DNA of 64,000 bases from Aporhodopirellula rubra (GTDB lineage Bacteria > Planctomycetota > Planctomycetia > Pirellulales > Pirellulaceae), in the NCBI RefSeq assembly GCF_014192335.1, contig NZ_JACHXU010000024.1, positions 62,001 through 126,000 on the forward strand. Direction: 5' to 3'. Below are positions 1-64,000 of the stretch, piece after piece. Within the stretch, counting starts at the first letter, position 1. Each line of letters begins with the position of its first letter. Under the pieces are notes generated by a model that saw only the letters and a program-made list of their open reading frames with translations, ran no database searches and was not told the origin of the DNA. The position numbers and the translations under genes were made by a program.

Positions 1-215
1 AATACGAGGTCTCGGGAGGAAGCCCGATCGCGCAGTTGTACGACATGGAGGCCGATCCCGGCGAGTCGAACAATCTGTATGAATCAAATCCTGAGGTCGT
101 TAAGCGATTGCTCGAGCAACTCACCTCCGATATCGAGCGCGGACGCAGTACTGAGGGCGCTCCCGCAAAGAACGATATCGAAAATATCGTTCTTTGGAAG
201 CAGCCGAAGAAGTGA
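1..215 (+). CDS. Sulfatase, C-terminal end only (partial)
   Basis: The reading frame is open from base 3 to a TGA at 213-215, so only the last 70 residues are present and the gene begins outside the window. The segment LYDMEADPGESNNL is the typical C-terminal signature of type I (S1) sulfatases, in which the product strand is followed by a D-P-x-E-x-x-N-L loop. The catalytic Cys motif and metal ligands lie upstream, so substrate class cannot be judged. It is on the opposite strand from the large sulfatase/glycosidase block that starts at 3540. A perfect 12-bp inverted repeat lies in its last codons. The family call is firm; everything else is unknown. Confidence 0.8.
   Translation, partial: YEVSGGSPIAQLYDMEADPGESNNLYESNPEVVKRLLEQLTSDIERGRSTEGAPAKNDIENIVLWKQPKK
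167..195. repeat. Perfect 12-bp inverted repeat inside the end of a sulfatase gene
   Basis: The arms are AAAGAACGATAT (167-178) and ATATCGTTCTTT (184-195), separated by CGAAA. The hairpin ends 18 bases before the stop codon and its right arm ends in TTT. It may act as an early or bidirectional transcription-termination or RNA-stability hairpin, although no long U-tract follows. The symmetry is seen directly; the function is a guess. Confidence 0.5.
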
Positions 216-423
216 AGGCTTTGCATGATCGATGGCCAGGTTTGACGAGGCGCTAGTGCGGGGTGTTTCGCTGCCGCGCCAATCGTCATGACATGGTTGG
301 CCGGTTTCCAAAGTGATCAATTCCGACGGCCTGCGCATTCTCAGACGCATGCCTGCGAGTTAGTGTACAGGAACGTGTTTTGCTCGCACGTTCTTCGCTA
401 CGCATACCGCCAATGGCGCCCCC

Positions 424-1656
424 ATGGAAACCTATCTCGCTCTCGCTACTTCGCTCGGCCTTGGTCTCCTCGTTGGGCTGCAGCGAGAGTGGAAAGTATC
501 CGAAATTGCGGGGATACGCACGTTTCCTTTGATCACGATTTTGGGAACGCTGTGCACGATGGTCGGCGACGACCAACGCGGATGGATGTGTGCGAGCGGT
601 CTGTTGGCGATTACTGGACTGCTGATGATGGCAAACGTCGCGAAATTCCGTGCCGGACAATTTGACGCAGGCATGACAACCGAGATCGCAGCACTGTTGA
701 TGTTCGCGGTGGGGTGCGCCTTGGGCGTGGGCAGAAGTGGGCCGGCGATTGTGACCGCCGGCATCGCGGCCGTTTTGCTTCACTGGAAACGCCCGCTTCA
801 CGGGTTCGTCGGCGCGATGACTGACAAGGATCTGCGGTCGGTCATGAATCTCGCATTAATCGGGCTCGTCATTCTTCCGGTCCTTCCCAACGAAACTTAC
901 GGCCCCTACGGAGTTCTTAATCCTTACGATATCTGGCGAATGGTCGTTCTGATCGTCGGCATCAGCATGGTGGCGTATGTTGCCTATAAGTTGCTCGGTG
1001 CGAAAGTCGGTGCGATCCTTGGCGGGGTTCTCGGAGGACTGATCTCGAGCACGGCAACGACGGTGAGTTACGCTCGGCAAACGAAAGACGCACCAGAGAT
1101 CAGCGGGATGGCAGCGTTGGTGATTTTGATTGCGTCTACGATTGTCAACTTTCGCGTGTTAGTCGAGATCGGTATCGTCGCCCCCGAACTGCTGAAGGTT
1201 GCCGCGTATCCGATCTCCGCGATGCTGATTCTGATGGCGATCGAGTGTCTCGTGCTCTACGTGCCGCTGAGGCAAATGGAATCGCAACCGGCCGATCACG
1301 ACAATCCCGCACAAATGAAACCCGCGATCGTGTTCGGCGTCCTTTATGCGTTGGTGCTATTCCTGGTCGCCGCGGCAAAGGAGATGTTTGGCAACAACGC
1401 TCTGTACTGGATCGCGGGAGTTTCTGGACTAACCGACATGGATGCCATCACGCTATCGACGGCCAAAATGTTTAACGACCACCGCGTCGATGCGGGAACC
1501 GCGTGGCGCGTGATCCTGGTCGCGACGTTGTCCAACCTGTTCTTCAAAGCCACCGCGGTCGCTTTCCTGGGCAGCCGTAAACTGCTGGCCTACGTCATCG
1601 TGACGTTCGGAATTGCCGCGTTGGGTGGTGGCCTGCTGCTCGCACTCTGGCCCTGA
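424..1656 (+). CDS. MgtC/SapB family membrane protein with DUF4010 domain
   Basis: This 410-residue polytopic inner-membrane protein opens with the MgtC/SapB signature (GLGLLVGLQREW near residues 12-23, then G-I-R-T-F). A C-terminal DUF4010 half follows, in which GVSGLTDMDAITLS sits near residue 340. Many hydrophobic helices fill the sequence. Proteins with this MgtC-DUF4010 architecture are common in bacteria, but their substrate is unknown; MgtC itself is linked to Mg2+ and phosphate homeostasis and to ATP-synthase control. The ATG at 424 places the conserved MgtC motif at the right distance from the N terminus. It stands alone, 208 bases after the sulfatase stop, with no recognisable partner gene. 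Confidence 0.85.
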   Translation: METYLALATSLGLGLLVGLQREWKVSEIAGIRTFPLITILGTLCTMVGDDQRGWMCASGLLAITGLLMMANVAKFRAGQFDAGMTTEIAALLMFAVGCALGVGRSGPAIVTAGIAAVLLHWKRPLHGFVGAMTDKDLRSVMNLALIGLVILPVLPNETYGPYGVLNPYDIWRMVVLIVGISMVAYVAYKLLGAKVGAILGGVLGGLISSTATTVSYARQTKDAPEISGMAALVILIASTIVNFRVLVEIGIVAPELLKVAAYPISAMLILMAIECLVLYVPLRQMESQPADHDNPAQMKPAIVFGVLYALVLFLVAAAKEMFGNNALYWIAGVSGLTDMDAITLSTAKMFNDHRVDAGTAWRVILVATLSNLFFKATAVAFLGSRKLLAYVIVTFGIAALGGGLLLALWP

Positions 1657-2136
1657 GGCCCGTGTGGCGAAACCTACGTGCTGATGTGGGCCGACCGTGT
1701 TCAATATGAACCAGGCAAGGCAGCACGACGTGGAGCGGAGGCAACTTTTCCGAATTGGATAGCGGTCGGTGCTGTGATTCCATTGTGCGAGGTCGGACCG
1801 ATTTGGACCGTCCAATCTCGCAAACGGGATAGGCTCACTGTTTGCTTATCGCATTTGGTGTTGACGGAACTCCTTCGGAACAACGTCGGTGATAGGACAA
1901 AAATTCCGTGATTGCAGTCCGTGCAGTTTGCCTTAGGGACAGCAAGGCAACGGCAATGAATCGTTCCATTTTGACGTGCAGCCGTATGTGATTGAGCGGC
2001 TGAACCCTGTGGGTGCCATCAAGGTTGTTGCAACCACGCGTGCCTCAGTAAAAGAGTGGCATCGATTGGCGATTGAAAAATGGATGGACTGCATTCTTGA
2101 TTTGAAGAGAGAGTTGGCTGCCGTTGCGGAATGAGG
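1657..2136. other. 480-bp interval with a possible gene remnant and nothing else
   Basis: This lies between two convergent genes. No convincing complete gene, RNA or terminator was seen apart from the open fragment at 1937-2134, which is listed separately. The short ORFs here have no family features. Confidence 0.4.
1937..2134 (+). pseudogene. Gene remnant with protein-like composition, family unknown
   Basis: A reading frame with no usable start runs from just after a stop at 1934-1936 to TGA at 2132-2134. Its 65 codons look like real protein: a mixed-charge amphipathic C-terminal stretch, with the segment IKVVATTRASVKEWH followed by a helix rich in Glu, Lys and Leu. I do not recognise the family. 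It could be the 3' end of a decayed mobile or house gene. The only in-frame ATG leaves about 17 codons. The evidence is composition only, so confidence is low. Confidence 0.25.
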
Positions 2137-3540
2137 TTATCTTGCCAACTCTTTGAGTTGCAGAAATCGCTTCCGCATCTCGCCCAATTTCACCGCATGC
2201 TCAGGATTGCTAGCGAGATCCTTTTCCTCGATTGGGTCGTCCGTCAGATCAAATAGTTGTTCGCGTTCGAACTCCGGCCAGTACATGTATTTCCAGCCTT
2301 TGCGAACGAGGGCTTCGGACGCCGGGATAAACTCGGTGGTCTTCAGCATGGGATGTTCGTAAAAGAACTCTTCTCGCCACTGTGGTTTTTCGCTGGCGAG
2401 ATAGAGCGTACTGAAATCACGGCCCTGCATGGTTTCGGGAGCATCGATCTTTGCCGCGGCCAAGATCGTTGGCGCGAGATCCACGTTCAACGTGAACTCA
2501 TCGTTGGTTTGGCCGCCGATGTTCTTGGGCATCCGCGGATCACGCACGATCAATGGCACACGAATACTCTCTTGATGTGGGTACCACTTGTCCGCCAATC
2601 CATGTTCGGCGTGGTAGTAGCCGTTGTCGGTCGTGAAGATAACCAGAGTGTTTTCATCGATACCCTGCTCTTTCAGTTCAGCAAGAATGCGACCGCACGT
2701 CGTGTCGACTTCCGTGGCCAAGCGATAATAGTTCTTCATCATCGTTTGATATTTCTGCGGCGTATCAAAACGCCAGTGCCATCGGTTACGACCTTCATTC
2801 TTTTCATTTCCCACGAACTCAGGCAATCGCTCAAAAGATTCTTGAGTTGCGTTCACCGGGACAGGAATCGTGACGTCTTGATAGGGGTCCATGCTTTCAG
2901 GTTGCGGCAGGAACTGCAGCGGGTTGTGATCTTCCGCATGCGTGGCAAAAAACGCAACGGTCAAACAAAACGGTTTGTCATCCGGGCGAGTCTTCAGGAA
3001 TTCTAGTGCGTCATTCTCGTTCTTCTGCGTGACATGAATCTTTGTTCCATCAGGTTGGTCAATCCAATGGGTTCCCGCGTAGACGCGGCTGAAGTCAAAT
3101 TGCTGTGCGGGAATCCTGCCGTTGTGCCACTTGCCGACATGGCCGACGTAGTAACCATGATTACGCAACAAACCAGGGTAGCCTTCTTCCCAAGGCGTCT
3201 TCCATGGTTTAAAGGACTGATTTCCGTGGCGGGACATCCATTGGCCCGTAAAAAGCGTCGCGCGGCTGATTCCGCAGATCGCCGTGGTGACGCAGTTGTG
3301 AGTGAAGCGGATTCCCTCACCGGCCAGCTGATCGAGGGTTGGGGTTTTGACAATGGGATTTCCCGCGACCCCCAAAGTGTCATGCCGCCAATCGTCGGCG
3401 TAGAGAACCAGTATGTTCATACGACTCGGCGGAGCAGTGCCCTCGTCAGCGTCGCACGGTTGCATATCGGATTGGATTGACACGGCCAATATGCAGAACA
3501 ACACCGAGAGGCAGGTCGGCTTGGGAAATTTGTGTTTCAT
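2137..3540 (-). CDS. Type I sulfatase with an unusual C-G-I-S-R active-site motif
   Basis: The protein has 467 residues with an N-terminal signal peptide (hydrophobic core about residues 8-23), so it is exported. The S1 sulfatase core begins at LVLYADD (metal ligands D49-D50). The formylglycine site is at C89-G-I-S-R93, followed by TLFTGQ. The usual consensus is C-x-P/A-x-R, so the third position is Ile here. [18 protein letters not shown] carries the second set of Asp/Asn/His/Lys ligands. The C-terminal [14 protein letters not shown] is canonical. It is the last gene of the minus-strand polysaccharide block, 120 bases after the DUF1080 gene. It probably removes a sulfate ester from an algal sugar; the specific sugar is unknown. 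Confidence 0.9.
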
Positions 3541-3604
3541 TGGATTCGATTCGATCGGGAAGCTGATTGTTCTGAAATGATTAGTATCTGAACCAGACCC
3601 TTCG

Positions 3605-3640
3605 GCACTCTCTACGCTTAAGCCTCAGCGAAGAGAGTGC
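3605..3640. repeat. Intergenic two-tier hairpin
   Basis: The outer arms GCACTCTC (3605-3612) and GAGAGTGC (3633-3640) pair perfectly. Inside them CGCT (3615-3618) pairs with AGCG (3627-3630). It lies in the 120-bp gap between the DUF1080 gene and the downstream sulfatase. No U-tract follows on the minus strand, so it looks more like an RNA-processing or stability element than an intrinsic terminator. Confidence 0.45.
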
Positions 3641-3660
3641 TTGCCATGGGCCGGGTGTGT

Positions 3661-4464
3661 TCACTCGGCTAGTTCTTTGACTTGGATATTTTTGAACAGA
3701 ATCGTGCCCGCATTGCCTTTGTGAACCTGCAGTGCAAAGAATCCGTCGGCGTAGGTGCCGTCACCGACCCAGTGCGCACACGGCACTCCGTTGAGCCACG
3801 TTTTGACCACGTCACCTTCGGCGGAAATGGTGACGCGATTCCATCCCGTGGCGTCTTCGGCTGCTCGAGCTTTTTCATGTTCCTTCAACCACAATGGGTA
3901 AAAATGTCCGCCGCAGCTTTGTCCATAGATGCCGCCGGACCAGTGGCGGCCCTTCTTGCCCTGTCCTTCGATCTCCACTTGAGGACCGTACACAATCTCG
4001 GACGTCGCCGCGTCTGTTTTTCCCGGTTTCGTTTTCGAGCGAAACTGAACGCCCGTGTTGCCATCGACTTCCATCTTCAGGTCGCAGGTAAAGACGAAGT
4101 TCTTGTAGTTCGATTTTTCAGTACACAGATACGTACTGTTGGATCCCGGCACGCACGTTCCAATGATCAGCCCATCTTTGACTTCGAATGTGCAGGTTCC
4201 GCCTTTGGCAACCCACCCTGTCAAATCGGTGCCGTTAAATAGAGGCTCGAATCCATCGCTCAAATCAGGCTCGTCGTCAGTATTGAGCAACATCTCTTCG
4301 GGGTTGGGCGCGTTCGGCTGCTTGGAATACGGTTTCGACCATGCTTGCTGTTGCGGATCTAGCTCCTGAGCGACTGCATCGGAGCACACACAAGTTAAGC
4401 AAACCAGTGTTACTGGAATCAATAGTCGGATGCACATCGCGTTTAGTCTCGTTGTCAGGTTCAT
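3661..4464 (-). CDS. DUF1080 (3-keto-disaccharide hydrolase family) secreted protein
   Basis: This is a DUF1080 jelly-roll protein (concanavalin-like lectin fold) of 267 residues. FEPLFNGTDLTGW opens the domain, which ends in FKNIQVKEL at the C terminus, both classic family marks. The start at 4464 is preferred over a more upstream in-frame one. It gives a clean signal peptide (LLIPVTLVCLTCVCSDAVA) and has AAGGA upstream at normal spacing. Some family members hydrolyse 3-keto-glycosides or bind glycans, and planctomycetes carry many. Here it sits between a GH10-like gene and a sulfatase, which suggests a binding or accessory hydrolytic role in the same pathway. The substrate is unknown. Confidence 0.85.
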   Translation of the reverse strand: MNLTTRLNAMCIRLLIPVTLVCLTCVCSDAVAQELDPQQQAWSKPYSKQPNAPNPEEMLLNTDDEPDLSDGFEPLFNGTDLTGWVAKGGTCTFEVKDGLIIGTCVPGSNSTYLCTEKSNYKNFVFTCDLKMEVDGNTGVQFRSKTKPGKTDAATSEIVYGPQVEIEGQGKKGRHWSGGIYGQSCGGHFYPLWLKEHEKARAAEDATGWNRVTISAEGDVVKTWLNGVPCAHWVGDGTYADGFFALQVHKGNAGTILFKNIQVKELAE

Positions 4465-4643
4465 GTTCGTTCCTTGGTTGTAGAAAACTTGAAAGGCATT
4501 GTATGGCCCCTTCTCTCGCCACCTGGTTTGCAACCTATAGATGAGCGTCACGAAAGAATGCCAATACTTTACTTGCCGATGCGTTCGTTCGTCAGTGTAT
4601 CAACGTCTTTGTTGGCTCGGGAAGTTTCGAGACGTCCGCGTTT

Positions 4644-6587
4644 TCAGTTAGAAAGAACATGGACGATCGTTTTTGGTTTCGCAAGTTGCACCCGCAATTC
4701 GGTTCCATCGGAGGTCAACGTGGTGTCCACTGTCTTGATCATCTCACCGTTCGTGACAGTGATTTGATAGTCGCCCAGGAAACCGCGTAGTTGACTGTTG
4801 CCGTTGTTGTCGGTGCGAGTCACTTCGTCGGTCCACCACTGGTTTGCGACGAGGTCGACGAATGCGTCGCCTGCGGGCTTGATGGTCCAATCTTCACGCC
4901 ACAACGCCGCGGCGGGCTTCCAGTGCATCTTTTCCCAAAACCCCCATTGCACGATCGCGACAAAGTTTGGGTGGCTGAACGAGGCGATCATGACGTCGCG
5001 GTAGTAGTCGGCCTGCAACTGTTCGTCATCACCCGTTTCGACATCGAATTCACTGAGTTGCAGACGTGGTGCAATCTCGGCGAACTCGTCATAGACCTGC
5101 AACAGTTCTTCGGGCGGCGTGAGAGATGTCAAACCGAAGTGGGCCATGAAACCGACGATATCAGGAGCTTGGCCTTGTTCGTTTAGAAAGCAAATGATCT
5201 TTTTGTACGGCTCTCGCTTGTATCCGTCGGGCAGCACTTTCCCTTCGTTGATCGCATGCGTTGCGTGAGGAGCCAGACGTCGAGCTTCAGCCATGATCTC
5301 GGCGTAAATCTCGGGGCCGCCGTACTCAATCTCATACGTGTGTTTTCCCCAACCAATGATGTGATTGATCGTATCCCATTCGGTGACATAGCCGGCGGTC
5401 GCGGGTAACACGTCATTCATGTGCTCCCACAGCCAAGCCCGGTGTCCCTCGGGATTGCCGACGAATTCTTTTTCGACAGAATTGAAGTCCATCGGCGCCC
5501 ACGCGACATAATGACCACGGGCAGTAATGTTGTTTTTGATTAGCCATGGAATCGTGTTTTCGGTGAAGATACGGTTCTTACGTTTCCAAGAGCCTTCGTC
5601 GGTATTGAGCAGCTTCCAAACATGAGGTCGCAACTCGGCTTCAAAGGTGACTCGGTCAAAATACTTCTTCACGACTTCGCGGTATTTCTGAGCTTCCTCC
5701 CAAGTAACGACAATGTTCCTCTTGGGGTTGATCGGAAAATCGATTTCGTCGGCACCGAGCATCTCGGAATTGACCGCGTTGCCGAATCCAAATGCATGCT
5801 GCTGCATCGCGACATGAACTTGGGCGTTCGAAACGGGACGATCTTCGGCATCGACTACCGTGATCTTGAGATCCCCCTTGCGCAGTTGCTCAATTCGGGC
5901 GAGTGCTTCTTTCCGCCAAGCAGCATCTTCTTCGCGACCTTTGTACATGATCGTTGACCGTGGCAACGTCGTGATATCCCGTTCGTTGCCGTAGTTCACC
6001 AGTCGCAAACCCGCGATTTGCACAACGGTTCCGGCTTCGCCGAGTTGCATGCGAAAACAGGACTCCGCCGGATCGAAGTCTTGATTCGCCTCGAACGATC
6101 GAACGTGCTGGGTCCATTCGCGATACGCGGATAGGTTGTAACGGTACGATGTTTCGCCGATCGCCGAGTCAACGTAGAGGTAGGCGTTGTTCGGTTGACC
6201 ACCCGCACCCGGACGACGCATCCAAAACGAGAGCAAGACGACATCGCCTTTGGAAACGGATCCGTTGATCGGAATGTTCACTCCGATGTTTTCAGGATCA
6301 CTGAACCGAGTGTCCGTTTCGACGCAGTACACGTCGGCGAAAGACGTGTCTTCGGATTTGATCCATTGCGCCTCGCCAGTGACGTTGCGAATTTCAAACT
6401 CAACCGAGTGCTCGGGACCAAACGACAGCACGTCGACTCCGCCTTCGGGCGGCACGATGACGGACGATTGCGAGAATGCGTTTTCAGCGGAACTGTGGTA
6501 AGTGAAAGTCAGCGAGAAGACGATCGCAAGGATCGCGGAAGCGGAAAGCGTAAACCTATCAACAAGGTTAGCGTCGGTGTTGTGCAT
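4644..6587 (-). CDS. GH10-like endo-beta-1,4-xylanase homologue with altered acid/base site
   Basis: The protein has 647 residues: an N-terminal hydrophobic export segment (about 12-30), a carbohydrate-binding-like beta-sandwich (about 40-200) and a GH10-type TIM barrel (about 240-600). GH10 landmarks are visible: NAVNSEML, a TFEAELRPH strand, GFMAHFG, and the nucleophile strand LSEFDVE with Glu at 513. The general-acid strand, usually W-D-x-x-N-E, reads WDTINH, so His409 replaces the acid/base Glu. The barrel may therefore use another acid, act on an activated substrate, or only bind. The gene lies between a GH78 rhamnosidase and a DUF1080 gene, in keeping with a xylose-containing or otherwise beta-linked algal glycan. 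The family call is good; activity is uncertain. Confidence 0.8.
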   Translation of the reverse strand: MHNTDANLVDRFTLSASAILAIVFSLTFTYHSSAENAFSQSSVIVPPEGGVDVLSFGPEHSVEFEIRNVTGEAQWIKSEDTSFADVYCVETDTRFSDPENIGVNIPINGSVSKGDVVLLSFWMRRPGAGGQPNNAYLYVDSAIGETSYRYNLSAYREWTQHVRSFEANQDFDPAESCFRMQLGEAGTVVQIAGLRLVNYGNERDITTLPRSTIMYKGREEDAAWRKEALARIEQLRKGDLKITVVDAEDRPVSNAQVHVAMQQHAFGFGNAVNSEMLGADEIDFPINPKRNIVVTWEEAQKYREVVKKYFDRVTFEAELRPHVWKLLNTDEGSWKRKNRIFTENTIPWLIKNNITARGHYVAWAPMDFNSVEKEFVGNPEGHRAWLWEHMNDVLPATAGYVTEWDTINHIIGWGKHTYEIEYGGPEIYAEIMAEARRLAPHATHAINEGKVLPDGYKREPYKKIICFLNEQGQAPDIVGFMAHFGLTSLTPPEELLQVYDEFAEIAPRLQLSEFDVETGDDEQLQADYYRDVMIASFSHPNFVAIVQWGFWEKMHWKPAAALWREDWTIKPAGDAFVDLVANQWWTDEVTRTDNNGNSQLRGFLGDYQITVTNGEMIKTVDTTLTSDGTELRVQLAKPKTIVHVLSN

Positions 6588-6734
6588 TGCTATTGTTCTG
6601 AAGAGGTTGCCGGGTTTTGTATTTTTAGATTGCGATAAGAAACCAAGGGCTTCAACGCAGTGTTGCGGTTTGGTTTGGAATGATGATTGGAAGATTCAAT
6701 GTGTCAGTGGCTTTCGAGATCGATCGCCTCGAGA

Positions 6735-9653
6735 CTACCTGTTCAGCGAGAACTGATGCGTTCCTGCCGCGAGAGTCTGGCTCTCCTTGCCTCCCCGGAA
6801 AACGACCGTCGCCGTCGTGTTTGGCGGGACGACGACTTCCATCTCGAGTCTTCCTTTCCGCAGTTGCCAACCACTGACGGCGGTTCCGTAGTTGGTTTCG
6901 AGCTCCGCACGTGCTGACGTGAGCGGCCCACCGACAAGTGGACGGACGAAGAAATGCTTGTAGCCGGGATGGTTCGGATCGGGCGTCAAGCCGGCAACGC
7001 GTTCGTACATGAATTGACCGATCGCACCGTAGGCATAGTGGTTGTACGAGTTCATGCTCGCGTCCCCGAATCCATCGGCGTGGCTGTAGCTATTCCACCG
7101 TTCCCACATCGTGGTCGCGCCCTGGTTGATCGAAAAGAACCACGACGGATAGCTTTCTTTGAAAAGTAATTCATAAGCGATGTCCGAATACCCCAGTTCA
7201 TCGAAGACCGGAGCGATCAGTGGTGTCCCCAAAAAGCCGGTTCGCAGGTGCCGATCCGCGTCTTCGAACTGTTTCAAAAGGATCGCTTCCACTCTTGGTC
7301 GCTGGTCAGGTTCAATCAGGTCGTAGCCGAGTCCCATCAGGCAGGCGGTTTGGGTGTTCGCACCGGGATGAGGTTTCTCACCTGGAAAAAAGCGTTTTGT
7401 AAACGCCGTTCGGATGTCGGCGTGTAGTTGGCCGTATCGCTTTGCATCGCCATCGTTGCCCAGTGCGGAGGCGGCTAAGTGAAGAATACGGACGTCGCGT
7501 CCAAAGTAGGCGGTGGCGATCAACTCCTGGGCCGTATCACCTTTGCGGTCTGTCTTGGTGTAGGGCTGCAACCAATCGCCCCATCCTTTTAGATCGGGGA
7601 TCAAATCCTTCGAGCGACGTTCATAAACCGCCACCCATTTCTTCATTGCCTCGTAGTTGTCACGCAGAATGCCCTCATCGCCTGTGCGTACGTAAACCTG
7701 CCAAGGTGCCGTCACGATCACGTCGGCCCAACCCGGGCTTGCGTAGCCAAATGGCGTCGAAGGCACCGTATGTGGAATCTCTCCCTCACTGGTTTGCTCA
7801 TCACGTACGCTTTGCAGCCAACGAGCCCAGAACGAATGAACGTCAAAATTGAAGAACGACGTTGGCAAGAAAACTTGAGCGTCACCCGTCCAACCGAGTC
7901 GCTCATCACGCTGCGGACAATCGGTTGGGATGTCAACAAAGTTGCTACGCTGGCCCCAACGAATATTGCTTTGCAATTGGTTCAGCTTGTCGTGCGACGA
8001 CGTAAAGCTGCCCTTGGATGGAAAGTCGGTATGAATCACGTTGGCAACAACGGATTCGGTGGTTAACTCTTCACCCCTGGCCAGCCCGCTCAGTTCGACG
8101 TAGCGATAGCCAAAAAACGACAGCGACGGTTGATAAGTGGCCGTTCCGGTCTCGGCCGCGACGTAGGTGGCTTGCGATCGAGCGGAGCGGTAGTTTGCCG
8201 TGTAGAGCGTGCCGTCCTGTTGCAGCATTTCCGCGAAACGGATCAAAACCGTTTCGCCTTTCGTGACGGGGATCGTGACTGCCGGAACGCCGACTTGGTT
8301 TTGACCGAAATCGAAAACGTACTTGCCTGGTTCCGGCTGAGTCATCTCGACCGCGTTCAGCGTCTTCATGACTTGAATGGGTGGCAATCGTTTCGGAACG
8401 ACCGAAGGTTTGTTGCCCAGTTCCGTTGACTTCACCGGCATCCAATCCGCATCGTCGTAACCAGCCTCGGCCCATTTACCGAGTGATTTTGACGCGTCGT
8501 AGTCCTCACCGTGATAGAAACCTCCGGCGCGAATCGGTCCCTGGTCAGTCGCCCGCCAACTGTCGTCGGTCACGATCGTTTCGACGCTGCCGTCGGCGTA
8601 GGTGAGTTCCAACTGTGCGAGCAGTTTCGGCGTCAGTTTGGCCAAATCGCTACGTTTACGAAGTAACAATTTGCCCGCGTACCAGCCCTCACCGAGCACC
8701 GCGCCGATCGCGTTGTTACCATCGTGAACCAAGTCGGTTACGTCGTAAGTCAGCGACTCGACGCGTTTGGAATACATGGTGTATCCCGGCGACAGCATGT
8801 CGTTACCAACACGCACACCATTGATTTGGAACTCATAGATCCCCAGAGCCGACGCATAAAGGCGAGCTTGCATAACTTTCTTCGGCGATTCAAATTCTCG
8901 CCGCATGTAGTAGGCAGGGTGGGCCGTGGTCTTGGGATACGGATCAAACGCGCCATTCTCAGCCACTTCTTTTTGCTTGCGAACGCCATTGATGTCGTAT
9001 TCCACCCACAGGGTCTTATCGTCTCCCGGAGCAGGGTCACCGCCGAGTCGAGCGGGAACAACTCGGATCGGCGTCGATCCACGCTGGATCGCTCGTCGAA
9101 TGTTCTCGGTAACAACGCGAACCTTATCGCCACCCGCGATGCGATTGCCGAATTCCGCCTTCAATATCTTTACTTCGTCGGGCTTGCGACTCCCGCGGTC
9201 CAACTCGATCCACTGAGCGTTCCAATCATCCTGACCAAGCAATCCCATTTCGATCGTGGCCTCGTCGCTCCACTCGGACTCGCGATTCTGATCGTCCCAA
9301 AACTTGACGCGCCACGTGATTTGTTGTCGTGAATGAAACGAGGGGCCCTCGTAAAGAATCCACACCGATTGATCGGATTCCACTTTGCCGGAGTCCCAGA
9401 TGGGATCGGTGTTTTCATCGGACACGGATTTTGGCTGAACAATGATTCGGTATGCAGTTTGTGCTTTGACGTCCTCGTCGACGGGCAGCTTCCACGAGAA
9501 CACCGGCGTCGAATCGTAATAGCCGACCGGGTCAACAAAGTTCTCCCCGACGGTGAGCGAGTGTGGTCGCAATTCGTTCGCGACAGCGCAGGTCGTGCCG
9601 AGCCAAAGCAATAGCACGGGGAGCGAAATTCGGTTTAAGTTGAAGTGATGCAT
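6735..9653 (-). CDS. Secreted alpha-L-rhamnosidase, GH78 (first copy)
   Basis: The protein has 972 residues with a signal peptide (LPVLLLWLGTTCAVA). It shows the full GH78 layout: N-terminal fibronectin-like and beta-sandwich domains, then the (alpha/alpha)6 barrel. The diagnostic block TDCPQRDERLGWTGD carries the catalytic acid region, and GWGDWLQP and TTMWERWNSY follow further on. The C-terminal domain has the SARAELETNYG-type sandwich. GH78 enzymes release terminal alpha-L-rhamnose by inversion. It starts 9 bases after the stop of the upstream sulfatase, so the two are almost certainly co-transcribed. It shares the family, but little close sequence, with the second GH78 at 11126-13972, which suggests different linkages or sulfation states. 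Confidence 0.93.
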   Translation of the reverse strand: MHHFNLNRISLPVLLLWLGTTCAVANELRPHSLTVGENFVDPVGYYDSTPVFSWKLPVDEDVKAQTAYRIIVQPKSVSDENTDPIWDSGKVESDQSVWILYEGPSFHSRQQITWRVKFWDDQNRESEWSDEATIEMGLLGQDDWNAQWIELDRGSRKPDEVKILKAEFGNRIAGGDKVRVVTENIRRAIQRGSTPIRVVPARLGGDPAPGDDKTLWVEYDINGVRKQKEVAENGAFDPYPKTTAHPAYYMRREFESPKKVMQARLYASALGIYEFQINGVRVGNDMLSPGYTMYSKRVESLTYDVTDLVHDGNNAIGAVLGEGWYAGKLLLRKRSDLAKLTPKLLAQLELTYADGSVETIVTDDSWRATDQGPIRAGGFYHGEDYDASKSLGKWAEAGYDDADWMPVKSTELGNKPSVVPKRLPPIQVMKTLNAVEMTQPEPGKYVFDFGQNQVGVPAVTIPVTKGETVLIRFAEMLQQDGTLYTANYRSARSQATYVAAETGTATYQPSLSFFGYRYVELSGLARGEELTTESVVANVIHTDFPSKGSFTSSHDKLNQLQSNIRWGQRSNFVDIPTDCPQRDERLGWTGDAQVFLPTSFFNFDVHSFWARWLQSVRDEQTSEGEIPHTVPSTPFGYASPGWADVIVTAPWQVYVRTGDEGILRDNYEAMKKWVAVYERRSKDLIPDLKGWGDWLQPYTKTDRKGDTAQELIATAYFGRDVRILHLAASALGNDGDAKRYGQLHADIRTAFTKRFFPGEKPHPGANTQTACLMGLGYDLIEPDQRPRVEAILLKQFEDADRHLRTGFLGTPLIAPVFDELGYSDIAYELLFKESYPSWFFSINQGATTMWERWNSYSHADGFGDASMNSYNHYAYGAIGQFMYERVAGLTPDPNHPGYKHFFVRPLVGGPLTSARAELETNYGTAVSGWQLRKGRLEMEVVVPPNTTATVVFRGGKESQTLAAGTHQFSLNR

Positions 9654-9662
9654 GGTGGGGAT

Positions 9663-11129
9663 CTATTTTTTCATGTTGACGTTGGTGTTTTCAATTCGTC
9701 GGGCCGCGTCGAGTTGTTGTGAAAGACGGAAGACATGTTCGCGTTGCTCGGGCGAGTCTGCGAGATTCCTGCTAGGCGTGTCAGTGTCCTGGTGATCATA
9801 AAGCTCTCTCGCGATCACCCGTTTCGTACCGGCCTGGATCCATTCGGTGTATCGATAGCGATCGTTTCGTAGGCTGTAACCCATCGTCGAACCACGCGGG
9901 TATTGCGTAAGTGCGAACGATCGGAACTTCTGGTCAGGGTTTTGCAGCAACGGTTGCAGGCTTTTGCCGTCGCACGACTCAGGGACATCGCCACCGGTCA
10001 TCGATGCCACCGTGGGGAAAATGTCGACGATTTCCACCAAGGCTTTGGAGCGTTGTTCACGTGAGTGCGTCGGCGCAGAAATGATCAACGGGACATGTGC
10101 GTCCAACTCGAAATTGGTGTGCTTGCACCACAACCCGTAGTCACCCAACTTGTACCCGTGATCGCCCCACAGAACGACGATCGTGTCATCACGAAGACCG
10201 AGTCGGTCGAGTTCCGCCATTACCTTGCCGACTTGTGCGTCCGCAAAACTGACCGACGCGGCGTATCCGTGCATAAGCTCTCGAGTCATCTCATCAGACA
10301 GTTCACCTTCCTGCGGGATTCCGTGATAAGCACGTAGTTCGCCCCAGATCGTGAAAGCAAGCCCCGGCGATCCGTCAGGACGTTCGCGACTTGGCACGGT
10401 GAACTGCTCACGCTTGTATAGATCCCAGTAGCGCTTGGGGGCCGCGAACGGCAGGTGCGGTTTAGCGAAACCGACACACATGAAAAACGGTTTGTCTTTG
10501 TTCTCTCGCAAGGAAGCGATCGCCTGATTGGCAACGACGCCATCGCGATAACCTTCATCTTCGGTGACAAAGCATTCCGTTGGCGGTCCCTTCTCCGCGA
10601 GACGCGTTTTCTCGACTCCAAGGTGTTGCTCCTTGGCCTCTCTAACGCGTTTCGCAATTCCGTTAAGCGTATTGGGATCAGCGTACTTTTTGCTGGGCGG
10701 TTCCGGGATCTCCGACCAAGATGTTTTGTCATCGCGTAAGTGGTGGTACACCTTTCCGAACGAGGCGGTCACGTATCCACGCTGTTGAAAATACAGCGGC
10801 AACGTCATCGCAGTCTTGTTGACCTTGCGCAGCGGAGTAAACAGATCTACGATCCCAGTGTGATCCGGATACTGCCCCGTCATCATGCTAATGCGAGACG
10901 GCGCACAGAGAGCCTGCTGGCAATAGGCGCGTTCAAAAAGCACTCCTTCGGACGCTAACGCATCGATCGAAGGACTGTGAATTGAATCCACGCCATAGCA
11001 CCCCAGCTCTGGTCGTAGGTCGTCGACGAAAAAGATCAGCACGTTTCGTGGTTGTCCCGCACATGCCAATCCATGCGAGATTCCCAACGCATATACGAAC
11101 GCCAATAAGGTCGTGATTGCCCTGTTCAC
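9663..11129 (-). CDS. Sulfatase, iduronate-2-sulfatase-like
   Basis: The protein has 488 residues from a GTG at 11129. That start is chosen because it overlaps the upstream stop as GTGA, has AGGAG five bases upstream and gives a proper signal peptide (AITTLLAFVYALGISHGLA). An ATG at 11195 would add an unlikely basic extension. The core has FFVDDLRPELGCYG and a canonical formylglycine site CAPSR at Cys75, followed by ISMMTGQYPDHTG. VVLWGDHGYKLGDYGLWCKH completes the active site. This pattern is that of iduronate-2-sulfatase-like (S1_7-type) enzymes. S1_7 sulfatases occur in known ulvan loci, where uronic acid and rhamnose sulfates are removed. It is coupled to both neighbouring GH78 genes. Confidence 0.92.
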   Translation of the reverse strand: MNRAITTLLAFVYALGISHGLACAGQPRNVLIFFVDDLRPELGCYGVDSIHSPSIDALASEGVLFERAYCQQALCAPSRISMMTGQYPDHTGIVDLFTPLRKVNKTAMTLPLYFQQRGYVTASFGKVYHHLRDDKTSWSEIPEPPSKKYADPNTLNGIAKRVREAKEQHLGVEKTRLAEKGPPTECFVTEDEGYRDGVVANQAIASLRENKDKPFFMCVGFAKPHLPFAAPKRYWDLYKREQFTVPSRERPDGSPGLAFTIWGELRAYHGIPQEGELSDEMTRELMHGYAASVSFADAQVGKVMAELDRLGLRDDTIVVLWGDHGYKLGDYGLWCKHTNFELDAHVPLIISAPTHSREQRSKALVEIVDIFPTVASMTGGDVPESCDGKSLQPLLQNPDQKFRSFALTQYPRGSTMGYSLRNDRYRYTEWIQAGTKRVIARELYDHQDTDTPSRNLADSPEQREHVFRLSQQLDAARRIENTNVNMKK

Positions 11130-13972
11130 TCGGACTCCTGGTGATGCTGTACTCGAAAGCGAAAATTTCCTGAACCTACCTCGCAGTGAATCCATTGCCG
11201 CCCGTGTGTCTCTACGTGAACCACGTCTTCGCTGAACGGATGCCCGTTTTCAATGAGCTTCACCCCCTGTGAATATGGAATCCAGATTGTGGCGGTCGTG
11301 TTCACAGGGATCTCGATGTCCCAAAGAAAGGCGTCCGCCTCGTTCTTCCACTCACTTCGAACGAGTCCATAAGGCGAATCAACGCTTGCGTTCACCCATT
11401 CCAAGTGATTCGTCAGATACGGTTGCAATCGAAAATGCTTATATCCGGGCGCCGAAACTTGGGGACGAATCCCGCCTAGAGATTCGTGCATGAATGCGGC
11501 GAACCCTCCGTTCATTGGGTGGTTAAACGAGTTCCGGTAGCGTTCTTTCTTCCATTCGAAACGACGCTCCGGCCAAGTCGACAAACCACAATCGAGGACA
11601 TATCCCGGACTGGGGAAGGTTGTGTCGGTCAACATCTGAAAGGCCAGTTCGTCCTGACCATGATTGACCAAGACCGTGTAAAGATGTCGCAAACCGTGGA
11701 TACCACAGGCATGATGGCCGCCGTGCAGCTCCCCAATATCGAAGGTCAAGCCTTTGACGCAGTCATTGATCTGGTTCGGTGAAACCATCCCCAATTTCAA
11801 CGCCATAACCGTGGCGGTTTGGCTGCCATAGTGTTCTAGCTTGCTGCCTTTAATCGGATTCAAATACACGTTTTCAAATGCCGTTCTCACCTTCTCGGCT
11901 TCCACGATACATTGCCGACTGTATTCGGAGTCGCCCAAGATCGATGCCATTTGGCTTGCGATCTGCAACGACTGGTAGAAGAACGCCGTACCAGAAACAT
12001 GAGGGTGGCACTCCATGTACTCAGGCGCCGCTCTCCGATCCCAACGCGGAGGGCACCAGTCACCCAGACCGTTTTCGATCACCCCTTGCTGGTTTTTGAA
12101 AGTCCGGAAATAGGCAATGAAGTCTTGGATGTGACCAAAATGCGTTTTGAATGCTTCGACGTCGCCGGTATGTACATAGAGCCGCCACGGCAGGATCAGG
12201 TAGGCAACTCCCCAATCGATGTTGGCGATCCGATTGGCACGTTTGCCGGGAGCGACCATTGTGGGGACGCCCGTGCTGCCGGGCCGTACTCTCTCAAGTC
12301 GCGCATCGCTGCGCAGGCTATCCTCGATGTCACGAATGAACTTTTGATAGAACGTCGCGATGTCATAGTTGAACAGGCTGAGGTCTGCCGTTGCGTGTGC
12401 ATCCCCTAGCCAGCCACACTTTTCACGGTGAGGGCAATCCTCGGGCAGAGAATGCCAATTGCCTTCCAGGCTTAACAGGCTGGCCGCATATTGCTGGTTC
12501 AGTATTTCCTCAGAGCATCGAAACGTTCCGGTCTTTTCGATCGCACTTCGAACAAATACCGCCGAGATGTTGTCTTTGTCCGGCGGGCTGTCGAGTCCAC
12601 TGAGCTCGACATATTGAAAACCCGAATAGGTGAACCGTGGTGACCACTTTTCTTCACCGCGACCGTTGCATACATAGAACAGGCGATACTGATTGCCCGT
12701 TGCCCCACCGCCCTGGGTACGTTGGTCGGCTCGGCCCGTGTCCTTGTCCAACACCTCCGCCGGCACAACCTCTATGACGTCGCCTGCCTTCTGGTTCACC
12801 GTCAGCTCAACCCAACCAGCGATGTTCATTCCAAAATCAACGAGCCACGTCGTAGGTGCCACCCGTTCCATTTTGACCGGCTTGATTCGCTCGACTTCTT
12901 TGATTGGCGGAATCAGTTGCGGTCGAAGTTGATCGTCTCGACAGGGTGATGCAACTTCGATCGCAGTCTGCCAATCCGAATCGTCCAGGCCTGGCTCTGA
13001 CCAACCCTTGATCTTCCGGCGCGCGTCGTAGCTTTCACCCCAGTAGACATTGTCGAAAACGATGGGACTGACAGTGGCTTTCCAGGATTCGTCGGTGATG
13101 ACTTCTTGCGTGGTTCCATCGGTGTATTCAATAAACAGTTTCGCTCGGACACTCGGTTCGCCGTAACCGAACTTCTTCCCAAACGCAATGTTTTGGCCGT
13201 AAACCCCGTTGCCGAGCCAGAATCCCAATACGTTCGTTCCGGTTTTCAGATCGTCGGTTACGTCATGAACGACGTACAACGTGTGCTGTTCATAGTTGGT
13301 CTGGCCAGGATCTAGGACATGATCGCCCACCTTCTTTCCGTTAAGATAGAAGTCGGCGTACCCCACGCCGCTAACATAGGCCATCGCGTTACGAATGTTC
13401 TTATTCAGCGTCACCTCCTTGCGAAGCAGCGGTGAAGGATGAGAACGAAGTGATTCGTTCAGGGTGAGGTTCATACGACTCGCCAGATCCGAGTCACGGG
13501 TATCGTCTTTGAGACCGATCCACTGAGAGCCCGACCAGTCCGCAGGATGCAGCAGTGCCATTCTCCAGGTCGCGACCTCGGACCATCGGCTCAGCCGGCC
13601 GCGATTGTCGGCGACACGGACTTTCCAATAACAAACCTGCCTGCTGCGAAGTACTTCTCCGTCATACGGAACCAGCACCGATTGCGACGACTGCACCATA
13701 CCGCTATCCCACAAATCACCCTGGTCGCGGGACAGCAACTCGCGCTGACTGGCAACAAGCACTTGATAAGACTGCTGCGTGAGATCTCGCTCGTTCGAGT
13801 CTTCAGCAAGTAGCTTCCAACTTAATCGAGGTCGCGGGGTGTCGAGTTGGATGGGATCGTGAAGGTGTTCCACCCTCAAGTCATCAAGAGTGCCCCCGTT
13901 GGAGCCATGTGAGTAGGCAACCACCGCGTTCAACAGTAGCAAGAACACAGGAAATATTGGGCGAGTATTCAT
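11126..13972 (-). CDS. Secreted alpha-L-rhamnosidase, GH78 (second copy)
   Basis: The protein has 948 residues starting at an ATG that overlaps the previous stop as ATGA (13969-13972). This start gives the signal peptide PVFLLLLNAVVAYSHG. The GH78 layout is complete: an N-terminal domain with PIQLDTPRPRLSW, galactose-binding-like modules, and the barrel motif EDCPHREKCGWLGD. The last is a variant of the usual D-E-R-x-G-W-x-G-D with Lys-Cys in the middle. NGLGDWCPP and a C-terminal sandwich follow. It should release alpha-L-rhamnose from oligosaccharides. Its last bases overlap the start of the iduronate-sulfatase-like gene as GTGA, so rhamnosidase and sulfatase are translationally coupled. 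Confidence 0.92.
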   Translation of the reverse strand: MNTRPIFPVFLLLLNAVVAYSHGSNGGTLDDLRVEHLHDPIQLDTPRPRLSWKLLAEDSNERDLTQQSYQVLVASQRELLSRDQGDLWDSGMVQSSQSVLVPYDGEVLRSRQVCYWKVRVADNRGRLSRWSEVATWRMALLHPADWSGSQWIGLKDDTRDSDLASRMNLTLNESLRSHPSPLLRKEVTLNKNIRNAMAYVSGVGYADFYLNGKKVGDHVLDPGQTNYEQHTLYVVHDVTDDLKTGTNVLGFWLGNGVYGQNIAFGKKFGYGEPSVRAKLFIEYTDGTTQEVITDESWKATVSPIVFDNVYWGESYDARRKIKGWSEPGLDDSDWQTAIEVASPCRDDQLRPQLIPPIKEVERIKPVKMERVAPTTWLVDFGMNIAGWVELTVNQKAGDVIEVVPAEVLDKDTGRADQRTQGGGATGNQYRLFYVCNGRGEEKWSPRFTYSGFQYVELSGLDSPPDKDNISAVFVRSAIEKTGTFRCSEEILNQQYAASLLSLEGNWHSLPEDCPHREKCGWLGDAHATADLSLFNYDIATFYQKFIRDIEDSLRSDARLERVRPGSTGVPTMVAPGKRANRIANIDWGVAYLILPWRLYVHTGDVEAFKTHFGHIQDFIAYFRTFKNQQGVIENGLGDWCPPRWDRRAAPEYMECHPHVSGTAFFYQSLQIASQMASILGDSEYSRQCIVEAEKVRTAFENVYLNPIKGSKLEHYGSQTATVMALKLGMVSPNQINDCVKGLTFDIGELHGGHHACGIHGLRHLYTVLVNHGQDELAFQMLTDTTFPSPGYVLDCGLSTWPERRFEWKKERYRNSFNHPMNGGFAAFMHESLGGIRPQVSAPGYKHFRLQPYLTNHLEWVNASVDSPYGLVRSEWKNEADAFLWDIEIPVNTTATIWIPYSQGVKLIENGHPFSEDVVHVETHGRQWIHCEVGSGNFRFRVQHHQESE

Positions 13973-15450
13973 CGTGCTTCGCGGTTGGATTGAATTTCGA
14001 TGCAATTGATTGAAAAGGGCGGAAGAACGGCCTGCCTCCCGTCAAGTTCGACGTCGTGCATAACGTCATCACTCAATGCGATGGTTTTCGACTCATCGAT
14101 TGCGTCGAAATTGAATGCTTGATGTTTCGAGGGTCGAGGTCCGGCGACACCGTCGACGACAAAGTCGAAAGGAACCCGACGGGGTGTCTTATTGATCGCG
14201 AACAGGGTTACAGTGCCGTCTTTGACAACCGAGACGGCGCTAACGGCCCCCAATCCTTCGGCCATGGCTGTTGATTCCAGGCTGCTTGCACAAATTTCAC
14301 TTCCCTCAAACACGCGCCGCACGATCTCGTAGGCTGCTCCATAGCTGGTGCGGGTGTGAACGCCCGTTTTGGGGTCGTAGTCAATCAATTTGTGGCTGGC
14401 GTTGATCTGAAAGTAGCTGGCGACGGCAAACAACTCCGGATGCTCGAAGAGTCCTAGGTAAACATCCGCCATCGCCAGCACACTCAACGTGTTGTTGCCA
14501 CAACTGACCGACCACTCGGTAACCCAAATCGGCACTCCAGGAAAGATTTTGCGTAACGTCTTGCCAGTTTGGACCATGTGCTCGCGAGCACCCAAAGTTT
14601 GTGCGGCACCGTCAGGGGCGTTTTCAAAACCCATGTGTTTGTGCAACGTGATCGCGTCATAGTAGTGATGATCTTTTACCGCGATGTTCCAAGGGTTCGT
14701 TTCCGCCGTTCGCCAGTGGACCGGAATAGACACCAAAAGATCGGGCGATGCTGCTTTGAGTGCCGCGGAGTGTGCTTTGGAAACTTTGATGTATTTCTCG
14801 ACGTCCTCGATCGCACGACTACGCTGTGTTTTCCAGAATGGCTCGTTGCCGAGTTCGACCCATCTAACGTCGAAGCCCTTGTTGCGACGATCTTCCAGTC
14901 GCCGGACCGCTTTCGTCGGGCTGTCGTAGTTCACGTTGAACGTCAACACGACATCGAATCCCAAACGCTGGTGCAGATTGTGAAAACCCTCGAATCCGTA
15001 CTTCAACTCGGGATGATTTTTGACCGAGGAGTCATAGGGCGTCACATAGTCATCCGTGATCCTCCGGCCATCGGATTCCCAGTCGTAGAAGTTTGACCAT
15101 ACCCCGTGCGGAAACCGCAGCGACGATGGATTCATCGCGACGATCAACTTCTGAGCGTCGGGGTGATTGTACCCAACCTTTCCATACAGATTCTCAGGCC
15201 AATTGCAGTTGAGTCCCAACAACATTTTGTTGACCGGCCTCGATTGCGTCGTATCAACGGTCAATGTGGCATTGATGTCGGACGGCAAATCAAACGGGTA
15301 GGTCACCTGAGCCCAGACTTGGTTTGCAGAACAGTTGACGACAGTCAATCCAATACATACTGCGACGCAGGACCGTAGGAGACGCACCGCACTCCAGTTC
15401 TGGGGCTTTAAATCTTGAAATCGACAGTACGTTTTCAATAAGATTCTCAT
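13969..15450 (-). CDS. Clan GH-A glycoside hydrolase (GH39/GH51/GH79-like)
   Basis: The 493-residue secreted protein has a TIM barrel with both clan GH-A catalytic strands: VELGNEPFW (acid/base Glu about 203) and IWVTEWSV (nucleophile Glu about 312). A C-terminal beta-sandwich follows. MLLGLNCNW near the start and VAMNPSSLRFPHG resemble GH39, GH51 and GH79 proteins; I cannot settle the family by eye. A GH39 enzyme acts on xylose-containing fragments in a characterised ulvan pathway, which fits this context. The ATG at 15450 is chosen over a GTG at 15510; both keep the signal segment (SCVAVCIGLTVVNCSA). The stop overlaps the next GH78 start by four bases. Confidence 0.82.
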   Translation of the reverse strand: MRILLKTYCRFQDLKPQNWSAVRLLRSCVAVCIGLTVVNCSANQVWAQVTYPFDLPSDINATLTVDTTQSRPVNKMLLGLNCNWPENLYGKVGYNHPDAQKLIVAMNPSSLRFPHGVWSNFYDWESDGRRITDDYVTPYDSSVKNHPELKYGFEGFHNLHQRLGFDVVLTFNVNYDSPTKAVRRLEDRRNKGFDVRWVELGNEPFWKTQRSRAIEDVEKYIKVSKAHSAALKAASPDLLVSIPVHWRTAETNPWNIAVKDHHYYDAITLHKHMGFENAPDGAAQTLGAREHMVQTGKTLRKIFPGVPIWVTEWSVSCGNNTLSVLAMADVYLGLFEHPELFAVASYFQINASHKLIDYDPKTGVHTRTSYGAAYEIVRRVFEGSEICASSLESTAMAEGLGAVSAVSVVKDGTVTLFAINKTPRRVPFDFVVDGVAGPRPSKHQAFNFDAIDESKTIALSDDVMHDVELDGRQAVLPPFSINCIEIQSNREAR

Positions 15451-15516
15451 CGTTTGGATCGGCTTAGTTCGATTATTCGAGTCAGTTTCGTCACAGTGTC
15501 GAGGGATCACGTCTAC

Positions 15517-16965
15517 TCAATCCCGATGTTCTTCGAACAATGAGACGAACTCCTGATGGATCTCCGGATGCTGTTTCGCGAGATCGGTTGTCTCACCAGG
15601 ATCTGATCGCAGATCGAATATTTGGGTCGGTTGATCCAGCCCGTAGCGAACGGCTTTCCAATTGCCCCGCCGGGCGGCCTGGAAGACTTCGCCGACAACG
15701 CCCGAGTTGGGATCGCCGACTTGTTTGCCGAATTCCCAGTACAACGTTCGTTCGGGGATCGGATTTGGGGCGTCACTGAGCAGCGGATAGATCGACGTTC
15801 CATTCGTTTTGACACGTGGAACCGAATGCAATGAAACGCCAGCGATGTCGGCGAACGTGGGCAGCACGTCGGCAAAGGCCCACGGCGTATCATCGATTCG
15901 GCTTTTTTCGATTCGTGCCGGCCAGTGTGCGATCATCGGTACGTGAATGCCGCCGTCGAACAGGTCCCGTTTCATACCCTTGAACGGTGCTGCGGCATCG
16001 AAGAAGTCCGGATCGCCACCGCCTTCATCGTGCGGGCCATTGTCGGACGTGAAAATGATCAGCGTGTTTTCAGCGATGCCTCGCTGTTTCAACGTGTCAA
16101 CGATCTTGCCCACGTAGGCGTCCAACGCGGTAACCATTCCCGCGAGAGTCGCGCGTGGCCGAGCGACCGGTTCGGGGTAATACCACGCGTACTGGTCCGA
16201 CGGTTCGCCGGTGGACATTCCGGTGTACGGAGTTTCGTCAAACTGCGATTCGTATGGTTTGACGAATTCTTCCGGTGCGGCAAGCTCTGCATGTGGGGAT
16301 GAAAACGCGAGCATCACGAAGAACGGATTCTCGTGATCCTGATTGATGTAGTCGATCGCTTCTTGGGCAAACATCTCTTGGGCGTATGCCCCCGTCTTAC
16401 CACCCTCGTTTTCGGTGATGCGTCGTTTAAGTCCGTCACGCCACAGGATCGTCGGGTACTGCCGGTGACCTTCGAGAATCGAATACATGCCAAACCACGT
16501 ATCAAATCCCATCGCCAGTGGATCGGTGACGCCCATTTGCGACCCGATGGAGTACTTGCCGAACAAGGCGGTGTCGTACCCGGCATGCTTCAGAACGTGA
16601 GCCATCGTGACGTCGATGTCGGCCAATTGGACTTTGTTCGAATTGTTCTGCATGAGACGTCCGTCGCGTCCCGTGAACAGCGAAACACGCGAAGGCGAAC
16701 AAACGGTGTTGCCCGCGTACGCGTTCGTGAAGCGGATCCCATTGGCCGCAAGACGATCCAAATGAGGCGTCTTGATCGGCGTGTTGCCATACGCACCGAT
16801 TTGATTGAACCCCATGTCGTCAGCCAGAACGAAGATGATGTTCGGGGCTTCAGGCCGTGTCGGTTCCGCAGCGTTCGAGAACAATATCGCAGTGAGAGCG
16901 AGCACGCCGAAGATGACGCCGCGAAACACGTGCAGGGAACGCGGACGATTTCGGGGGAATGTCAC
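15517..16965 (-). CDS. Arylsulfatase-type sulfatase with canonical C-S-P-S-R site
   Basis: The protein has 482 residues from a GTG at 16965, supported by GGAGAG six bases upstream, a GTGA overlap with the preceding gene and a signal peptide (VIFGVLALTAILFSNAA). A much longer ORF extends upstream in frame, but it is the antisense-like shadow of the BNR_4 gene. The S1 core has FVLADDMGFNQIGAYGN and the formylglycine site CSPSR at Cys89. IIFTSDNGPHDEGG, which holds the second metal and sulfate ligands, and IFDLRSDPGETTDL follow. It should be a Ca2+-dependent exo- or endo-sulfatase. It lies between the candidate lyase and the clan GH-A hydrolase, so it probably desulfates oligosaccharides made by the former. 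Confidence 0.92.
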   Translation of the reverse strand: MTFPRNRPRSLHVFRGVIFGVLALTAILFSNAAEPTRPEAPNIIFVLADDMGFNQIGAYGNTPIKTPHLDRLAANGIRFTNAYAGNTVCSPSRVSLFTGRDGRLMQNNSNKVQLADIDVTMAHVLKHAGYDTALFGKYSIGSQMGVTDPLAMGFDTWFGMYSILEGHRQYPTILWRDGLKRRITENEGGKTGAYAQEMFAQEAIDYINQDHENPFFVMLAFSSPHAELAAPEEFVKPYESQFDETPYTGMSTGEPSDQYAWYYPEPVARPRATLAGMVTALDAYVGKIVDTLKQRGIAENTLIIFTSDNGPHDEGGGDPDFFDAAAPFKGMKRDLFDGGIHVPMIAHWPARIEKSRIDDTPWAFADVLPTFADIAGVSLHSVPRVKTNGTSIYPLLSDAPNPIPERTLYWEFGKQVGDPNSGVVGEVFQAARRGNWKAVRYGLDQPTQIFDLRSDPGETTDLAKQHPEIHQEFVSLFEEHRD

Positions 16966-18428
16966 AGAGAACTCTCCGGCGTTTTGGTGCGGATGATTGG
17001 TTTGAGATGGAAGTCGATGACGTGTAGCGGTGAGGGGACTCCGTCGATAGGACCGGTCTCGGTGGTGCGAATGATTTTGGTGGGAGCGGCTTGCACGTAG
17101 ACGGACAGAATCCTCTCGCTTTCCCATCGTGCAATGTCCACCAAGGGCTCCCCGAACGTTGTTTGATCGGGAACCGCAAGTCGTTCCCACTGCCACTTGC
17201 TGTGTGACGCATTCGGGATTCCGCGAGCAAGGAATAGTTGGTAGCCGTCGTTGACTTCGTCCGTGTACACCAGAACTAACACGCCGCCTTTGTCGCCGAC
17301 TAGCTTTGGACGCTGTCCCGAAAACGGCAAGACTTCCACGTGCCAATGTCCATTGACGCCACGCCAATAGTGGTGATACCGATGCTCGAACTGGCCCGCT
17401 TGTTGTTGCCTCACGACCACATGGACGCTGCCGTCATCGAATGCATAGTGCGTGTTTTGGTTCGCCACACGGCTTTCCGGTGCGATGGGAAAGACGACCA
17501 GCCCGGGCGAGTCGAGATGGATGGGGTTCGTGCCCGTCACACCGATGAGTTTTCCATTCGAGTTGTGCCACGTCTTGCCGATATCGTCGCTGTAGGCGTA
17601 GCACAGGTCATGTTGGTTTCGCGGATCGGTTCGCTCAAAGCGGTCTCGCCAAACCCAAGTGGCATGAAGTCGTTGGTTTGAAAACGACAATGAGTTCATG
17701 TACGGGCACCGATAGAGGCTGGTCTGTCCGTTGCGTTCATAGATGCCGACATCCCGTGCGATGAACTTGCCCATTCCCGGCACCCACTCATGCGCGTCGC
17801 CGTCGTAACGCTCGATCATGCCGTCACCGTTGCCGGAGGTCACGGCGCGGTAGTACAGCATCAGGTCACCATCGGGCGATGAGAAAAAGCGTGGGTAGGT
17901 GACTTTGTCAGATGCCGCGATCGATTCCAACGCACTTTGAATCGGACCAAACAGATTCGCATCCCACTCAAACGATCCCGGCTGGTTAGCCACAGCCTGT
18001 TTGGACACACGGTAATTCAGCGGAGACGCGTGATGATCAAACGCCAAATGAATGGTTCCATCCTTTTCACATATCTCGATAACGGCTGTGTTGTGGGAAT
18101 CGTTAGACTCGAAACGATGATCCTCAAAACGAATCACGGACCAATCCGAACCAGGCAACTTGCGCCGTGCCAAACACACTTGCCGCTTCGCGTCGATGTA
18201 AGCGACGTATTGATAGCCTCGATGAGAGACGATCGGTTGTTGTTGATGGGAGCGACCGTTGACGGTACCGCCAAAACGAGCGGCAGGCCCATCGGCAAAC
18301 GTCAACGCCTGCGGATCCACTATCGAGTTTTTGATCGATGTGAAGTCGTTGGCCGGCGCGGACGCAAAAAACACGCCCTGCAAGGACAGGAAGACAAACG
18401 CGTGAACGAAAATCCGATGGACCATCAT
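16962..18428 (-). CDS. BNR_4 seven-bladed propeller protein, candidate ulvan-type polysaccharide lyase
   Basis: The 488-residue protein has a signal peptide (IFVHAFVFLSLQGVFFASA). It follows the BNR_4 consensus closely: SNDSHNTAVIEI, GTIHLAFDHHASPLNY, DGDLMLYYRAVTSGNGDG, LHATWVWRDRF and CYAYSDDIGKTW. BNR_4 is the fold of the PL24 and PL25 ulvan lyases, which cleave next to a uronic acid by beta-elimination using His, Arg and Tyr. Residues in the DHH and YYR segments are candidates for those roles. The start pair ATGATG at 18428 has a full AGGAGG upstream, lying inside the last codons of the GH106 gene. Many BNR_4 proteins have no known activity, so lyase function rests on fold and context. 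Confidence 0.82.
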   Translation of the reverse strand: MMVHRIFVHAFVFLSLQGVFFASAPANDFTSIKNSIVDPQALTFADGPAARFGGTVNGRSHQQQPIVSHRGYQYVAYIDAKRQVCLARRKLPGSDWSVIRFEDHRFESNDSHNTAVIEICEKDGTIHLAFDHHASPLNYRVSKQAVANQPGSFEWDANLFGPIQSALESIAASDKVTYPRFFSSPDGDLMLYYRAVTSGNGDGMIERYDGDAHEWVPGMGKFIARDVGIYERNGQTSLYRCPYMNSLSFSNQRLHATWVWRDRFERTDPRNQHDLCYAYSDDIGKTWHNSNGKLIGVTGTNPIHLDSPGLVVFPIAPESRVANQNTHYAFDDGSVHVVVRQQQAGQFEHRYHHYWRGVNGHWHVEVLPFSGQRPKLVGDKGGVLVLVYTDEVNDGYQLFLARGIPNASHSKWQWERLAVPDQTTFGEPLVDIARWESERILSVYVQAAPTKIIRTTETGPIDGVPSPLHVIDFHLKPIIRTKTPESSL

Positions 18429-18429
18429 C

Positions 18430-21400
18430 CTATTTTCCTCCTCGCAAAAGCATCGTTTTGATGCCGATTGGCGTCGTGTGTTTCTGGCCACCTCGATCCG
18501 CACCTGTGATCCACCAATAGACCATCCCCGCATCAGAGCAATCGAAGTGGTTCGTCTGGAAATGGACGACACCGTCCTGCTCGGCGTAGGCGAGTCGTTG
18601 CCAGATCCACTGCAGATTTGCGTTGTCATGCTCATTCACCCAATCCCATTTGTCGATTGCTGTTTTCAAACCGATGTTTTGATCCCCGATTTGATGTTCG
18701 GTGACGCCGAAATCGAGGATCTGCTGCCACGAGAAAAAGTCACCCGCGTTATCGTTCGCGGGGTGATGCGAAACGACATGAACGTGTTGACGACGCGCGG
18801 GACCCGCTTCCTTAAGCGCGAAACCAATGATGTCCGGCTCTCCAGCTTCGATGATCCACAGCGGGTCGTTCGAAGTGGATTCATTGATCGCGTCTCGCAA
18901 GTCATCCACAGCCGCTTGCTGATCAGTCCGGCAATTAAACGTGTCAGTAAGGTTTGGAAACGGACCAAACTGATCTACACCGTCTTTGCAGATCTGATGC
19001 AGGACCTTTTGCCGTCGCAGTTCATCTTTCGCGGAGATGCGAGCGGTTGGCTTCAGATCACACGAATGAGAGAAATGTACGAGCCGATCGCTTAGGCCTG
19101 ACGCGTGAAGCAAACCGAAAATCACAGCGGTGGCCCCGATATCGTCCGGGTCGGGCGAGTTGCCATCGGCAACTATCGCGAGTCGACCGGCGGGAGGACG
19201 GATCGAATCCGCAACCGAGTCCGCAGCGAAATTCGTCAAAATTTGCGGAGCTTCCGCTGCCTCCTGTAGAGCGGGCCCGGTTTTTCCGACGCCGCGTTGT
19301 GCTGAATCATCCGGCTTTGCATCTCGGATAGCCGGAATCTTGATTCGCTTGCCGACTTTCAAACACACATCGCGGCTAAGTCCAGAAAACTCGATCGGCG
19401 AGTCCTTGCTCGGATGACCGATCGTCCAAGTCTTTCGTTGCTGGACCGGTAATAGCGAATCGAAAACCAATCGGTTGTGCCACGTGTTCGTGACCTGGAT
19501 CGAAAGCAAGTTTTCACCCGTCCGAATTTGATCGGTAATGTCCAGACGATAGGGAGCCGACCAAACCGTACCGGCCTCGACTCCGTTAACCGTTACCACA
19601 GCGATGTTGCCGACGCGGCCCAGATCGATTTGGATGTGATCGTTCGGCTGTATTTCGTCGAGTGTAAACGACGTCGTGTAGGTCGCGGTTCCAGAAAAGT
19701 GACGGACTGCTCGCTCGTCATTTTCCGACCAAGGCTGGATTCGATCCAGGGGGATCGAATCCGGTGTCTCCCAACCGTCTGGAAAACGGAGACTCCAGCC
19801 TTCCTGCAGCGGAATCGAACGTGTGCCACTAACCGTGACCGAACTCGTCTGTCCGTCGGTGTGGGTGAATTTATAGAGGCCGTCGATGTAAGCGATCAGG
19901 TTCTCGCCGTTACGATCAGGTTCGACGGTTTGCGGCGAAGGATCAATCCACGGCTGAGTGACCCCATAACGCTCGATCCCAAATGCGGGAAAACCTGCGG
20001 CGGTGTCAACGCGATACAAATCAGTCGCATCGAGCAAGTTCGACTCGTCATGAGAGATTTGAGTAAGTGCGGAGATCGACGGCATATCCGCTTTCTGGTC
20101 GCGGCGAAAAACGACGAAAGTCGAACCGGCGGCTGGCAAGCGAATGGGTATCGCGACTCCCGCGTCAGTCGAGTCAAACACCATCGCTGGCGTGTGGGAT
20201 CCATCGATGGGGTTCCAGAGCTCAGGACGCCCCTCCGCTCGAAACAGCAACGTCGCATCGAGAGGTTTCGTTCGGCCGGCCGTTACGAAATAAGTATCGG
20301 TGTCGTCGGTTCGACGATGGCACCATCGCTCCGGCAACGTTCCGCTGACGTCCGGCGGGATGCCTAATGCTTCAAGCGTGTCCTGCAGGGAATCGCCCCA
20401 TAGCAGTCTGCCTTTGCCGATTTTGCGATCACCTCGATCGCCGCGATCTTTGCCCCAGAGCTCGTTAACAAGGTTTTCGAATGCCAAATCGGCGTGAGTG
20501 CCGCCACTCAGCGAAGCGTTTATTACGGGCGCCTGCCCAATGACGATGCCGCCGCCCTGTACCAGCGTTTTGATACGCTTTAACGTTGTGGGTGTCAGTC
20601 GTCGGCATTGCTCCGGCGCCAACCACAACACCTTCCAACGCGTGCCCTCGGGAATAACAAAGTGATCGTCCTCGAACGTCAGTCGATTCAATAGCACATC
20701 GGCGTTCAGATAATCGAAGTGATACCCTGACGGAAACGGTGAATCTTGACGTGGTTTGTGATCGAGGTCATCGCCGAGGTACCACAGCACGTCGGCAACC
20801 GGTCGACCCTGTTCGAGTAAGTGACCGCAACGGGCGAGGTAGTCGGAAAAGCATGGCATATGATGCCACCACGTTTGGCCACGCAGAAACGGTGTCCCGA
20901 TGGTGCTACCGAAAGATGTTCCGGGTTTTCGGTCTAGCGGATTATGCGTGTAGGTGTGGAAAACGATATGTGTGATCCCCAGCGCGAAGCTGCGGTCGGC
21001 GAAGTGTTTCAGAGAAAACGGATGCTCTCTCCAATTCATCGGTGCTGAGGTAAATGTCTCTGCCGCGACGCGACGCTTGCCGTAGATGTGTGCGGCCGAG
21101 GTGGTCGGTGCGATCGGCTTCGTTTCCAATCCACCCTCATGCGGATCGTTGGGTTTCCAGACCTCACACATCGGGATATCGGCGGACTTGAAATACTGCA
21201 GGATGTCACCAGGCGACACGTCGCCAACGGCGGTTTCGAACGACAATTCGAGTCCTCGTTCTTTGCCGAGTTCTGCGAGTCGACCGTAGTAGTTGTCGAC
21301 AATGAGGTCACTGATCGTTGCCCGCCAATCTCGCAAGAATCGTTCGCTGGTCCGATGATCCTGCACCACCCAACCTGCCAGTGCAGGCAACCACTTTCGC

Positions 21401-22818
21401 AACGCATAACCACGCCGTCCTTCGAACTCGGATTCCATCGCGGGTGTCCAAGTTTGGGTGTAACACTCCCAACTATCGATCAACATTCCCTGCAACCGGC
21501 CGTTGTCGGCCGGGCCGCCCGGCTTGGATACCCGGCCGATATACCCGGCAAAGTGCTGTTCGGCACCGGCTGCCGAGAGCTTGTCACATTCAAACCCGGT
21601 CGCTTCCGGCGGCGCCGGCTTGTTCGTTACTCCCGTGTTAACGTGCCCGAATCGAACGACCGTCCAATCTCCGTCGGGAGCGTCCCACGCTAGCTCACCC
21701 GTTTGGTCAACTTTCTCGGTGAGATCAATGACATCTTCGAGACGAAGCCAAGCCGACGATGTCTGTTCGGGTGGACGCGTTCGTTCAAGACTTCGCAGGG
21801 CGTAGCCAGCCTGTGCTTGCCAGTCATGAAGCTTTGCGGTTGACGAAAGTTTCAAATGGGAAATCTCCATCGGCTGACCATTGTGAAACGTCATGCGATA
21901 ACGATTCGATTTCGCATCGGGGATCGCCAACACGAAGTGGACCTCCGGTTGTCGATCCTGCCAGTTCCCACGAGGCACAACGTGCGTGACCAAATCATTC
22001 CATCGGTCCTCTTCGAACGCCGCGATGTTGATGGAGGAGTCCGGGACGAATGATACCCGCTTCATTAACAGTTCGATCGGTGGCAATTGAATCGACCGCA
22101 GGGTGACCGATTGGTCAAACTCGAACTCGACCCATGTGCTCGATGAACCACGTGAAGCACTCGAAACGGCGGGCACTTGGATCTTGACGTCGGTTCCGTC
22201 GAAGAGTCCCTTCCAATCGGCATCGGGCAGATTGCTCGTAATTCGATTCGGAACTAATGGCAGTCCTGAGTCATCCGCAACGGTTGGGAAGGCGACTACG
22301 GCAATGTCTCGGTAGTCACGCCATTCTTCCCGGCTCGGTTCCGGTCTTGCGAGTTTGATCGTCATCGGTTGGCCACCGGTCACGTTCACACGACTGTAGA
22401 TCAAATGCCGCATTGCCTTGTCAGGAGAAATCCACGGGCCGCCGGACATCGCCCAACCGGGACAATTCTGCATCGTGAATTTCAATCCCAATCGCTCGGC
22501 TTCATCGGCGGCGTGACTGAGCAGCGAATCCCAGGTTTCGCTGAGCGTTTGAACTTGCGGCTGAACGCCCGGCCAAGGACGCCCGCGACCATGAAACAAT
22601 TGAATCCCGCCGATCCTGGCTGACGCGACGGCTTCCAGGTCTTTCGTTACGGCTTCTCGATCGACGTTACCGCCAATCAAATGAAACCAAGTCTCAGGAC
22701 GGGAATGCTTTGGTGGCGATTCGAAGCCCTGTTCCAATGTCAATGGAATTTGTGGTTCAGCAGAACCCGATACCGCCAACGCAGAGGCGAGCACCAAAGC
22801 GAGAAGCGAGCGAGACAC
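18430..22818 (-). CDS. GH106 alpha-L-rhamnosidase fused to a nucleoside-hydrolase-like domain
   Basis: The 1462-residue exported protein has a signal peptide (LLALVLASALAVSGSA) directly after the chosen GTG. In-frame GTG starts at 22863 and 22941 are alternatives. Residues about 25-1150 match GH106 alpha-L-rhamnosidases: GGIQLFHGRGRPWPG, MQNCPGWAMSGGPW, LIDSWECYTQTWTP, SFETAVGD, a TWWHHM segment, and a terminal galactose-binding-like domain ending VTNTWHNRLV. A loosely built linker follows. From about residue 1210 comes a separate domain opening IVADGNSPDPDDIGA, the Asp-rich Ca2+-site pattern of the inosine-uridine nucleoside hydrolase superfamily. The stop directly precedes the BNR_4 start. 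GH106 enzymes are known from rhamnogalacturonan and related glycans. The second domain may cleave another N- or O-glycosidic bond; its role is unknown. Confidence 0.85.
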   Translation of the reverse strand: MSRSLLALVLASALAVSGSAEPQIPLTLEQGFESPPKHSRPETWFHLIGGNVDREAVTKDLEAVASARIGGIQLFHGRGRPWPGVQPQVQTLSETWDSLLSHAADEAERLGLKFTMQNCPGWAMSGGPWISPDKAMRHLIYSRVNVTGGQPMTIKLARPEPSREEWRDYRDIAVVAFPTVADDSGLPLVPNRITSNLPDADWKGLFDGTDVKIQVPAVSSASRGSSSTWVEFEFDQSVTLRSIQLPPIELLMKRVSFVPDSSINIAAFEEDRWNDLVTHVVPRGNWQDRQPEVHFVLAIPDAKSNRYRMTFHNGQPMEISHLKLSSTAKLHDWQAQAGYALRSLERTRPPEQTSSAWLRLEDVIDLTEKVDQTGELAWDAPDGDWTVVRFGHVNTGVTNKPAPPEATGFECDKLSAAGAEQHFAGYIGRVSKPGGPADNGRLQGMLIDSWECYTQTWTPAMESEFEGRRGYALRKWLPALAGWVVQDHRTSERFLRDWRATISDLIVDNYYGRLAELGKERGLELSFETAVGDVSPGDILQYFKSADIPMCEVWKPNDPHEGGLETKPIAPTTSAAHIYGKRRVAAETFTSAPMNWREHPFSLKHFADRSFALGITHIVFHTYTHNPLDRKPGTSFGSTIGTPFLRGQTWWHHMPCFSDYLARCGHLLEQGRPVADVLWYLGDDLDHKPRQDSPFPSGYHFDYLNADVLLNRLTFEDDHFVIPEGTRWKVLWLAPEQCRRLTPTTLKRIKTLVQGGGIVIGQAPVINASLSGGTHADLAFENLVNELWGKDRGDRGDRKIGKGRLLWGDSLQDTLEALGIPPDVSGTLPERWCHRRTDDTDTYFVTAGRTKPLDATLLFRAEGRPELWNPIDGSHTPAMVFDSTDAGVAIPIRLPAAGSTFVVFRRDQKADMPSISALTQISHDESNLLDATDLYRVDTAAGFPAFGIERYGVTQPWIDPSPQTVEPDRNGENLIAYIDGLYKFTHTDGQTSSVTVSGTRSIPLQEGWSLRFPDGWETPDSIPLDRIQPWSENDERAVRHFSGTATYTTSFTLDEIQPNDHIQIDLGRVGNIAVVTVNGVEAGTVWSAPYRLDITDQIRTGENLLSIQVTNTWHNRLVFDSLLPVQQRKTWTIGHPSKDSPIEFSGLSRDVCLKVGKRIKIPAIRDAKPDDSAQRGVGKTGPALQEAAEAPQILTNFAADSVADSIRPPAGRLAIVADGNSPDPDDIGATAVIFGLLHASGLSDRLVHFSHSCDLKPTARISAKDELRRQKVLHQICKDGVDQFGPFPNLTDTFNCRTDQQAAVDDLRDAINESTSNDPLWIIEAGEPDIIGFALKEAGPARRQHVHVVSHHPANDNAGDFFSWQQILDFGVTEHQIGDQNIGLKTAIDKWDWVNEHDNANLQWIWQRLAYAEQDGVVHFQTNHFDCSDAGMVYWWITGADRGGQKHTTPIGIKTMLLRGGK

Positions 22819-22919
22819 CACGGGTAGGATGTCGCGATCTTGAAAGAACAGCAACGACAGCACGCCTTTTCGAGTGCACCGGAGTAAAACGCATTGAGCG
22901 TTCCAACTCACGGTGGATG

Positions 22920-24857
22920 TCAGATAACGGAAACTTGGCACTGAACGATCGCGTTGGTTGGAGATAATTGAACAACGATCGGAACCGCTTCGGCGCCGGG
23001 GACCATGTTGAAAAATCGGCCCTTCTCGGTTGCCTTGATCGTCATCGGAGCATCCGATTCGACGACAACGGTACCTTGCGGCTTGACGATTTCGATTCGT
23101 GTCTCGGAGACTTGCCGAACTTCTTCACCCGACGGCGAAATGATCGGAAGCACCAACGCCGCGGTGTACTCCTTTACTGCCAGAGGAGAAACAGAAGCTG
23201 AGATCAGTGCGTGCGTGGCGTTGAATTGATATTGAAGTTCGCACGCCGAAGCGTCGCCGGCGAGCTTGTCGCGTGACTCGTTTTGCAGCGACGTCTTGAC
23301 CTGAATGTCGATTTGCTGCCCGTCGTCGTTGGTGGTTAGATCGGCCGTCAAGTCATACAGATTCGTGTACCAACCGTCGTCCCTGCGACTTTCGAGGCGA
23401 GTCGTCAGCGGGAAGTCTTCCCCCGGTTGTGGCTGCATGTTCAACGGCTCGACCATTTCGTAGCGTGCCATGCTTGACGCGAGTAGCAAGCCCACTTTGT
23501 CGTGGTAGAGCACCGCGAGCGAACCGCCGGTGGGTTGTTGCAACAGGCCGGATTTCTTTGTCTTGTAAATCGAATCGTATGCCGAAATCGTCGCTCGCCA
23601 TGGACCGCGAGCCGCCAACCACACGTCCAATTCAGGAAAGTGCTTGACTCCGTCCGCCGTTTGACGCGGTAGAGGCGTCGTGCTGTCGACTTTGGGCATC
23701 GCGTGCATTTTGTCTTGCACGAGTGCCATCACTTTCGCGTGAGCGAACGTGTGGTGCATGCAGGGTTTCATGCCGTGGGAAACGTAATGCGGGCCGCCGT
23801 GCAAAAGCCCATCGGCGGTGCATCGCTGCAACAACTCCGCGTTCTTGATCGCAGCAGTGCCGAATGCTGGGTTGTAGCCCGCCATCAGGCTGAACGCGGG
23901 CTGGCAACCGTCGGACGTGCGGCTGCCCCAGTAGCTCCATTTCTGCGAGCGGGTGCCCCAACTGTTATCCCACGCACCATCGGGCAACATGAATTCCAAG
24001 TGACCGTTGAGAGTCTTGACGGCAAGGTCCAGCATCTCTTGGTCGTTGATTGCGAGAGCGTAGAGAACGACACCGTTAAGTGATTCTTCGACGTTGTAAC
24101 CAAGGTCCACCGGCAGCAGCCCGCGACCGCTGCGGTTGCTATTCGGTTTGCCTTCACCCCACAACAGCGAGTTCGGCCGCGTGAAGAACTCTTTGACTCG
24201 TTTCGCGAATTGTTCACTTCGCTGCGTGTACTTCGGATTGTTCAGCAATTCGCCAAACAGGTGAAAACCATAAACGCCGGTCATCCCATAGTTGAGATTG
24301 GTGAAATCAATCTTCTTAAAGTCACGAGAGAGATAACCGCCCACGGCTTCGTCCAGACGTTTGGTCCAGGCAGTTCGCCGCTGTTCGTCCAACACTTCCC
24401 CGTGGTAGTGCAGTGCTTCGGCGAGTGCGATCGCACCGAAGATGGTCGTGCCCCGCCATGCTTTCGGATTGATGTCGTTGGTCCAACTCCCATCAGGTTG
24501 ACTAACGTTGTTTTCAGCCCACTCGTAAACGTTGATCGCCGCGTCAAGGTATTTCCGTTGACCGGTCGCGTGCGCCAGGTGCATGAACGGATACAACGCA
24601 TCGCTACAGCGTCCGTGAATATGGCTGCATGCCGGGCAAAGGAGCGCGCCGTGCAATCCAGGATTCCCCGGCTCGTTAACCTGGTGCCGAATCATGCCGT
24701 CACACCAGTCCGTCAGCAGATTCTTGGTAAGCCGATCAAACTCCGTCCCAGCCGTATCGCCCGCAACAAGCTCGGCCCCGAAGGATGGGAGATTGGTAGA
24801 AATCGTTGCCCCGATGCCAATACCGGCGACCAGCTTATTGAAGTCTCTACGGTCCAT
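22920..24857 (-). CDS. Tat-exported (alpha/alpha)-barrel protein of unassigned carbohydrate-active family
   Basis: The 645-residue protein has a twin-arginine leader (DRRDFNKLVAGIGIGA). The next 350 or so residues are helical, with the CPACSHIHGRC cluster at 74-84 and PDGSWTND, as in (alpha/alpha)6-barrel uronyl hydrolases and lyases. A beta-sandwich occupies the last 250 or so. No CAZy family can be named with certainty. GH105/GH88-like unsaturated uronyl hydrolase, GH154-like glucuronidase, or the oligosaccharide dehydratases reported in ulvan breakdown are all possible by architecture. Tat export implies folding before secretion, perhaps because of the cysteine/histidine cluster. The ATG at 24857 follows a 540-bp gap, so a promoter for the downstream genes probably lies just upstream. 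Confidence 0.65.
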   Translation of the reverse strand: MDRRDFNKLVAGIGIGATISTNLPSFGAELVAGDTAGTEFDRLTKNLLTDWCDGMIRHQVNEPGNPGLHGALLCPACSHIHGRCSDALYPFMHLAHATGQRKYLDAAINVYEWAENNVSQPDGSWTNDINPKAWRGTTIFGAIALAEALHYHGEVLDEQRRTAWTKRLDEAVGGYLSRDFKKIDFTNLNYGMTGVYGFHLFGELLNNPKYTQRSEQFAKRVKEFFTRPNSLLWGEGKPNSNRSGRGLLPVDLGYNVEESLNGVVLYALAINDQEMLDLAVKTLNGHLEFMLPDGAWDNSWGTRSQKWSYWGSRTSDGCQPAFSLMAGYNPAFGTAAIKNAELLQRCTADGLLHGGPHYVSHGMKPCMHHTFAHAKVMALVQDKMHAMPKVDSTTPLPRQTADGVKHFPELDVWLAARGPWRATISAYDSIYKTKKSGLLQQPTGGSLAVLYHDKVGLLLASSMARYEMVEPLNMQPQPGEDFPLTTRLESRRDDGWYTNLYDLTADLTTNDDGQQIDIQVKTSLQNESRDKLAGDASACELQYQFNATHALISASVSPLAVKEYTAALVLPIISPSGEEVRQVSETRIEIVKPQGTVVVESDAPMTIKATEKGRFFNMVPGAEAVPIVVQLSPTNAIVQCQVSVI

Positions 24858-25399
24858 GTTGTGTCTCTCGAAGTAAGCAATCAGTCGGGCCTAACCGTGT
24901 TCTAGACCGTTGTCCCAACGCGATCTGAGTGTCCGCTGAGGATGGACCACCCGTCTGTAGAACGAATGCGTCAAGTTGATTGCGCGGGATTGCACTAATA
25001 ACCCCGTTTGAATGGGGAATAGTTGCGCGCAATCCGGAAAAAGGGGCGGTTTTTACCAGTCGAGCGCGGAATTCAATCAAGCCAGGGCGGATTGGGCAGG
25101 TACGAGCGTCTGAGCTAATGAAGAACGCTTTAAAGGGGGCGAGCTGAGGCACTAGAACGGGCCCAGGTTTGCAACTGACGAATTGCCTGCCAGAGGGACA
25201 GGCATTCGGTTCCCATCAACCGCCGTAGACTCGCCTTCGAGCGGGCTGTGATTTTAATCGATCAACTCAGACGGCAGGAACTCACTCATGGTCATCAAGT
25301 CGTCTCGCCTTCCGAGGCGTTCTGCGACAACCTTTGATCACGATCTTTGAGGCTGCGAACTGGTAACGTTGATGATTTCGACGCACATGTGAACAATTC
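24858..25399. other. 542-bp intergenic interval, probable promoter region of the downstream operon
   Basis: This separates the sulfatase at 25400 from the barrel-protein gene on the same strand. Small palindromes occur: CGCCT-TCCG-AGGCG near 25306-25320 and TGCCTG/CAGGCA near 25190-25210. None has a U-tract. No convincing gene was found. A promoter firing toward 24857 is inferred from the gap size only. Confidence 0.35.
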
Positions 25400-26719
25400 T
25401 CATGGATTGGCAGAGGGCTGAGCGACCCATTTTTTCAAAAGACTCACCATCGACGATATCTGCTCGGGATGTTTTTCCGATACATCTACTCGGTCATCGG
25501 GGTCGGATTTTAGATCGTAAAGTTCGTTTCCCGTGGGACACGCAATGAGTTTGTTCCATCCGTCAATGACAACGCGAGCAACCAAGCCATTGTCCAAGTC
25601 TTCGAGATGATCCAAATCGCTGTCGTGCTCATACACGTCCACAAACACGCGGTTGCGTTCCTGCAATGACTCGGGATCACGCAAGTCGAGCCCGGTCATC
25701 TCCGCAGGTGGCTGGATATCACAAGCGTGCAAGATCGTCGTTGCGATATCGATGTTGCTAGCCAAAGTCGTTTTGTTGCGAGCAGGTTTGATGGCTGCTT
25801 CATGCGTGATGAAAATCGGTGTCCGGATACCCGCTTCGACAGGCTCCCGTTTGGAGCGGATGCTGACGTTCTTGCGTTCGGGATTCTGAACCCAGCCGTT
25901 ATCACATGTAAAAACGAAGATCGTGTTCTCATACATGTTCTTCTGCTTCAAGTAATCCACGATTTGCCCGCAACCTTCATCAAGCCATTCCACGTTGGCC
26001 CAGTATCGCGCCGTCGGCTCGTCGGGGGCGATGTCTTTGTACTTATTGAAGAGCCGGTCCGGCGCGTTGTGTGGTGCGTGTGGAAGGAAGACCCCGTACC
26101 AGATGAAGAACGGTTGTTCTTTTGCTTCGGCTTTATTGACGAAATCATAGATCGGCTGCATCGTCTCGCGGCCGATCTTCAAACCAACGTCACCGTGCCG
26201 TCCGCCACGCGAATGATCGCCATGGGTCATCGCATCGGTAAACCCGTGGTCCAGCGGATTGCCTTCCCACCATTTGCCGGTCTGCAGCGTCGCGTAACCG
26301 TTCTTCTGCAGTTCCTTCACGAATGATGGAAACTTCAACATCGGCGCGGTCATGCGGACTCGGAACTCGGTTGAAATCTCGCGGTACTTTACCTCTTTGC
26401 GGTTGGTCCCCGCAGGCAACACAGGATCGTTTCCTCGGATGCCGATTTGGTGTGGGTACATCCCCGTCACGAGGCTAGCGAGAGACGGTCGACACAGCGG
26501 AGCGGTGACGTACCCCCGCTCATAGACCAGTCCACGTTTCGCCAACTCGTCAAGGGCTGGTGTTTGAATATGAGGGTGCCCCATCAATCCATAATCGTCC
26601 CATCCTTGATCGTCGCTGAGGATGAACACAACGTTGGGACGTTCGGCATGGAGCGATGTGGCTGTGAGCGTCGTCAGGAAAGCTAGAAAGCAGGCTGTAA
26701 AGAGTCGGTTCATCATCAT
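25400..26719 (-). CDS. Sulfatase homologue with C-R-P-S-L in place of C-x-P-x-R
   Basis: The protein has 439 residues with a signal peptide (LFTACFLAFLTTLTATSLHA). Three tandem ATGs lie at 26711-26719, and an in-frame TTG lies 30 bases upstream. The S1 core is intact at FILSDDQGWDDYGLMGHP, FVFTCDNGWVQNP and LYDLKSDPDDRVDV. The activation site is Cys76-Arg-Pro-Ser-Leu80, so the Arg that helps activation and catalysis is replaced by Leu, while SLVTGMYPHQIG follows as normal. I recall planctomycete sulfatases with similar sites, so this may be a distinct functional subfamily rather than a dead enzyme. It lies 33 bases after the next sulfatase. Its substrate is probably an algal sulfated sugar. 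Confidence 0.88.
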   Translation of the reverse strand: MMMNRLFTACFLAFLTTLTATSLHAERPNVVFILSDDQGWDDYGLMGHPHIQTPALDELAKRGLVYERGYVTAPLCRPSLASLVTGMYPHQIGIRGNDPVLPAGTNRKEVKYREISTEFRVRMTAPMLKFPSFVKELQKNGYATLQTGKWWEGNPLDHGFTDAMTHGDHSRGGRHGDVGLKIGRETMQPIYDFVNKAEAKEQPFFIWYGVFLPHAPHNAPDRLFNKYKDIAPDEPTARYWANVEWLDEGCGQIVDYLKQKNMYENTIFVFTCDNGWVQNPERKNVSIRSKREPVEAGIRTPIFITHEAAIKPARNKTTLASNIDIATTILHACDIQPPAEMTGLDLRDPESLQERNRVFVDVYEHDSDLDHLEDLDNGLVARVVIDGWNKLIACPTGNELYDLKSDPDDRVDVSEKHPEQISSMVSLLKKWVAQPSANP

Positions 26720-26752
26720 CCAGAGTTTGAAAGGCAGGTTGGAATTCAATTT

Positions 26753-28180
26753 CTAATTACGAGACGCTCTTTTGGGCTTCTTTCGAGGAACCCAAGTCTC
26801 GGGGGCGTCCAGCATCAGAGGTTCGTGGAACACGGTCAACGCATCACCCTGCGAGTTAATCCAGGCGTTCAATTCGGATCGCAGTTCGGACTCGACGTTT
26901 GCGAGTTTCGCTGTTCCCGCGAGATTGGTTAGTTCGTCGGGATCCTGCTGAAGATCGAACAACTCGTATTCAGGCCTCGCGTAGTACCTCGACACAATTG
27001 CATTTGCTTCAGCGTTCGTCTTCGCCGCTTCCATCCACTCCTTGAAATAGTCTCCCGAGGTCGCGCGGAGCAGAAGATCGATGTAGGACGTGAACGCAAA
27101 TTCTGGATGCGGATTCCATATCAACTTGTGTCGATGCGTGCGGACGCTGCGACTCAGGTAAACGTTCATCAAAAGATCACCGCTGTGCGTCGCGAAAATC
27201 CGCTCGCGATGTTGTTGTGAATTTCCCAGGAGAACCGGCAAGAAAGATCGCCCATCCAATTGTTCCGGTAGGTTTCCGCCGCCGATTTCGATCAGCGTCG
27301 GAAGGATATCAATCCAGCTCACCATCGCGTTGGTTCGCGTGCCTGCTTCGATTTTGCCTTTGTGTGAGACGATTAGAGGCACACGAATGCCTTCATCGTA
27401 AAGGCACCATTTCCCAAACGGAAATTGAGCACCGTGGTCACTAGAGAAGACAAACACTCTGTCGGCGGATAGATGGCGGTCGCATAGCGAACGTAGTTCC
27501 CCCAAGTACGCGTCGAGATTTTTGACTTCTTGCAGATAACGCGAACGTTGGACACGCGTGCGTGGCGTGTCCAGCAATTGTGGCGGTATTGTCATCGACT
27601 CCGGATCGACAGTCGATTCGCTGGGCCAAGGCACATGCGGATCCGATACCCCGACAAAAAGAGCTAGCGGGCGTTCGTCGGTTCGTTTCTCGAGAAAGCT
27701 TCTAACGGTTATCTGCAGGTCCGGAATGTTCTGTTTCAGGTCATAGACATCAAAGTGGTAATCGGGGGCACTACGCAAATGAGCAACTTTGCCAAACGCG
27801 GCGGTTTGGTAACCGAGGTCATGCAACACTTTGGGAAGCCGCATGACATCGTCACGCGGGTAGCTATGATTTTCTTCGGCTCCGTTTCGAGCTGGCATCA
27901 GTCCGGTCAATAACGCCGCTCGACTGACCGCACAGGACGGGCTAGCGACAAAGGCCTGATCGAAGGTCATGCCTTCCGCGGCCAATTGATCGATCGCTGG
28001 TGTCTTTATGTTTGTGCCACCATAAAGCGGTAAATCTCTCGCCGAGAGATCGTCCGCCAGATAGATGACAATGTCAGGCAATCGCTGTTCGGCGGAGTAC
28101 GCTGGCCTTGTGCAGATTGCAGACAAGACACCGACGATTGCTAAAAGGCTCAGGAAGAGTCGGTTTGTGATTCCGATCAT
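26753..28180 (-). CDS. Sulfatase, sulfamidase/iduronate-sulfatase-like, with C-A-V-S-R site
   Basis: The 475-residue protein has a signal peptide (LFLSLLAIVGVLSAIC) from the ATG at 28180; a TTG at 28192 is the alternative. The S1 core reads IYLADDLSARDLPLYGG, then SPSCAVSRAALLTGLMPARNG with Cys83 as the formylglycine candidate and Val at the third motif position instead of Pro or Ala. FSSDHGAQFPFGKWCLYDEG carries the late ligands. The short active-site loops resemble N-sulfoglucosamine sulfohydrolase-like (S1_8-type) enzymes. That family also occurs in known ulvan loci, so an O-sulfatase role is plausible. It is the middle member of a GH2, sulfatase, sulfatase series on this strand. Confidence 0.88.
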   Translation of the reverse strand: MIGITNRLFLSLLAIVGVLSAICTRPAYSAEQRLPDIVIYLADDLSARDLPLYGGTNIKTPAIDQLAAEGMTFDQAFVASPSCAVSRAALLTGLMPARNGAEENHSYPRDDVMRLPKVLHDLGYQTAAFGKVAHLRSAPDYHFDVYDLKQNIPDLQITVRSFLEKRTDERPLALFVGVSDPHVPWPSESTVDPESMTIPPQLLDTPRTRVQRSRYLQEVKNLDAYLGELRSLCDRHLSADRVFVFSSDHGAQFPFGKWCLYDEGIRVPLIVSHKGKIEAGTRTNAMVSWIDILPTLIEIGGGNLPEQLDGRSFLPVLLGNSQQHRERIFATHSGDLLMNVYLSRSVRTHRHKLIWNPHPEFAFTSYIDLLLRATSGDYFKEWMEAAKTNAEANAIVSRYYARPEYELFDLQQDPDELTNLAGTAKLANVESELRSELNAWINSQGDALTVFHEPLMLDAPETWVPRKKPKRASRN

Positions 28181-28616
28181 GTGTTCGTTCAAATGTGGGG
28201 TAGAGGCTTGATGGAAAACGAACCGGTCGCTCGCACATGGGAAGCCGCACTTCTATTTCCCGTGTTCAATGAAAGAAATTGCGACGAATCGCGTGAGAAT
28301 GCGAGCATTTGGAGTGTTTGGACCTGAGTCCAGGTCGGGATAGCGTCATTTCGTGAATCAAAAGCGGCGGACGGGGAGTAGAGTTGCTGCGTTGAACGGT
28401 GAGCCTACAGTTGCATTTTTCAAGATGTTTGCGAGTTGGTTGCTTCCTTCCCGCACAAGTGTGCCACTCCTTGTCGAGCGACTCCACCGCGTTGTGATCG
28501 TGTGTTTACCTCGGCTGAATACCGCTCATCAAGACTTCGCATTGCTGGACGAAATTGGCTGATCGCTCCGCGGAGTCGGACCGATTACCCCGCAAATCCT
28601 TCTCGCAGATGGGGTG
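28181..28616. other. 436-bp intergenic interval with a small palindrome
   Basis: This lies between the GH2 gene and the next sulfatase on the same strand. The hairpin GACCTG-AGTC-CAGGTC is at 28321-28336; no U-tract follows on either strand. It could be an operator or stability hairpin, and the gap is long enough for a promoter. No gene is supported. Confidence 0.35.
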
Positions 28617-31600
28617 TTAATCGTTTGCGACTGGTTTGCAGAAAAGGATCATGTTCAGATGGGAGGTGCGTCCCTTTCCTTGGTCCGCGTTTCCGGGAAT
28701 TCGAAGTTCTTCATTCTTCGCAAGACGCGTCCGGTAGATCTGCAGTCGTCCTCGATTGAGATGAACTTGGTCACCGGTTTTATCGAAATCCTTCAGCCAG
28801 TTCGGTTGTGGGACTTTCACGTCATGTGCCACGAACAGATCGATATCTCGCCCGGCGGTTGCGACGATGTAGTCAGCGGCCCAATAGGCACTGTCGTTTT
28901 TGGCGGTACGAATGACGCGACTGTCTTTCAAGAATTCGGGCACTTCCTTGATGTAGATTCTTGCTTCGTCGGAATACGGTAGCATCTCGTGTTGGTACGG
29001 CGTCTCTGTTCCGCCCACACCATTGCCCGTGTAGGCGAACATTGAAAAGAGTCGATCGTCTGCGGCGTTTTCAGCGAGCGTAACTCGAGGGGCGTTTATC
29101 AACACGGTGAGCTCTGCAAGTTTGGCCGCGTCAATTTCAGGACGCTGTGGCAGTGAGGTGTCGAAAACAGGCGGCAGCGAATTCATAATGCCGCGGTGGA
29201 TTTCGACAGGCTTTGATTGAAGTCGCAGAGTAGCTGATGCGAGACCCTTTCGGTGCGCCGTGATGACAACTTCACCCGGTTGGGGTTTGGAGCGGATGCT
29301 GACGCGATTGATTCCGCACTCGGTATCGAGGTAGAAGTGGTTGGTGCTGTCTTCCTTGCCACTGTTGTAACCACCACGCCAAACACTGGGGCCAGATACA
29401 TCAAAGTCAACGCGGGCTTGGTCGGTTGGGCAACGACAGCCTTGCGCGTCGACGACTTCGAAATCGATCAACGCGATGTCAGATCCGTCCGCCCGCCATC
29501 CGCCGGGTGCCGTCGTTGGCGTTAGTCGAATGGCTACAGGCTTTCCTGCTGTTTGCTTTACTTGCCTTGCGATCTCAATTTCATCTCGGTACGCGACGAC
29601 TTTGATCGCCCCGGGGTCGAAAACGACGTCTGGCCAAGTGAAAAGCGTCCCAAAACTGCGTTGTCCCTCACCGAGGCATTTTCCGTTGACAAACAACTCC
29701 GCTCTGTCTGCCTTCGAGACCGCGTATATCGGTTTCACGGTCCCCTGCGGATAGTTCCAATGTCCGATCAAGTGAACGCGGTCATCATTGTCCCACGTTG
29801 CCTGCAGTGCCCAGTACGCTTCTTTGGGGAGTCGCACTGCGTCGACTTCACCGGTCGCCCGGGCGCAATCGGTTCGTTGCCGCGTTCCGTGTGTCCCGTC
29901 CGAGAAGATCCAGTTCGCACCTCCCGAGTGATCAGGCTTGCTTCCAAACAAAGTCCACCACTCTTCGATCGCGTTGGTTGCAAAACCTTCCGATGTGAGG
30001 TTGTAGGTATTCAATTCAGCGAGCTTGCCGAGGCTGCCAAAATCCGGTGGAGAGTATTTGTCCCAAACACGGCGAGGTGTCTCGGTCCGGTCATACTCGG
30101 TTTCCACGACGGGCAATGATGGGAACGCACGTGTTCGTCCCACCGTTCCCAATTCCAAGTCAATGCTTTCAACGATCTCGGGCGTCGACATACGGAAGCC
30201 AAAATAGCGTTGTCCGCGAGGATCCCATTTTTGCGTGATCGCTTTCATCTCGGCGGCATGGCTTGGGCTAACGCTATAGTTGCCGCCTTCCCAGACACAG
30301 ATCGCGGGATGATTGCGATAGTAGATGATCATGTCGCGGAACGCCGCGGTGCGAATCTGCCAGGCTTCGCCGTGACAATCTTTCTCGCCGTCGACACCCG
30401 GCATGATGGTCACAAAGCCATATTTGTCGCTGCTTTCAACCCCGACGGCCGGCCCCGCGCAGTGCCCCCAGCGGATCAGATTGCCACCGGCCTCTTCCAT
30501 TAACTTCAGAGTGTAGTCGTGCATCCAGTTCGGAATGCCGGCTCCCAATCCGGCCCACCCCGCAATCGGCTTCTGGCCCCATCCATGCAGCTTGAGAGGA
30601 TGGCCGTTGATCCAAAAGCCCGTGTCCCTGTCAAAACGAAAGTTGCGAATACCGAACGGGCTGGTGCTTGTGTCACGTTGGGTTCCATCAACACTCACCG
30701 CGACTTCCACCGTGTAGACATACGGGTAGTCGGGTTCCCACAAGTGCGGGTCGGTGACGTTCAGCGATGATTCGACCTTGGTTCTCTCGCCCGCTGCGAT
30801 TTTGGTCATTTTCTCAGTGCAAGCAACAATTTCACCATCGTGTCCACGCAGCGAAAACGTCACAGTCGCATCGGTGTCCATCTGCTGTGAGTTTTCCACT
30901 TCTGCGGTGAGGCCAACAACCGCTCGATCTTTGCTGAGCGATTCGGTCCAAGCGTAAACGCCCTCAGTCCCCAATTTTCCATACAGTGGCAATGTCACGT
31001 GGACTGGATCGAGTACGTGAAGATAGACGTTGCGATAGATGCCGCCGTGAGGCGGATGCCAATTCTGATGATGCCACGGCGTGGTACCGGAGTAGAGTTC
31101 CGGTTCGACTGCGTTGTTTGCTTTGACCGCTAAAACGTTTGTGCCGGTCTTATTGAGGTGTGGAGTCAGGTCGAACCCGAAGGGGATGAAGCCGGTCTTG
31201 TCGGTCCCGAGGTGATGCCCGTTGAGATAGACATCGGCGATTTGCCGAACGGCCTCGAATTCAAGGACGACTTGCTTGTTCGTTGCGTCGGCGGGCAGCG
31301 AAAACTCTTTGCGATACCAAGCCGTTCCCTGCCACAGGTCGGTTTCACCTTGGTGTCCGCCGGTTCCGAAATCGTCGAACGTGTCGATGTCATTCCAAGT
31401 GTGAGGACAGCTAACGGTCGTCCATTGGCTGTCGTCAAACGTTGGCGATTTCGCCCCCTCGGCATCATCGCAAAGGAAACGCCAGTCGGCGTTGAGGCTC
31501 ACCTTCCGCGGCATGGAGTTGATGTTTTTGGTCGTGTCCGCAAAACAAACTGGATCAGAAACCAATACTGCGATGACGATTAGCAAAAGCGTCAAGCAAC

Positions 31601-31694
31601 CGACTGGTCGTCCGGGCGCGCAAATTGGCGACGGATCCCGAATAGCAGAGAAGACGCTGCGGAGTAGATAGTGGTCAAATAGTAACGCGGACAT
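28617..31694 (-). CDS. GH2 family glycoside hydrolase (beta-galactosidase/glucuronidase superfamily) with altered acid/base residue
   Basis: The 1025-residue protein has a long N-region and the hydrophobic export segment CLTLLLIVIAVLVSDPVCFA. GH2 domains run in order. The sugar-binding jelly roll carries NADWRFLCDD, WYRKEF and YLNGHHLG. The immunoglobulin-like domain and the TIM barrel follow, the latter starting FWINGHPLKLHGWGQ. The nucleophile strand is VVETEYD (Glu about 533), and Ig-like domains end the protein. The general acid, normally N-E after N-H-P-x-x-x-x-W, reads WEGGNYS, so Tyr about 473 replaces Glu. A GH2 subgroup with a relocated acid is possible. It is the first gene of the minus-strand polysaccharide block, with a 436-bp gap after it. 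ATG 31694 is used; a TTG eight codons upstream is the alternative. Confidence 0.88.
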   Translation of the reverse strand: MSALLFDHYLLRSVFSAIRDPSPICAPGRPVGCLTLLLIVIAVLVSDPVCFADTTKNINSMPRKVSLNADWRFLCDDAEGAKSPTFDDSQWTTVSCPHTWNDIDTFDDFGTGGHQGETDLWQGTAWYRKEFSLPADATNKQVVLEFEAVRQIADVYLNGHHLGTDKTGFIPFGFDLTPHLNKTGTNVLAVKANNAVEPELYSGTTPWHHQNWHPPHGGIYRNVYLHVLDPVHVTLPLYGKLGTEGVYAWTESLSKDRAVVGLTAEVENSQQMDTDATVTFSLRGHDGEIVACTEKMTKIAAGERTKVESSLNVTDPHLWEPDYPYVYTVEVAVSVDGTQRDTSTSPFGIRNFRFDRDTGFWINGHPLKLHGWGQKPIAGWAGLGAGIPNWMHDYTLKLMEEAGGNLIRWGHCAGPAVGVESSDKYGFVTIMPGVDGEKDCHGEAWQIRTAAFRDMIIYYRNHPAICVWEGGNYSVSPSHAAEMKAITQKWDPRGQRYFGFRMSTPEIVESIDLELGTVGRTRAFPSLPVVETEYDRTETPRRVWDKYSPPDFGSLGKLAELNTYNLTSEGFATNAIEEWWTLFGSKPDHSGGANWIFSDGTHGTRQRTDCARATGEVDAVRLPKEAYWALQATWDNDDRVHLIGHWNYPQGTVKPIYAVSKADRAELFVNGKCLGEGQRSFGTLFTWPDVVFDPGAIKVVAYRDEIEIARQVKQTAGKPVAIRLTPTTAPGGWRADGSDIALIDFEVVDAQGCRCPTDQARVDFDVSGPSVWRGGYNSGKEDSTNHFYLDTECGINRVSIRSKPQPGEVVITAHRKGLASATLRLQSKPVEIHRGIMNSLPPVFDTSLPQRPEIDAAKLAELTVLINAPRVTLAENAADDRLFSMFAYTGNGVGGTETPYQHEMLPYSDEARIYIKEVPEFLKDSRVIRTAKNDSAYWAADYIVATAGRDIDLFVAHDVKVPQPNWLKDFDKTGDQVHLNRGRLQIYRTRLAKNEELRIPGNADQGKGRTSHLNMILFCKPVAND

Positions 31695-32259
31695 ATGACT
31701 CTCAAAGAAATGTAGCAAGGGTCAGCGATCAATCGCCCTATACTCTCGAGTAGGCGTTGTTCTCGGATTTGTAACTCGCGAGGAAAGCGAATTCCTCTAT
31801 GCGCTACAGAAGTTTTTGCTCGGTGGTATCGTTCCCTATATTCGCTAAAGATGTTTTGCTCGTTCTTTAGTCGGCCCAGACAAACCCAGCTTGCAAACGA
31901 ATGCAAGATGGCCATGGACACCCCTGGCGACGACTCTCGCGGCAATCGACTTGGCCAGCTCTGTTACATCAATTTGCCGCGTCAAGCGCCACTGCATCAC
32001 GGTGAACGAGATGCAAGTTAAGCCGTGATACGCGAAACAGAGGCGTTTGCACTTCAGTTCGGCCACACGCCATAATCGCACTTTTGGGTATCCCCGTGCT
32101 GAAAACACAGCACGGGAAAAACGCGGGTTAGACAGCTAAACTTGCCAGTGAATTCACAGCAGTGCGTAGGAAATTGCACTGCCGGCTAGCATTCACTGCA
32201 TCGAGCAACCTGGCGACGCACAAAATCAGCGGTCCTCGCAATTCAGAAACAGTTGCGGA
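31695..32259. other. 565-bp interval holding a strong hairpin, no clear gene
   Basis: This lies between the GH2 gene and the small lipoprotein gene, both minus strand. A perfect 9-bp stem with loop AAAACA occupies 32093-32116. A minus-strand ORF at 31845-32108 exists, but its Cys/Arg-rich product has no family features. The remaining sequence should contain the GH2 promoter. Confidence 0.4.
32093..32116. repeat. Perfect 9-bp hairpin between the lipoprotein and GH2 genes
   Basis: The arms are CCCGTGCTG (32093-32101) and CAGCACGGG (32108-32116), with AAAACA as loop and AAAAA after it on the plus strand. For the minus-strand lipoprotein gene it is a downstream hairpin without a clear U-tract. 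It may be a weak terminator or 3' stabiliser. Confidence 0.4.
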
Positions 32260-32442
32260 TTACTCAACCTCTGCATCAACTTCGTCGAAGTCGCTGGCTC
32301 CCACCAAGGGGACTTCGTTCTCCTCGACATATTTTTCCAACTCACTTTTGTCGATTGGAATGGAAGTGGAATTGGAGTCACTGCAGCCCGTCGTGGCCAA
32401 GAGCACGAAGAGGATGCCGGTGGTAAAAAAAGATAGTTTCAT
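32260..32442 (-). CDS. Small lipoprotein
   Basis: The 60-residue protein has a lipoprotein signal: MKLSFFTTGILFVLLATTGC puts the lipobox L-A-T-T-G-C with Cys20 as acylation site. The mature part is acidic and carries no known domain. Planctomycetes often have such a short lipoprotein directly downstream of a DUF1559 gene, as here. The role is unknown, perhaps as a partner of the DUF1559 surface protein. A terminator-like hairpin separates the two genes. Confidence 0.7.
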   Translation of the reverse strand: MKLSFFTTGILFVLLATTGCSDSNSTSIPIDKSELEKYVEENEVPLVGASDFDEVDAEVE

Positions 32443-32474
32443 TTCAAGGGTCCATAGCGTAGGTCAAATGAGTT

Positions 32475-32506
32475 GAAAAAGAAGGCCACCCGACTGACAG
32501 GTGGCC
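32475..32506 (-). terminator. Intrinsic terminator or attenuator after the DUF1559 gene
   Basis: On the minus strand the stem GGCCACC/GGTGGCC (32500-32506 with 32484-32490) has an imperfect 9-nt loop and is followed by TTCTTTTTC. It lies between the DUF1559 stop and the lipoprotein start, so it could end the first transcript or let part of it read through. Confidence 0.6.
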
Positions 32507-32576
32507 AACCAAAAGTCAGCGGCATGAAACCACTGACGGATCGACATTTAGAAAGTGATCACAAACAGGTTCACGA

Positions 32577-33809
32577 CTAGAACTCGTCCTGGATGACTTC
32601 CCTTGATGCTCGGGTGCCGAGGGCTCCCCAAAGTCCGAATGGGCTCTCCGAGCCTGGGGGTAAAGCGAAACCTCGCCATCCAACGTGCACGCTGTCTTGG
32701 TTACCGGCCTCGATCGAGTCGGTGATGAACTTAACCGCACCGTCACCCATCATGATATGAACGCCGCCTTGGTGGCGACTGCTTGGCGGCGCGACTGCAT
32801 CGCTGAGGGCAAATCGATCCAAACAGAGCGAGCCGTTTGGTGGAGCAGTGGTGTTCATGCCACAGAAGACATTACGACCGAACGCCCACTTAAAGCCTCG
32901 CATTACTTCTGGAAGCGGACCGATGCTCGCGTTGAAGTCGGTCTCAACCAGCCCGCTACCCCAGAACTGAGGGCGAGTGGGATCGATGTAGCTATCACAA
33001 TACTTGTTCGTTCCCGTATTACCCATCGTTCCCGAAGCCTTTTTAGCAGGATGGGTGCGCTTGTCTCGGTCGCCTAGATCGGTGGCAATCTCACCAGCCA
33101 TGATGGTATTGGAAAGCCCATCGAGAATATCACGGAATTTCATTCTTTGCCGATAGACAAAGGCGCCTCGGCATGATTCACGTGCTCGGACCGCACCATT
33201 GCCGCCACAGCAATTATTACCTCGGTCATCAATTCCACCGCTGCCACTTTGGATCGCGGAATCACCCATGCACGCCGCGTAATTCGTACGGGCAAAGGCG
33301 GGCAAGCCGACACCTGGATCGCTGGGGCAACGGAAACCTGGAACTTCAGTTACCCACGGGTCGTACGGGAACTTGCTATGATCCTGAAGGCGGCGTCGGG
33401 GCGTTGGGCCCATCGGCTGAAAAATACCAGCGGGAATCTGCCGGGGGTTAGATATCTGCTCCCACAACGCTTGTTGTTCGATAAAAGGAGTGAGTCCGAC
33501 AAGCCAGCTAAGCTCCAAAGCGTTGGTCGCGGCAGGCACGTCTGCTGCAACCTGAGCGAGGCCGGACGCCGATGGGCTGGCCCCTACTTCTTTCGTAGTG
33601 CCTCCACCTTGCATGGGAAGCTGGTTGTACGCAGAGTGATAGTTGTGTACTGCCAAACCGAGTTGTTTGAAGTTGTTGCTGCAGCTCATACGGCGTGCTG
33701 CTTCGCGGGCTGCTTGGACGGCCGGCAAAAGGAGGCCGACCAAGACGCCGATGATGGCGATCACCACCAAAAGCTCAACGAGGGTGAAGCCGGGACGAAG
33801 ACGTTTCAT
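32577..33809 (-). CDS. DUF1559 domain protein with type IV pilin-like N terminus
   Basis: The protein has 410 residues. [20 protein letters not shown] at residues 5-24 is a prepilin leader and hydrophobic helix, with the expected cleavage between Gly7 and Phe8. [20 protein letters not shown] and [16 protein letters not shown] are the DUF1559 signature. The C terminus has [19 protein letters not shown], the H-x9-D-G tail of the family. These proteins are heavily expanded in planctomycetes and thought to be surface or pseudopilin-like; function is unproven. The divergent neighbour is an ECF sigma factor 283 bases away, and a terminator lies just downstream. Confidence 0.93.
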
Positions 33810-34092
33810 TTTGATGTCCTGAAAAGAGAAGGGGAAAAAAACATGCGGAATTGATGGGAGGTGAAACCTCGTTGCCGCCTGTCGGTGTATAAACCGGCTC
33901 TGACGGCGACTTTTTGCGCATAAATTTCAGGAATCTATATCGCGATCGTCCAAGCTGCGTTTTTATTTATAGGAAATATTGAAAAGTGGCGCCAAAAAGA
34001 ATTGGCGAATTGGGTTGAACATATCAGCAGTTCGACAGCCCGCTGATCGCGGCTTACGATCGTCGGCCGTTCCCCATCGAGAAGCTCGACGA

Positions 34093-34623
34093 ATGGAAAA
34101 AGCTATCAATCAGGATCCTTCCCAAGACGAATTTGTTCGACTGTTGGCGAGTCACTCCAGCCGACTGATGTCGTTCATCCGAATCATCACGATGAATCGG
34201 CAGGACGATGCGGAGGAAGTGTTTCAGAGAACATGCGTCATCCTGTGGCAGAAGTATTCGCAATTCGATGGCGAGAACTTTCTGGCATGGGCGTGCCGGA
34301 TAGCGAGATTTGAAATGCTGAAGCACCGAGATTCGCAGCGGCGTGTTAAGGTTTTTGGTGATGAGACCATTGAGTACCTGTCAGCGGATGCTTACCTCGT
34401 CGCACGCGAAGTAGGAGACCGCCGGACTGCGTTGGGCACTTGTCTGAAAAAGTTAGATGATGCCGACAAAGAATTGATCAAACACAGATACTACGACGGA
34501 CTCAGCGTGAAAGAGATCGCTGAGCAATTGGGGCGATCTAGTTACGCCATCTACCGCGAACTCAGTCGCATTCACGGATTGCTGTCGAGATGTATCGAAC
34601 GAACGTTAGCAGAGGAAATCTAG
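34093..34623 (+). CDS. ECF-type sigma-70 family RNA polymerase sigma factor
   Basis: The protein has 176 residues from the ATG at 34093; an upstream in-frame start would add 38 unconserved residues. Sigma region 2 spans about 10-85: DDAEEVFQRTCVILWQKY, then FLAWACRIARFEMLKH. Region 4 is at about 120-170: LIKHRYYDGLSVKEIAEQLG with the helix-turn-helix. This is the planctomycete/Verrucomicrobia-type ECF group that recurs next to FecR-LamG proteins. The next gene overlaps its stop by one base (TAGTG), so the two are co-translated and probably form a sigma/anti-sigma-like signalling pair. Target promoters are unknown. Confidence 0.92.
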   Translation: MEKAINQDPSQDEFVRLLASHSSRLMSFIRIITMNRQDDAEEVFQRTCVILWQKYSQFDGENFLAWACRIARFEMLKHRDSQRRVKVFGDETIEYLSADAYLVAREVGDRRTALGTCLKKLDDADKELIKHRYYDGLSVKEIAEQLGRSSYAIYRELSRIHGLLSRCIERTLAEEI

Positions 34624-36374
34624 TGGCACCCGACAACGATGACTTATCGATGCTGCGGAACCTGATCTTGAAATCACAGGATGAGGAACTGAGCGAATCG
34701 GAAATCGAGCAAGCGAATCGAATCGCGCGATCCCAAGCAGGATCGAAAGAAGCGGTCGCGGTGATCGATCAATTGTGCGCGTTCAGCGAATTCAGTTCGC
34801 TCGACTCGCCCGTGTTGGCGAAGGAAGTGTTCGATGTGCTACGCGACCAACCGGATCCTCAAGTTCGTGATGCTGGGGTGTCAGTTTCGACGAGGCCCCA
34901 GAAAGCGGAACCGGTCAAGCCGAGCACGCTCAGTTCGACGAGATCATCCAACAATCACCTTTGGATTCTATCGCTCGTCGCGAGTAATATTCTAGTCGCT
35001 TCGCTTGCATGGTCGTTGGCCGGCAGTCTATCAAAAGACACGCCCGTTGCGAAAACGACAGAACATACTGTTTCTCCACAGTTGGTTTCCATGACGGCAT
35101 GTGTGTGGCGTTCTTCCGATGATTCCGTTCCCGCGATTGGTCGACCGATTCCAACGGGTGAGGTTTTGAGCCTTGTTGAGGGAATCGCGGAAATGCGCGT
35201 CGGTGACGATGGCACACGCGGCGCGGTCGTTCGCATCGAGGGGCCCGCTAGTGTTCAAATTCGCGATAACGGCGAGTTGGGACTTCTGCATGGTTCGTTG
35301 ACTCTCGATTCGCTGGGGTCGGATAGCGATAGCCTCGTGGTTGACACGGTCATCGGTCGCGTGCTCGTTGCGGGACAAAGTTCCATCGGATTGGTCTCCG
35401 ACGATTTAGTCAATGAAGTGCATGTGTTTACTGGGTCTGCGTTACTGAATCCGCGTGACGTCACGTTCGAGACTGAGCAGATCCGTTTGGTTGAATCCGA
35501 AGCCGTTCGTGTCTACTCCACGACCGACACTGGATCGCAGCTTGTCCGTTTTTCAGCGTCTAAAGCGAACTTCGTCTCCGCTCGCTCGGCAGGTTTTGAT
35601 CCGTTGGAAATTGGCGAGGAATATGTCGAAGCGGTGAAGCTATCGGATCCGGGGGTGTACTGGCGGTTCGAGCAGCTCCATGGGGAAAGTCCGTTCTATA
35701 TCGACAACGAGGGAAGCCTTCCTGGCATGAACGCCGTTGTTGTCGGCAATCCAACGTGGCGGCAATACGGAAAAAACCGTGTCGCCGAAGTCGGAACTGC
35801 CAGAGCGTCGGCGTTTCACGCATTGGAAACCTGGCCGGAAGAACCATTGGATGAGTATAGCGTTGAGTTGTGGGTAAAGCCGCAACTCTATCATCACGGC
35901 GAAGTCCTTTGCCTGCATCAAAAAGAGGAACTCGAAGACGGACGGCATCAGCATACGATGATGCTGGAGGTGACCGCCAAACATTACTTCACGCATCGCT
36001 TGAGCGAGTCTGCTCCCAACCGATTTCGTTTCGTTCATCGTGAACTCGGCGCGACACAGCCGATCAGTGACACGAGTCTCTTCGCGGAAGAAACCTACGA
36101 GCCACGAGTTTGGCAGCACGTGGTTGCCCAAAAGAAGGGCAATCGCCAAATACTATGGGTCGATGGGCAAATCGCAGCAGAACGTATCAATGCAGTTCCC
36201 TTGAGCGAACATGTTCAGATCCTGGTTGGACGTGTTTATCCGAATTCGGAATACCGGCGGTTCGCGGGGCAGATAGACGAGATTGCAATCTACGATCGGG
36301 CTCTATCACCGGAAGAAATCCGAAAGCACATCAGAGCCGCTGGACGCAAGATCGCCCCGAAGCAGGCTAAGTAG
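34623..36374 (+). CDS. FecR-domain membrane protein with C-terminal LamG (concanavalin) domain
   Basis: The 583-residue protein has a GTG start that shares a base with the sigma-factor stop and AGAGGA upstream; an ATG 33 bases earlier is possible. The N-terminal 100 residues are cytoplasmic and acidic, followed by one membrane helix (ILSLVASNILVASLAWSLA, about 115-135). A FecR-like domain comes next (about 200-310, with GAVVRIEGPASV). A LamG-like domain (about 335-570) has YSVELWVKP, WQHVVAQKKGNRQILWVDG and DEIAIYDRALSPEEI. It probably senses a surface ligand or glycan and transmits a signal to the sigma factor. The pair is typical of planctomycetes; the ligand is unknown. Confidence 0.88.
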   Translation: MAPDNDDLSMLRNLILKSQDEELSESEIEQANRIARSQAGSKEAVAVIDQLCAFSEFSSLDSPVLAKEVFDVLRDQPDPQVRDAGVSVSTRPQKAEPVKPSTLSSTRSSNNHLWILSLVASNILVASLAWSLAGSLSKDTPVAKTTEHTVSPQLVSMTACVWRSSDDSVPAIGRPIPTGEVLSLVEGIAEMRVGDDGTRGAVVRIEGPASVQIRDNGELGLLHGSLTLDSLGSDSDSLVVDTVIGRVLVAGQSSIGLVSDDLVNEVHVFTGSALLNPRDVTFETEQIRLVESEAVRVYSTTDTGSQLVRFSASKANFVSARSAGFDPLEIGEEYVEAVKLSDPGVYWRFEQLHGESPFYIDNEGSLPGMNAVVVGNPTWRQYGKNRVAEVGTARASAFHALETWPEEPLDEYSVELWVKPQLYHHGEVLCLHQKEELEDGRHQHTMMLEVTAKHYFTHRLSESAPNRFRFVHRELGATQPISDTSLFAEETYEPRVWQHVVAQKKGNRQILWVDGQIAAERINAVPLSEHVQILVGRVYPNSEYRRFAGQIDEIAIYDRALSPEEIRKHIRAAGRKIAPKQAK

Positions 36375-36711
36375 TTCCGTCGGTGGCGGCCGTCGACGAA
36401 CCACGCGTGTGCGGCAATTCAACAACGCGTGCTGCGATCGATCGCGTTCGTGATGGTGAGTGGTTGCACAACTCGGCATCTCTCTCGGTCAGACTCCGCG
36501 ATCGAAACATCGGTCGTGGATAGTGAAATGGCGTGTGCCCTATCGGATCAGCTCAATATTCGCTGAAAAACCGAATGTCGGGCAGTCCTCTACGTTCGTG
36601 CAGTTCGAACAACTATACTTTCGTGATTGTTGTGCGAAGCGTCTGCACTCAGAATTGAAAGTGTTTCAATTTTTGAGTGACCGCTGCGATGGGACTTAGA
36701 GGACCAGCCGA
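36375..36711. other. 337-bp interval, nothing recognised
   Basis: This lies between the FecR-LamG gene and the SGNH hydrolase gene, both plus strand. It contains no supported gene or clear hairpin. A promoter for the carbamoyltransferase cassette is expected here but not identifiable by eye. Confidence 0.35.
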
Positions 36712-37848
36712 GTGAACAGATTGGCCAAGCGAAAGAAGAAACTCATATTCGCGGGGCTGGCGGCGTTGATCGGTTTAATGGGCGGGATGTTACTGCTCGA
36801 AATTGGCTTGCGAGTTTACGTCGCCAGCAGAGGTTGGACGCCCAATTGTTACGTGACAGGAGTTGCGTTTTTCGTCCCGCATGAACAGGCCGGGCACACG
36901 ATGCGTCCGGGGCTGCGGATGAAGTCGTCTGCCTATGACGTCACGATTAACTCATTGGGGCTTCGTGGCGAAGAAGTCGACGTTCAGAAGCCAGACAACG
37001 GTATCCGCGTCATGGTGATTGGTGGCTCGAGTGTTTTTGGCTATCTCGTGCCGGATGGACAGGACTCCTGTTGTGTTCTCGAAGAGATAATGTCAAAAGA
37101 CGAGCGGTACGGCGATTCGAAAGTTCAAGTGCTGAACGCAGGTGTTCCCGGTTACAACATGACGCAGTGCCGTCTGCGTTATGAGTCGGATCTGTCTAAG
37201 TTGAATCCTGATGTCGTGCTAATGTACTTGGGGTGGAACGACATGAAGTTTCTGCTGCAAGACCCGGACTCGGTAGATAGAACACCACCGGCTCCGTCAT
37301 GGTGGACTCGCACGATGGCGACGAGCGTTTTGTACGGCGTGCTTCGATATCGCGTTTTTCCACCGGACTCGCCCGTGTTTGTTCCGCCCGTATCATCGTC
37401 GTCGACTGATGCGGATTTGCGGACAGAATGTGAGGCACAATTTAGAAACGACCTTCAGAGCCTCGTCGAGGCGGTTAGAAACTCGGGTGCGGTACCTGTG
37501 TTGAGTACTCAGTTGATGGCGGCGGGGGCTAGCGATCCTCAGTTGAAACGGTATTTGGGCGATGGGCCTGAACAGATTGAAGCCAATGAACGGCTCGGTC
37601 TTTGGATCACGCAGGTGATCCGTGAAGAGGCGGAGCGATCGCATGTCCCATTGATCGACGTTGCTGATAAGATTGAGTGCAACAACACGCATTTGGGAGA
37701 CGCGATTCATCTGACGCAATTCGGGCATCGAGAGGTCGCGATCTTTTGGGCGGAAGGCCTCTCAGACGCACTTATTAAGATGGAAGATGGTACGCCCGAG
37801 CAATCCGGGGAGAAAACGGAGTTGCGACGTGAGAAGGGATCCGAATGA
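36712..37848 (+). CDS. SGNH/GDSL-type hydrolase, membrane-anchored
   Basis: The protein has 378 residues from a GTG. A basic N terminus and one membrane helix (LIFAGLAALIGLMGGMLLL) anchor it, with the rest outside the cytoplasm. SGNH blocks are seen in order: VMVIGGSSVFGY with the nucleophile Ser, LNAGVPGYNMTQ with the oxyanion Gly, YLGWNDMKF with Asn, and DAIHLTQFGH with the Asp-His dyad. Such enzymes are often O-acetyl esterases or acyltransferases on glycans. Its stop overlaps the carbamoyltransferase start by four bases (ATGA), which makes it the first gene of a four-gene cassette. It may esterify or de-esterify the glycan that the second enzyme modifies. Confidence 0.88.
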   Translation: MNRLAKRKKKLIFAGLAALIGLMGGMLLLEIGLRVYVASRGWTPNCYVTGVAFFVPHEQAGHTMRPGLRMKSSAYDVTINSLGLRGEEVDVQKPDNGIRVMVIGGSSVFGYLVPDGQDSCCVLEEIMSKDERYGDSKVQVLNAGVPGYNMTQCRLRYESDLSKLNPDVVLMYLGWNDMKFLLQDPDSVDRTPPAPSWWTRTMATSVLYGVLRYRVFPPDSPVFVPPVSSSSTDADLRTECEAQFRNDLQSLVEAVRNSGAVPVLSTQLMAAGASDPQLKRYLGDGPEQIEANERLGLWITQVIREEAERSHVPLIDVADKIECNNTHLGDAIHLTQFGHREVAIFWAEGLSDALIKMEDGTPEQSGEKTELRREKGSE

Positions 37849-39674
37849 CGTTAATTCTTGGTGTTTCTGCCTATTACCATGATTCAGCTATCGCGCTGAT
37901 CCAAGACGGCAAGCCGATTGCGGCGGCTAGTGAAGAACGTTTCTCGAGAAAGAAGCAAGATGCGTCATTCCCGAGTTTAGCGTTACAGGCCTGTTTGGAC
38001 GATTCCGGTGTCTGTTTGAGCGACATCGATTACGTCGGGTTCTATGAAAAACCTCTGTTGAAATTCGAGCGGTTGCTCGAAACCTATCTTGCCTATGCAC
38101 CTCGCGGCTATCGATCGTTCGCCCGTGCGATGCCGAGCTGGTTGCAAACGAAGCTTCACTTGCCGCGAGAGATCCGAAAGGAGTTAGGTGACAGCTACAA
38201 ACGGCGGATCGTTTTCTGCGAACACCATGAGTCGCACGCGGCAAGCGCTTTTTATCCGAGTCCGTACCGTGAATCAGCGATCTTAACCATTGACGGTGTT
38301 GGCGAATGGGCAACGACGAGTTGGGGGATCGGAAACGAACATCGAATCGATCTGAAGCAGGAGATTCGCTTTCCACACTCGCTCGGTTTGCTCTATTCCG
38401 CGTTCACGTACTTTTGTGGATTTCGGGTGAACTCAGGCGAATACAAACTAATGGGACTGGCGCCCTATGGTGAGCCGAGGTTCGCCTCTGTTATTCATGA
38501 GCATCTGATAACTCTATTTGATGATGGCAGCTATCGTTTGAACATGGACTTCTTCGAGTTCTGTCATCGGCTACGGATGACAGGCAAACGGCTCGAAAAG
38601 TTGTTAGGTGTTCAGCGTCGATTGCCTGACACGCCGGTACGTGAAGTTGACATGGACATTGCTGCGAGCATCCAAGCCGTGACAGAGGATGTCGTCTTAA
38701 GAATGGCAAATCATGTCCACCGGCAAACGGGTTTAGATTCATTGTGCATGGCAGGCGGCGTAGCGCTCAATTGCGTATCCAATGGCCGTCTATTGCGAGA
38801 GGGGCCCTTCAAGAAAATATGGGTGCAACCCGCCGCGGGAGACGCCGGTGGTGCGCTCGGGATCGCGTGGTCGATTTGGCATCAGATGCTGGGGAATCCG
38901 AGGACAATGAATCCCCACGATTGTCAAGAAGGTTCGTTTCTCGGTCCGGCACTCGATCCCGAAGTCGAGGTTGCAGCCCTCCTGGGCCAGGGAGCGGTAG
39001 CGAAGCAATACGATCACGAAGAGGACCTCTGTGGATGCGTCGCCAGCTTGATCGCGAGCGGCCGTGTCGTTGGATGGGCACAGGGCAGAATGGAATTTGG
39101 CCCCCGCTCGCTGGGCAATCGCAGTATCCTGGGAGACCCTCGCAATCCTGAAATGCAAAGCACGATGAATCTGAAAATCAAATATCGTGAATCATTTCGT
39201 CCGTTTGCACCGTCTGTTCTACGCGAACACGCTCGCGAGTATTTCCAGATGGCGGAGGATTCAGACCAGCCTTACATGTTGTTCACGTCATACGTGAACG
39301 AGGAAAACCGCGTTGAGCAGGATCCTGCCGCAACCGGAATTGATCGTGTTCGAGCGGTTCGAAGCGACTTGCCCGCAATCACACACTTAGACTATTCCGC
39401 TCGAGTGCAAACGGTCGATCCCGTTCGGCATCCTCGATACCACGCACTCATCAGCGAATTCAATCGGCAAACCGGTTGCCCGGTCCTGATCAACACGAGT
39501 TTCAACGTTCGAGGCGAACCAATTGTTCAGAGTGCGGCGGACGCCTACCGCTGTTTTATGGCGACCGAGATGGAAGTTCTCGTGGTGGGTGATTACGTTT
39601 TCCTCAAGGAAGAACAACCCGAATCGATGCGGCAATCGAGCGAACACTATCTGTCTGAATTGGAGCCGGATTGA
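37845..39674 (+). CDS. NodU/CmcH-family carbamoyltransferase
   Basis: The protein has 609 residues. The N-terminal Kae1/YrdC-linked kinase-like fold starts ILGVSAYYHDSAIALIQDG. CEHHESHAASAFYPSPY carries the metal-binding histidines, and GGVALNCVSNGRL and the C-terminal block EFGPRSLGNRSILGDPR bind carbamoyl-adenylate. The family transfers a carbamoyl group from carbamoyl phosphate, through carbamoyl-AMP, to a hydroxyl of sugars or antibiotics. It has no signal peptide, so it is cytoplasmic. Coupling to an SGNH hydrolase, an SxtJ-like protein and a DUF5989 peptide suggests carbamoylation of a lipid-linked or exported glycan. The acceptor is unknown. Confidence 0.94.
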   Translation: MTLILGVSAYYHDSAIALIQDGKPIAAASEERFSRKKQDASFPSLALQACLDDSGVCLSDIDYVGFYEKPLLKFERLLETYLAYAPRGYRSFARAMPSWLQTKLHLPREIRKELGDSYKRRIVFCEHHESHAASAFYPSPYRESAILTIDGVGEWATTSWGIGNEHRIDLKQEIRFPHSLGLLYSAFTYFCGFRVNSGEYKLMGLAPYGEPRFASVIHEHLITLFDDGSYRLNMDFFEFCHRLRMTGKRLEKLLGVQRRLPDTPVREVDMDIAASIQAVTEDVVLRMANHVHRQTGLDSLCMAGGVALNCVSNGRLLREGPFKKIWVQPAAGDAGGALGIAWSIWHQMLGNPRTMNPHDCQEGSFLGPALDPEVEVAALLGQGAVAKQYDHEEDLCGCVASLIASGRVVGWAQGRMEFGPRSLGNRSILGDPRNPEMQSTMNLKIKYRESFRPFAPSVLREHAREYFQMAEDSDQPYMLFTSYVNEENRVEQDPAATGIDRVRAVRSDLPAITHLDYSARVQTVDPVRHPRYHALISEFNRQTGCPVLINTSFNVRGEPIVQSAADAYRCFMATEMEVLVVGDYVFLKEEQPESMRQSSEHYLSELEPD

Positions 39675-40096
39675 TGCCACTGATTGATTTGCATGCCGCT
39701 CCCAACAAATCGATGCGACGTTGGTTCGGATTGTCGCTCGGTATTGTATTGGCAATTCTAGCGATCATGGCTGCTCCGGCTGGCATGTTCCGACAGGCGA
39801 TTTTTGTCGGCGCCGTTTCAGTCGTCGGTGTTTACTATCTGAGTCCACGGACTCAGTTGCCAATCATTCGCGGCTGGCAGTGGATCACTTTTCCGATTGC
39901 CTGGTTGGTGGGACACTTCCTTTTTGGGATGGTCTTTTTCGGCATTATCACTCCCTTGGGATTTTTGCTCCGATTGTTTGGCCATGATCCGCTGAACCTG
40001 AGACGCGAGAATCATGTGAAATCCGCGTGGGAAGACAAAGCGTGCGTGAAGGACGTAGGCAATGAAGACCCAACCCGCTACTTCAAGCAGTTTTAA
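39674..40096 (+). CDS. SxtJ-like small membrane protein
   Basis: The 140-residue protein has three or four membrane helices (about 16-35, 42-55, 68-85 and 90-105) and a polar tail with WEDKACVKDVG. The pattern matches the SxtJ family, named from the saxitoxin cluster, where it lies beside the O-carbamoyltransferase SxtI. The ATG at 39674 shares one base with the preceding stop (TGATG). Its companion genes here are again a carbamoyltransferase and a DUF5989 peptide. The biochemical role is unknown; it could anchor or regulate the carbamoyltransferase at the membrane. Confidence 0.82.
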   Translation: MPLIDLHAAPNKSMRRWFGLSLGIVLAILAIMAAPAGMFRQAIFVGAVSVVGVYYLSPRTQLPIIRGWQWITFPIAWLVGHFLFGMVFFGIITPLGFLLRLFGHDPLNLRRENHVKSAWEDKACVKDVGNEDPTRYFKQF

Positions 40097-40104
40097 GGTT
40101 TCCA

Positions 40105-40323
40105 ATGGCAGATGAAATTCAGCCCCGCGAATCCGAACAGAAATCCGAGTTCGAGCGAGAAGCCGCTCGCGATGAAACGGGGATTGTTCGTGAGTTCGTC
40201 CAGTTCTTGGTCGAGAACAAGAAATGGTGGCTCGCGCCGCTGATTGGTTCTCTCTTACTTCTTGGACTCATTAGTCTGTTAGCGGCGGGCGGTGCCGCTC
40301 CGTTCATCTACACACTGTTTTGA
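40105..40323 (+). CDS. DUF5989 family small membrane protein
   Basis: The 72-residue protein has a charged N terminus, the conserved segment REFVQFLVENKKWWLAPL and one C-terminal membrane helix (LLLLGLISLLAAGGAAPFIY). This is the DUF5989 signature, which appears repeatedly next to SxtJ-like proteins and carbamoyltransferases. It begins eight bases after the SxtJ-like stop and ends the cassette. It probably forms a membrane complex with its neighbours. Nothing biochemical is known. Confidence 0.85.
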   Translation: MADEIQPRESEQKSEFEREAARDETGIVREFVQFLVENKKWWLAPLIGSLLLLGLISLLAAGGAAPFIYTLF

Positions 40324-40637
40324 GCTATTTGTTCTTCCAGAATGGCCATCGTCGCCCGACGGTGGACCGCGACCTGTCGAACCTTGGCTTTCTATCACGA
40401 GCCCGGTTTGTGTTGAGTTGTTGTCCCCATACGACGCTGCTTTTAGGCAGACGGGTTAGGGCTCAGCTGTCGTGTGGATGTTTTCTCGAAGGGGCCAACA
40501 GCGATCGGTGATGGCAATTCTTGGTATCAAGAGACTGAGCGGCGTGCAGAGAGGCGTTGTTTAGCAATTCCGTTACCAATTAGGTGAGGAATGTCGCGGT
40601 GAAAGTGAAACGCGATGCGGTTGCTTTTCGGTGGCAT
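40324..40637. other. Interval between convergent units, no gene seen
   Basis: About 314 bases lie between the DUF5989 stop and the terminator of the convergent sulfatase. No ORF with family features and no clear plus-strand terminator was seen. Confidence 0.35.
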
Positions 40638-40686
40638 AAAAAAACGGGACGATACCTGCTGCGGTTCCGCAGCGAATATCGTCCCG
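40638..40686 (-). terminator. Strong intrinsic terminator of the sulfatase gene
   Basis: Read on the minus strand, a long stem-loop starts CGGGACGATA (40677-40686) and pairs back at 40645-40654. The inner perfect stem is GCTGCGG/CCGCAGC around a two-base loop. Seven consecutive T residues (40638-40644) follow directly. It lies 28 bases after the sulfatase stop and is the clearest rho-independent terminator in the window. Confidence 0.9.
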
Positions 40687-40714
40687 TAGTAGCGTAGTTT
40701 ACGCTCTCGTCAGA

Positions 40715-42511
40715 TCAGTCGAGACCTGTGACGATGACGTAGTACGCGCCGAGTTCTCCTTCGGGGATCTCGAAAATGGGCGCGAGTTGATAGGAGCCTT
40801 GTTTGAGCTCGGTCTCGAAGCTGACTTCTTCGGCACCGCTCGGAACGGGTTTGCGGTCGAGGTCTTCGTTATCGATTCGCAGGACCGCGTGCGTCGCGCC
40901 GATGGCGTTGCCGGGTGTTGCTCGAAATGGCACGGTGGCTCCGGGGACGTTCTCGCCCGGTGGCAGCGACGCGTTAATCGCGACCCCGGATTCGACTGGC
41001 CAACGGCGAAGTGAGACTTGGTATTTGCCATCGCGGACCACCTTGACTGCCCAATAGCCTTTGTGGGTCAGTTTGTCGGCGTCCGGGCTTTTTCGATCGG
41101 CTTCGCGAATCGATCCTTGGTGCCACGGCGGATAGATCTTTTGAATCCAATCGTGGGCAGTCAGGCTGACAACGGGGTGGTCTTTGTGTCCGAGGTAGAT
41201 TTCGGTTGTTTGCGAAAATGATGGTTCGATGTCGGCCCACCATTTGTCGTAGAACTCACGCATCGTCTCGACGACTTCGGGATGTTCTTTTGCGATGTCG
41301 TTCTTTTGACCAGGGTCGACATCGATCGCGTAGAGTTGTTTTCGATTGACGAGGCGATACTTTTGTGACATGACCGCGGAGCTACGCCATTTAATCGGGT
41401 CTCTCACACGCTGAGAATCGCTGATGACGAAACGTTCGGGCCAATCGACGTCCTTGGTTGGGTCCAGCAGTGCGGCGATCGAGAGGCCGTCAAACTTCAC
41501 ACCTTCGGGTTTCTTGACGCCCGTCATCTCGAGCAGTGTGGGCACGATGTCGACGGCATGGGTCAACGTTTTAACGTCGTGTTGTTTGGTGATTCCACCG
41601 GCGGGCCAATGCAGGAAAAAGGGAACACGGTGACCTCCGTCATAGGGACTCCCTTTGCCGGCTTTCATGCCCGCGTTGTAGATCTTCGCGCCGCTGGCAG
41701 TTCCGTTGTCGGTTGTGAAAATGAAAATCGTATCGTCAGCAATTCCCAGGTCGGCGATGAGTTTGCGGGTTTTCCCAACGTTGTCATCGATGTTCGTAAT
41801 CATGCCGTAGAACGCGGCGATGCTTTCGGATTGCCCCTCATACATGTCGATGTATTTCTGTGGGCAGTGAAGAGGTTTGTGGGGAGCGTTCGGAGAGATG
41901 TACGCAAAGAACGGTTTCTCTTCTTTGGCACATCGTGTGATGAACTCGTTGGCTTGCGCGAAGAAGACATCGGTGCAGAAGCCTTTCGCGGGGACGACCT
42001 TTCCGTTGTGGAAGTACGACCCGTCGAAGTAGGCGTTGTCCCATAAGTCAGGCGTTTGCCCGATGCCGCCACCGCCGTGACGGTAGACTTCGGTGAAGCC
42101 GCGATCCTCGGGACGATAGGGATAGTTGTCGCCGAGGTGCCATTTGCCGAACATGCCGGTCTGGTAGCCGGCGTCACTGAACATTTGCCCGATCGTGACT
42201 TCGTTCTCACGCAGCATCGATCGTCCCATAATCGTGTGCCAGACGCCGGTGCGGTTGGTCCAGTGACCTGTCAGCAGCGAACAACGTGTCGGTGAGCACG
42301 TCGGGGCAACGTGATAGTCGCTGAGTCCGGAGCTTTGCGAAGCAAGATGATTGATGTTTGGGGTTTTGATGATTGGATTGCCCGTGCAGGCCAAGTCTCC
42401 GTAGCCTTGGTCGTCGGTGATGACGAAAACCACGTTCGTGGCGGATGCAGGTAGCATGCCGGTTAGGCACAGCCCGAGGCTGAGCAGATAGAGTCGAAGT
42501 CGAAATACCAT
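40715..42511 (-). CDS. Sulfatase with canonical C-S-P-T-R site and C-terminal extension
   Basis: The 598-residue protein has a signal peptide (LYLLSLGLCLTGMLPASA). The arylsulfatase-type core has FVITDDQGYGDLACTGNP, the formylglycine site CSPTR at Cys72 with CSLLTGHWTNRTG, MFGKWHLGDNYPYRPEDRGF, and FTTDNGTASGAKIYNAGMKAGKG for the remaining ligands. After the catalytic core (about residue 460) an extra 130-residue beta-rich domain follows, with RRWPVESG. It may be a carbohydrate-binding or structural module seen in some planctomycete sulfatases. It is a single-gene unit ended by a strong terminator and well separated from the 30-kb block. The substrate is unknown. Confidence 0.92.
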   Translation of the reverse strand: MVFRLRLYLLSLGLCLTGMLPASATNVVFVITDDQGYGDLACTGNPIIKTPNINHLASQSSGLSDYHVAPTCSPTRCSLLTGHWTNRTGVWHTIMGRSMLRENEVTIGQMFSDAGYQTGMFGKWHLGDNYPYRPEDRGFTEVYRHGGGGIGQTPDLWDNAYFDGSYFHNGKVVPAKGFCTDVFFAQANEFITRCAKEEKPFFAYISPNAPHKPLHCPQKYIDMYEGQSESIAAFYGMITNIDDNVGKTRKLIADLGIADDTIFIFTTDNGTASGAKIYNAGMKAGKGSPYDGGHRVPFFLHWPAGGITKQHDVKTLTHAVDIVPTLLEMTGVKKPEGVKFDGLSIAALLDPTKDVDWPERFVISDSQRVRDPIKWRSSAVMSQKYRLVNRKQLYAIDVDPGQKNDIAKEHPEVVETMREFYDKWWADIEPSFSQTTEIYLGHKDHPVVSLTAHDWIQKIYPPWHQGSIREADRKSPDADKLTHKGYWAVKVVRDGKYQVSLRRWPVESGVAINASLPPGENVPGATVPFRATPGNAIGATHAVLRIDNEDLDRKPVPSGAEEVSFETELKQGSYQLAPIFEIPEGELGAYYVIVTGLD

Positions 42512-42843
42512 GAGAGTTCGTGAAGAAAAGGGGGGAGAATGAGCTAGATACCGATCGCAGACGCGTCAATGCTCTGTGTCGGTGTGAGCTATTCTAACCA
42601 GTTTCCGGCCGCGATGAGTGGTTGCTCAATAGACTGGCGAAACGCGGTGCGTCCGCTCTCTTTGGCGCGAACGTTGATGGGGCAGTCGGCAGATTGTGCT
42701 TGTAACTCGGTGCTTCGAGATGGAACGCACTGCCCGGTTGGTGAGACGGCGGAATCGTTGCCGGCAAGAGTCTCAGCGAGACTCGTTTTCAAGAGAAGAG
42801 TGGATTTGGGACACGCGTTCTCGAATTCCGCTCGCGTCGGGGA
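42512..42843. other. 332-bp interval with a short perfect hairpin
   Basis: This lies between two minus-strand genes. A 7-bp perfect stem, GAGTCTC/GAGACTC with loop AGC, is at 42768-42784, about 60 bases downstream of the squalene-cyclase-like gene. No U-tract follows on the minus strand. No gene is supported. Confidence 0.35.
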
Positions 42844-45729
42844 TCAGTCTTCGCCTGCGGTTTCTTCGTAGATCGGCAGGTGGCGGTAATAGACTTCTAG
42901 ATTGAGCAGGTTCATCGCTGAAACATAGAGCCGGCCGCCGTGGGGACTCCAACGATCGGGTACCGGATATTCGGGGTCCCAACTGCCGGCTTCGGGTCCG
43001 CGTTTGATCTGGCTGTCGATCAAAACCGGCGTCAGGTAACCGCTCCACTTCTTCCAGTAATCGCCGCCCATGTGGAACATGACTTGGGTCGCGTAGTACC
43101 AGTAATACGTGTCACGCATTGGTGCCCGACGGGTTCCGATCTTCGGTGGGCTCGCGAGGATATAGTCAGCTGCCGACTGCATGTCGGGATTCTCGCGACT
43201 CCAACCGGAATACATCCGCATCAGAATGCCGACGGATGTCATCGTCGGTGACGGACGACGCCCGTGGGCTTGTTGCGGCGTGTCCGGTGCATACGGGTTG
43301 TAAACGTAAAGGTCGCGTCGCGTTGGGCTGACCTTCGCCAAACTCAACCAGCGATCGATGCCTTTGTAGACATCCGGCGATACGTCGAGGTTCGACAACT
43401 CGCCACTCTTGACGGCCATCATCATCCAACCGGTAACGGACGTGTCGCTGCTGACTTGCGGCGTGTATCGCCAACCGCCACGACGACGATGCTGTGTCGC
43501 TTCGATATAGTTGATGCATTGCTGAGCCGGTTCACGCAGTTCGCTGTCCTGCGTCATGCCGTAGGCTTCGCATAACGCCAGCGATGCGATGCCGTGCGAA
43601 TACAGGGCAACGTTCTGATCGCTGACCGCGTTCTCGAGACGGTAGAGATCGCCGTTGGATTTCTGGTTTTGAATCAGGAAGGCGAGTCCCTTGGCAACGA
43701 CCGACGCGTATTGATGTTGTCGGTGCGTGTATCCGGCACCTTGGAAGGCCAGCAAGCACATTCCCGTTGCGGCGGTATCGCTTTGCAGAAGCACTTCTTC
43801 GCCGTGCCCTTGCAACGACCAACTGCCGTCTTCGTTCTGCAAGGATGCGAGGTACGCGAGTCCGAGTTCGATGGCTTCTTCAGTTGCAGGCCCGACCATT
43901 CCTGCTGGTGCGGGGGCGGCTCCGCCATTGGTACGTTGGACCCGTCGGCTGAATTTTTCGACTGCGGCAATTGCCATTCCCGCCGGGGTTACGGGGCCGC
44001 CGACTTCACGTCGTTCTCGCCGATCACGGGAAAGGTCCATCGAGGCCATTTCGACGGGATCCGTCGATGGGATCACACCGGCTTTCTCTGCAAACGCTTT
44101 CGCGAGTCCGGCTGGTCCTTCGGGTGCGGCCAAGTCGAACATCGGGTCGGCTGTTGTGGAAAGATCGGGGAGTCCGTCATCGTCAGCGCGAGCGGAACGT
44201 TCGATTTCCGTGTTCCGCATCGCACGTTCGGCGGCGTCGTCGGTTTTCTGCCCCGCGTCGCCGGATTCGGATTGGGCATCGGCGAGCATCTCCGCGATCG
44301 CGCCGGCGTCGGGTGCGTCCCCGGCAGCTTGGCCTTGGCCAGATCGTCCGCGTCGCCGGGTGGATCGGGGCCGACTGAATTCTTGCATTTCAACGGTCGG
44401 TTGAGGCAATCCCGCCATCGACGCTAGCTCGCTACGTTGGGGCAGATTACCGGCGGATTCATCAATCTGCGACGTGACGGCCGGTGCGGACGAATCCGAT
44501 GCGGCGGCTGACAGCTGTGCTCCCACCGCTTCGCTGCGGCGTTCGATCGGGGTGTCGATCGGCGCGATCATCCGTTCGGCGGTCACGTCCAGTTTCGCGA
44601 TCGCGACCGAAGGCGGGGCGGGCGCGGAACCGGCGGGGGCCGCGCGATCGGGACGCCTACGTTGACTGCGTTGACGAGACAGACCGGACGTGCCAACTTG
44701 CGGCATCGCGTCGGCGAGTTTTCGGATCGCGGGTGTGGGGGACGGCAACGGTTCGACGCGTGGCAGATCCGGGGCCGCAGCGGCGATCGATACCGTGGGG
44801 CTCGGACGACGGCGTTCGGCACGACTCGGCGTGGTCGGCTTCTCCGCACGAGCGACTTGAGCCGATGGCATGGGGGTGGTTTCCACGGTCGGTGCCTGCG
44901 GCGACGCTTGAGCGGGCATCGCAGGTGTATCGCGTTGCATGCGGCGACGTGCCAACTTCGACGGTGCGTCCGCGGGCTTCGGAATCGAGGCTTCTGGTTC
45001 GGGCCGTTCCATCAGGAATTTGCGAGGCGCCGGTTTCGGCTTTTCACGCGGCCTAGGTATCTCTAGCTGCGGTGCCGAACGTGCGACCGGTGGCAACTTT
45101 CGCTCCTCACGTGGGACGACGCGCGAGGTCGTTTCGGCATCAACGGGTTGGGACCAGTCAGGCGTGACCGCTTCGGTTTCCTCTGGTTTTTGAAAAAGAT
45201 ATTCCGGCACCGTTTTGCGAATCGGAGAACGCTCGGGCTTCGCGCCCGCGAACGCCTCGGGAAAGTAATGCGGGAAAATCACCAACTGCACGGCCAGAAT
45301 CAGCAGCAAGAGATGGACGATCGTACTGAATAAGAAACCGACCTGGATCGATTTCTGAACGAACTGCGATGCGATGAAATGCAATACAAACGAAATGGCG
45401 ATGGTGATCAGAGGCACCGCGATCAGGTAAGTCATCCGGTTATGCAGAATCCGCGTGTCTTCGAACGACAGATAATTCCACACCATGTACAGCACGAGAC
45501 CGCCGAGAGCCGCCATGCCGACATCGAGCGGCCACATCCGTTCGACACCTTCCTCGTCAACCTCATCGATCGGGAACAGCGGGTTGGCGGGTGGCGAATG
45601 GGCAGCGGGTGACTGCGCAAACGGAATCCTGCCGGTCGACGCCATGCCTCCCGGAGGTGGTGGTCCCGGTGGCAATTGCGACGATGCCTTCGTCGGCTTT
45701 CTCGGTCGTTTCGGATCGATGGAAGACAC
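42844..45729 (-). CDS. Large membrane protein with TonB-like architecture and squalene-cyclase-like (prenyltransferase-repeat) C-terminal domain
   Basis: The protein has 961 residues from a GTG. A Pro-rich cytoplasmic N terminus is followed by three membrane helices (about 70-92, 98-122 and 130-152). A long Pro/Ala/Lys-rich spacer with repeats such as PRPREKPKPAPRK runs to about residue 600. The final 340 residues are an (alpha/alpha)6 prenyltransferase/squalene-oxidase repeat domain: GLAYLASLQNEDGSW, TGMCLLAFQGAGY, KGLAFLIQNQKSNGDLY, RRGGWRY and TSVTGWMMMAV. No D-x-D-D cyclase motif is present, so it is probably not a terpene cyclase. Eight bases separate it from ExbD. The position and shape suggest a TonB-like periplasm-spanning arm with an unusual terminal domain. 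Confidence 0.82.
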   Translation of the reverse strand: MSSIDPKRPRKPTKASSQLPPGPPPPGGMASTGRIPFAQSPAAHSPPANPLFPIDEVDEEGVERMWPLDVGMAALGGLVLYMVWNYLSFEDTRILHNRMTYLIAVPLITIAISFVLHFIASQFVQKSIQVGFLFSTIVHLLLLILAVQLVIFPHYFPEAFAGAKPERSPIRKTVPEYLFQKPEETEAVTPDWSQPVDAETTSRVVPREERKLPPVARSAPQLEIPRPREKPKPAPRKFLMERPEPEASIPKPADAPSKLARRRMQRDTPAMPAQASPQAPTVETTPMPSAQVARAEKPTTPSRAERRRPSPTVSIAAAAPDLPRVEPLPSPTPAIRKLADAMPQVGTSGLSRQRSQRRRPDRAAPAGSAPAPPSVAIAKLDVTAERMIAPIDTPIERRSEAVGAQLSAAASDSSAPAVTSQIDESAGNLPQRSELASMAGLPQPTVEMQEFSRPRSTRRRGRSGQGQAAGDAPDAGAIAEMLADAQSESGDAGQKTDDAAERAMRNTEIERSARADDDGLPDLSTTADPMFDLAAPEGPAGLAKAFAEKAGVIPSTDPVEMASMDLSRDRRERREVGGPVTPAGMAIAAVEKFSRRVQRTNGGAAPAPAGMVGPATEEAIELGLAYLASLQNEDGSWSLQGHGEEVLLQSDTAATGMCLLAFQGAGYTHRQHQYASVVAKGLAFLIQNQKSNGDLYRLENAVSDQNVALYSHGIASLALCEAYGMTQDSELREPAQQCINYIEATQHRRRGGWRYTPQVSSDTSVTGWMMMAVKSGELSNLDVSPDVYKGIDRWLSLAKVSPTRRDLYVYNPYAPDTPQQAHGRRPSPTMTSVGILMRMYSGWSRENPDMQSAADYILASPPKIGTRRAPMRDTYYWYYATQVMFHMGGDYWKKWSGYLTPVLIDSQIKRGPEAGSWDPEYPVPDRWSPHGGRLYVSAMNLLNLEVYYRHLPIYEETAGED

Positions 45730-45737
45730 GGTGATGT

Positions 45738-46160
45738 TTAACCTGCGGGACCGTCTTTGGTCGTAACCGAATAGTCGCTCACGCCCGTTCGGTTGCAGAC
45801 GTCCATGACGTTCACAACGGGTTGAAAACTCGTCGACTGATCCGCACGGATCACGACGGTTTGATTGGTCGGATTATTCGCCACCGCTTTCTTGAGTAGC
45901 TCTTCGAGTTCCTCGAGTGGAGTGACTTTGCCACGCAAGTAAACTTTGCCTGCCTCATCGATATCGACGACCACCTCGCGTGGTTTGCTGGTCATCGGCA
46001 CGGCGCTGGTCGCCGAGGGCAGCACAATGTCGAGGCGGCGTTCTTCGTCTTCAAACTCACTCGTGACGAGAAAGAAGATCAGCAACAGGAAGACGACGTC
46101 GATCAGCGGCGTCAGGCTGAGCGTCCCGGCGACATTCGATTTCTTGAGTTCGATAGCCAT
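45738..46160 (-). CDS. ExbD/TolR-family biopolymer transport protein
   Basis: The 140-residue protein has one N-terminal membrane helix with the proton-path Asp in LTPLIDVVFLLLIFFLV (Asp21). A periplasmic domain with VVVDIDEAGKVYLRG and VVIRADQSTSFQPVV follows. ExbD and TolR form a proton-driven motor with ExbB or TolQ. The gene follows the ExbB gene by 125 bases and precedes the TonB-shaped gene by 8, so motor, stator and arm appear together. I avoid the symbol exbD because the cargo and partner are not the classical iron-uptake ones. Confidence 0.93.
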   Translation of the reverse strand: MAIELKKSNVAGTLSLTPLIDVVFLLLIFFLVTSEFEDEERRLDIVLPSATSAVPMTSKPREVVVDIDEAGKVYLRGKVTPLEELEELLKKAVANNPTNQTVVIRADQSTSFQPVVNVMDVCNRTGVSDYSVTTKDGPAG

Positions 46161-46284
46161 GCGTGGTGGGCTTCAATGGTACGGTGAGATTCGCGGACAG
46201 GACGAGTGACACGGAACGACGGACGGCAACGATCGGAAAAAAACTATGACGTTCAGTCATCAACGTCTTTGTGAAATGATCAAT

Positions 46285-47352
46285 TTAGGAAGGCGACGCG
46301 ACGGGAGGTGGCGTGGCGGAAACCCCGTTGGCGTGCTGTGTCTCCTTGGGCGGTGCACTCGGGCTCAGCGGCGGAGGTGAGGCTTCGATGGGGCGTAGTT
46401 GGCCTTCATTGTCCAGTTTCGAACGGCCGGCAAAGCGTGCCAAACCGGGAGCGATGCCGAACGCGAGCTCTTCGATCCGGTGAAACAGTTTGGTGATCCG
46501 ATTTTCAAGATACTGAGCCAAGATGGCTGCGGGAATCGCCACGACGAGTCCAGCGAGCGTTGTCACCAATGCGGTGTAAATCCCTTCGGACAACTGCTCG
46601 CTGCGGCTGCGATCGGCCGTCAACGTGCTCGACTCGTGAAACGCCACGATCATTCCCCAAACGGTACCGAGCAGTCCCATCAACGGTGTCGCTGCGGCGG
46701 CGAGCGTGAGCCATCGAACGGGCGCGGCATAGCGATCGGCTTCACGCTGAATCGTTTCGGTCCCGGTTCGTTCGATCTCACCGAGCGGTTGACCGGTTCG
46801 CATCAACATCGACATCACCACGCGTGCTGCCGGTGAACGGTGTTCGTGACAAACTTCCCATGCCGTTGACGGCGGGAAATGATCTTGTGATGCGGCGAGA
46901 TCGGACAACTCTTCCATCAACGCGTGAGGCATGACCTTGCTCGTTCGCAGCGACAACGTTCGCTCAACGGCGAGCGTGACCACGAGCATGCTCATCAAAC
47001 CGATCGGGGCCATGAACCATCCGCCGCGCCGAAACAGCGACAACAAATCGATCCCCGAAGGCGCGTCGCTGCCATCACCGATCGCCGTGACGGGCGCCTC
47101 GTTCATCACGTCTTCGATGTCCGCGGCGTCGATGATCTCAACGTTTTGACCGTCTTCGCTGTCTTGTGCATGCGCGGTTGAGATGGGCGATGGCACTGAA
47201 GGAAAGGTCCACGTGCACACCATCCATCCGACGAGAGCCAGCGAAAGCAATTGCACCCAACGCCGTGCTATCCCCAAACGCTCCGATCGTGATCGCGTCG
47301 AGTGAGACCGCGAGCGGTTTGACGAATTGTCTGCGGGCGGGAAAAAACGCAT
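46285..47352 (-). CDS. MotA/TolQ/ExbB-family proton channel protein
   Basis: The 355-residue protein starts at the ATG at 47352, upstream in-frame TTG ignored. An Arg/Ser-rich N terminus and a helix (VQLLSLALVGWMVCTWTF) resemble a signal or anchor. A short acidic outer region follows, then the three ExbB helices: FMAPIGLMSMLVVTLAVERTL, LTLAAAATPLMGLLGTVWGM and LVTTLAGLVVAIPAAILAQYL. GLLGTVWGMI is the family core. The N-terminal extension before the first ExbB helix is longer than in enterobacterial proteins, as is common in planctomycetes. A Pro-rich tail ends the protein. It forms the channel of the ExbD-coupled motor. Confidence 0.92.
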   Translation of the reverse strand: MRFFPPADNSSNRSRSHSTRSRSERLGIARRWVQLLSLALVGWMVCTWTFPSVPSPISTAHAQDSEDGQNVEIIDAADIEDVMNEAPVTAIGDGSDAPSGIDLLSLFRRGGWFMAPIGLMSMLVVTLAVERTLSLRTSKVMPHALMEELSDLAASQDHFPPSTAWEVCHEHRSPAARVVMSMLMRTGQPLGEIERTGTETIQREADRYAAPVRWLTLAAAATPLMGLLGTVWGMIVAFHESSTLTADRSRSEQLSEGIYTALVTTLAGLVVAIPAAILAQYLENRITKLFHRIEELAFGIAPGLARFAGRSKLDNEGQLRPIEASPPPLSPSAPPKETQHANGVSATPPPVASPS

Positions 47353-47475
47353 ACCAGAACTTTCAGTTTCTACGCGGACGGTTTGACGAAATAATCTTAC
47401 CAACGCACCCGTCGAATTGTCGAACGGGCACTTCCCGAGTGGGCCTTCAAGGGCGGAGAGATGTTCACAAGAGAA

Positions 47476-47500
47476 TAAAAACCAGGGGGGACAGCACCCC
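47476..47500 (-). terminator. Possible intrinsic terminator after the TPR gene
   Basis: On the minus strand GGGG-TGCTGT-CCCC is followed by CCTGGTTTTTATT, six bases after the TPR gene stop. The stem is short but GC-only and a T-run follows. It may partly separate the TPR gene from the ExbB gene. Confidence 0.4.
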
Positions 47501-47505
47501 GCCGA

Positions 47506-50500
47506 TCAACCCTTCAACGCCGCGAGCCGCTCGCGCGACTGCGTCGCCAACTCGTGACGGGGATGTTTGTCCACTACATATTGGTAAAACCTCACAGCAT
47601 AACCGCGAGCTTTCTGCTTTGAAGACTCTGTTTTTGCGACATCGAACAAAGATTCCGCACAACGGCCAGCCTCAAAACCGCTTTTCGCCTGCCAATTTTT
47701 GATCCCATCGGGGGCTTGGTCCGCCCCAAACCCGTACATCACGCGTTGAAATTCCGGAATCGCGTCAGAGTATGACTTATTGGCGAAGTGAATCTCGCCC
47801 ATCATGAACCGTGCCCTCGCGGCGAGTTCGTTTCGATAGTTGTCCGCGACTTGGCCGTAGAGTTTCAACGCCTGGTCCTCGTTGCCCGCTTGCTGGTGAG
47901 CAAACCCGGTCTCGTAGAACACTTGGGGGAGATAGGTCGTTGCGGGGAACCGTCGACGCAGTTCATCGTACCATTCGATTGCGGCATCCCAATCTTTCAA
48001 TTGCGCCGCACTCTGGCCGCCGTGCAGCAGCGTCAACTCACGTACTTGACGTTCCGCTTCATCGCGGAGCGTTTGAGCTGAATCATCGTCGGTCTCGATT
48101 TTGTCGCGTGCCATCGAGTACGCCCGCAGCGCGGTGTCGAACTTATTCTGTTTGAAACGCGACTCGCCCACCATCATCATCGCGTCGAGGATGAGCGGAC
48201 CGTTGGCGGCTTCGCGGAACTGACGAATGAAGGCGGCTTCCGCGGCGGCAAAGTTGCCTGACTTGAAGTAGGACCAGCCGAGCCGGTAGAGCGACTTTTC
48301 GAGCAGTTCGTTCTGTTCGGACGAATCGTCGTTCTGTGGTTTTGCCGCAATTTCAAACGACTCCGCCGCCGACTTCCACTGCTCGTCGTTGTATTGTTTT
48401 TGGCCGACGAAGTACGCGGCTTCGCTCACCATCGGGTTGTCGGGATAGCTCGTGATCAGCGTTTGGAATTGCTCGATCGCTTTGTCTTCATCACCGGCTT
48501 CCTTCAACGACCAACCGAGTTCGTAGATGACTTTGTCCATTCCCGGATAATCGGGAACATCGCGAACCAGCTCACCCAATCGCTCGGCGGCTTGTTCCGG
48601 TCGGTTTTGGTTTTGCCGGACGAGTGCGAGTTCATACAGACCGTGCCCACGCAGAATGCCACTGGGGTTGGTTTCGAGAAACCGATTCAAATCGATGGCC
48701 GCGTTGTCGTAATCGTTGACGTTGCGGAACGAGATGCCACGCGCCAACAACGCATCGTCGCGGATCGCGTGATCGGGGAATTTTTCGATCGTTTCACCGA
48801 GCGAACGGATCGCCCCCGCGTGATCACCGAGTGACATTTGTGCCCATCCCTTGCCGTAGAGGGCGAACGGTAACAGCGCCGGATCGCGGCCCGATTCAAT
48901 CACGGGCGTGAACTCTTTGATCGCTTCGGCGAATTGACCATCATCGCTCGCGAGCTGGCCGAGTTTGAATCTTGCTTGATCGGCCATTTTCGTATCAGGG
49001 CTGCTGTCGATCAACTCACGCCAAATGCCGATCGCGGCTTCACGATTATTGGCCTGCAATTGAGCTTCGCCGGCCAACAGAAATGCCTCGTCGCTGCGTG
49101 CCCATTTCGGATCCGCCTCGCGACTGGCTTTGAACGCGTCGGCGGCAGCGGTGGCGTTTCCGGTTTTGAGCTGTGCCTGTCCGGCGAGCAATAACGCCTC
49201 GGCACGGAGGCTCGCGTCCTGAATGGTATCGAGTTCGCTGGTGATCAGTTTGGCGGTTTTCGCCGGTTGATCTGACGAGTTATACGCGGTCGCACCGCGT
49301 AGGATCCACTGGACACGTTGCCCGTTGTCGCGATAGGCGGGATTGTCGATCAGGTTTTGATAACGCTCGGCTGCTTCACTTGCATCGCCAGCCAACAATC
49401 TCGCCTCAGCACTGATGAATGCCGCGTCGGGGGTAAGCGTGTTATCCGCAAAACGTTTTGAGAAATCATCGGCGAGCCGTCGGGCCTTATCGTGTTCTCC
49501 GATTTGCAGTGCCGTGAACGCACCGTTGTAGATCGCACGTGGAGCCAATGGCGAGGTCGGATAGTTGTTGGCGATCTTCTCGAACGCGTCCAACGCGTCG
49601 GCGAGTTTATCTTCTTGAAACGATAACGCTTCGGCGGCGTCGAGACGCAACGACACGGCGTACTCGCCTTCCGCCCCGATATCCAATTGGTTCGACGCGA
49701 CCGTGTAGGCGCTTTCGGCAGCCCGCTTCATCTCGGGCGAACCCGACGGCGAGGCAGCCGCGTCTGCCAATTCGATTCGGGCGAGCCAGTGAGCCGCTTC
49801 CGTCGAGGCGACCAAATCTTCACCACCGAGCAATTGCCGAAAACCGTCGGCAGCGGCATCCATTTGGCCCGATTGGTATCGTGTCTGTGCGGCCGCGAGC
49901 ACGGCGGCAGTCTTGTATTGAGAGTTGGGGAATTCCTTGATCAATCGCTCGTAACGCGTCGCCGCTTCGTCTGACTTTTGCAATCGTGCGAACGAGAACG
50001 CTTGACGGAACAACGCGTGGGCACGATCGTCGTCGGTTGCCAATCCTGTCGAGTCATCGATTACTTTTTGAAACATACCGATCGCTCGATCGAACCGGTC
50101 TTCGAAAAGATGGATGTCCCCGAGTCGCAGTTGAACGTCGACAACGAGGTCCGTCTCGATGCATGCCTGCAGCAATTGTTCGTATGACTTGGCTGCGGCC
50201 TCAAAATCGTCCGTTTCTTCTTGAGCGATTCCGCGTGCGTAGAGAGCGTCGCAACGCAGTGGCGACTTTTCGATGTCGCCCATCTGTAGCAATTTGCTGT
50301 AATACTCGATCGCCTGTTTGGGATCACCCATCGAATACGCCGCTTCGCCGCTGTAGAAGTAAGCACGACCGCGGTACTGAGATTTGGGATTTTCTTTGAG
50401 CAGTTGTTTGTAGGCGGCCAACGACTCTTGCAGCAGACCTTTGTCAATCTTTTCGTCACCGATCGCGGCGGCGTAAAAGCACCAACCTCGATTGGAAAGG

Positions 50501-50847
50501 CTTTCCTCGCGGAGTTCGTATTTCGGGGTCTGCAACGCGCGACCGAACGCGGTCGCGGCTTCGATCAAATCCGGTGGATCGGTTTGCATGTAGCAAACGC
50601 CGAGATAGTGCGCGACCTTCGGGGCGAGTTTGTGTTGCGGATATTTCGCCAAAAACTCTTTCCAATTGTCGATCGCCAATTCGACGGCGCCGTTGGTTTG
50701 GAAATTTGCGGCGTCGGCGTAGAGTGCCATTGCGGCGGGATCGGACGTCGCCTCAGTGTCTTGAGCCTGGAGCGTTGTTGAAAACAACAGGACGAGCAAC
50801 ATCAGAGCGGACAGCGGTGAACCGATGCCACAACGAAAGAACAACAT
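47506..50847 (-). CDS. Large secreted tetratricopeptide-repeat protein
   Basis: The 1113-residue protein has a signal peptide (LSALMLLVLLFSTTLQA). Nearly all the rest is TPR helices, with repeated patterns such as FLAKYPQHKLAPKVAHYLG, LLKENPKSQYRGRAYFYSG, RYERLIKEFPNSQYKTAAVL and WYDELRRRFPATTYLPQVFY. This resembles YbgF/BamD-like and outer-membrane-linked TPR proteins, though much longer. It is the first gene of the minus-strand set with ExbB, ExbD and the TonB-shaped protein, and may scaffold that machine in the periplasm. A Tol-Pal-like function, with CpoB/YbgF replaced by this giant, is a reasonable inference. Confidence 0.88.
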   Translation of the reverse strand: MLFFRCGIGSPLSALMLLVLLFSTTLQAQDTEATSDPAAMALYADAANFQTNGAVELAIDNWKEFLAKYPQHKLAPKVAHYLGVCYMQTDPPDLIEAATAFGRALQTPKYELREESLSNRGWCFYAAAIGDEKIDKGLLQESLAAYKQLLKENPKSQYRGRAYFYSGEAAYSMGDPKQAIEYYSKLLQMGDIEKSPLRCDALYARGIAQEETDDFEAAAKSYEQLLQACIETDLVVDVQLRLGDIHLFEDRFDRAIGMFQKVIDDSTGLATDDDRAHALFRQAFSFARLQKSDEAATRYERLIKEFPNSQYKTAAVLAAAQTRYQSGQMDAAADGFRQLLGGEDLVASTEAAHWLARIELADAAASPSGSPEMKRAAESAYTVASNQLDIGAEGEYAVSLRLDAAEALSFQEDKLADALDAFEKIANNYPTSPLAPRAIYNGAFTALQIGEHDKARRLADDFSKRFADNTLTPDAAFISAEARLLAGDASEAAERYQNLIDNPAYRDNGQRVQWILRGATAYNSSDQPAKTAKLITSELDTIQDASLRAEALLLAGQAQLKTGNATAAADAFKASREADPKWARSDEAFLLAGEAQLQANNREAAIGIWRELIDSSPDTKMADQARFKLGQLASDDGQFAEAIKEFTPVIESGRDPALLPFALYGKGWAQMSLGDHAGAIRSLGETIEKFPDHAIRDDALLARGISFRNVNDYDNAAIDLNRFLETNPSGILRGHGLYELALVRQNQNRPEQAAERLGELVRDVPDYPGMDKVIYELGWSLKEAGDEDKAIEQFQTLITSYPDNPMVSEAAYFVGQKQYNDEQWKSAAESFEIAAKPQNDDSSEQNELLEKSLYRLGWSYFKSGNFAAAEAAFIRQFREAANGPLILDAMMMVGESRFKQNKFDTALRAYSMARDKIETDDDSAQTLRDEAERQVRELTLLHGGQSAAQLKDWDAAIEWYDELRRRFPATTYLPQVFYETGFAHQQAGNEDQALKLYGQVADNYRNELAARARFMMGEIHFANKSYSDAIPEFQRVMYGFGADQAPDGIKNWQAKSGFEAGRCAESLFDVAKTESSKQKARGYAVRFYQYVVDKHPRHELATQSRERLAALKG

Positions 50848-51196
50848 AGGGGATCTATTCTGAGTAGAAAGGTTTACGTGGTTCGGACGCGAAGCATCTC
50901 CGGTGATCGGAGCGTCATGGAACGTCGACGGGAGCAGCGACGCGGGATCTTGGCGAGAACGCGTCTGAGTTTACCAAGTATTGCGGCGGCGGGTCTGTCG
51001 CCGATGCAAGATTTGATTTCACCGACGGAGAACGCGTTGAGGCAACGACTCCACCCCCAAATGGGCTCTTCGGTGGGCGAGCGTACGTCGTATTTTCTGA
51101 TCGGAATATGAACAAACGTTGCACAATGGGTGTGGCGATACATCGCCGCGTGTTCGTTAATAGCGAATCAGGTGATCAATGCCGGACCGACGCGTG
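50848..51196. other. 349-bp interval, nothing recognised
   Basis: This lies between the TPR gene start and the DUF1844 gene end, both minus strand. It should hold the TPR gene promoter. No gene or clear hairpin was seen. Confidence 0.3.
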
Positions 51197-51712
51197 TTAA
51201 CCACGCACGCTGACGTACGTCATTCGAAGTGCGTGCAGGGCTTCGCTGAGCATCTTCGATTCGTGCTCGGAAAGGTTGCCCTCCGTTTTTGCCGTCAACA
51301 TGTCGAGCATGTCGATCGTGTGTTTCGCCATCCGCTTGTCGACTTTGGTTTCGCCGTCGACGGGACTCGGCATTTGGCCTAGCGCACTGATCGCTTGCGT
51401 GAACAACATCGAGACCAAAACCTCGAAGCTCGGCGTCGGCAGCGGAGGGCCACCGTCACCCGTCGGGCTTTCGGTTGCGGACGTTTCGGGGGACGGAGCG
51501 TCGGCGACCGGTGATTGTGCCGCGTTGCTTTCGGGCTTACTGGCGCCTGCGGTCGCTGCAGCCTCGGTTTGCTCGTCGCCGGCAGGTGCCGTGTCGGTCG
51601 CTTCGCTGGCCGCGGCCTGTTTCTCTTTAGCGACTTGCTCTTTCCAATCCGAGTCGACGATGATTTTCGGCGATGGTTCGGTGGACTCTTGTTCTTCGTT
51701 TGCGTTGGACAT
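51197..51712 (-). CDS. DUF1844 domain protein
   Basis: The protein has 171 residues. The first 90 are low-complexity, rich in Ala, Glu, Ser and Pro. The last 80 carry DUF1844: FEVLVSMLFTQAISALGQMP, then a helical segment with MAKHTIDMLDMLTAKTEGNL and ALHALRMTYVSV. The family is often found next to core metabolic genes, and its function is unknown. The start is one base from the pyrG stop, so the two are co-transcribed. No signal peptide is present; the protein is cytoplasmic. Confidence 0.85.
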   Translation of the reverse strand: MSNANEEQESTEPSPKIIVDSDWKEQVAKEKQAAASEATDTAPAGDEQTEAAATAGASKPESNAAQSPVADAPSPETSATESPTGDGGPPLPTPSFEVLVSMLFTQAISALGQMPSPVDGETKVDKRMAKHTIDMLDMLTAKTEGNLSEHESKMLSEALHALRMTYVSVRG

Positions 51713-51713
51713 A

Positions 51714-53402
<1,689 letters not shown>

Positions 53403-54428
53403 TCATTTTCCTCCATACCACACGCCCCGCAACCACTGGTGCCGTCGCAACCGTTGCAATACCTCTGGTGTGAAATCGGGCAGCCCCGCAGCGGCAACGT
53501 TTTTCGCTGCCTGTTCGGGGTTTCGCATGCCCACAATCACCGTGCTGACGGCGGGATGTGACTGCGAAAATTTTATTGCCGCATCGGCGAGCGAATAGTC
53601 ATCAGTCAGTCCCAAATCCTCCAGATCCGCCGAAATTTCAGCCACGCGATCGGCCGTCCGCTGCATCCGGTCGCCCCCAAAATACGTGCTGCGGAAATCA
53701 TCATCGGGGAATTGGTGATCGGCGCCGTATTTCCCAGTCAATCCGCCCTCGTCCAGCGAAACCCGCACGATCACGCCTGTCCCGGTTTCCTCAGCCACGG
53801 GCAGCAGTTGGGCGGCGGGCTCCTGTTCGAAAAGGTTGAAAACAATCTGAACGACGTCAACGAGTCCGTCGCGCATCAGTTGGACGACGCAGTTTTGGTC
53901 CTGCTCAGGCGTGCAGACTCCGATCTTTCTGATCTTTCCCTCCTCCCGCAATTTCTGCAGAACGAGCAGCGGTTGCGGGTCATCGTTCCACGCCCGCGTC
54001 CAGGTGTGCAATTGCAGCAAATCGAGGCAATCGGTCTTGAGGTTCTTCAGTCGCTCTTCGACATTCGACCGGATATACGCCGCCGAATAGCGATCCTGCC
54101 ACCGACAATACGGGCTCGGTGGCCACGGTCCGGCCGACGGCGGCGTCTTGGTCGCCACGTGGAGCGTCTCGCGAACTTGAGGCGGCAATTGGCTGAGCAT
54201 GTCGGCAATCACGTGCTCGCTGCGACCGTCGCCGTATCCGGGAGCGGTGTCGATGAAGTTGATCCCCGATGCGATCGCCTTTTCCAACGCTGCGACCGAT
54301 TCCGAATCGTCCTGAACGCCCCATTGTCCGCCCAAGGCCCAACCGCCAAAGCCCAATGAGGACACCTCAAACCCGTCACGACCGAGACGGTTTTGTTTGA
54401 TCGGAGAGTTTGGTCGTGATGTGGTCAT
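53403..54428 (-). CDS. Aldo/keto reductase
   Basis: The 341-residue cytoplasmic NADPH-dependent TIM barrel has LGRDGFEVSSLGFGGWALGG at the N terminus. INFIDTAPGYGDGRSE carries the catalytic Asp and Tyr. KTDCLDLLQLHTW holds the active-site His, and STVIVGMRNPEQAAKN is the C-terminal cofactor-phosphate loop. These are standard aldo/keto reductase marks, close to the L-galactose/pyridoxal-type bacterial group. It reads towards pyrG on the same strand with a 39-base gap. Its substrate, probably a sugar or aldehyde, cannot be inferred. Confidence 0.92.
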   Translation of the reverse strand: MTTSRPNSPIKQNRLGRDGFEVSSLGFGGWALGGQWGVQDDSESVAALEKAIASGINFIDTAPGYGDGRSEHVIADMLSQLPPQVRETLHVATKTPPSAGPWPPSPYCRWQDRYSAAYIRSNVEERLKNLKTDCLDLLQLHTWTRAWNDDPQPLLVLQKLREEGKIRKIGVCTPEQDQNCVVQLMRDGLVDVVQIVFNLFEQEPAAQLLPVAEETGTGVIVRVSLDEGGLTGKYGADHQFPDDDFRSTYFGGDRMQRTADRVAEISADLEDLGLTDDYSLADAAIKFSQSHPAVSTVIVGMRNPEQAAKNVAAAGLPDFTPEVLQRLRRHQWLRGVWYGGK

Positions 54429-54738
54429 GTTGGGGCAGTGGTGTGGGGAGGCGGGAAATTCAAGGCAATCGGGAGCAATCTCGAAAGACCATGCGATCGA
54501 TCGATTCGCTAAAATACCGCTTCGACGTTAACCCTTCCAGCGGTATGGAATGACTACCAGCAACCCGACGCGTATTCGCGGGAGCGGCACTTGCATCCCG
54601 CAAGTCCAACTTCTCAAGTTGTTCAGCGTCTCAGTGCGTCCTCCGCCGCACACCGGCCCTGCTAGAACTTGCTTATCGATCGCTGGCTCGGGTCCGGTGA
54701 CGAGGCCGTGCGAAGCGAGTCCCGATTAGCCGATGGAC
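54429..54738. other. 310-bp interval, nothing recognised
   Basis: This lies upstream of the aldo/keto reductase and downstream of the frameshifted gene. No gene, clear terminator or repeat was seen; it may contain the reductase promoter. Confidence 0.3.
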
Positions 54739-55238
54739 CTACTCTGCGTCCTGCTCATCTCGCGATGGCTGATCCGCCGTCGTGATGCCTTTCCATCGAT
54801 AGACAACGGGCTTCTGCGTGTAGTTGCGGTACCGGTTTCCATGCAACATCCCAGGAATGTCATAGAACTCGTCGCCATCGATCTTGTAGACGTACGAGAG
54901 GCCGTTTTCGGTCGTTCCGCCTGGAGGGTAGAACGACAGCACACGGACGCTGCCGGTTTCGCTGAGTTCAAACTCAACGATGTGCTCGTGCGTCATCTTC
55001 CCCAACGCGATGTTGTATCGTCGCAAAGTCTCTGTGTTGCCCTTGATGGTTTTGACGCTGCGCGTCTTCGGTTGGTTGTTGGGTTGTTTCCGTGAAGCAA
55101 CTCCCACGAACCTTGGATCGCGTTCAAATCGCTCGCGAGATTGGAATCGGATTGAACAGTTGCGTCGTCGCCGAACACGTTTGGCGAAAACAGAATTGAG
55201 GCAATCAACGCGACTGCAGCGAACGTGATGTTCTTCAT
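54739..55238 (-). pseudogene. Frameshifted secreted TIGR03067-like protein
   Basis: A start at 55238 encodes a signal peptide (ITFAAVALIASILFSPNVFG) and the segment LNAIQGSWELLHG, typical of the TIGR03067 lipocalin-like family. That frame then runs into unrelated sequence. The rest of the domain continues in another frame to 54739, with IKGNTETLRRYNIALGK and MTHEHIVEFELSETGSV, then YKIDGDEFYDIP. The switch lies near 55080-55090 in a run of AAC/CAA repeats on the minus strand. The total of 500 bases is not a multiple of three. Either the gene is broken by a small indel, there is a sequencing error, or the slippery repeat allows programmed frameshifting. Family members are common in planctomycetes and their function is unknown. 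Confidence 0.7.
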
Positions 55239-55275
55239 GATTCGAGTCCGATTTTGGTCGGGAGTGACCAATCGT

Positions 55276-55596
55276 TCAAATCGGCGATGTGAACTTCAAA
55301 CCGACGATGCCAATGATGATCAATGTTACGAAAACACATCGGACCATGCTCGCCGATTCGCCAAACAACATGATACCAAAGATCACAGTGCCAACGGTTC
55401 CGATCCCGACCCAGACTCCATATGCCGTTCCAACAGGAAGCGACTTCAGTGAGATACCGAGCAGCGTCATGCTGATCACCATCGCGGTGATCGTGAGAAT
55501 CGTGGGGAGCGGTTTGGTGAAGCCTTCGGTGTACTTCAACCCGATCGCCCATGCGATCTCGAACAAACCGGCGATAACTAAGATGACCCACGCCAT
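55276..55596 (-). CDS. sugE: Gdx/SugE-type small multidrug resistance family guanidinium exporter
   Basis: The 106-residue protein has four membrane helices, the usual SMR length. The N-terminal segment MAWVILVIAGLFEIAWAIGL carries the essential Glu13 of the first helix. KSLPVGTAYGVWVGIGTVGT is the SMR core, and ISLKSLP and FGESAS sit as in SugE. This fits the Gdx subtype, which exports guanidinium in exchange for protons, better than the EmrE subtype. The ATG at 55596 has AGGGAGA seven bases upstream; a longer in-frame ORF only covers the leader. A guanidine-II riboswitch in that leader supports the substrate assignment. Confidence 0.92.
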   Translation of the reverse strand: MAWVILVIAGLFEIAWAIGLKYTEGFTKPLPTILTITAMVISMTLLGISLKSLPVGTAYGVWVGIGTVGTVIFGIMLFGESASMVRCVFVTLIIIGIVGLKFTSPI

Positions 55597-55602
55597 GTAA
55601 TG

Positions 55603-55609
55603 TCTCCCT
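55603..55609 (-). promoter_or_regulatory. Shine-Dalgarno of the guanidinium exporter
   Basis: AGGGAGA on the minus strand lies six bases before the ATG at 55596 and six after the second aptamer hairpin. Guanidine binding could therefore control its accessibility. Confidence 0.7.
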
Positions 55610-55615
55610 ATCAGG

Positions 55616-55660
55616 CAGGGCCGTCCCTGATCGAGTATGGAGCGGTGAGGTCGTCCCCAC
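55616..55660 (-). promoter_or_regulatory. Guanidine-II (mini-ykkC) riboswitch
   Basis: Read on the minus strand, two hairpins with ACGR tetraloops stand in tandem. The first, GTGGGG-ACGA-CCTCAC (55660-55645), has a 6-bp stem with one G-U pair. The second, CAGGG-ACGG-CCCTG (55629-55616), has a perfect 5-bp stem. A 15-base linker joins them. This is the defining structure of the guanidine-II aptamer, and the gene downstream is a SugE/Gdx exporter, the commonest target of the class. Guanidine bridging the two loops should free the ribosome site and turn translation on. Confidence 0.9.
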
Positions 55661-55683
55661 TTCCAGGTAATGCAACCATTGTA

Positions 55684-55689
55684 AGTATA
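55684..55689 (-). promoter_or_regulatory. Candidate -10 element for the riboswitch-exporter transcript
   Basis: TATACT on the minus strand lies 24 bases before the first aptamer hairpin, so transcription would start shortly ahead of the riboswitch. No matching -35 hexamer is clear. Confidence 0.4.
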
Positions 55690-56204
55690 CAGCAATCTTT
55701 CGTCACGTGCCGCTTTCAATGACGCAGAGAAAATGGTGAACACGCATCAAAGATCACAACGGTTTGTTTGCACATCGAGTCGCGTCCCGGTGATGCGCAA
55801 GGCCACGGATCAAAGTAAAGGGCGACCATCATTATTGATGCCTCGTGCTCGTGAAACCACGTTTGCATTTTAGCGGTTGCATCGCCCAACCGCTTGACGC
55901 CTTGCAACTGTTTTTTCCGCAGTCATGAATCGATGCTCTATATGCGGACCCGTTTTGCGATCGAGAATCGCTTCCGCAGCGAGCAGAAATCGAACGTCGA
56001 TTGAGACAAGAATAGCCGGGCAATCGGACGTGTTTTATGCTAGTGTGTTAAACGCACTTCGAAAGCAAAACGCGATCGTTAACAGCAACAAGGCCTATAG
56101 ATTCGTTGTTGCGGTTGATCACAAAAACCTATCGCTCGCTTCGTAGCCTTCTTCCTGCCTGCACTTCCTCTCCCTCCTTCGTGCGCTGCAATTACATCTG
56201 ACTT
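55690..56204. other. 515-bp divergent intergenic interval
   Basis: This lies between the exporter transcript and the PSD1 gene, which read away from each other. It should hold the PSD1 promoter. No convincing gene was seen; a 63-codon minus-strand ORF at 55716-55907 has no family features. Confidence 0.3.
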
Positions 56205-59200
56205 ATGAAGCAAATCTTTCTAGCCGTTGTTTTGTTCAGTTTGTTCGTTACCCCAAGTGTTGCGGACGAGCAACCCGTGGGCGAAAAACGCAATGACATC
56301 GAGATACGCTTCAATCGCGATATCCGCCCGCTTCTCTCTGATAAGTGCTTTGCGTGCCACGGTCCCGATTCTGAAAACGCCGCGGCCGGCTTGCGTTTAG
56401 ATCTCGCGGAGGAAGCCATCGATGCGGGCGCCATCGTGCCAGGCGAGCCGTCCGAGAGTGAACTGGTCGAACGAATTCTTGCCGACGACGAAGACTTGTT
56501 GATGCCGCCCGCGGACTCACATAAAGAACTAACTGCGTCGGAACGAGAGCTCTTGGTTCGCTGGATCGAGCAAGGCGCCAAATACGAAGCACACTGGGCC
56601 TACGCTCCGATGCTGCCTCGACCCGACGGACGCGTTGCCGAGTGGATTGATGAATTCGTCGAGCGACAATGGGCGGCCGCTCGAAAAGGGGAACAGCAAA
56701 CAATTACACCGGCCGCTCCCGCGGATCGCGTCACCTTGATTCGCCGCCTCTCGATGGACCTAACGGGAATTCCGCCGACCGCCGATGAAGTCGATGCGTT
56801 TGTTTGCAGTACCTCGACCAGTGCCTACACCGATCTGATCGATCGTTTGCTCGCGTCGGAACGTTTCGGCGAACGAATGGCGTCGTATTGGTTGGACTTG
56901 GTGCGCTACGCCGATACCGTCGGTTACCACGGCGACCAGAACGTTACCCAGTGGGCCTTCCGTGATTACGTCATCAACGCGTTCAACGAGAACCTCCCCT
57001 ACGATCAGTTCATTCGCGAACAACTCGCAGGCGATCTGTTGCCTTCACCCACAAAACAACAACTCATTGCCTCAGGTTACAACCGACTCAACCAAACCAC
57101 CGAAGAAGGCGGCGCGCAAGCGAAAGAGTATCTCGCGATCTACTTCGCTGATCGAGTTCGCAATTCGTCGCAGGTCTTCATGGGCTCGACGTTGGGATGT
57201 GCCCAGTGCCATGACCACAAATACGATCCGTTCACGGCAAAGGACTTCTACGCGTTCGGTGCGTTCTTTGCCGACCTTGATGAACGCGGCGTTTACACCG
57301 GACGCGGCGCCCGTCCACCAGTAATGCCGTTACCGTCACCAGAACAACAACGCGAGATGGATGAAATCCACTCGGCGATCGAGAAAGCAAAGTCCGACCG
57401 CGAGGGGCTCAAAGCGGATTTGATTGCCAGTATCGACGATTGGGCCCCGGTTATCGATGAAGGTGTCGATCAAATTTGGGTCGATGACACACAACGTCCA
57501 AAGAGACAACACCAGGGCGGATGGAACTACGTCACCGCCGAGGACGGGCACGTTCACGTCGGAGACAAAGCACGTTACCAACACAGCGATGCGTTGGTTC
57601 AGCACTTCGTGCAAAACGCATCGGACTCGATCGAAGTCAACCGAAAGACCAAGTTTTTTGCATGGGTCTATTTGGATCCCAAAAATCCCCCCTCCGCGAT
57701 CATGTTGCAGTACAACGACGGCAACGGTTGGTCGCATCGAGCCGTTTGGGGCAGTGACGACATTGTCTACGGTCACTCGAAAGAAGACTGGGACGGCTAT
57801 CACCGTATGGGGCAGCTACCCGAGACCGGCAAATGGGTTCGGCTCAGTGTCGACGCTATCGACGTCGGGCTGCCCGCCGCCGACAGCAATGGCGTTCGAT
57901 TGAAGTCCTCGAAGGTCAACGGAATGGCGTTCACGCAGTTCGGCGGTTCCGCATGGTGGGACGAATCCGGGTGGCGTGAGGAATTGCCCGACACGATCAT
58001 CGCGGCTTGGCAAACGCCCTCGGCCGAACGTACGCCGGAACAACTCACCAAGCTGCACGACTACTATCTCGCGTCCTCAAAACAACTTCTCGACGCCGAT
58101 GGACGCATCAAGAAACTCGATGGGGAACTCTCTGCGATCGAAAAGGCGATTCCGTCGACCGTAATCAGTCGCTCGGTACAGCCGCGTACGATCCGAATCC
58201 TGCCGCGGGGCAATTGGATGGACGACAGTGGAGAAGTTGTCGAACCCGCAGTGCCGGAGTTCTTGGGTGCACTCGACGTCGACGACCGGCGACCGACGCG
58301 TCTCGATCTTGCCGATTGGCTCTGCCGCGCTGACAACCCGCTGACCGCCCGCACGATGGTTAATCGACTGTGGAGTTTAATGTTCGGGCGCGGTATCTGC
58401 ACCAGCGTCGACGATTTCGGCGGACAGGGAACGTATCCGTCCAACCCAGATCTGCTCGATGCTCTCGCGGTCGAATTCATCGAATCGGGTTGGGACATCA
58501 AACACATCATGCGTTCGATCGCCGAAAGTGATACCTACCAATTGAGTTCGGTGGCCTCGCCCGACTTGCAAGAGCTCGATCCGTACAACGATCTGTTCGC
58601 ACGACAAGGTCGATTCCGTTTCGACGCTGAATTCGTTCGCGATACGGCACTCGCCGTCAGCGGTTTGCTGGTCGAGAGAGCTGGCGGTCCGAGCGTGCGG
58701 CCCTATCAACCTGAAGGCTACTACGCACAGCTTAACTTCCCCAAACGCAAGTATGTCGCCGATACGAACGATGAACAGTATCGCCGCGGTGTTTATACGC
58801 ACTGGCAACGAACGTTCTTGCATCCGATGCTGAAGGCATTCGATGCGCCGAGCCGCGAGGAGTGCACCGCGCAGCGTGCACGCAGCAGCACGCCGCTGCA
58901 GTCACTGACGTTGCTCAATGATCCTTCATTTGTCGAAGCCGCACGAGTGTTTGCCACTCGCGTCATGGACGAGGCTGACGGTGACACTCAATCGCGAATC
59001 CATTGGGCGTATCGAAACGCCATTGCACACGCCCCTGACGATGAGATCGTCTCGCTGTTCGCCGAACTCTACGACCGCCATCTCACGCAATACCGCGATG
59101 ACCCGGCTGCCGCGGAACGACTCCTCGCCATCGGCATGACTCCGGTCGACGAAAGTCTTGATCCCGTTGAGTTGGCGGCCTGGACCAGCGTCACGCGAAC

Positions 59201-59237
59201 GATTTTGAACCTGCATGAAACAATGATGCGGTATTGA
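56205..59237 (+). CDS. PSD1 and planctomycete cytochrome C domain protein (DUF1549/DUF1553)
   Basis: The 1010-residue protein has a signal peptide (FLAVVLFSLFVTPSVA). The planctomycete cytochrome c domain comes first: RDIRPLLSDKCFACHGPDS gives a C-x-x-C-H heme site near residues 50-54. DUF1549/PSCyt2 spans about 150-370 (RLSMDLTGIPPTADEVD, YADTVGYHGDQNVTQWAFRD, GCAQCHDHKYDP). A LamG-like insert lies at about 440-600, and DUF1553/PSD1 at about 700-960 (ARTMVNRLWSLMFGRGI, ESGWDIKHIMRSIAESDTYQ, PRKRKYVAD-type tail). Heme-bearing PSD1 proteins pair with DUF1501 proteins throughout the Planctomycetes and are suspected in polysaccharide oxidation, but no activity is proven. The DUF1501 gene follows at once. 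Confidence 0.93.
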   Translation: MKQIFLAVVLFSLFVTPSVADEQPVGEKRNDIEIRFNRDIRPLLSDKCFACHGPDSENAAAGLRLDLAEEAIDAGAIVPGEPSESELVERILADDEDLLMPPADSHKELTASERELLVRWIEQGAKYEAHWAYAPMLPRPDGRVAEWIDEFVERQWAAARKGEQQTITPAAPADRVTLIRRLSMDLTGIPPTADEVDAFVCSTSTSAYTDLIDRLLASERFGERMASYWLDLVRYADTVGYHGDQNVTQWAFRDYVINAFNENLPYDQFIREQLAGDLLPSPTKQQLIASGYNRLNQTTEEGGAQAKEYLAIYFADRVRNSSQVFMGSTLGCAQCHDHKYDPFTAKDFYAFGAFFADLDERGVYTGRGARPPVMPLPSPEQQREMDEIHSAIEKAKSDREGLKADLIASIDDWAPVIDEGVDQIWVDDTQRPKRQHQGGWNYVTAEDGHVHVGDKARYQHSDALVQHFVQNASDSIEVNRKTKFFAWVYLDPKNPPSAIMLQYNDGNGWSHRAVWGSDDIVYGHSKEDWDGYHRMGQLPETGKWVRLSVDAIDVGLPAADSNGVRLKSSKVNGMAFTQFGGSAWWDESGWREELPDTIIAAWQTPSAERTPEQLTKLHDYYLASSKQLLDADGRIKKLDGELSAIEKAIPSTVISRSVQPRTIRILPRGNWMDDSGEVVEPAVPEFLGALDVDDRRPTRLDLADWLCRADNPLTARTMVNRLWSLMFGRGICTSVDDFGGQGTYPSNPDLLDALAVEFIESGWDIKHIMRSIAESDTYQLSSVASPDLQELDPYNDLFARQGRFRFDAEFVRDTALAVSGLLVERAGGPSVRPYQPEGYYAQLNFPKRKYVADTNDEQYRRGVYTHWQRTFLHPMLKAFDAPSREECTAQRARSSTPLQSLTLLNDPSFVEAARVFATRVMDEADGDTQSRIHWAYRNAIAHAPDDEIVSLFAELYDRHLTQYRDDPAAAERLLAIGMTPVDESLDPVELAAWTSVTRTILNLHETMMRY

Positions 59238-59302
59238 TTCGCACACCCGGACGCCCGATCGATCGCCCTCCCATTCCATCGTCTGCTCTCAGTTCTCTCA
59301 CC

Positions 59303-60751
59303 ATGAACCATCACGAATTACAACGTGCCCGCCTTGAGTTGACCCGCCGTACGTTCCTGCGTCGCACAGGAATCGGATCGCTTGCTCTGGGCAGTCTCCT
59401 TCATCCCGAACTGGCAGGCTCGGCTCTCGCCAGCCAGGAAGCGGAAAGCGACAGTCGTCGCGGTAGTCCAAAAGGATTGCCGCATCACCCGCCTCGCATC
59501 AAACGCGTCATTCATCTTTGCATGGCGGGTGGGCCGAGCCATTTGGAAACGTTCGACTACAAGCCCACGCTTGAAAAGCTCGACGGGCAACCGATGCCCG
59601 CATCGATTACCGCCGGACAACCGATTGCCCAGTTGCAGGGCAAGGCACTCAAAGTGATGGGGCCCCAGCATCCGTTCCAACCTCGCGGGAAAAGCGGATT
59701 GATGATGTCGGATATTTTCGAGCACATGACCGGCGTCGCCGACGAGATGTGCGTGATCCGTTCGATGCACACCGAACAGATTAACCATGACCCCGCCCAC
59801 ACGTTCTTCAACACCGGCACAGTGATCAGCGGTCGCCCCTCGATGGGCGCGTGGGTGCTGTACGGTCTCGGGGCGGAAACCGAGAACCTCCCGGGCTACA
59901 TCGTCCTGACGAGCGAAGGTGGCGGACAGAGCCAGCCGATCAGTTCACGCCAGTGGCACTCGGGTTTTCTGCCCAGCCAATATCAAGGCGTCCAGCTTCA
60001 CTCGACCGGCAACCCCGTTCACTATGTCCGCAACCCCGACGGAGTCACGCGTCAACAACAGCGAGACATTATCGACACGGTTGCCAAAATCAACCAAGTT
60101 CGTCAAAGAGAACTTCACGATCGAGAAATCGCGTCGAAGCTTTCGTCGTACGAACTCGCGTTCCGCATGCAGGCATCGGTGCCTGAGCTAACAGACATGT
60201 CTGACGAAACCGCGAGCATCATTGACATGTATGGCTGCACGCCCGGTGACGGATCGTTCGGCAGCAACTGTTTGCTCGCACGCCGGCTCGCTGAACGTGG
60301 TGTCCGGTTCATCCAGTTGTATCACCGCGGGTGGGACCATCATGGCGGCGTCAAAAAGGGCGTCGCGCGAACCGCAAAACTAGTCGATCAAGGTACCGCT
60401 GCGTTGATCAAAGATCTCAAACAGCGCGACATGCTCAAAGACACGTTAATTATCTGGGGCGGTGAGTTCGGCCGGACGCCGATGGCACAGGGCGATGGAC
60501 GCGACCATCATATCAAGGGCTTCACCACGGTCATGATGGGTGGGGGCGTCAAAGCCGGAACCACATACGGTGCGACGGACGAGTTCGGCTACAACGCGGT
60601 CGAAAACAAAGTCCATGTTCGCGACTTCCACGCTACCATGCTTCACATGCTGGGCATCGACCACAACCGATTCACATACAAATTCCAAGGCCTCGACTTC
60701 CGACTCACCGGCGTCGAAGAGGCACACGTGGTGAAGGATATTCTCGCCTAA
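59303..60751 (+). CDS. Tat-exported DUF1501 protein (alkaline-phosphatase-like fold)
   Basis: The protein has 482 residues from the ATG at 59303. That start is preferred over a TTG at 59234 because a twin-arginine leader follows (LTRRTFLRRTGIGSLALGSLL). DUF1501 marks are MAGGPSHLETFDYKP, PIAQLQGKALKVMGP, NCLLARRLAERGVRFIQLYHRGWDHHGG and LIIWGGEFGRTPMAQGDGRDHH. The last carries the metal-binding His/Asp cluster of the sulfatase/phosphatase superfamily. DUF1501 always accompanies PSD1 cytochrome proteins, and the gap here is 65 bases. The pair probably works in the periplasm; the reaction is unknown. Confidence 0.93.
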   Translation: MNHHELQRARLELTRRTFLRRTGIGSLALGSLLHPELAGSALASQEAESDSRRGSPKGLPHHPPRIKRVIHLCMAGGPSHLETFDYKPTLEKLDGQPMPASITAGQPIAQLQGKALKVMGPQHPFQPRGKSGLMMSDIFEHMTGVADEMCVIRSMHTEQINHDPAHTFFNTGTVISGRPSMGAWVLYGLGAETENLPGYIVLTSEGGGQSQPISSRQWHSGFLPSQYQGVQLHSTGNPVHYVRNPDGVTRQQQRDIIDTVAKINQVRQRELHDREIASKLSSYELAFRMQASVPELTDMSDETASIIDMYGCTPGDGSFGSNCLLARRLAERGVRFIQLYHRGWDHHGGVKKGVARTAKLVDQGTAALIKDLKQRDMLKDTLIIWGGEFGRTPMAQGDGRDHHIKGFTTVMMGGGVKAGTTYGATDEFGYNAVENKVHVRDFHATMLHMLGIDHNRFTYKFQGLDFRLTGVEEAHVVKDILA

Positions 60752-60992
60752 ACGGCCCCCCCCCAGCCTCCCGCCACCAAACGCGATTGGTTGGCAACGC
60801 GGGAATTCTGAGCCGGCGACAGAGCGATTCGGTGCGCCATGGCGAACTAATCGTTCTTAGTACTTTCTGCGTAACCCATTTCGGGTAGTCGCTATCTGCA
60901 CACCGGCCACTCTATTGGCAGTCGAATTTCGCTGACGTTGGCGCGCTCAAAGGTTCCAATCGTTCGCAACCAAATGCAAAGAAGGTACATCG

Positions 60993-63347
60993 ATGGGAAT
61001 CTGCTCGCACTCGCGGCCGCCGTCAAAGCACTCTATCGTCATATTGCTGTTGCTCATCCTTCCCGCGAAGGCGATTAATGCGGTTGAGCCGGGGGTGGTG
61101 AGATCGTCTGAATCTACCGCGACCTCTGATGCGTTCGCAGACGTCAACGTCTTCATCGGTACCGGCGGGCACGGGCATACGTTTCCAGGCGCGACGACGC
61201 CATACGGAATGGTGCAACTCAGTCCCGACACACGTACGTTGGAATGGGATGCGTGCGGCGGATACCACTACAGCGATAAGTCCATTCTCGGATTCACACA
61301 CACGCACTTGAGCGGAACCGGGATCGGCGATCTCGGTGACGTCCTCTTCATGCCGTTCACCGGTGACGCACACCTAACACCAGGCACAGTCGATAATCCT
61401 GACGCTGGATATCGAAGCCGATTCAGCCATGAACGCGAATTCGCCGAACCCGGGTACTACCGTGTCGCACTGGACGACGACGAGATCACCGCTGAATTAA
61501 CCGCCTCTCCACGCAGCGGTTTTCATCGCTACACGTTTGCGTCGGATCAACAAGCAAAGTTGATCATCGATTTGGCGCACACAATCCACGGTCACCAGAA
61601 CCCCGTTACTGAATTTCGCGTGATTAACGATCGTGAAATCGAAGGATACAAACGCACGCGAGGTTGGGCGCAGAATCATCATGTCTATTTTCATGCAGAG
61701 TTCAATCGACCGTTCACCTGTTCGCTCTACAAAGATGGCAAACGACAGATCGGCAATTGGGCGGTTGCGTCGGGGAACACACAGGCGATTTTGGAGTTCG
61801 ACGACGACAGCGGTGATGTGCTAATGGCGAAAGTCGGCATCTCGGCGGTTGACTATGAAGGTGCCGCCAACAATGTCCAAACGGAAGTTCCGGACTGGGA
61901 TTTCGATCGAGTTCGCGGCGAAGCGAAAACGCGTTGGCAACAGCAACTCAGCAAGATCACGGTCAACGGCGGCTCGCAAGACGACCGTACCATCTTCTAT
62001 ACCGCGCTGTACCACACCTCCATTAGTCCCGTGCTGTTCACCGATTGTGACAACCGGTACCGCGGGATTGACCAACGAATTCATGTCGCCACTGACGGTC
62101 CGATTTACAGCATTTTCTCGCTATGGGATACCTTTCGAGCGTTTCATCCGTTGATGACAATCGTCGATCCGGATCGTGATTGTGATTTCATCCGTACGTT
62201 GTTAACGCACTACGATCAAGGCGGTTTGCTGCCGAAATGGGAATTAGCGGGCAACTACACCGGCACAATGATTGGTTACCACGCCGTCCCTGTAATTGTT
62301 GACGCGTATCAGAAGGGAATCTGCGATTTTGACGCTACAAAGGCTCTGCAAGCTGCTGTCAAGTCTGCCCGTGACAATGATGACGAGTTCTTGTTCCCTT
62401 CGGAGCATGTGCGTGAAAAACTCAATCCCCTTGCCAAGCGATTTAACGACCTGCTCGGTTTTATTCCCTGTGACCTAGAAAACGAATCGGTTTCGAAAGC
62501 GCTCGAGTACGCGTACAACGATTGGTGTATCGCTGAACTTGCAGGCGAACTCGGGAAGAATGAGATCGCCAACGAGTTCCGCGGCCGATCCAGGCGATAT
62601 GCGACCTACTACGATGCTGAATCCGGGTTCATGCGTGGTCGGAATCAAGACATGACATGGAAAACGCCCTTTGATCCAAAGTTTTCAAAGCACCGCAAAG
62701 ACGAATACACCGAAGGCAACGCGTGGCAATGGACTTGGTTTGTACCGCATGATGTTACGGGATTGGTCGAAGTGATGGGGGGCACGAGCGTTTTTCAGAA
62801 CAAACTCGATCGTCTCTTTAGCGAAGACTCGGCGCTCACAGGCGACGAAGTTTCCGCGGATATCTCTGGTTTGATCGGCCAATACGCTCACGGCAACGAG
62901 CCGAGCCACCACATCTCGCACATGTACAACTACGTGGGCCAGCCTTGGAAGACGCAAAGGTTGGTCGATCAGATTTTGAAGACACTCTACTTCAACGATC
63001 CCAATGGATTGTCCGGCAACGAAGACTGCGGGCAAATGTCAGCGTGGTACATACTCAATGCCATGGGTTTCTACTCATTCTGCCCCGGCGATCCAACCTA
63101 TTCGATTGGGCGCCCGCTGTTTGACGAAGTGAAAATTGACGTGGGCGACTCGAAAACGTTCACAATACACGCGATCAACAACTCTCAAGATAACCTCTAT
63201 ATCCAGTCCGCAACGTTAAACGGTGAGCCGCTCATACGCCCATTTTTCACGCACGAAGACGTCGTCGAGGGCGGCAGACTGGAAATCGTCATGGGGGATC
63301 AGCCAGATGAACATGCGTTTGTTGATGCACAGCCTTCCGCTCAGTAA
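60993..63347 (+). CDS. GH92 family glycoside hydrolase (alpha-mannosidase type)
   Basis: The 784-residue protein has a short export segment (IVILLLLILPAKAINA). GH92 marks are VFIGTGGHGHTFPGATTPYG near the start, FTHTHLSGTG, TIFYTALYHTS, FSLWDTFRAFHPLMTIVDP, and the catalytic C-terminal block with EGNAWQWTWFVPHDV, GNEPSHHISHMYNYVGQPWKT and GNEDCGQMSAWYI. GH92 enzymes are Ca2+-dependent exo-alpha-mannosidases on N-glycans and mannans. The linkage cannot be called by eye. It is followed by a convergent sialidase gene and preceded by the DUF1501 gene with a 241-base gap, which hints at glycoprotein or mucin-type glycan use. Confidence 0.93.
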   Translation: MGICSHSRPPSKHSIVILLLLILPAKAINAVEPGVVRSSESTATSDAFADVNVFIGTGGHGHTFPGATTPYGMVQLSPDTRTLEWDACGGYHYSDKSILGFTHTHLSGTGIGDLGDVLFMPFTGDAHLTPGTVDNPDAGYRSRFSHEREFAEPGYYRVALDDDEITAELTASPRSGFHRYTFASDQQAKLIIDLAHTIHGHQNPVTEFRVINDREIEGYKRTRGWAQNHHVYFHAEFNRPFTCSLYKDGKRQIGNWAVASGNTQAILEFDDDSGDVLMAKVGISAVDYEGAANNVQTEVPDWDFDRVRGEAKTRWQQQLSKITVNGGSQDDRTIFYTALYHTSISPVLFTDCDNRYRGIDQRIHVATDGPIYSIFSLWDTFRAFHPLMTIVDPDRDCDFIRTLLTHYDQGGLLPKWELAGNYTGTMIGYHAVPVIVDAYQKGICDFDATKALQAAVKSARDNDDEFLFPSEHVREKLNPLAKRFNDLLGFIPCDLENESVSKALEYAYNDWCIAELAGELGKNEIANEFRGRSRRYATYYDAESGFMRGRNQDMTWKTPFDPKFSKHRKDEYTEGNAWQWTWFVPHDVTGLVEVMGGTSVFQNKLDRLFSEDSALTGDEVSADISGLIGQYAHGNEPSHHISHMYNYVGQPWKTQRLVDQILKTLYFNDPNGLSGNEDCGQMSAWYILNAMGFYSFCPGDPTYSIGRPLFDEVKIDVGDSKTFTIHAINNSQDNLYIQSATLNGEPLIRPFFTHEDVVEGGRLEIVMGDQPDEHAFVDAQPSAQ

Positions 63348-63396
63348 ATCAAACCCGTGTTCTCACGATGCGAACTTTTCAAAAACGAGCGAGGCA

Positions 63397-64000
63397 TTAC
63401 TCAGTGTCAACTGCGATATCGAATCGCTGAAAGTCAATTCGCTCGTAAGGTGACTTGTGCCCGGTTTCATAGAGACATCCGATTTCGTTCTTGGCGATGC
63501 CTACCAAGTCCGAATACGCAGCGGGGGCTTCGGTAATCAACGTCATTGCTTCCCACCGCTCGCCACCATCGCGTGATTCGTAAACTGTTAGATGAGACCT
63601 TCCCGGTCCTTTCGGATTGGCGCTAACGAGTCGGTTCAACTGGGGACTTTCGCCGGGGATTGCGATGATCGTTCCCTGGCACTTCGGGCACGGTCTCAAT
63701 CGATCATGCGTGAGGTCGCTCCAGTGGAGCCCTCCGTCGTTGCTGAATCGTACCGCACGGTACCCTTTCCGGTGCGTTTGCATGCGAATGTCTTGGATCA
63801 AACGATCAGGACCGACCTCCGCAATTTGTGTTTCGCTACCTCCGGGGTCAGAGGACTCTCCGATCTGCCACGTTTCTCCTTGATCGTCCGAAACGATTGA
63901 GTGACAACGATATTCCCACCTGCGTCCGTCGCTGTAATGGACACTGTGATTGACGGGCAAAACCAAACGCCCCGCGTACTTGCCCGTTTGAATTTGGATT
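63397..64000 (-). CDS. Sialidase/BNR-repeat neuraminidase-like protein (partial)
   Basis: The gene enters from beyond the window end and stops at 63397, giving about 200 C-terminal residues. BNR-type Asp-box patterns are visible: SDDQGETW, SNDGGLHW and SRDGGERW, with GRLVLPV just before. YSDLVGIAKNEIGCLYE carries the conserved sialidase Tyr-Glu region near the end. GH33 exo-alpha-sialidase is the likeliest family, though planctomycete proteins of this type can act on other acidic sugars. It converges with the GH92 gene, 49 bases apart. Confidence 0.85.
   Translation of the reverse strand, partial: IQIQTGKYAGRLVLPVNHSVHYSDGRRWEYRCHSIVSDDQGETWQIGESSDPGGSETQIAEVGPDRLIQDIRMQTHRKGYRAVRFSNDGGLHWSDLTHDRLRPCPKCQGTIIAIPGESPQLNRLVSANPKGPGRSHLTVYESRDGGERWEAMTLITEAPAAYSDLVGIAKNEIGCLYETGHKSPYERIDFQRFDIAVDTE

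Follow-up and report, generated by a model that had tools for sequence, protein, structure and literature searches.

We propose, with a probability of about 0.78, that fourteen genes on the minus strand (2137-31694) of the window, i.e., of the whole 64,000-nucleotide stretch of DNA analysed, represent a system with which this marine member of the Pirellulaceae degrades ulvan, or a sulfated glucuronoxylorhamnan much like it; the system would work through secreted enzymes and with no SusC/SusD in the window. The evidence for this reading is which genes are present, the families they belong to, their catalytic signatures, how well they are conserved and how often they occur together. The sequence alone had already prompted the suggestion of ulvan or a related rhamnose-3-sulfate polymer, which finds support in the Formosa enzymes returned as best matches, in the PL37/P29 residue signature, and in genes shared with pAlt76, the ulvan plasmid of Alteromonas sp. 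76-1. Ulvan is the chief wall polymer of green-tide algae, and planctomycetes are sulfatase-rich and common on algae. The ulvan pathways described in the portions of the literature covered here are from Bacteroidota and Pseudomonadota.

Gene content and layout of the locus

The genes of the locus and its edge are as follows (neighbourhood counts refer to related loci in other genomes, see below):

2137..3540, minus strand: S1 sulfatase, nearest Formosa P36_S1_25 (exo Rha-3-sulfatase); motif CGISR; PDB 6hr5, E 1.5e-71
3661..4551, minus strand: DUF1080 / 3keto-disac_hyd protein; Pfam PF06439, 1e-35
4644..6587, minus strand: GH10-like protein; PF00331, 1.3e-23
6735..9653, minus strand: GH78 alpha-L-rhamnosidase; PF17389, 1e-109
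9663..11129, minus strand: S1 sulfatase, nearest Formosa P18_S1_7 (Xyl-2-sulfatase); motif CAPSR; PDB 6hhm, E 4.5e-126, 425 bits
11126..13972, minus strand: GH78 alpha-L-rhamnosidase, second type; PF17389, 3e-65
13969..15450 (ORF to 15510), minus strand: clan GH-A-type hydrolase; ELGNE and EW motifs conserved in the homolog alignment
15517..16965, minus strand: S1 sulfatase; motif CSPSR; best PDB 7an1, E 7e-74; ortholog in 13/20 neighbourhoods
16962..18428, minus strand: BNR_4 propeller-type protein, PL42/GH145-like; PDB 7esk (FoRham1), 1.5e-46
18430..22911, minus strand: GH106 alpha-L-rhamnosidase; PF17132, 2e-185; C-terminal extension of ~300 aa
22920..24857, minus strand: PL37/P29_PDnc-type protein (oligosaccharide dehydratase, disputed lyase); eight-residue P29 pattern; twin-Arg-like N-terminus
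25400..26713, minus strand: S1 sulfatase; motif CRPSL; best PDB 6bia, 1e-33; ortholog in 13/20 neighbourhoods
26753..28180, minus strand: S1 sulfatase, nearest S1_8A enzyme; motif CAVSR; best PDB 9bb9, E 4e-39; ortholog in 15/20 neighbourhoods
28617..31694, minus strand: GH2 enzyme; PDB 6hpd, E 4e-296; 45% to Persicobacter GH2
32577..33809, minus strand: DUF1559 pilin-like protein, locus edge; PF07596; homolog in 12/20 neighbourhoods
33979..34623, plus strand: ECF sigma factor; PF04542/PF08281; 26% to the pAlt76 ECF
34590..36374, plus strand: LamG-domain protein; PF13385

The minus-strand set of fourteen genes claimed by the sequence-only reading holds: in an ORF check of the window all fourteen frames were uninterrupted at these coordinates, including the GH2 start codon (ATG) at 31694, where that reading had ended the locus. 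Pfam likewise recovered the families it had named (Sulfatase five times, GH78 domains twice, Glyco_hydro_106, BNR_4, GH2 domains, Glyco_hydro_10 and 3keto-disac_hyd, i.e., DUF1080), and returned no family at E 0.001 for 13969-15510 and 22920-24857. The 4-bp overlaps it had seen amount to three exact cases when downstream start codons are used (11129/11126, 13972/13969, 16965/16962), the remaining junctions within 6735-24857 being gaps of 1 to 66 bp that vary with the choice of start; and its statement that a SusC/SusD pair is missing from the window agrees with our scan, in which 0 of 30 window proteins were SusC/SusD- or TonB-like. Five sulfatases in 29.6 kb compare with 156 matches in the 8.55 Mb genome, a few genes being counted there as two split matches (Poisson P ~ 2.4e-4, which exaggerates the enrichment because sulfatases cluster generally in this genome). 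Sulfatases further upstream (C24) were excluded from the locus, since they lie on the opposite strand in the company of GH97 and GH116. Copies of the DUF1559 pilin-like protein also occur elsewhere, away from the locus.

Of 21 loci of this kind, the window's own counted, 11 contain the ECF-sigma/LamG pair (33979-36374), and the ECF sigma factor of pAlt76 likewise adjoins a LamG/FecR protein; the LamG proteins of the window and of pAlt76 gave no tblastn match to each other. We infer that the ECF sigma factor probably regulates the locus, with the LamG protein as its probable partner.

Sulfatases and glycoside hydrolases

Sulfatase subfamilies were assigned by nearest solved structure, and on this basis the ulvan-type sulfatases S1_7, S1_8 and S1_25 are all present (best PDB matches 6hhm, 9bb9 and 6hr5, the S1_8 match being weak). 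In the PDB sequence search 6HR5, which is P36_S1_25 (PMC9096561), matched the sulfatase at 2137-3540 with 245 bits vs 153 for the next chain. The sulfatase at 9663-11129, whose best match 6HHM is P18_S1_7, shares 44% identity with the pAlt76 protein in which a sulfatase is fused to GH39, and 50% with a Persicobacter protein. The GH2 enzyme matched 6hpd, which we take to be Formosa P17_GH2, with 988 bits, about four times the score of the next chain (245). The ulvan reading gains support because the GH2 enzyme and two sulfatases thus have solved Formosa enzymes as their best PDB matches. Several observations are to be counted against it. The closest solved relative of the 25400-26713 sulfatase is, at a distance, the carrageenan S1_19 enzyme PfS1_19A (6BIA), and the 15517-16965 sulfatase, presumably S1_20-like, appears nearest to PDB chains that we take to be galactose sulfatases. 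Other substrates occur within the assigned subfamilies as well (a fucose-3-sulfatase belongs to S1_25 and a carrageenan sulfatase to S1_7), and orthologs of S1_7, GH2 and S1_25 are rare in related loci (see below).

The alpha-L-rhamnosidases expected of an ulvan utilisation locus are present as two GH78 and one GH106; the GH78 at 6735-9653 is 45% identical to a rhamnosidase encoded by pAlt76, and that at 11126-13972 scored 962 bits with NF041572, under the model cut-off of 1800. In the GH10-like protein, judged by the motif positions that we assume for GH10, the nucleophile motif SEFD is kept and the acid/base Glu is replaced by His (WDTINH), so that the catalytic glutamate pair is incomplete; the same His was found in 10 of 10 compared GH10-like ORFs, the window's own counted. 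A profile of eight homologs of the GH-A protein matched GH51 structures (E 3.6e-7), and its likeness to GH39 is weak (Pfam GH39 E 0.0034; no BLASTP match to the GH39 domain of pAlt76); at a guess, it is possibly the counterpart of the Formosa GH39 endo-rhamnosidase. The DUF1080 protein is a candidate for either a binding protein or a hydrolase.

The propeller and the PL37-type protein

The BNR_4 protein had been thought PL24/PL25-like, which was not borne out: 7esk (FoRham1) scored 162 bits vs at most 39 for ulvan-lyase chains, which makes the propeller PL42/GH145-like. The corresponding E values were 1.5e-46 for 7esk, 1.5e-28 for the GH145 structure 5muk and 2.6e-9 to 3.3e-5 for PL24-type ulvan lyase chains, and no PL25-named chain matched at 0.001 in the PDB search. 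Eleven of twelve FoRham1 active-site residues are identical in the propeller (Tyr26 is replaced by His), and the equivalents of His85, His105, Tyr150 and Arg166 are kept in 11/11 propeller ortholog rows; judged by these positions, it keeps the lyase residues of the PL42/GH145-like class. Of characterised enzymes, FoRham1 is the nearest to it; the substrate of FoRham1 is gum arabic, and the class to which it belongs cuts Rha-alpha-1,4-GlcA. The propeller thus resembles FoRham1 (PL42) and BT3686 (GH145), its best sequence matches, in the anterior active-site residues, but differs from them in the His for Tyr26 and in belonging to a locus of sulfated-rhamnan rather than gum-arabic/AGP type.

The protein at 22920-24857 had been described as an unassigned barrel; it does lack a Pfam family, but it is now identified as dehydratase-type by eight P29 residues in register. 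These are the residues mutated in Formosa P29/PL37 (D251, E257, E258, D272, D293, R303, K306, Y309), all at exact spacing, although the numbering within the P29 paper is inconsistent and its Y306F mutant was still active. The pattern has its sole match here in the six-frame translation of the window, is identical in 24/24 homolog rows (22 distinct) and also in A1, and is retained in relatives from Draconibacterium (55%) and Persicobacter (51%); a PDB sequence search with the protein led nowhere. Because it carries the P29 signature, whose characterised bearer belongs to the Formosa ulvan pathway, the ulvan reading gains further support. Unlike P29_PDnc (CAZy PL37), the protein has no adjoining GH105, GH88 or GH3.

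Canonical lyases and unsaturated uronate removal

Each lyase family was searched for with a single query, and in this search the 23 dehydratase-positive genomes yielded no convincing lyase of PL24, PL25 or PL40. In this genome, the PL24 and PL25 queries (from pAlt76, picked by gene count against the gene numbers of PMC6431674) and the PL40-type query (from Persicobacter, picked by residue spacing alone, with three residues exact and later ones shifted) had no match in a genome-wide search that is less sensitive than tblastn and missed PL24 likenesses of 45-64 bits. By tblastn, the PL24 query matched in the window the propeller gene alone (47 bits), and all such likenesses (45-64 bits) in the window and seven neighbourhoods were PL42/GH145-like propeller genes. 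Two other BNR_4 copies were considered as the missing ulvan lyase and rejected, one (C13) because the Arg166 equivalent is absent and 0/8 other scanned ORFs around it are CAZymes, the other (C10) because its BNR_4 match is weak (93 bits).

Neither GH88 nor GH105 occurs in the window or 40 kb upstream, and no full-length copy was found in this genome, which has a single GH88 domain of half length and a single GH76 whose score for GH88 is marginal. These gaps count against the ulvan reading, since they leave unaccounted for both the first cut that such pathways usually make and the step that usually takes off the unsaturated sugar. Planctomycete dehydratase homologs without GH105/GH88/GH3 in their vicinity have already been published; this remark can be sharpened, since GH88/GH105 had no match anywhere in 14 of the 23 dehydratase-positive genomes, or in 9 of 18 when good-quality genomes alone are counted. 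This raises the question of which enzyme removes unsaturated uronate where GH88/GH105 are absent.

Recurrence in Pirellulaceae and alternative explanations

Among 241 Pirellulaceae genomes, 23 carry the dehydratase, and neighbourhoods were read in 20 of the 22 positive genomes other than this one (G145 and G208 were left out), several of them ending at contig ends. Thirteen genomes have the propeller ortholog, and 12 of them also have the dehydratase (Fisher P 2.8e-13, kinship ignored; the ortholog threshold of 53% identity was chosen after a gap between 54% and 45% had been seen). The joint recurrence of the cluster's genes across genomes makes a stronger case for a real cluster than sulfatase density does. 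An L-rhamnose isomerase family, a further point in favour of the ulvan reading, is found in 6/20 related neighbourhoods.

Core genes (the PL37-type gene, three sulfatases and the propeller) were found in 8-15/20 neighbourhoods vs 1-7/20 for add-on genes, and the most ulvan-diagnostic orthologs are among the rare ones (S1_7 4/20, GH2 4/20, S1_25 2/20). This pattern favours a mixed locus, in which the core serves one rhamnose/uronate polymer and S1_7, S1_25, GH2, GH106, GH10-like and GH-A serve as exchangeable additions that deal with branched variants or those rich in xylose; in the window, however, the add-ons lie on the strand of the core and are joined to it by 4-bp overlaps, and we consider this arrangement conceivable but somewhat doubtful. 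It overlaps with the ulvan reading, and the two are not mutually exclusive.

An unlikely alternative is that another sulfated rhamnose glycan (a sulfated arabinogalactan protein, a microalgal exopolysaccharide or rhamnan sulfate) is degraded with the same enzyme families. Bacteroides plebeius uses GH145 lyases and a sulfatase on sulfated AGP, sets of GH78, GH106 and sulfatases are found in Verrucomicrobiota that live on methyl-pentose polymers of diatoms, two of the sulfatases have their closest matches among enzymes for other glycans, and gum arabic is the substrate of the propeller's nearest characterised enzyme. Against this, Formosa enzymes are the clear best matches of the GH2, S1_7- and S1_25-like proteins, the characterised bearer of the PL37 signature belongs to the Formosa ulvan pathway, and a GH43 Pfam match was found in 0 of the 14 genes. 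A general scavenging or decayed cluster with no single substrate, as might be imagined in a sulfatase-rich genome (156 matches), is very improbable in view of fourteen intact frames, conserved catalytic residues and the co-occurrence of propeller and dehydratase.

Proposed pathway

If the locus acts on ulvan, the ECF sigma/LamG pair would turn it on, the PL42/GH145-like propeller, the PL37-type protein or both would open the chain at Rha3S-GlcA/IdoA bonds, and the GH-A and GH10-like enzymes would do so at xylose-rich stretches. Judging from the closest characterised enzymes, the S1_25-like sulfatase would take the 3-sulfate off terminal Rha3S, and the S1_7- and S1_8-like sulfatases would remove Xyl-2-sulfate. 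Terminal rhamnose might be released by GH78/GH106 or, alternatively, eliminated by the propeller to leave an unsaturated uronate; dehydration of terminal GlcA/IdoA by the PL37-type protein would yield the same unsaturated sugar, and GH2 could take off a beta-linked branch or end sugar. A more specific version, which we regard as rather doubtful, is a Pirellulaceae ulvan pathway without canonical endo-lyases and, in many species, without GH88/GH105, in which the propeller would be a Rha3S-uronate lyase, the PL37-type protein would add unsaturated ends, and an enzyme new to this task (the GH-A enzyme, the His-substituted GH10-like enzyme, or a DUF1080-GH78 fusion present in related loci) would remove the unsaturated uronate. 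For experimental work, the locus suggests a class of substrate, a core of genes that recurs between genomes, a putative pair of regulators and several enzymes worth assaying.

Comparison with known ulvan systems

The ulvan PUL H of Formosa agariphila KMM 3901 (P10-P36) shares with the planctomycete locus likely counterparts of P17_GH2, P18_S1_7, P36_S1_25, P32_S1_8, GH78 and the P29 dehydratase. Unlike PUL H, the planctomycete locus has no SusC/SusD in the window, and PL40, GH105 and GH3 were not found in it (the GH3 query lacked a cross-phylum control); its S1_25-like and GH78 proteins are encoded by separate genes, and it adds GH106, the PL42/GH145-like propeller, the GH10-like and GH-A enzymes and the adjoining ECF/LamG pair.

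Alteromonas sp. 76-1, the host of pAlt76, grows on ulvan. The plasmid differs in carrying PL24/PL25 lyases, GH88 enzymes, TonB receptors and KduI/KduD, and no dehydratase homolog was found on it; it resembles the window in a GH78 (45%), an S1_7-like sulfatase fused to GH39 (44%), a BNR_4 protein (28%) adjoining GH106, and an ECF sigma factor beside LamG. Its propeller differs at the equivalents of Ser170, Gln276, Arg331 and Glu381 on the rhamnose side, and therefore need not share the job of the window's propeller. A plasmid cluster of Persicobacter encodes an S1_25-like (33%)-GH78 fusion and a protein whose residue spacing is in part like that of PL40, and resembles the planctomycete locus in its dehydratase (51%), GH2 (45%), S1_7 (50%) and BNR_4 (29%) proteins.

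Composition of the locus

The fourteen minus-strand genes described in the sequence-only reading were all found, with families that agree; at three junctions adjacent genes share exactly 4 bp, and the stated lack of a SusC/SusD pair was borne out, with no SusC/SusD or TonB receptor among the 30 window proteins scanned. That reading had proposed ulvan breakdown, and an ulvan-type degradation locus (probability about 0.78) is well supported by the best matches of the GH2 and of the S1_7- and S1_25-like sulfatases and by the P29 residues of a putative dehydratase. As predicted from its genes, the locus is a set of known downstream enzymes with a PL42/GH145-like propeller where a PL24, PL25 or PL40 lyase would be expected; the usual unsaturated-uronate hydrolase was not found. 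The genes discussed are:

2137-3540 (-), S1_25-like sulfatase
4644-6587 (-), GH10-like protein
9663-11129 (-), S1_7-like sulfatase
13969-15450 (-), clan GH-A protein, 513 aa (ORF to 15510)
15517-16965 (-), putative S1_20-like sulfatase
16962-18428 (-), BNR_4 propeller
18430-22911 (-), GH106
22920-24857 (-), putative PL37/P29_PDnc-type dehydratase, 645 aa
25400-26713 (-), distant S1_19 sulfatase
26753-28180 (-), S1_8-like sulfatase
28617-31694 (-), GH2

All five sulfatases carry a Cys-type motif (CGISR, CAPSR, CSPSR, CRPSL, CAVSR). Judged by eye, an early hydrophobic stretch is present in 14/14 locus ORFs with starts as chosen, and the N-terminus of the 645-aa protein (MDRRDF) is twin-arginine-like. 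The Pfam sulfatase model matched 156 times in the genome (8.55 Mb, 75 contigs), a few genes being split and so contributing two matches. A separate sugar cluster with GH97, GH116 and sulfatase genes (L010:11247-18545) lies upstream of the window on the opposite strand. Elsewhere in the window, a 961-aa ORF (42844-45729; no Pfam family at 0.001) has a sulfatase gene on one side and an ExbB-like gene on the other, and a GH92 gene (60993-63347) follows a PSCyt/PSD1 and DUF1501 gene pair.

GH2, sulfatases and other hydrolases

Nearest solved structures were sought with phmmer against the PDB. The GH2 matched 6hpd best (E 4e-296, 988 bits; second chain 245 bits), which we take to be Formosa P17_GH2. 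For the other sulfatases the nearest structures were an S1_8A enzyme for 26753-28180 (4e-39), 7an1 for 15517-16965 (7e-74) and, distantly, the carrageenan S1_19 enzyme 6bia for 25400-26713 (1e-33), while 9663-11129 and 2137-3540 matched 6hhm (E 4.5e-126) and 6hr5 (E 1.5e-71) best. Enzyme names follow the listing in PMC9096561, excerpts of which give 6HHM as P18_S1_7 and 6HR5 as P36_S1_25, both from Formosa agariphila and with ulvan Xyl2S and Rha3S targets. Reviews conflict on whether S1_7 and S1_8 are endo- or exo-acting, and each places both on sulfated xylose (excerpts of PMC9096561 and PMC8360166).

In the homolog alignment of the 513-aa protein, ELGNE and EW motifs are conserved. The profile matches GH51 structures (3.6e-7) and gives a faint hint of GH39; BLASTP revealed no likeness to the GH39 domain of pAlt76, the ulvan plasmid of Alteromonas 76-1. 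Formosa GH39 is an endo-rhamnosidase acting on xylose-rich ulvan (excerpt of PMC8360166), and a role analogous to it is our guess for the 513-aa protein. In the GH10-like protein the nucleophile motif is intact, and His (WDTINH) replaces the acid/base Glu, as positioned by the canonical GH10 motif; this His occurs in 10/10 GH10-like ORFs compared, the window's included, two of them at ~26% identity.

The putative dehydratase

For the 22920-24857 protein, Pfam and NCBIfam searches gave no family that passed the thresholds applied, and the PDB search gave no relative. P29_PDnc is a Formosa dehydratase predicted with the PL37 model, of which eight mutants were made (D248N, E254Q, E255Q, D269N, D290N, R300E, K303I, Y306F); activity was reportedly lost in three (Asp, Arg, Lys) and Y306F was still active, although numbering varies within the source (R230/R300; Asp242, Arg294 and Lys297 in a legend) (excerpts of PMC8511951). 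The window protein has all eight residues at identical spacing (D251, E257, E258, D272, D293, R303, K306, Y309), the sole match to this pattern in six frames of the window, with a chance expectation of ~2e-8 from the protein's own composition. All eight are identical in 24/24 homolog rows of the tblastn alignment (22 distinct, since L002 and G212 represent one locus and L006 and G159 another), and likewise in alignment A1, including two Draconibacterium copies. The reaction of PL37/P29 is disputed, because excerpts of PMC12915356 count PL37 among the CAZy ulvan lyase families whereas those of PMC8511951 report no lyase activity for P29.

The propeller and the search for lyases

The BNR_4 fold had been linked to PL24/PL25 lyases, but the protein is no member of these families: its best PDB match, the L-rhamnose-alpha-1,4-D-glucuronate lyase FoRham1 (7esk, 1.5e-46), is far ahead of the ulvan lyase chains (2.6e-9 to 3.3e-5), with GH145 5muk at 1.5e-28. 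Using the FoRham1 active-site residues in excerpts of PMC8377490 (an offset of 2 puts 12/12 named residues on the correct letters of the printed chain), we found 11/12 identical, including His85, His105, Tyr150 and Arg166, with Tyr26 replaced by His. The equivalents of these four and the His at Tyr26 are kept in 11/11 ortholog rows (9 distinct), some of which vary at Gln276 and Glu381. The BNR_4 proteins of Persicobacter and pAlt76 also retain the four, that of pAlt76 deviating at Ser170, Gln276, Arg331 and Glu381. Since GH145 enzymes act as lyases via the anterior site (excerpt of PMC8406133) and its residues are kept, the propeller very probably acts on a Rha-alpha-1,4-uronate bond, which is also the type of linkage cleaved by ulvan lyases. 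A second BNR_4 group (L012:9458-10780, and copies near the dehydratase in genomes G048 and G049) has Leu at the Arg166 equivalent, which suggests a different or lost activity.

Among the 241 genomes of the family set, the pAlt76 PL24 query matched nine, all at <=39.5 bits and none being the window's own (~27-30 bits in the dehydratase-positive G048 and G049); tblastn turned up slightly stronger PL24 likenesses (45-64 bits) in seven neighbourhoods as well as in the window, each of them overlapping a propeller gene included in the counts. The PL25 query matched 29/241 genomes, 0 of them dehydratase-positive, with one score of 379 bits (G204), two of ~100 and the remainder ~46 or less. The G204 protein (C1:4069661-4070968), in a genome without the dehydratase, is a 45% match to the PL25 protein of pAlt76. 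A PL40-type query from Persicobacter, chosen by residue spacing, matched 0/241 genomes in a search in which no control matched either.

Pfam GH88/GH105 matches occurred in 9/23 dehydratase-positive genomes (9/18 of good quality), four above 120 bits, and were absent from 14/23, five of these of lower quality; in the window's genome, a single GH88 domain of half length was found, at a site far from the locus, together with a single GH76 scoring marginally as GH88. By tblastn, the window, the upstream 40 kb and 20 neighbourhoods held no homolog of the GH88/GH105, GH3, GH39, PL25, PL40-type and KduI queries used; as a control, GH105/GH88 queries of Draconibacterium and Alteromonas match each other at ~255 bits.

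Distribution in the family

The dehydratase is present in 23/241 genomes (18/159 of good quality; two fragments in G208). A propeller ortholog (at least 53% identity) occurs in 13/241, 12 of which also have the dehydratase (Fisher P 2.8e-13, genomes treated as unrelated). Neighbourhoods of up to 40 kb around the dehydratase were taken from 20 of the 22 other positive genomes.

Orthologs of window genes in the 20 dehydratase neighbourhoods
S1_8-like: 15
S1_20-like: 13
S1_19-distant: 13
Propeller: 8
GH78: 7 (one partial)
GH10-like: 7
S1_7: 4
GH2: 4
S1_25: 2
DUF1080: 2
GH-A: 1
Second GH78: 1

The GH106 protein matched in 10/20 loci, five with the GH106 domain at >=60% and five with the C-terminal extension only (residues ~1190-1493, no Pfam match of its own); any GH106 domain was found in 7/20. 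In the latter five loci the extension is conserved at 70-80%, like a separate gene. An ~825-aa family, not in the window, is present in 15/20 neighbourhoods, the single member scanned (L022:5844-8321) being a DUF1080-GH78 fusion, and a family assigned to L-rhamnose isomerase by its scanned member (L052:13892-15217) in 6/20. With the window counted, 11/21 loci contain the ECF sigma and LamG families; AraC-type regulators were seen in other dehydratase neighbourhoods.

Comparison with known ulvan systems

Planctomycete dehydratase homologs without GH105/GH88/GH3 context have already been published (excerpt of PMC8511951); the present analysis adds counts across whole genomes, and the propeller. 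No description of the planctomycete locus was found in the literature titles and abstract openings listed, which lie outside subscription papers, nor in excerpts of PMC8857213, PMC4807772, PMC10233909, PMC12078418, PMC13050008, PMC12365756, PMC8594234 and PMC9676036. According to excerpts of PMC12365756, Pirellulaceae increase during Ulva decay and ulvan breakdown is mainly early, preceding this increase, which argues mildly against a major role of Pirellulaceae.

Alteromonas 76-1 grows on ulvan, an ability linked to pAlt76 (excerpt of PMC6431674). The window resembles this plasmid in a GH78 (45%) and in the S1_7-like protein (44%), which on pAlt76 is fused to GH39. Two pairings are shared: a BNR_4 protein (28%, the best-matching place) directly adjoins GH106 on pAlt76, and an ECF sigma factor (26%) adjoins a LamG/FecR protein. 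A Persicobacter plasmid cluster has likenesses to the dehydratase (51%), S1_7 (50%), GH2 (45%) and BNR_4 protein (29%), and its S1_25-like protein (33%) is fused to GH78; it also encodes an 817-aa protein with N-H, E and Y at the PL40 spacing in excerpts of PMC12915356, the later Asp and HxH being present in shifted positions.
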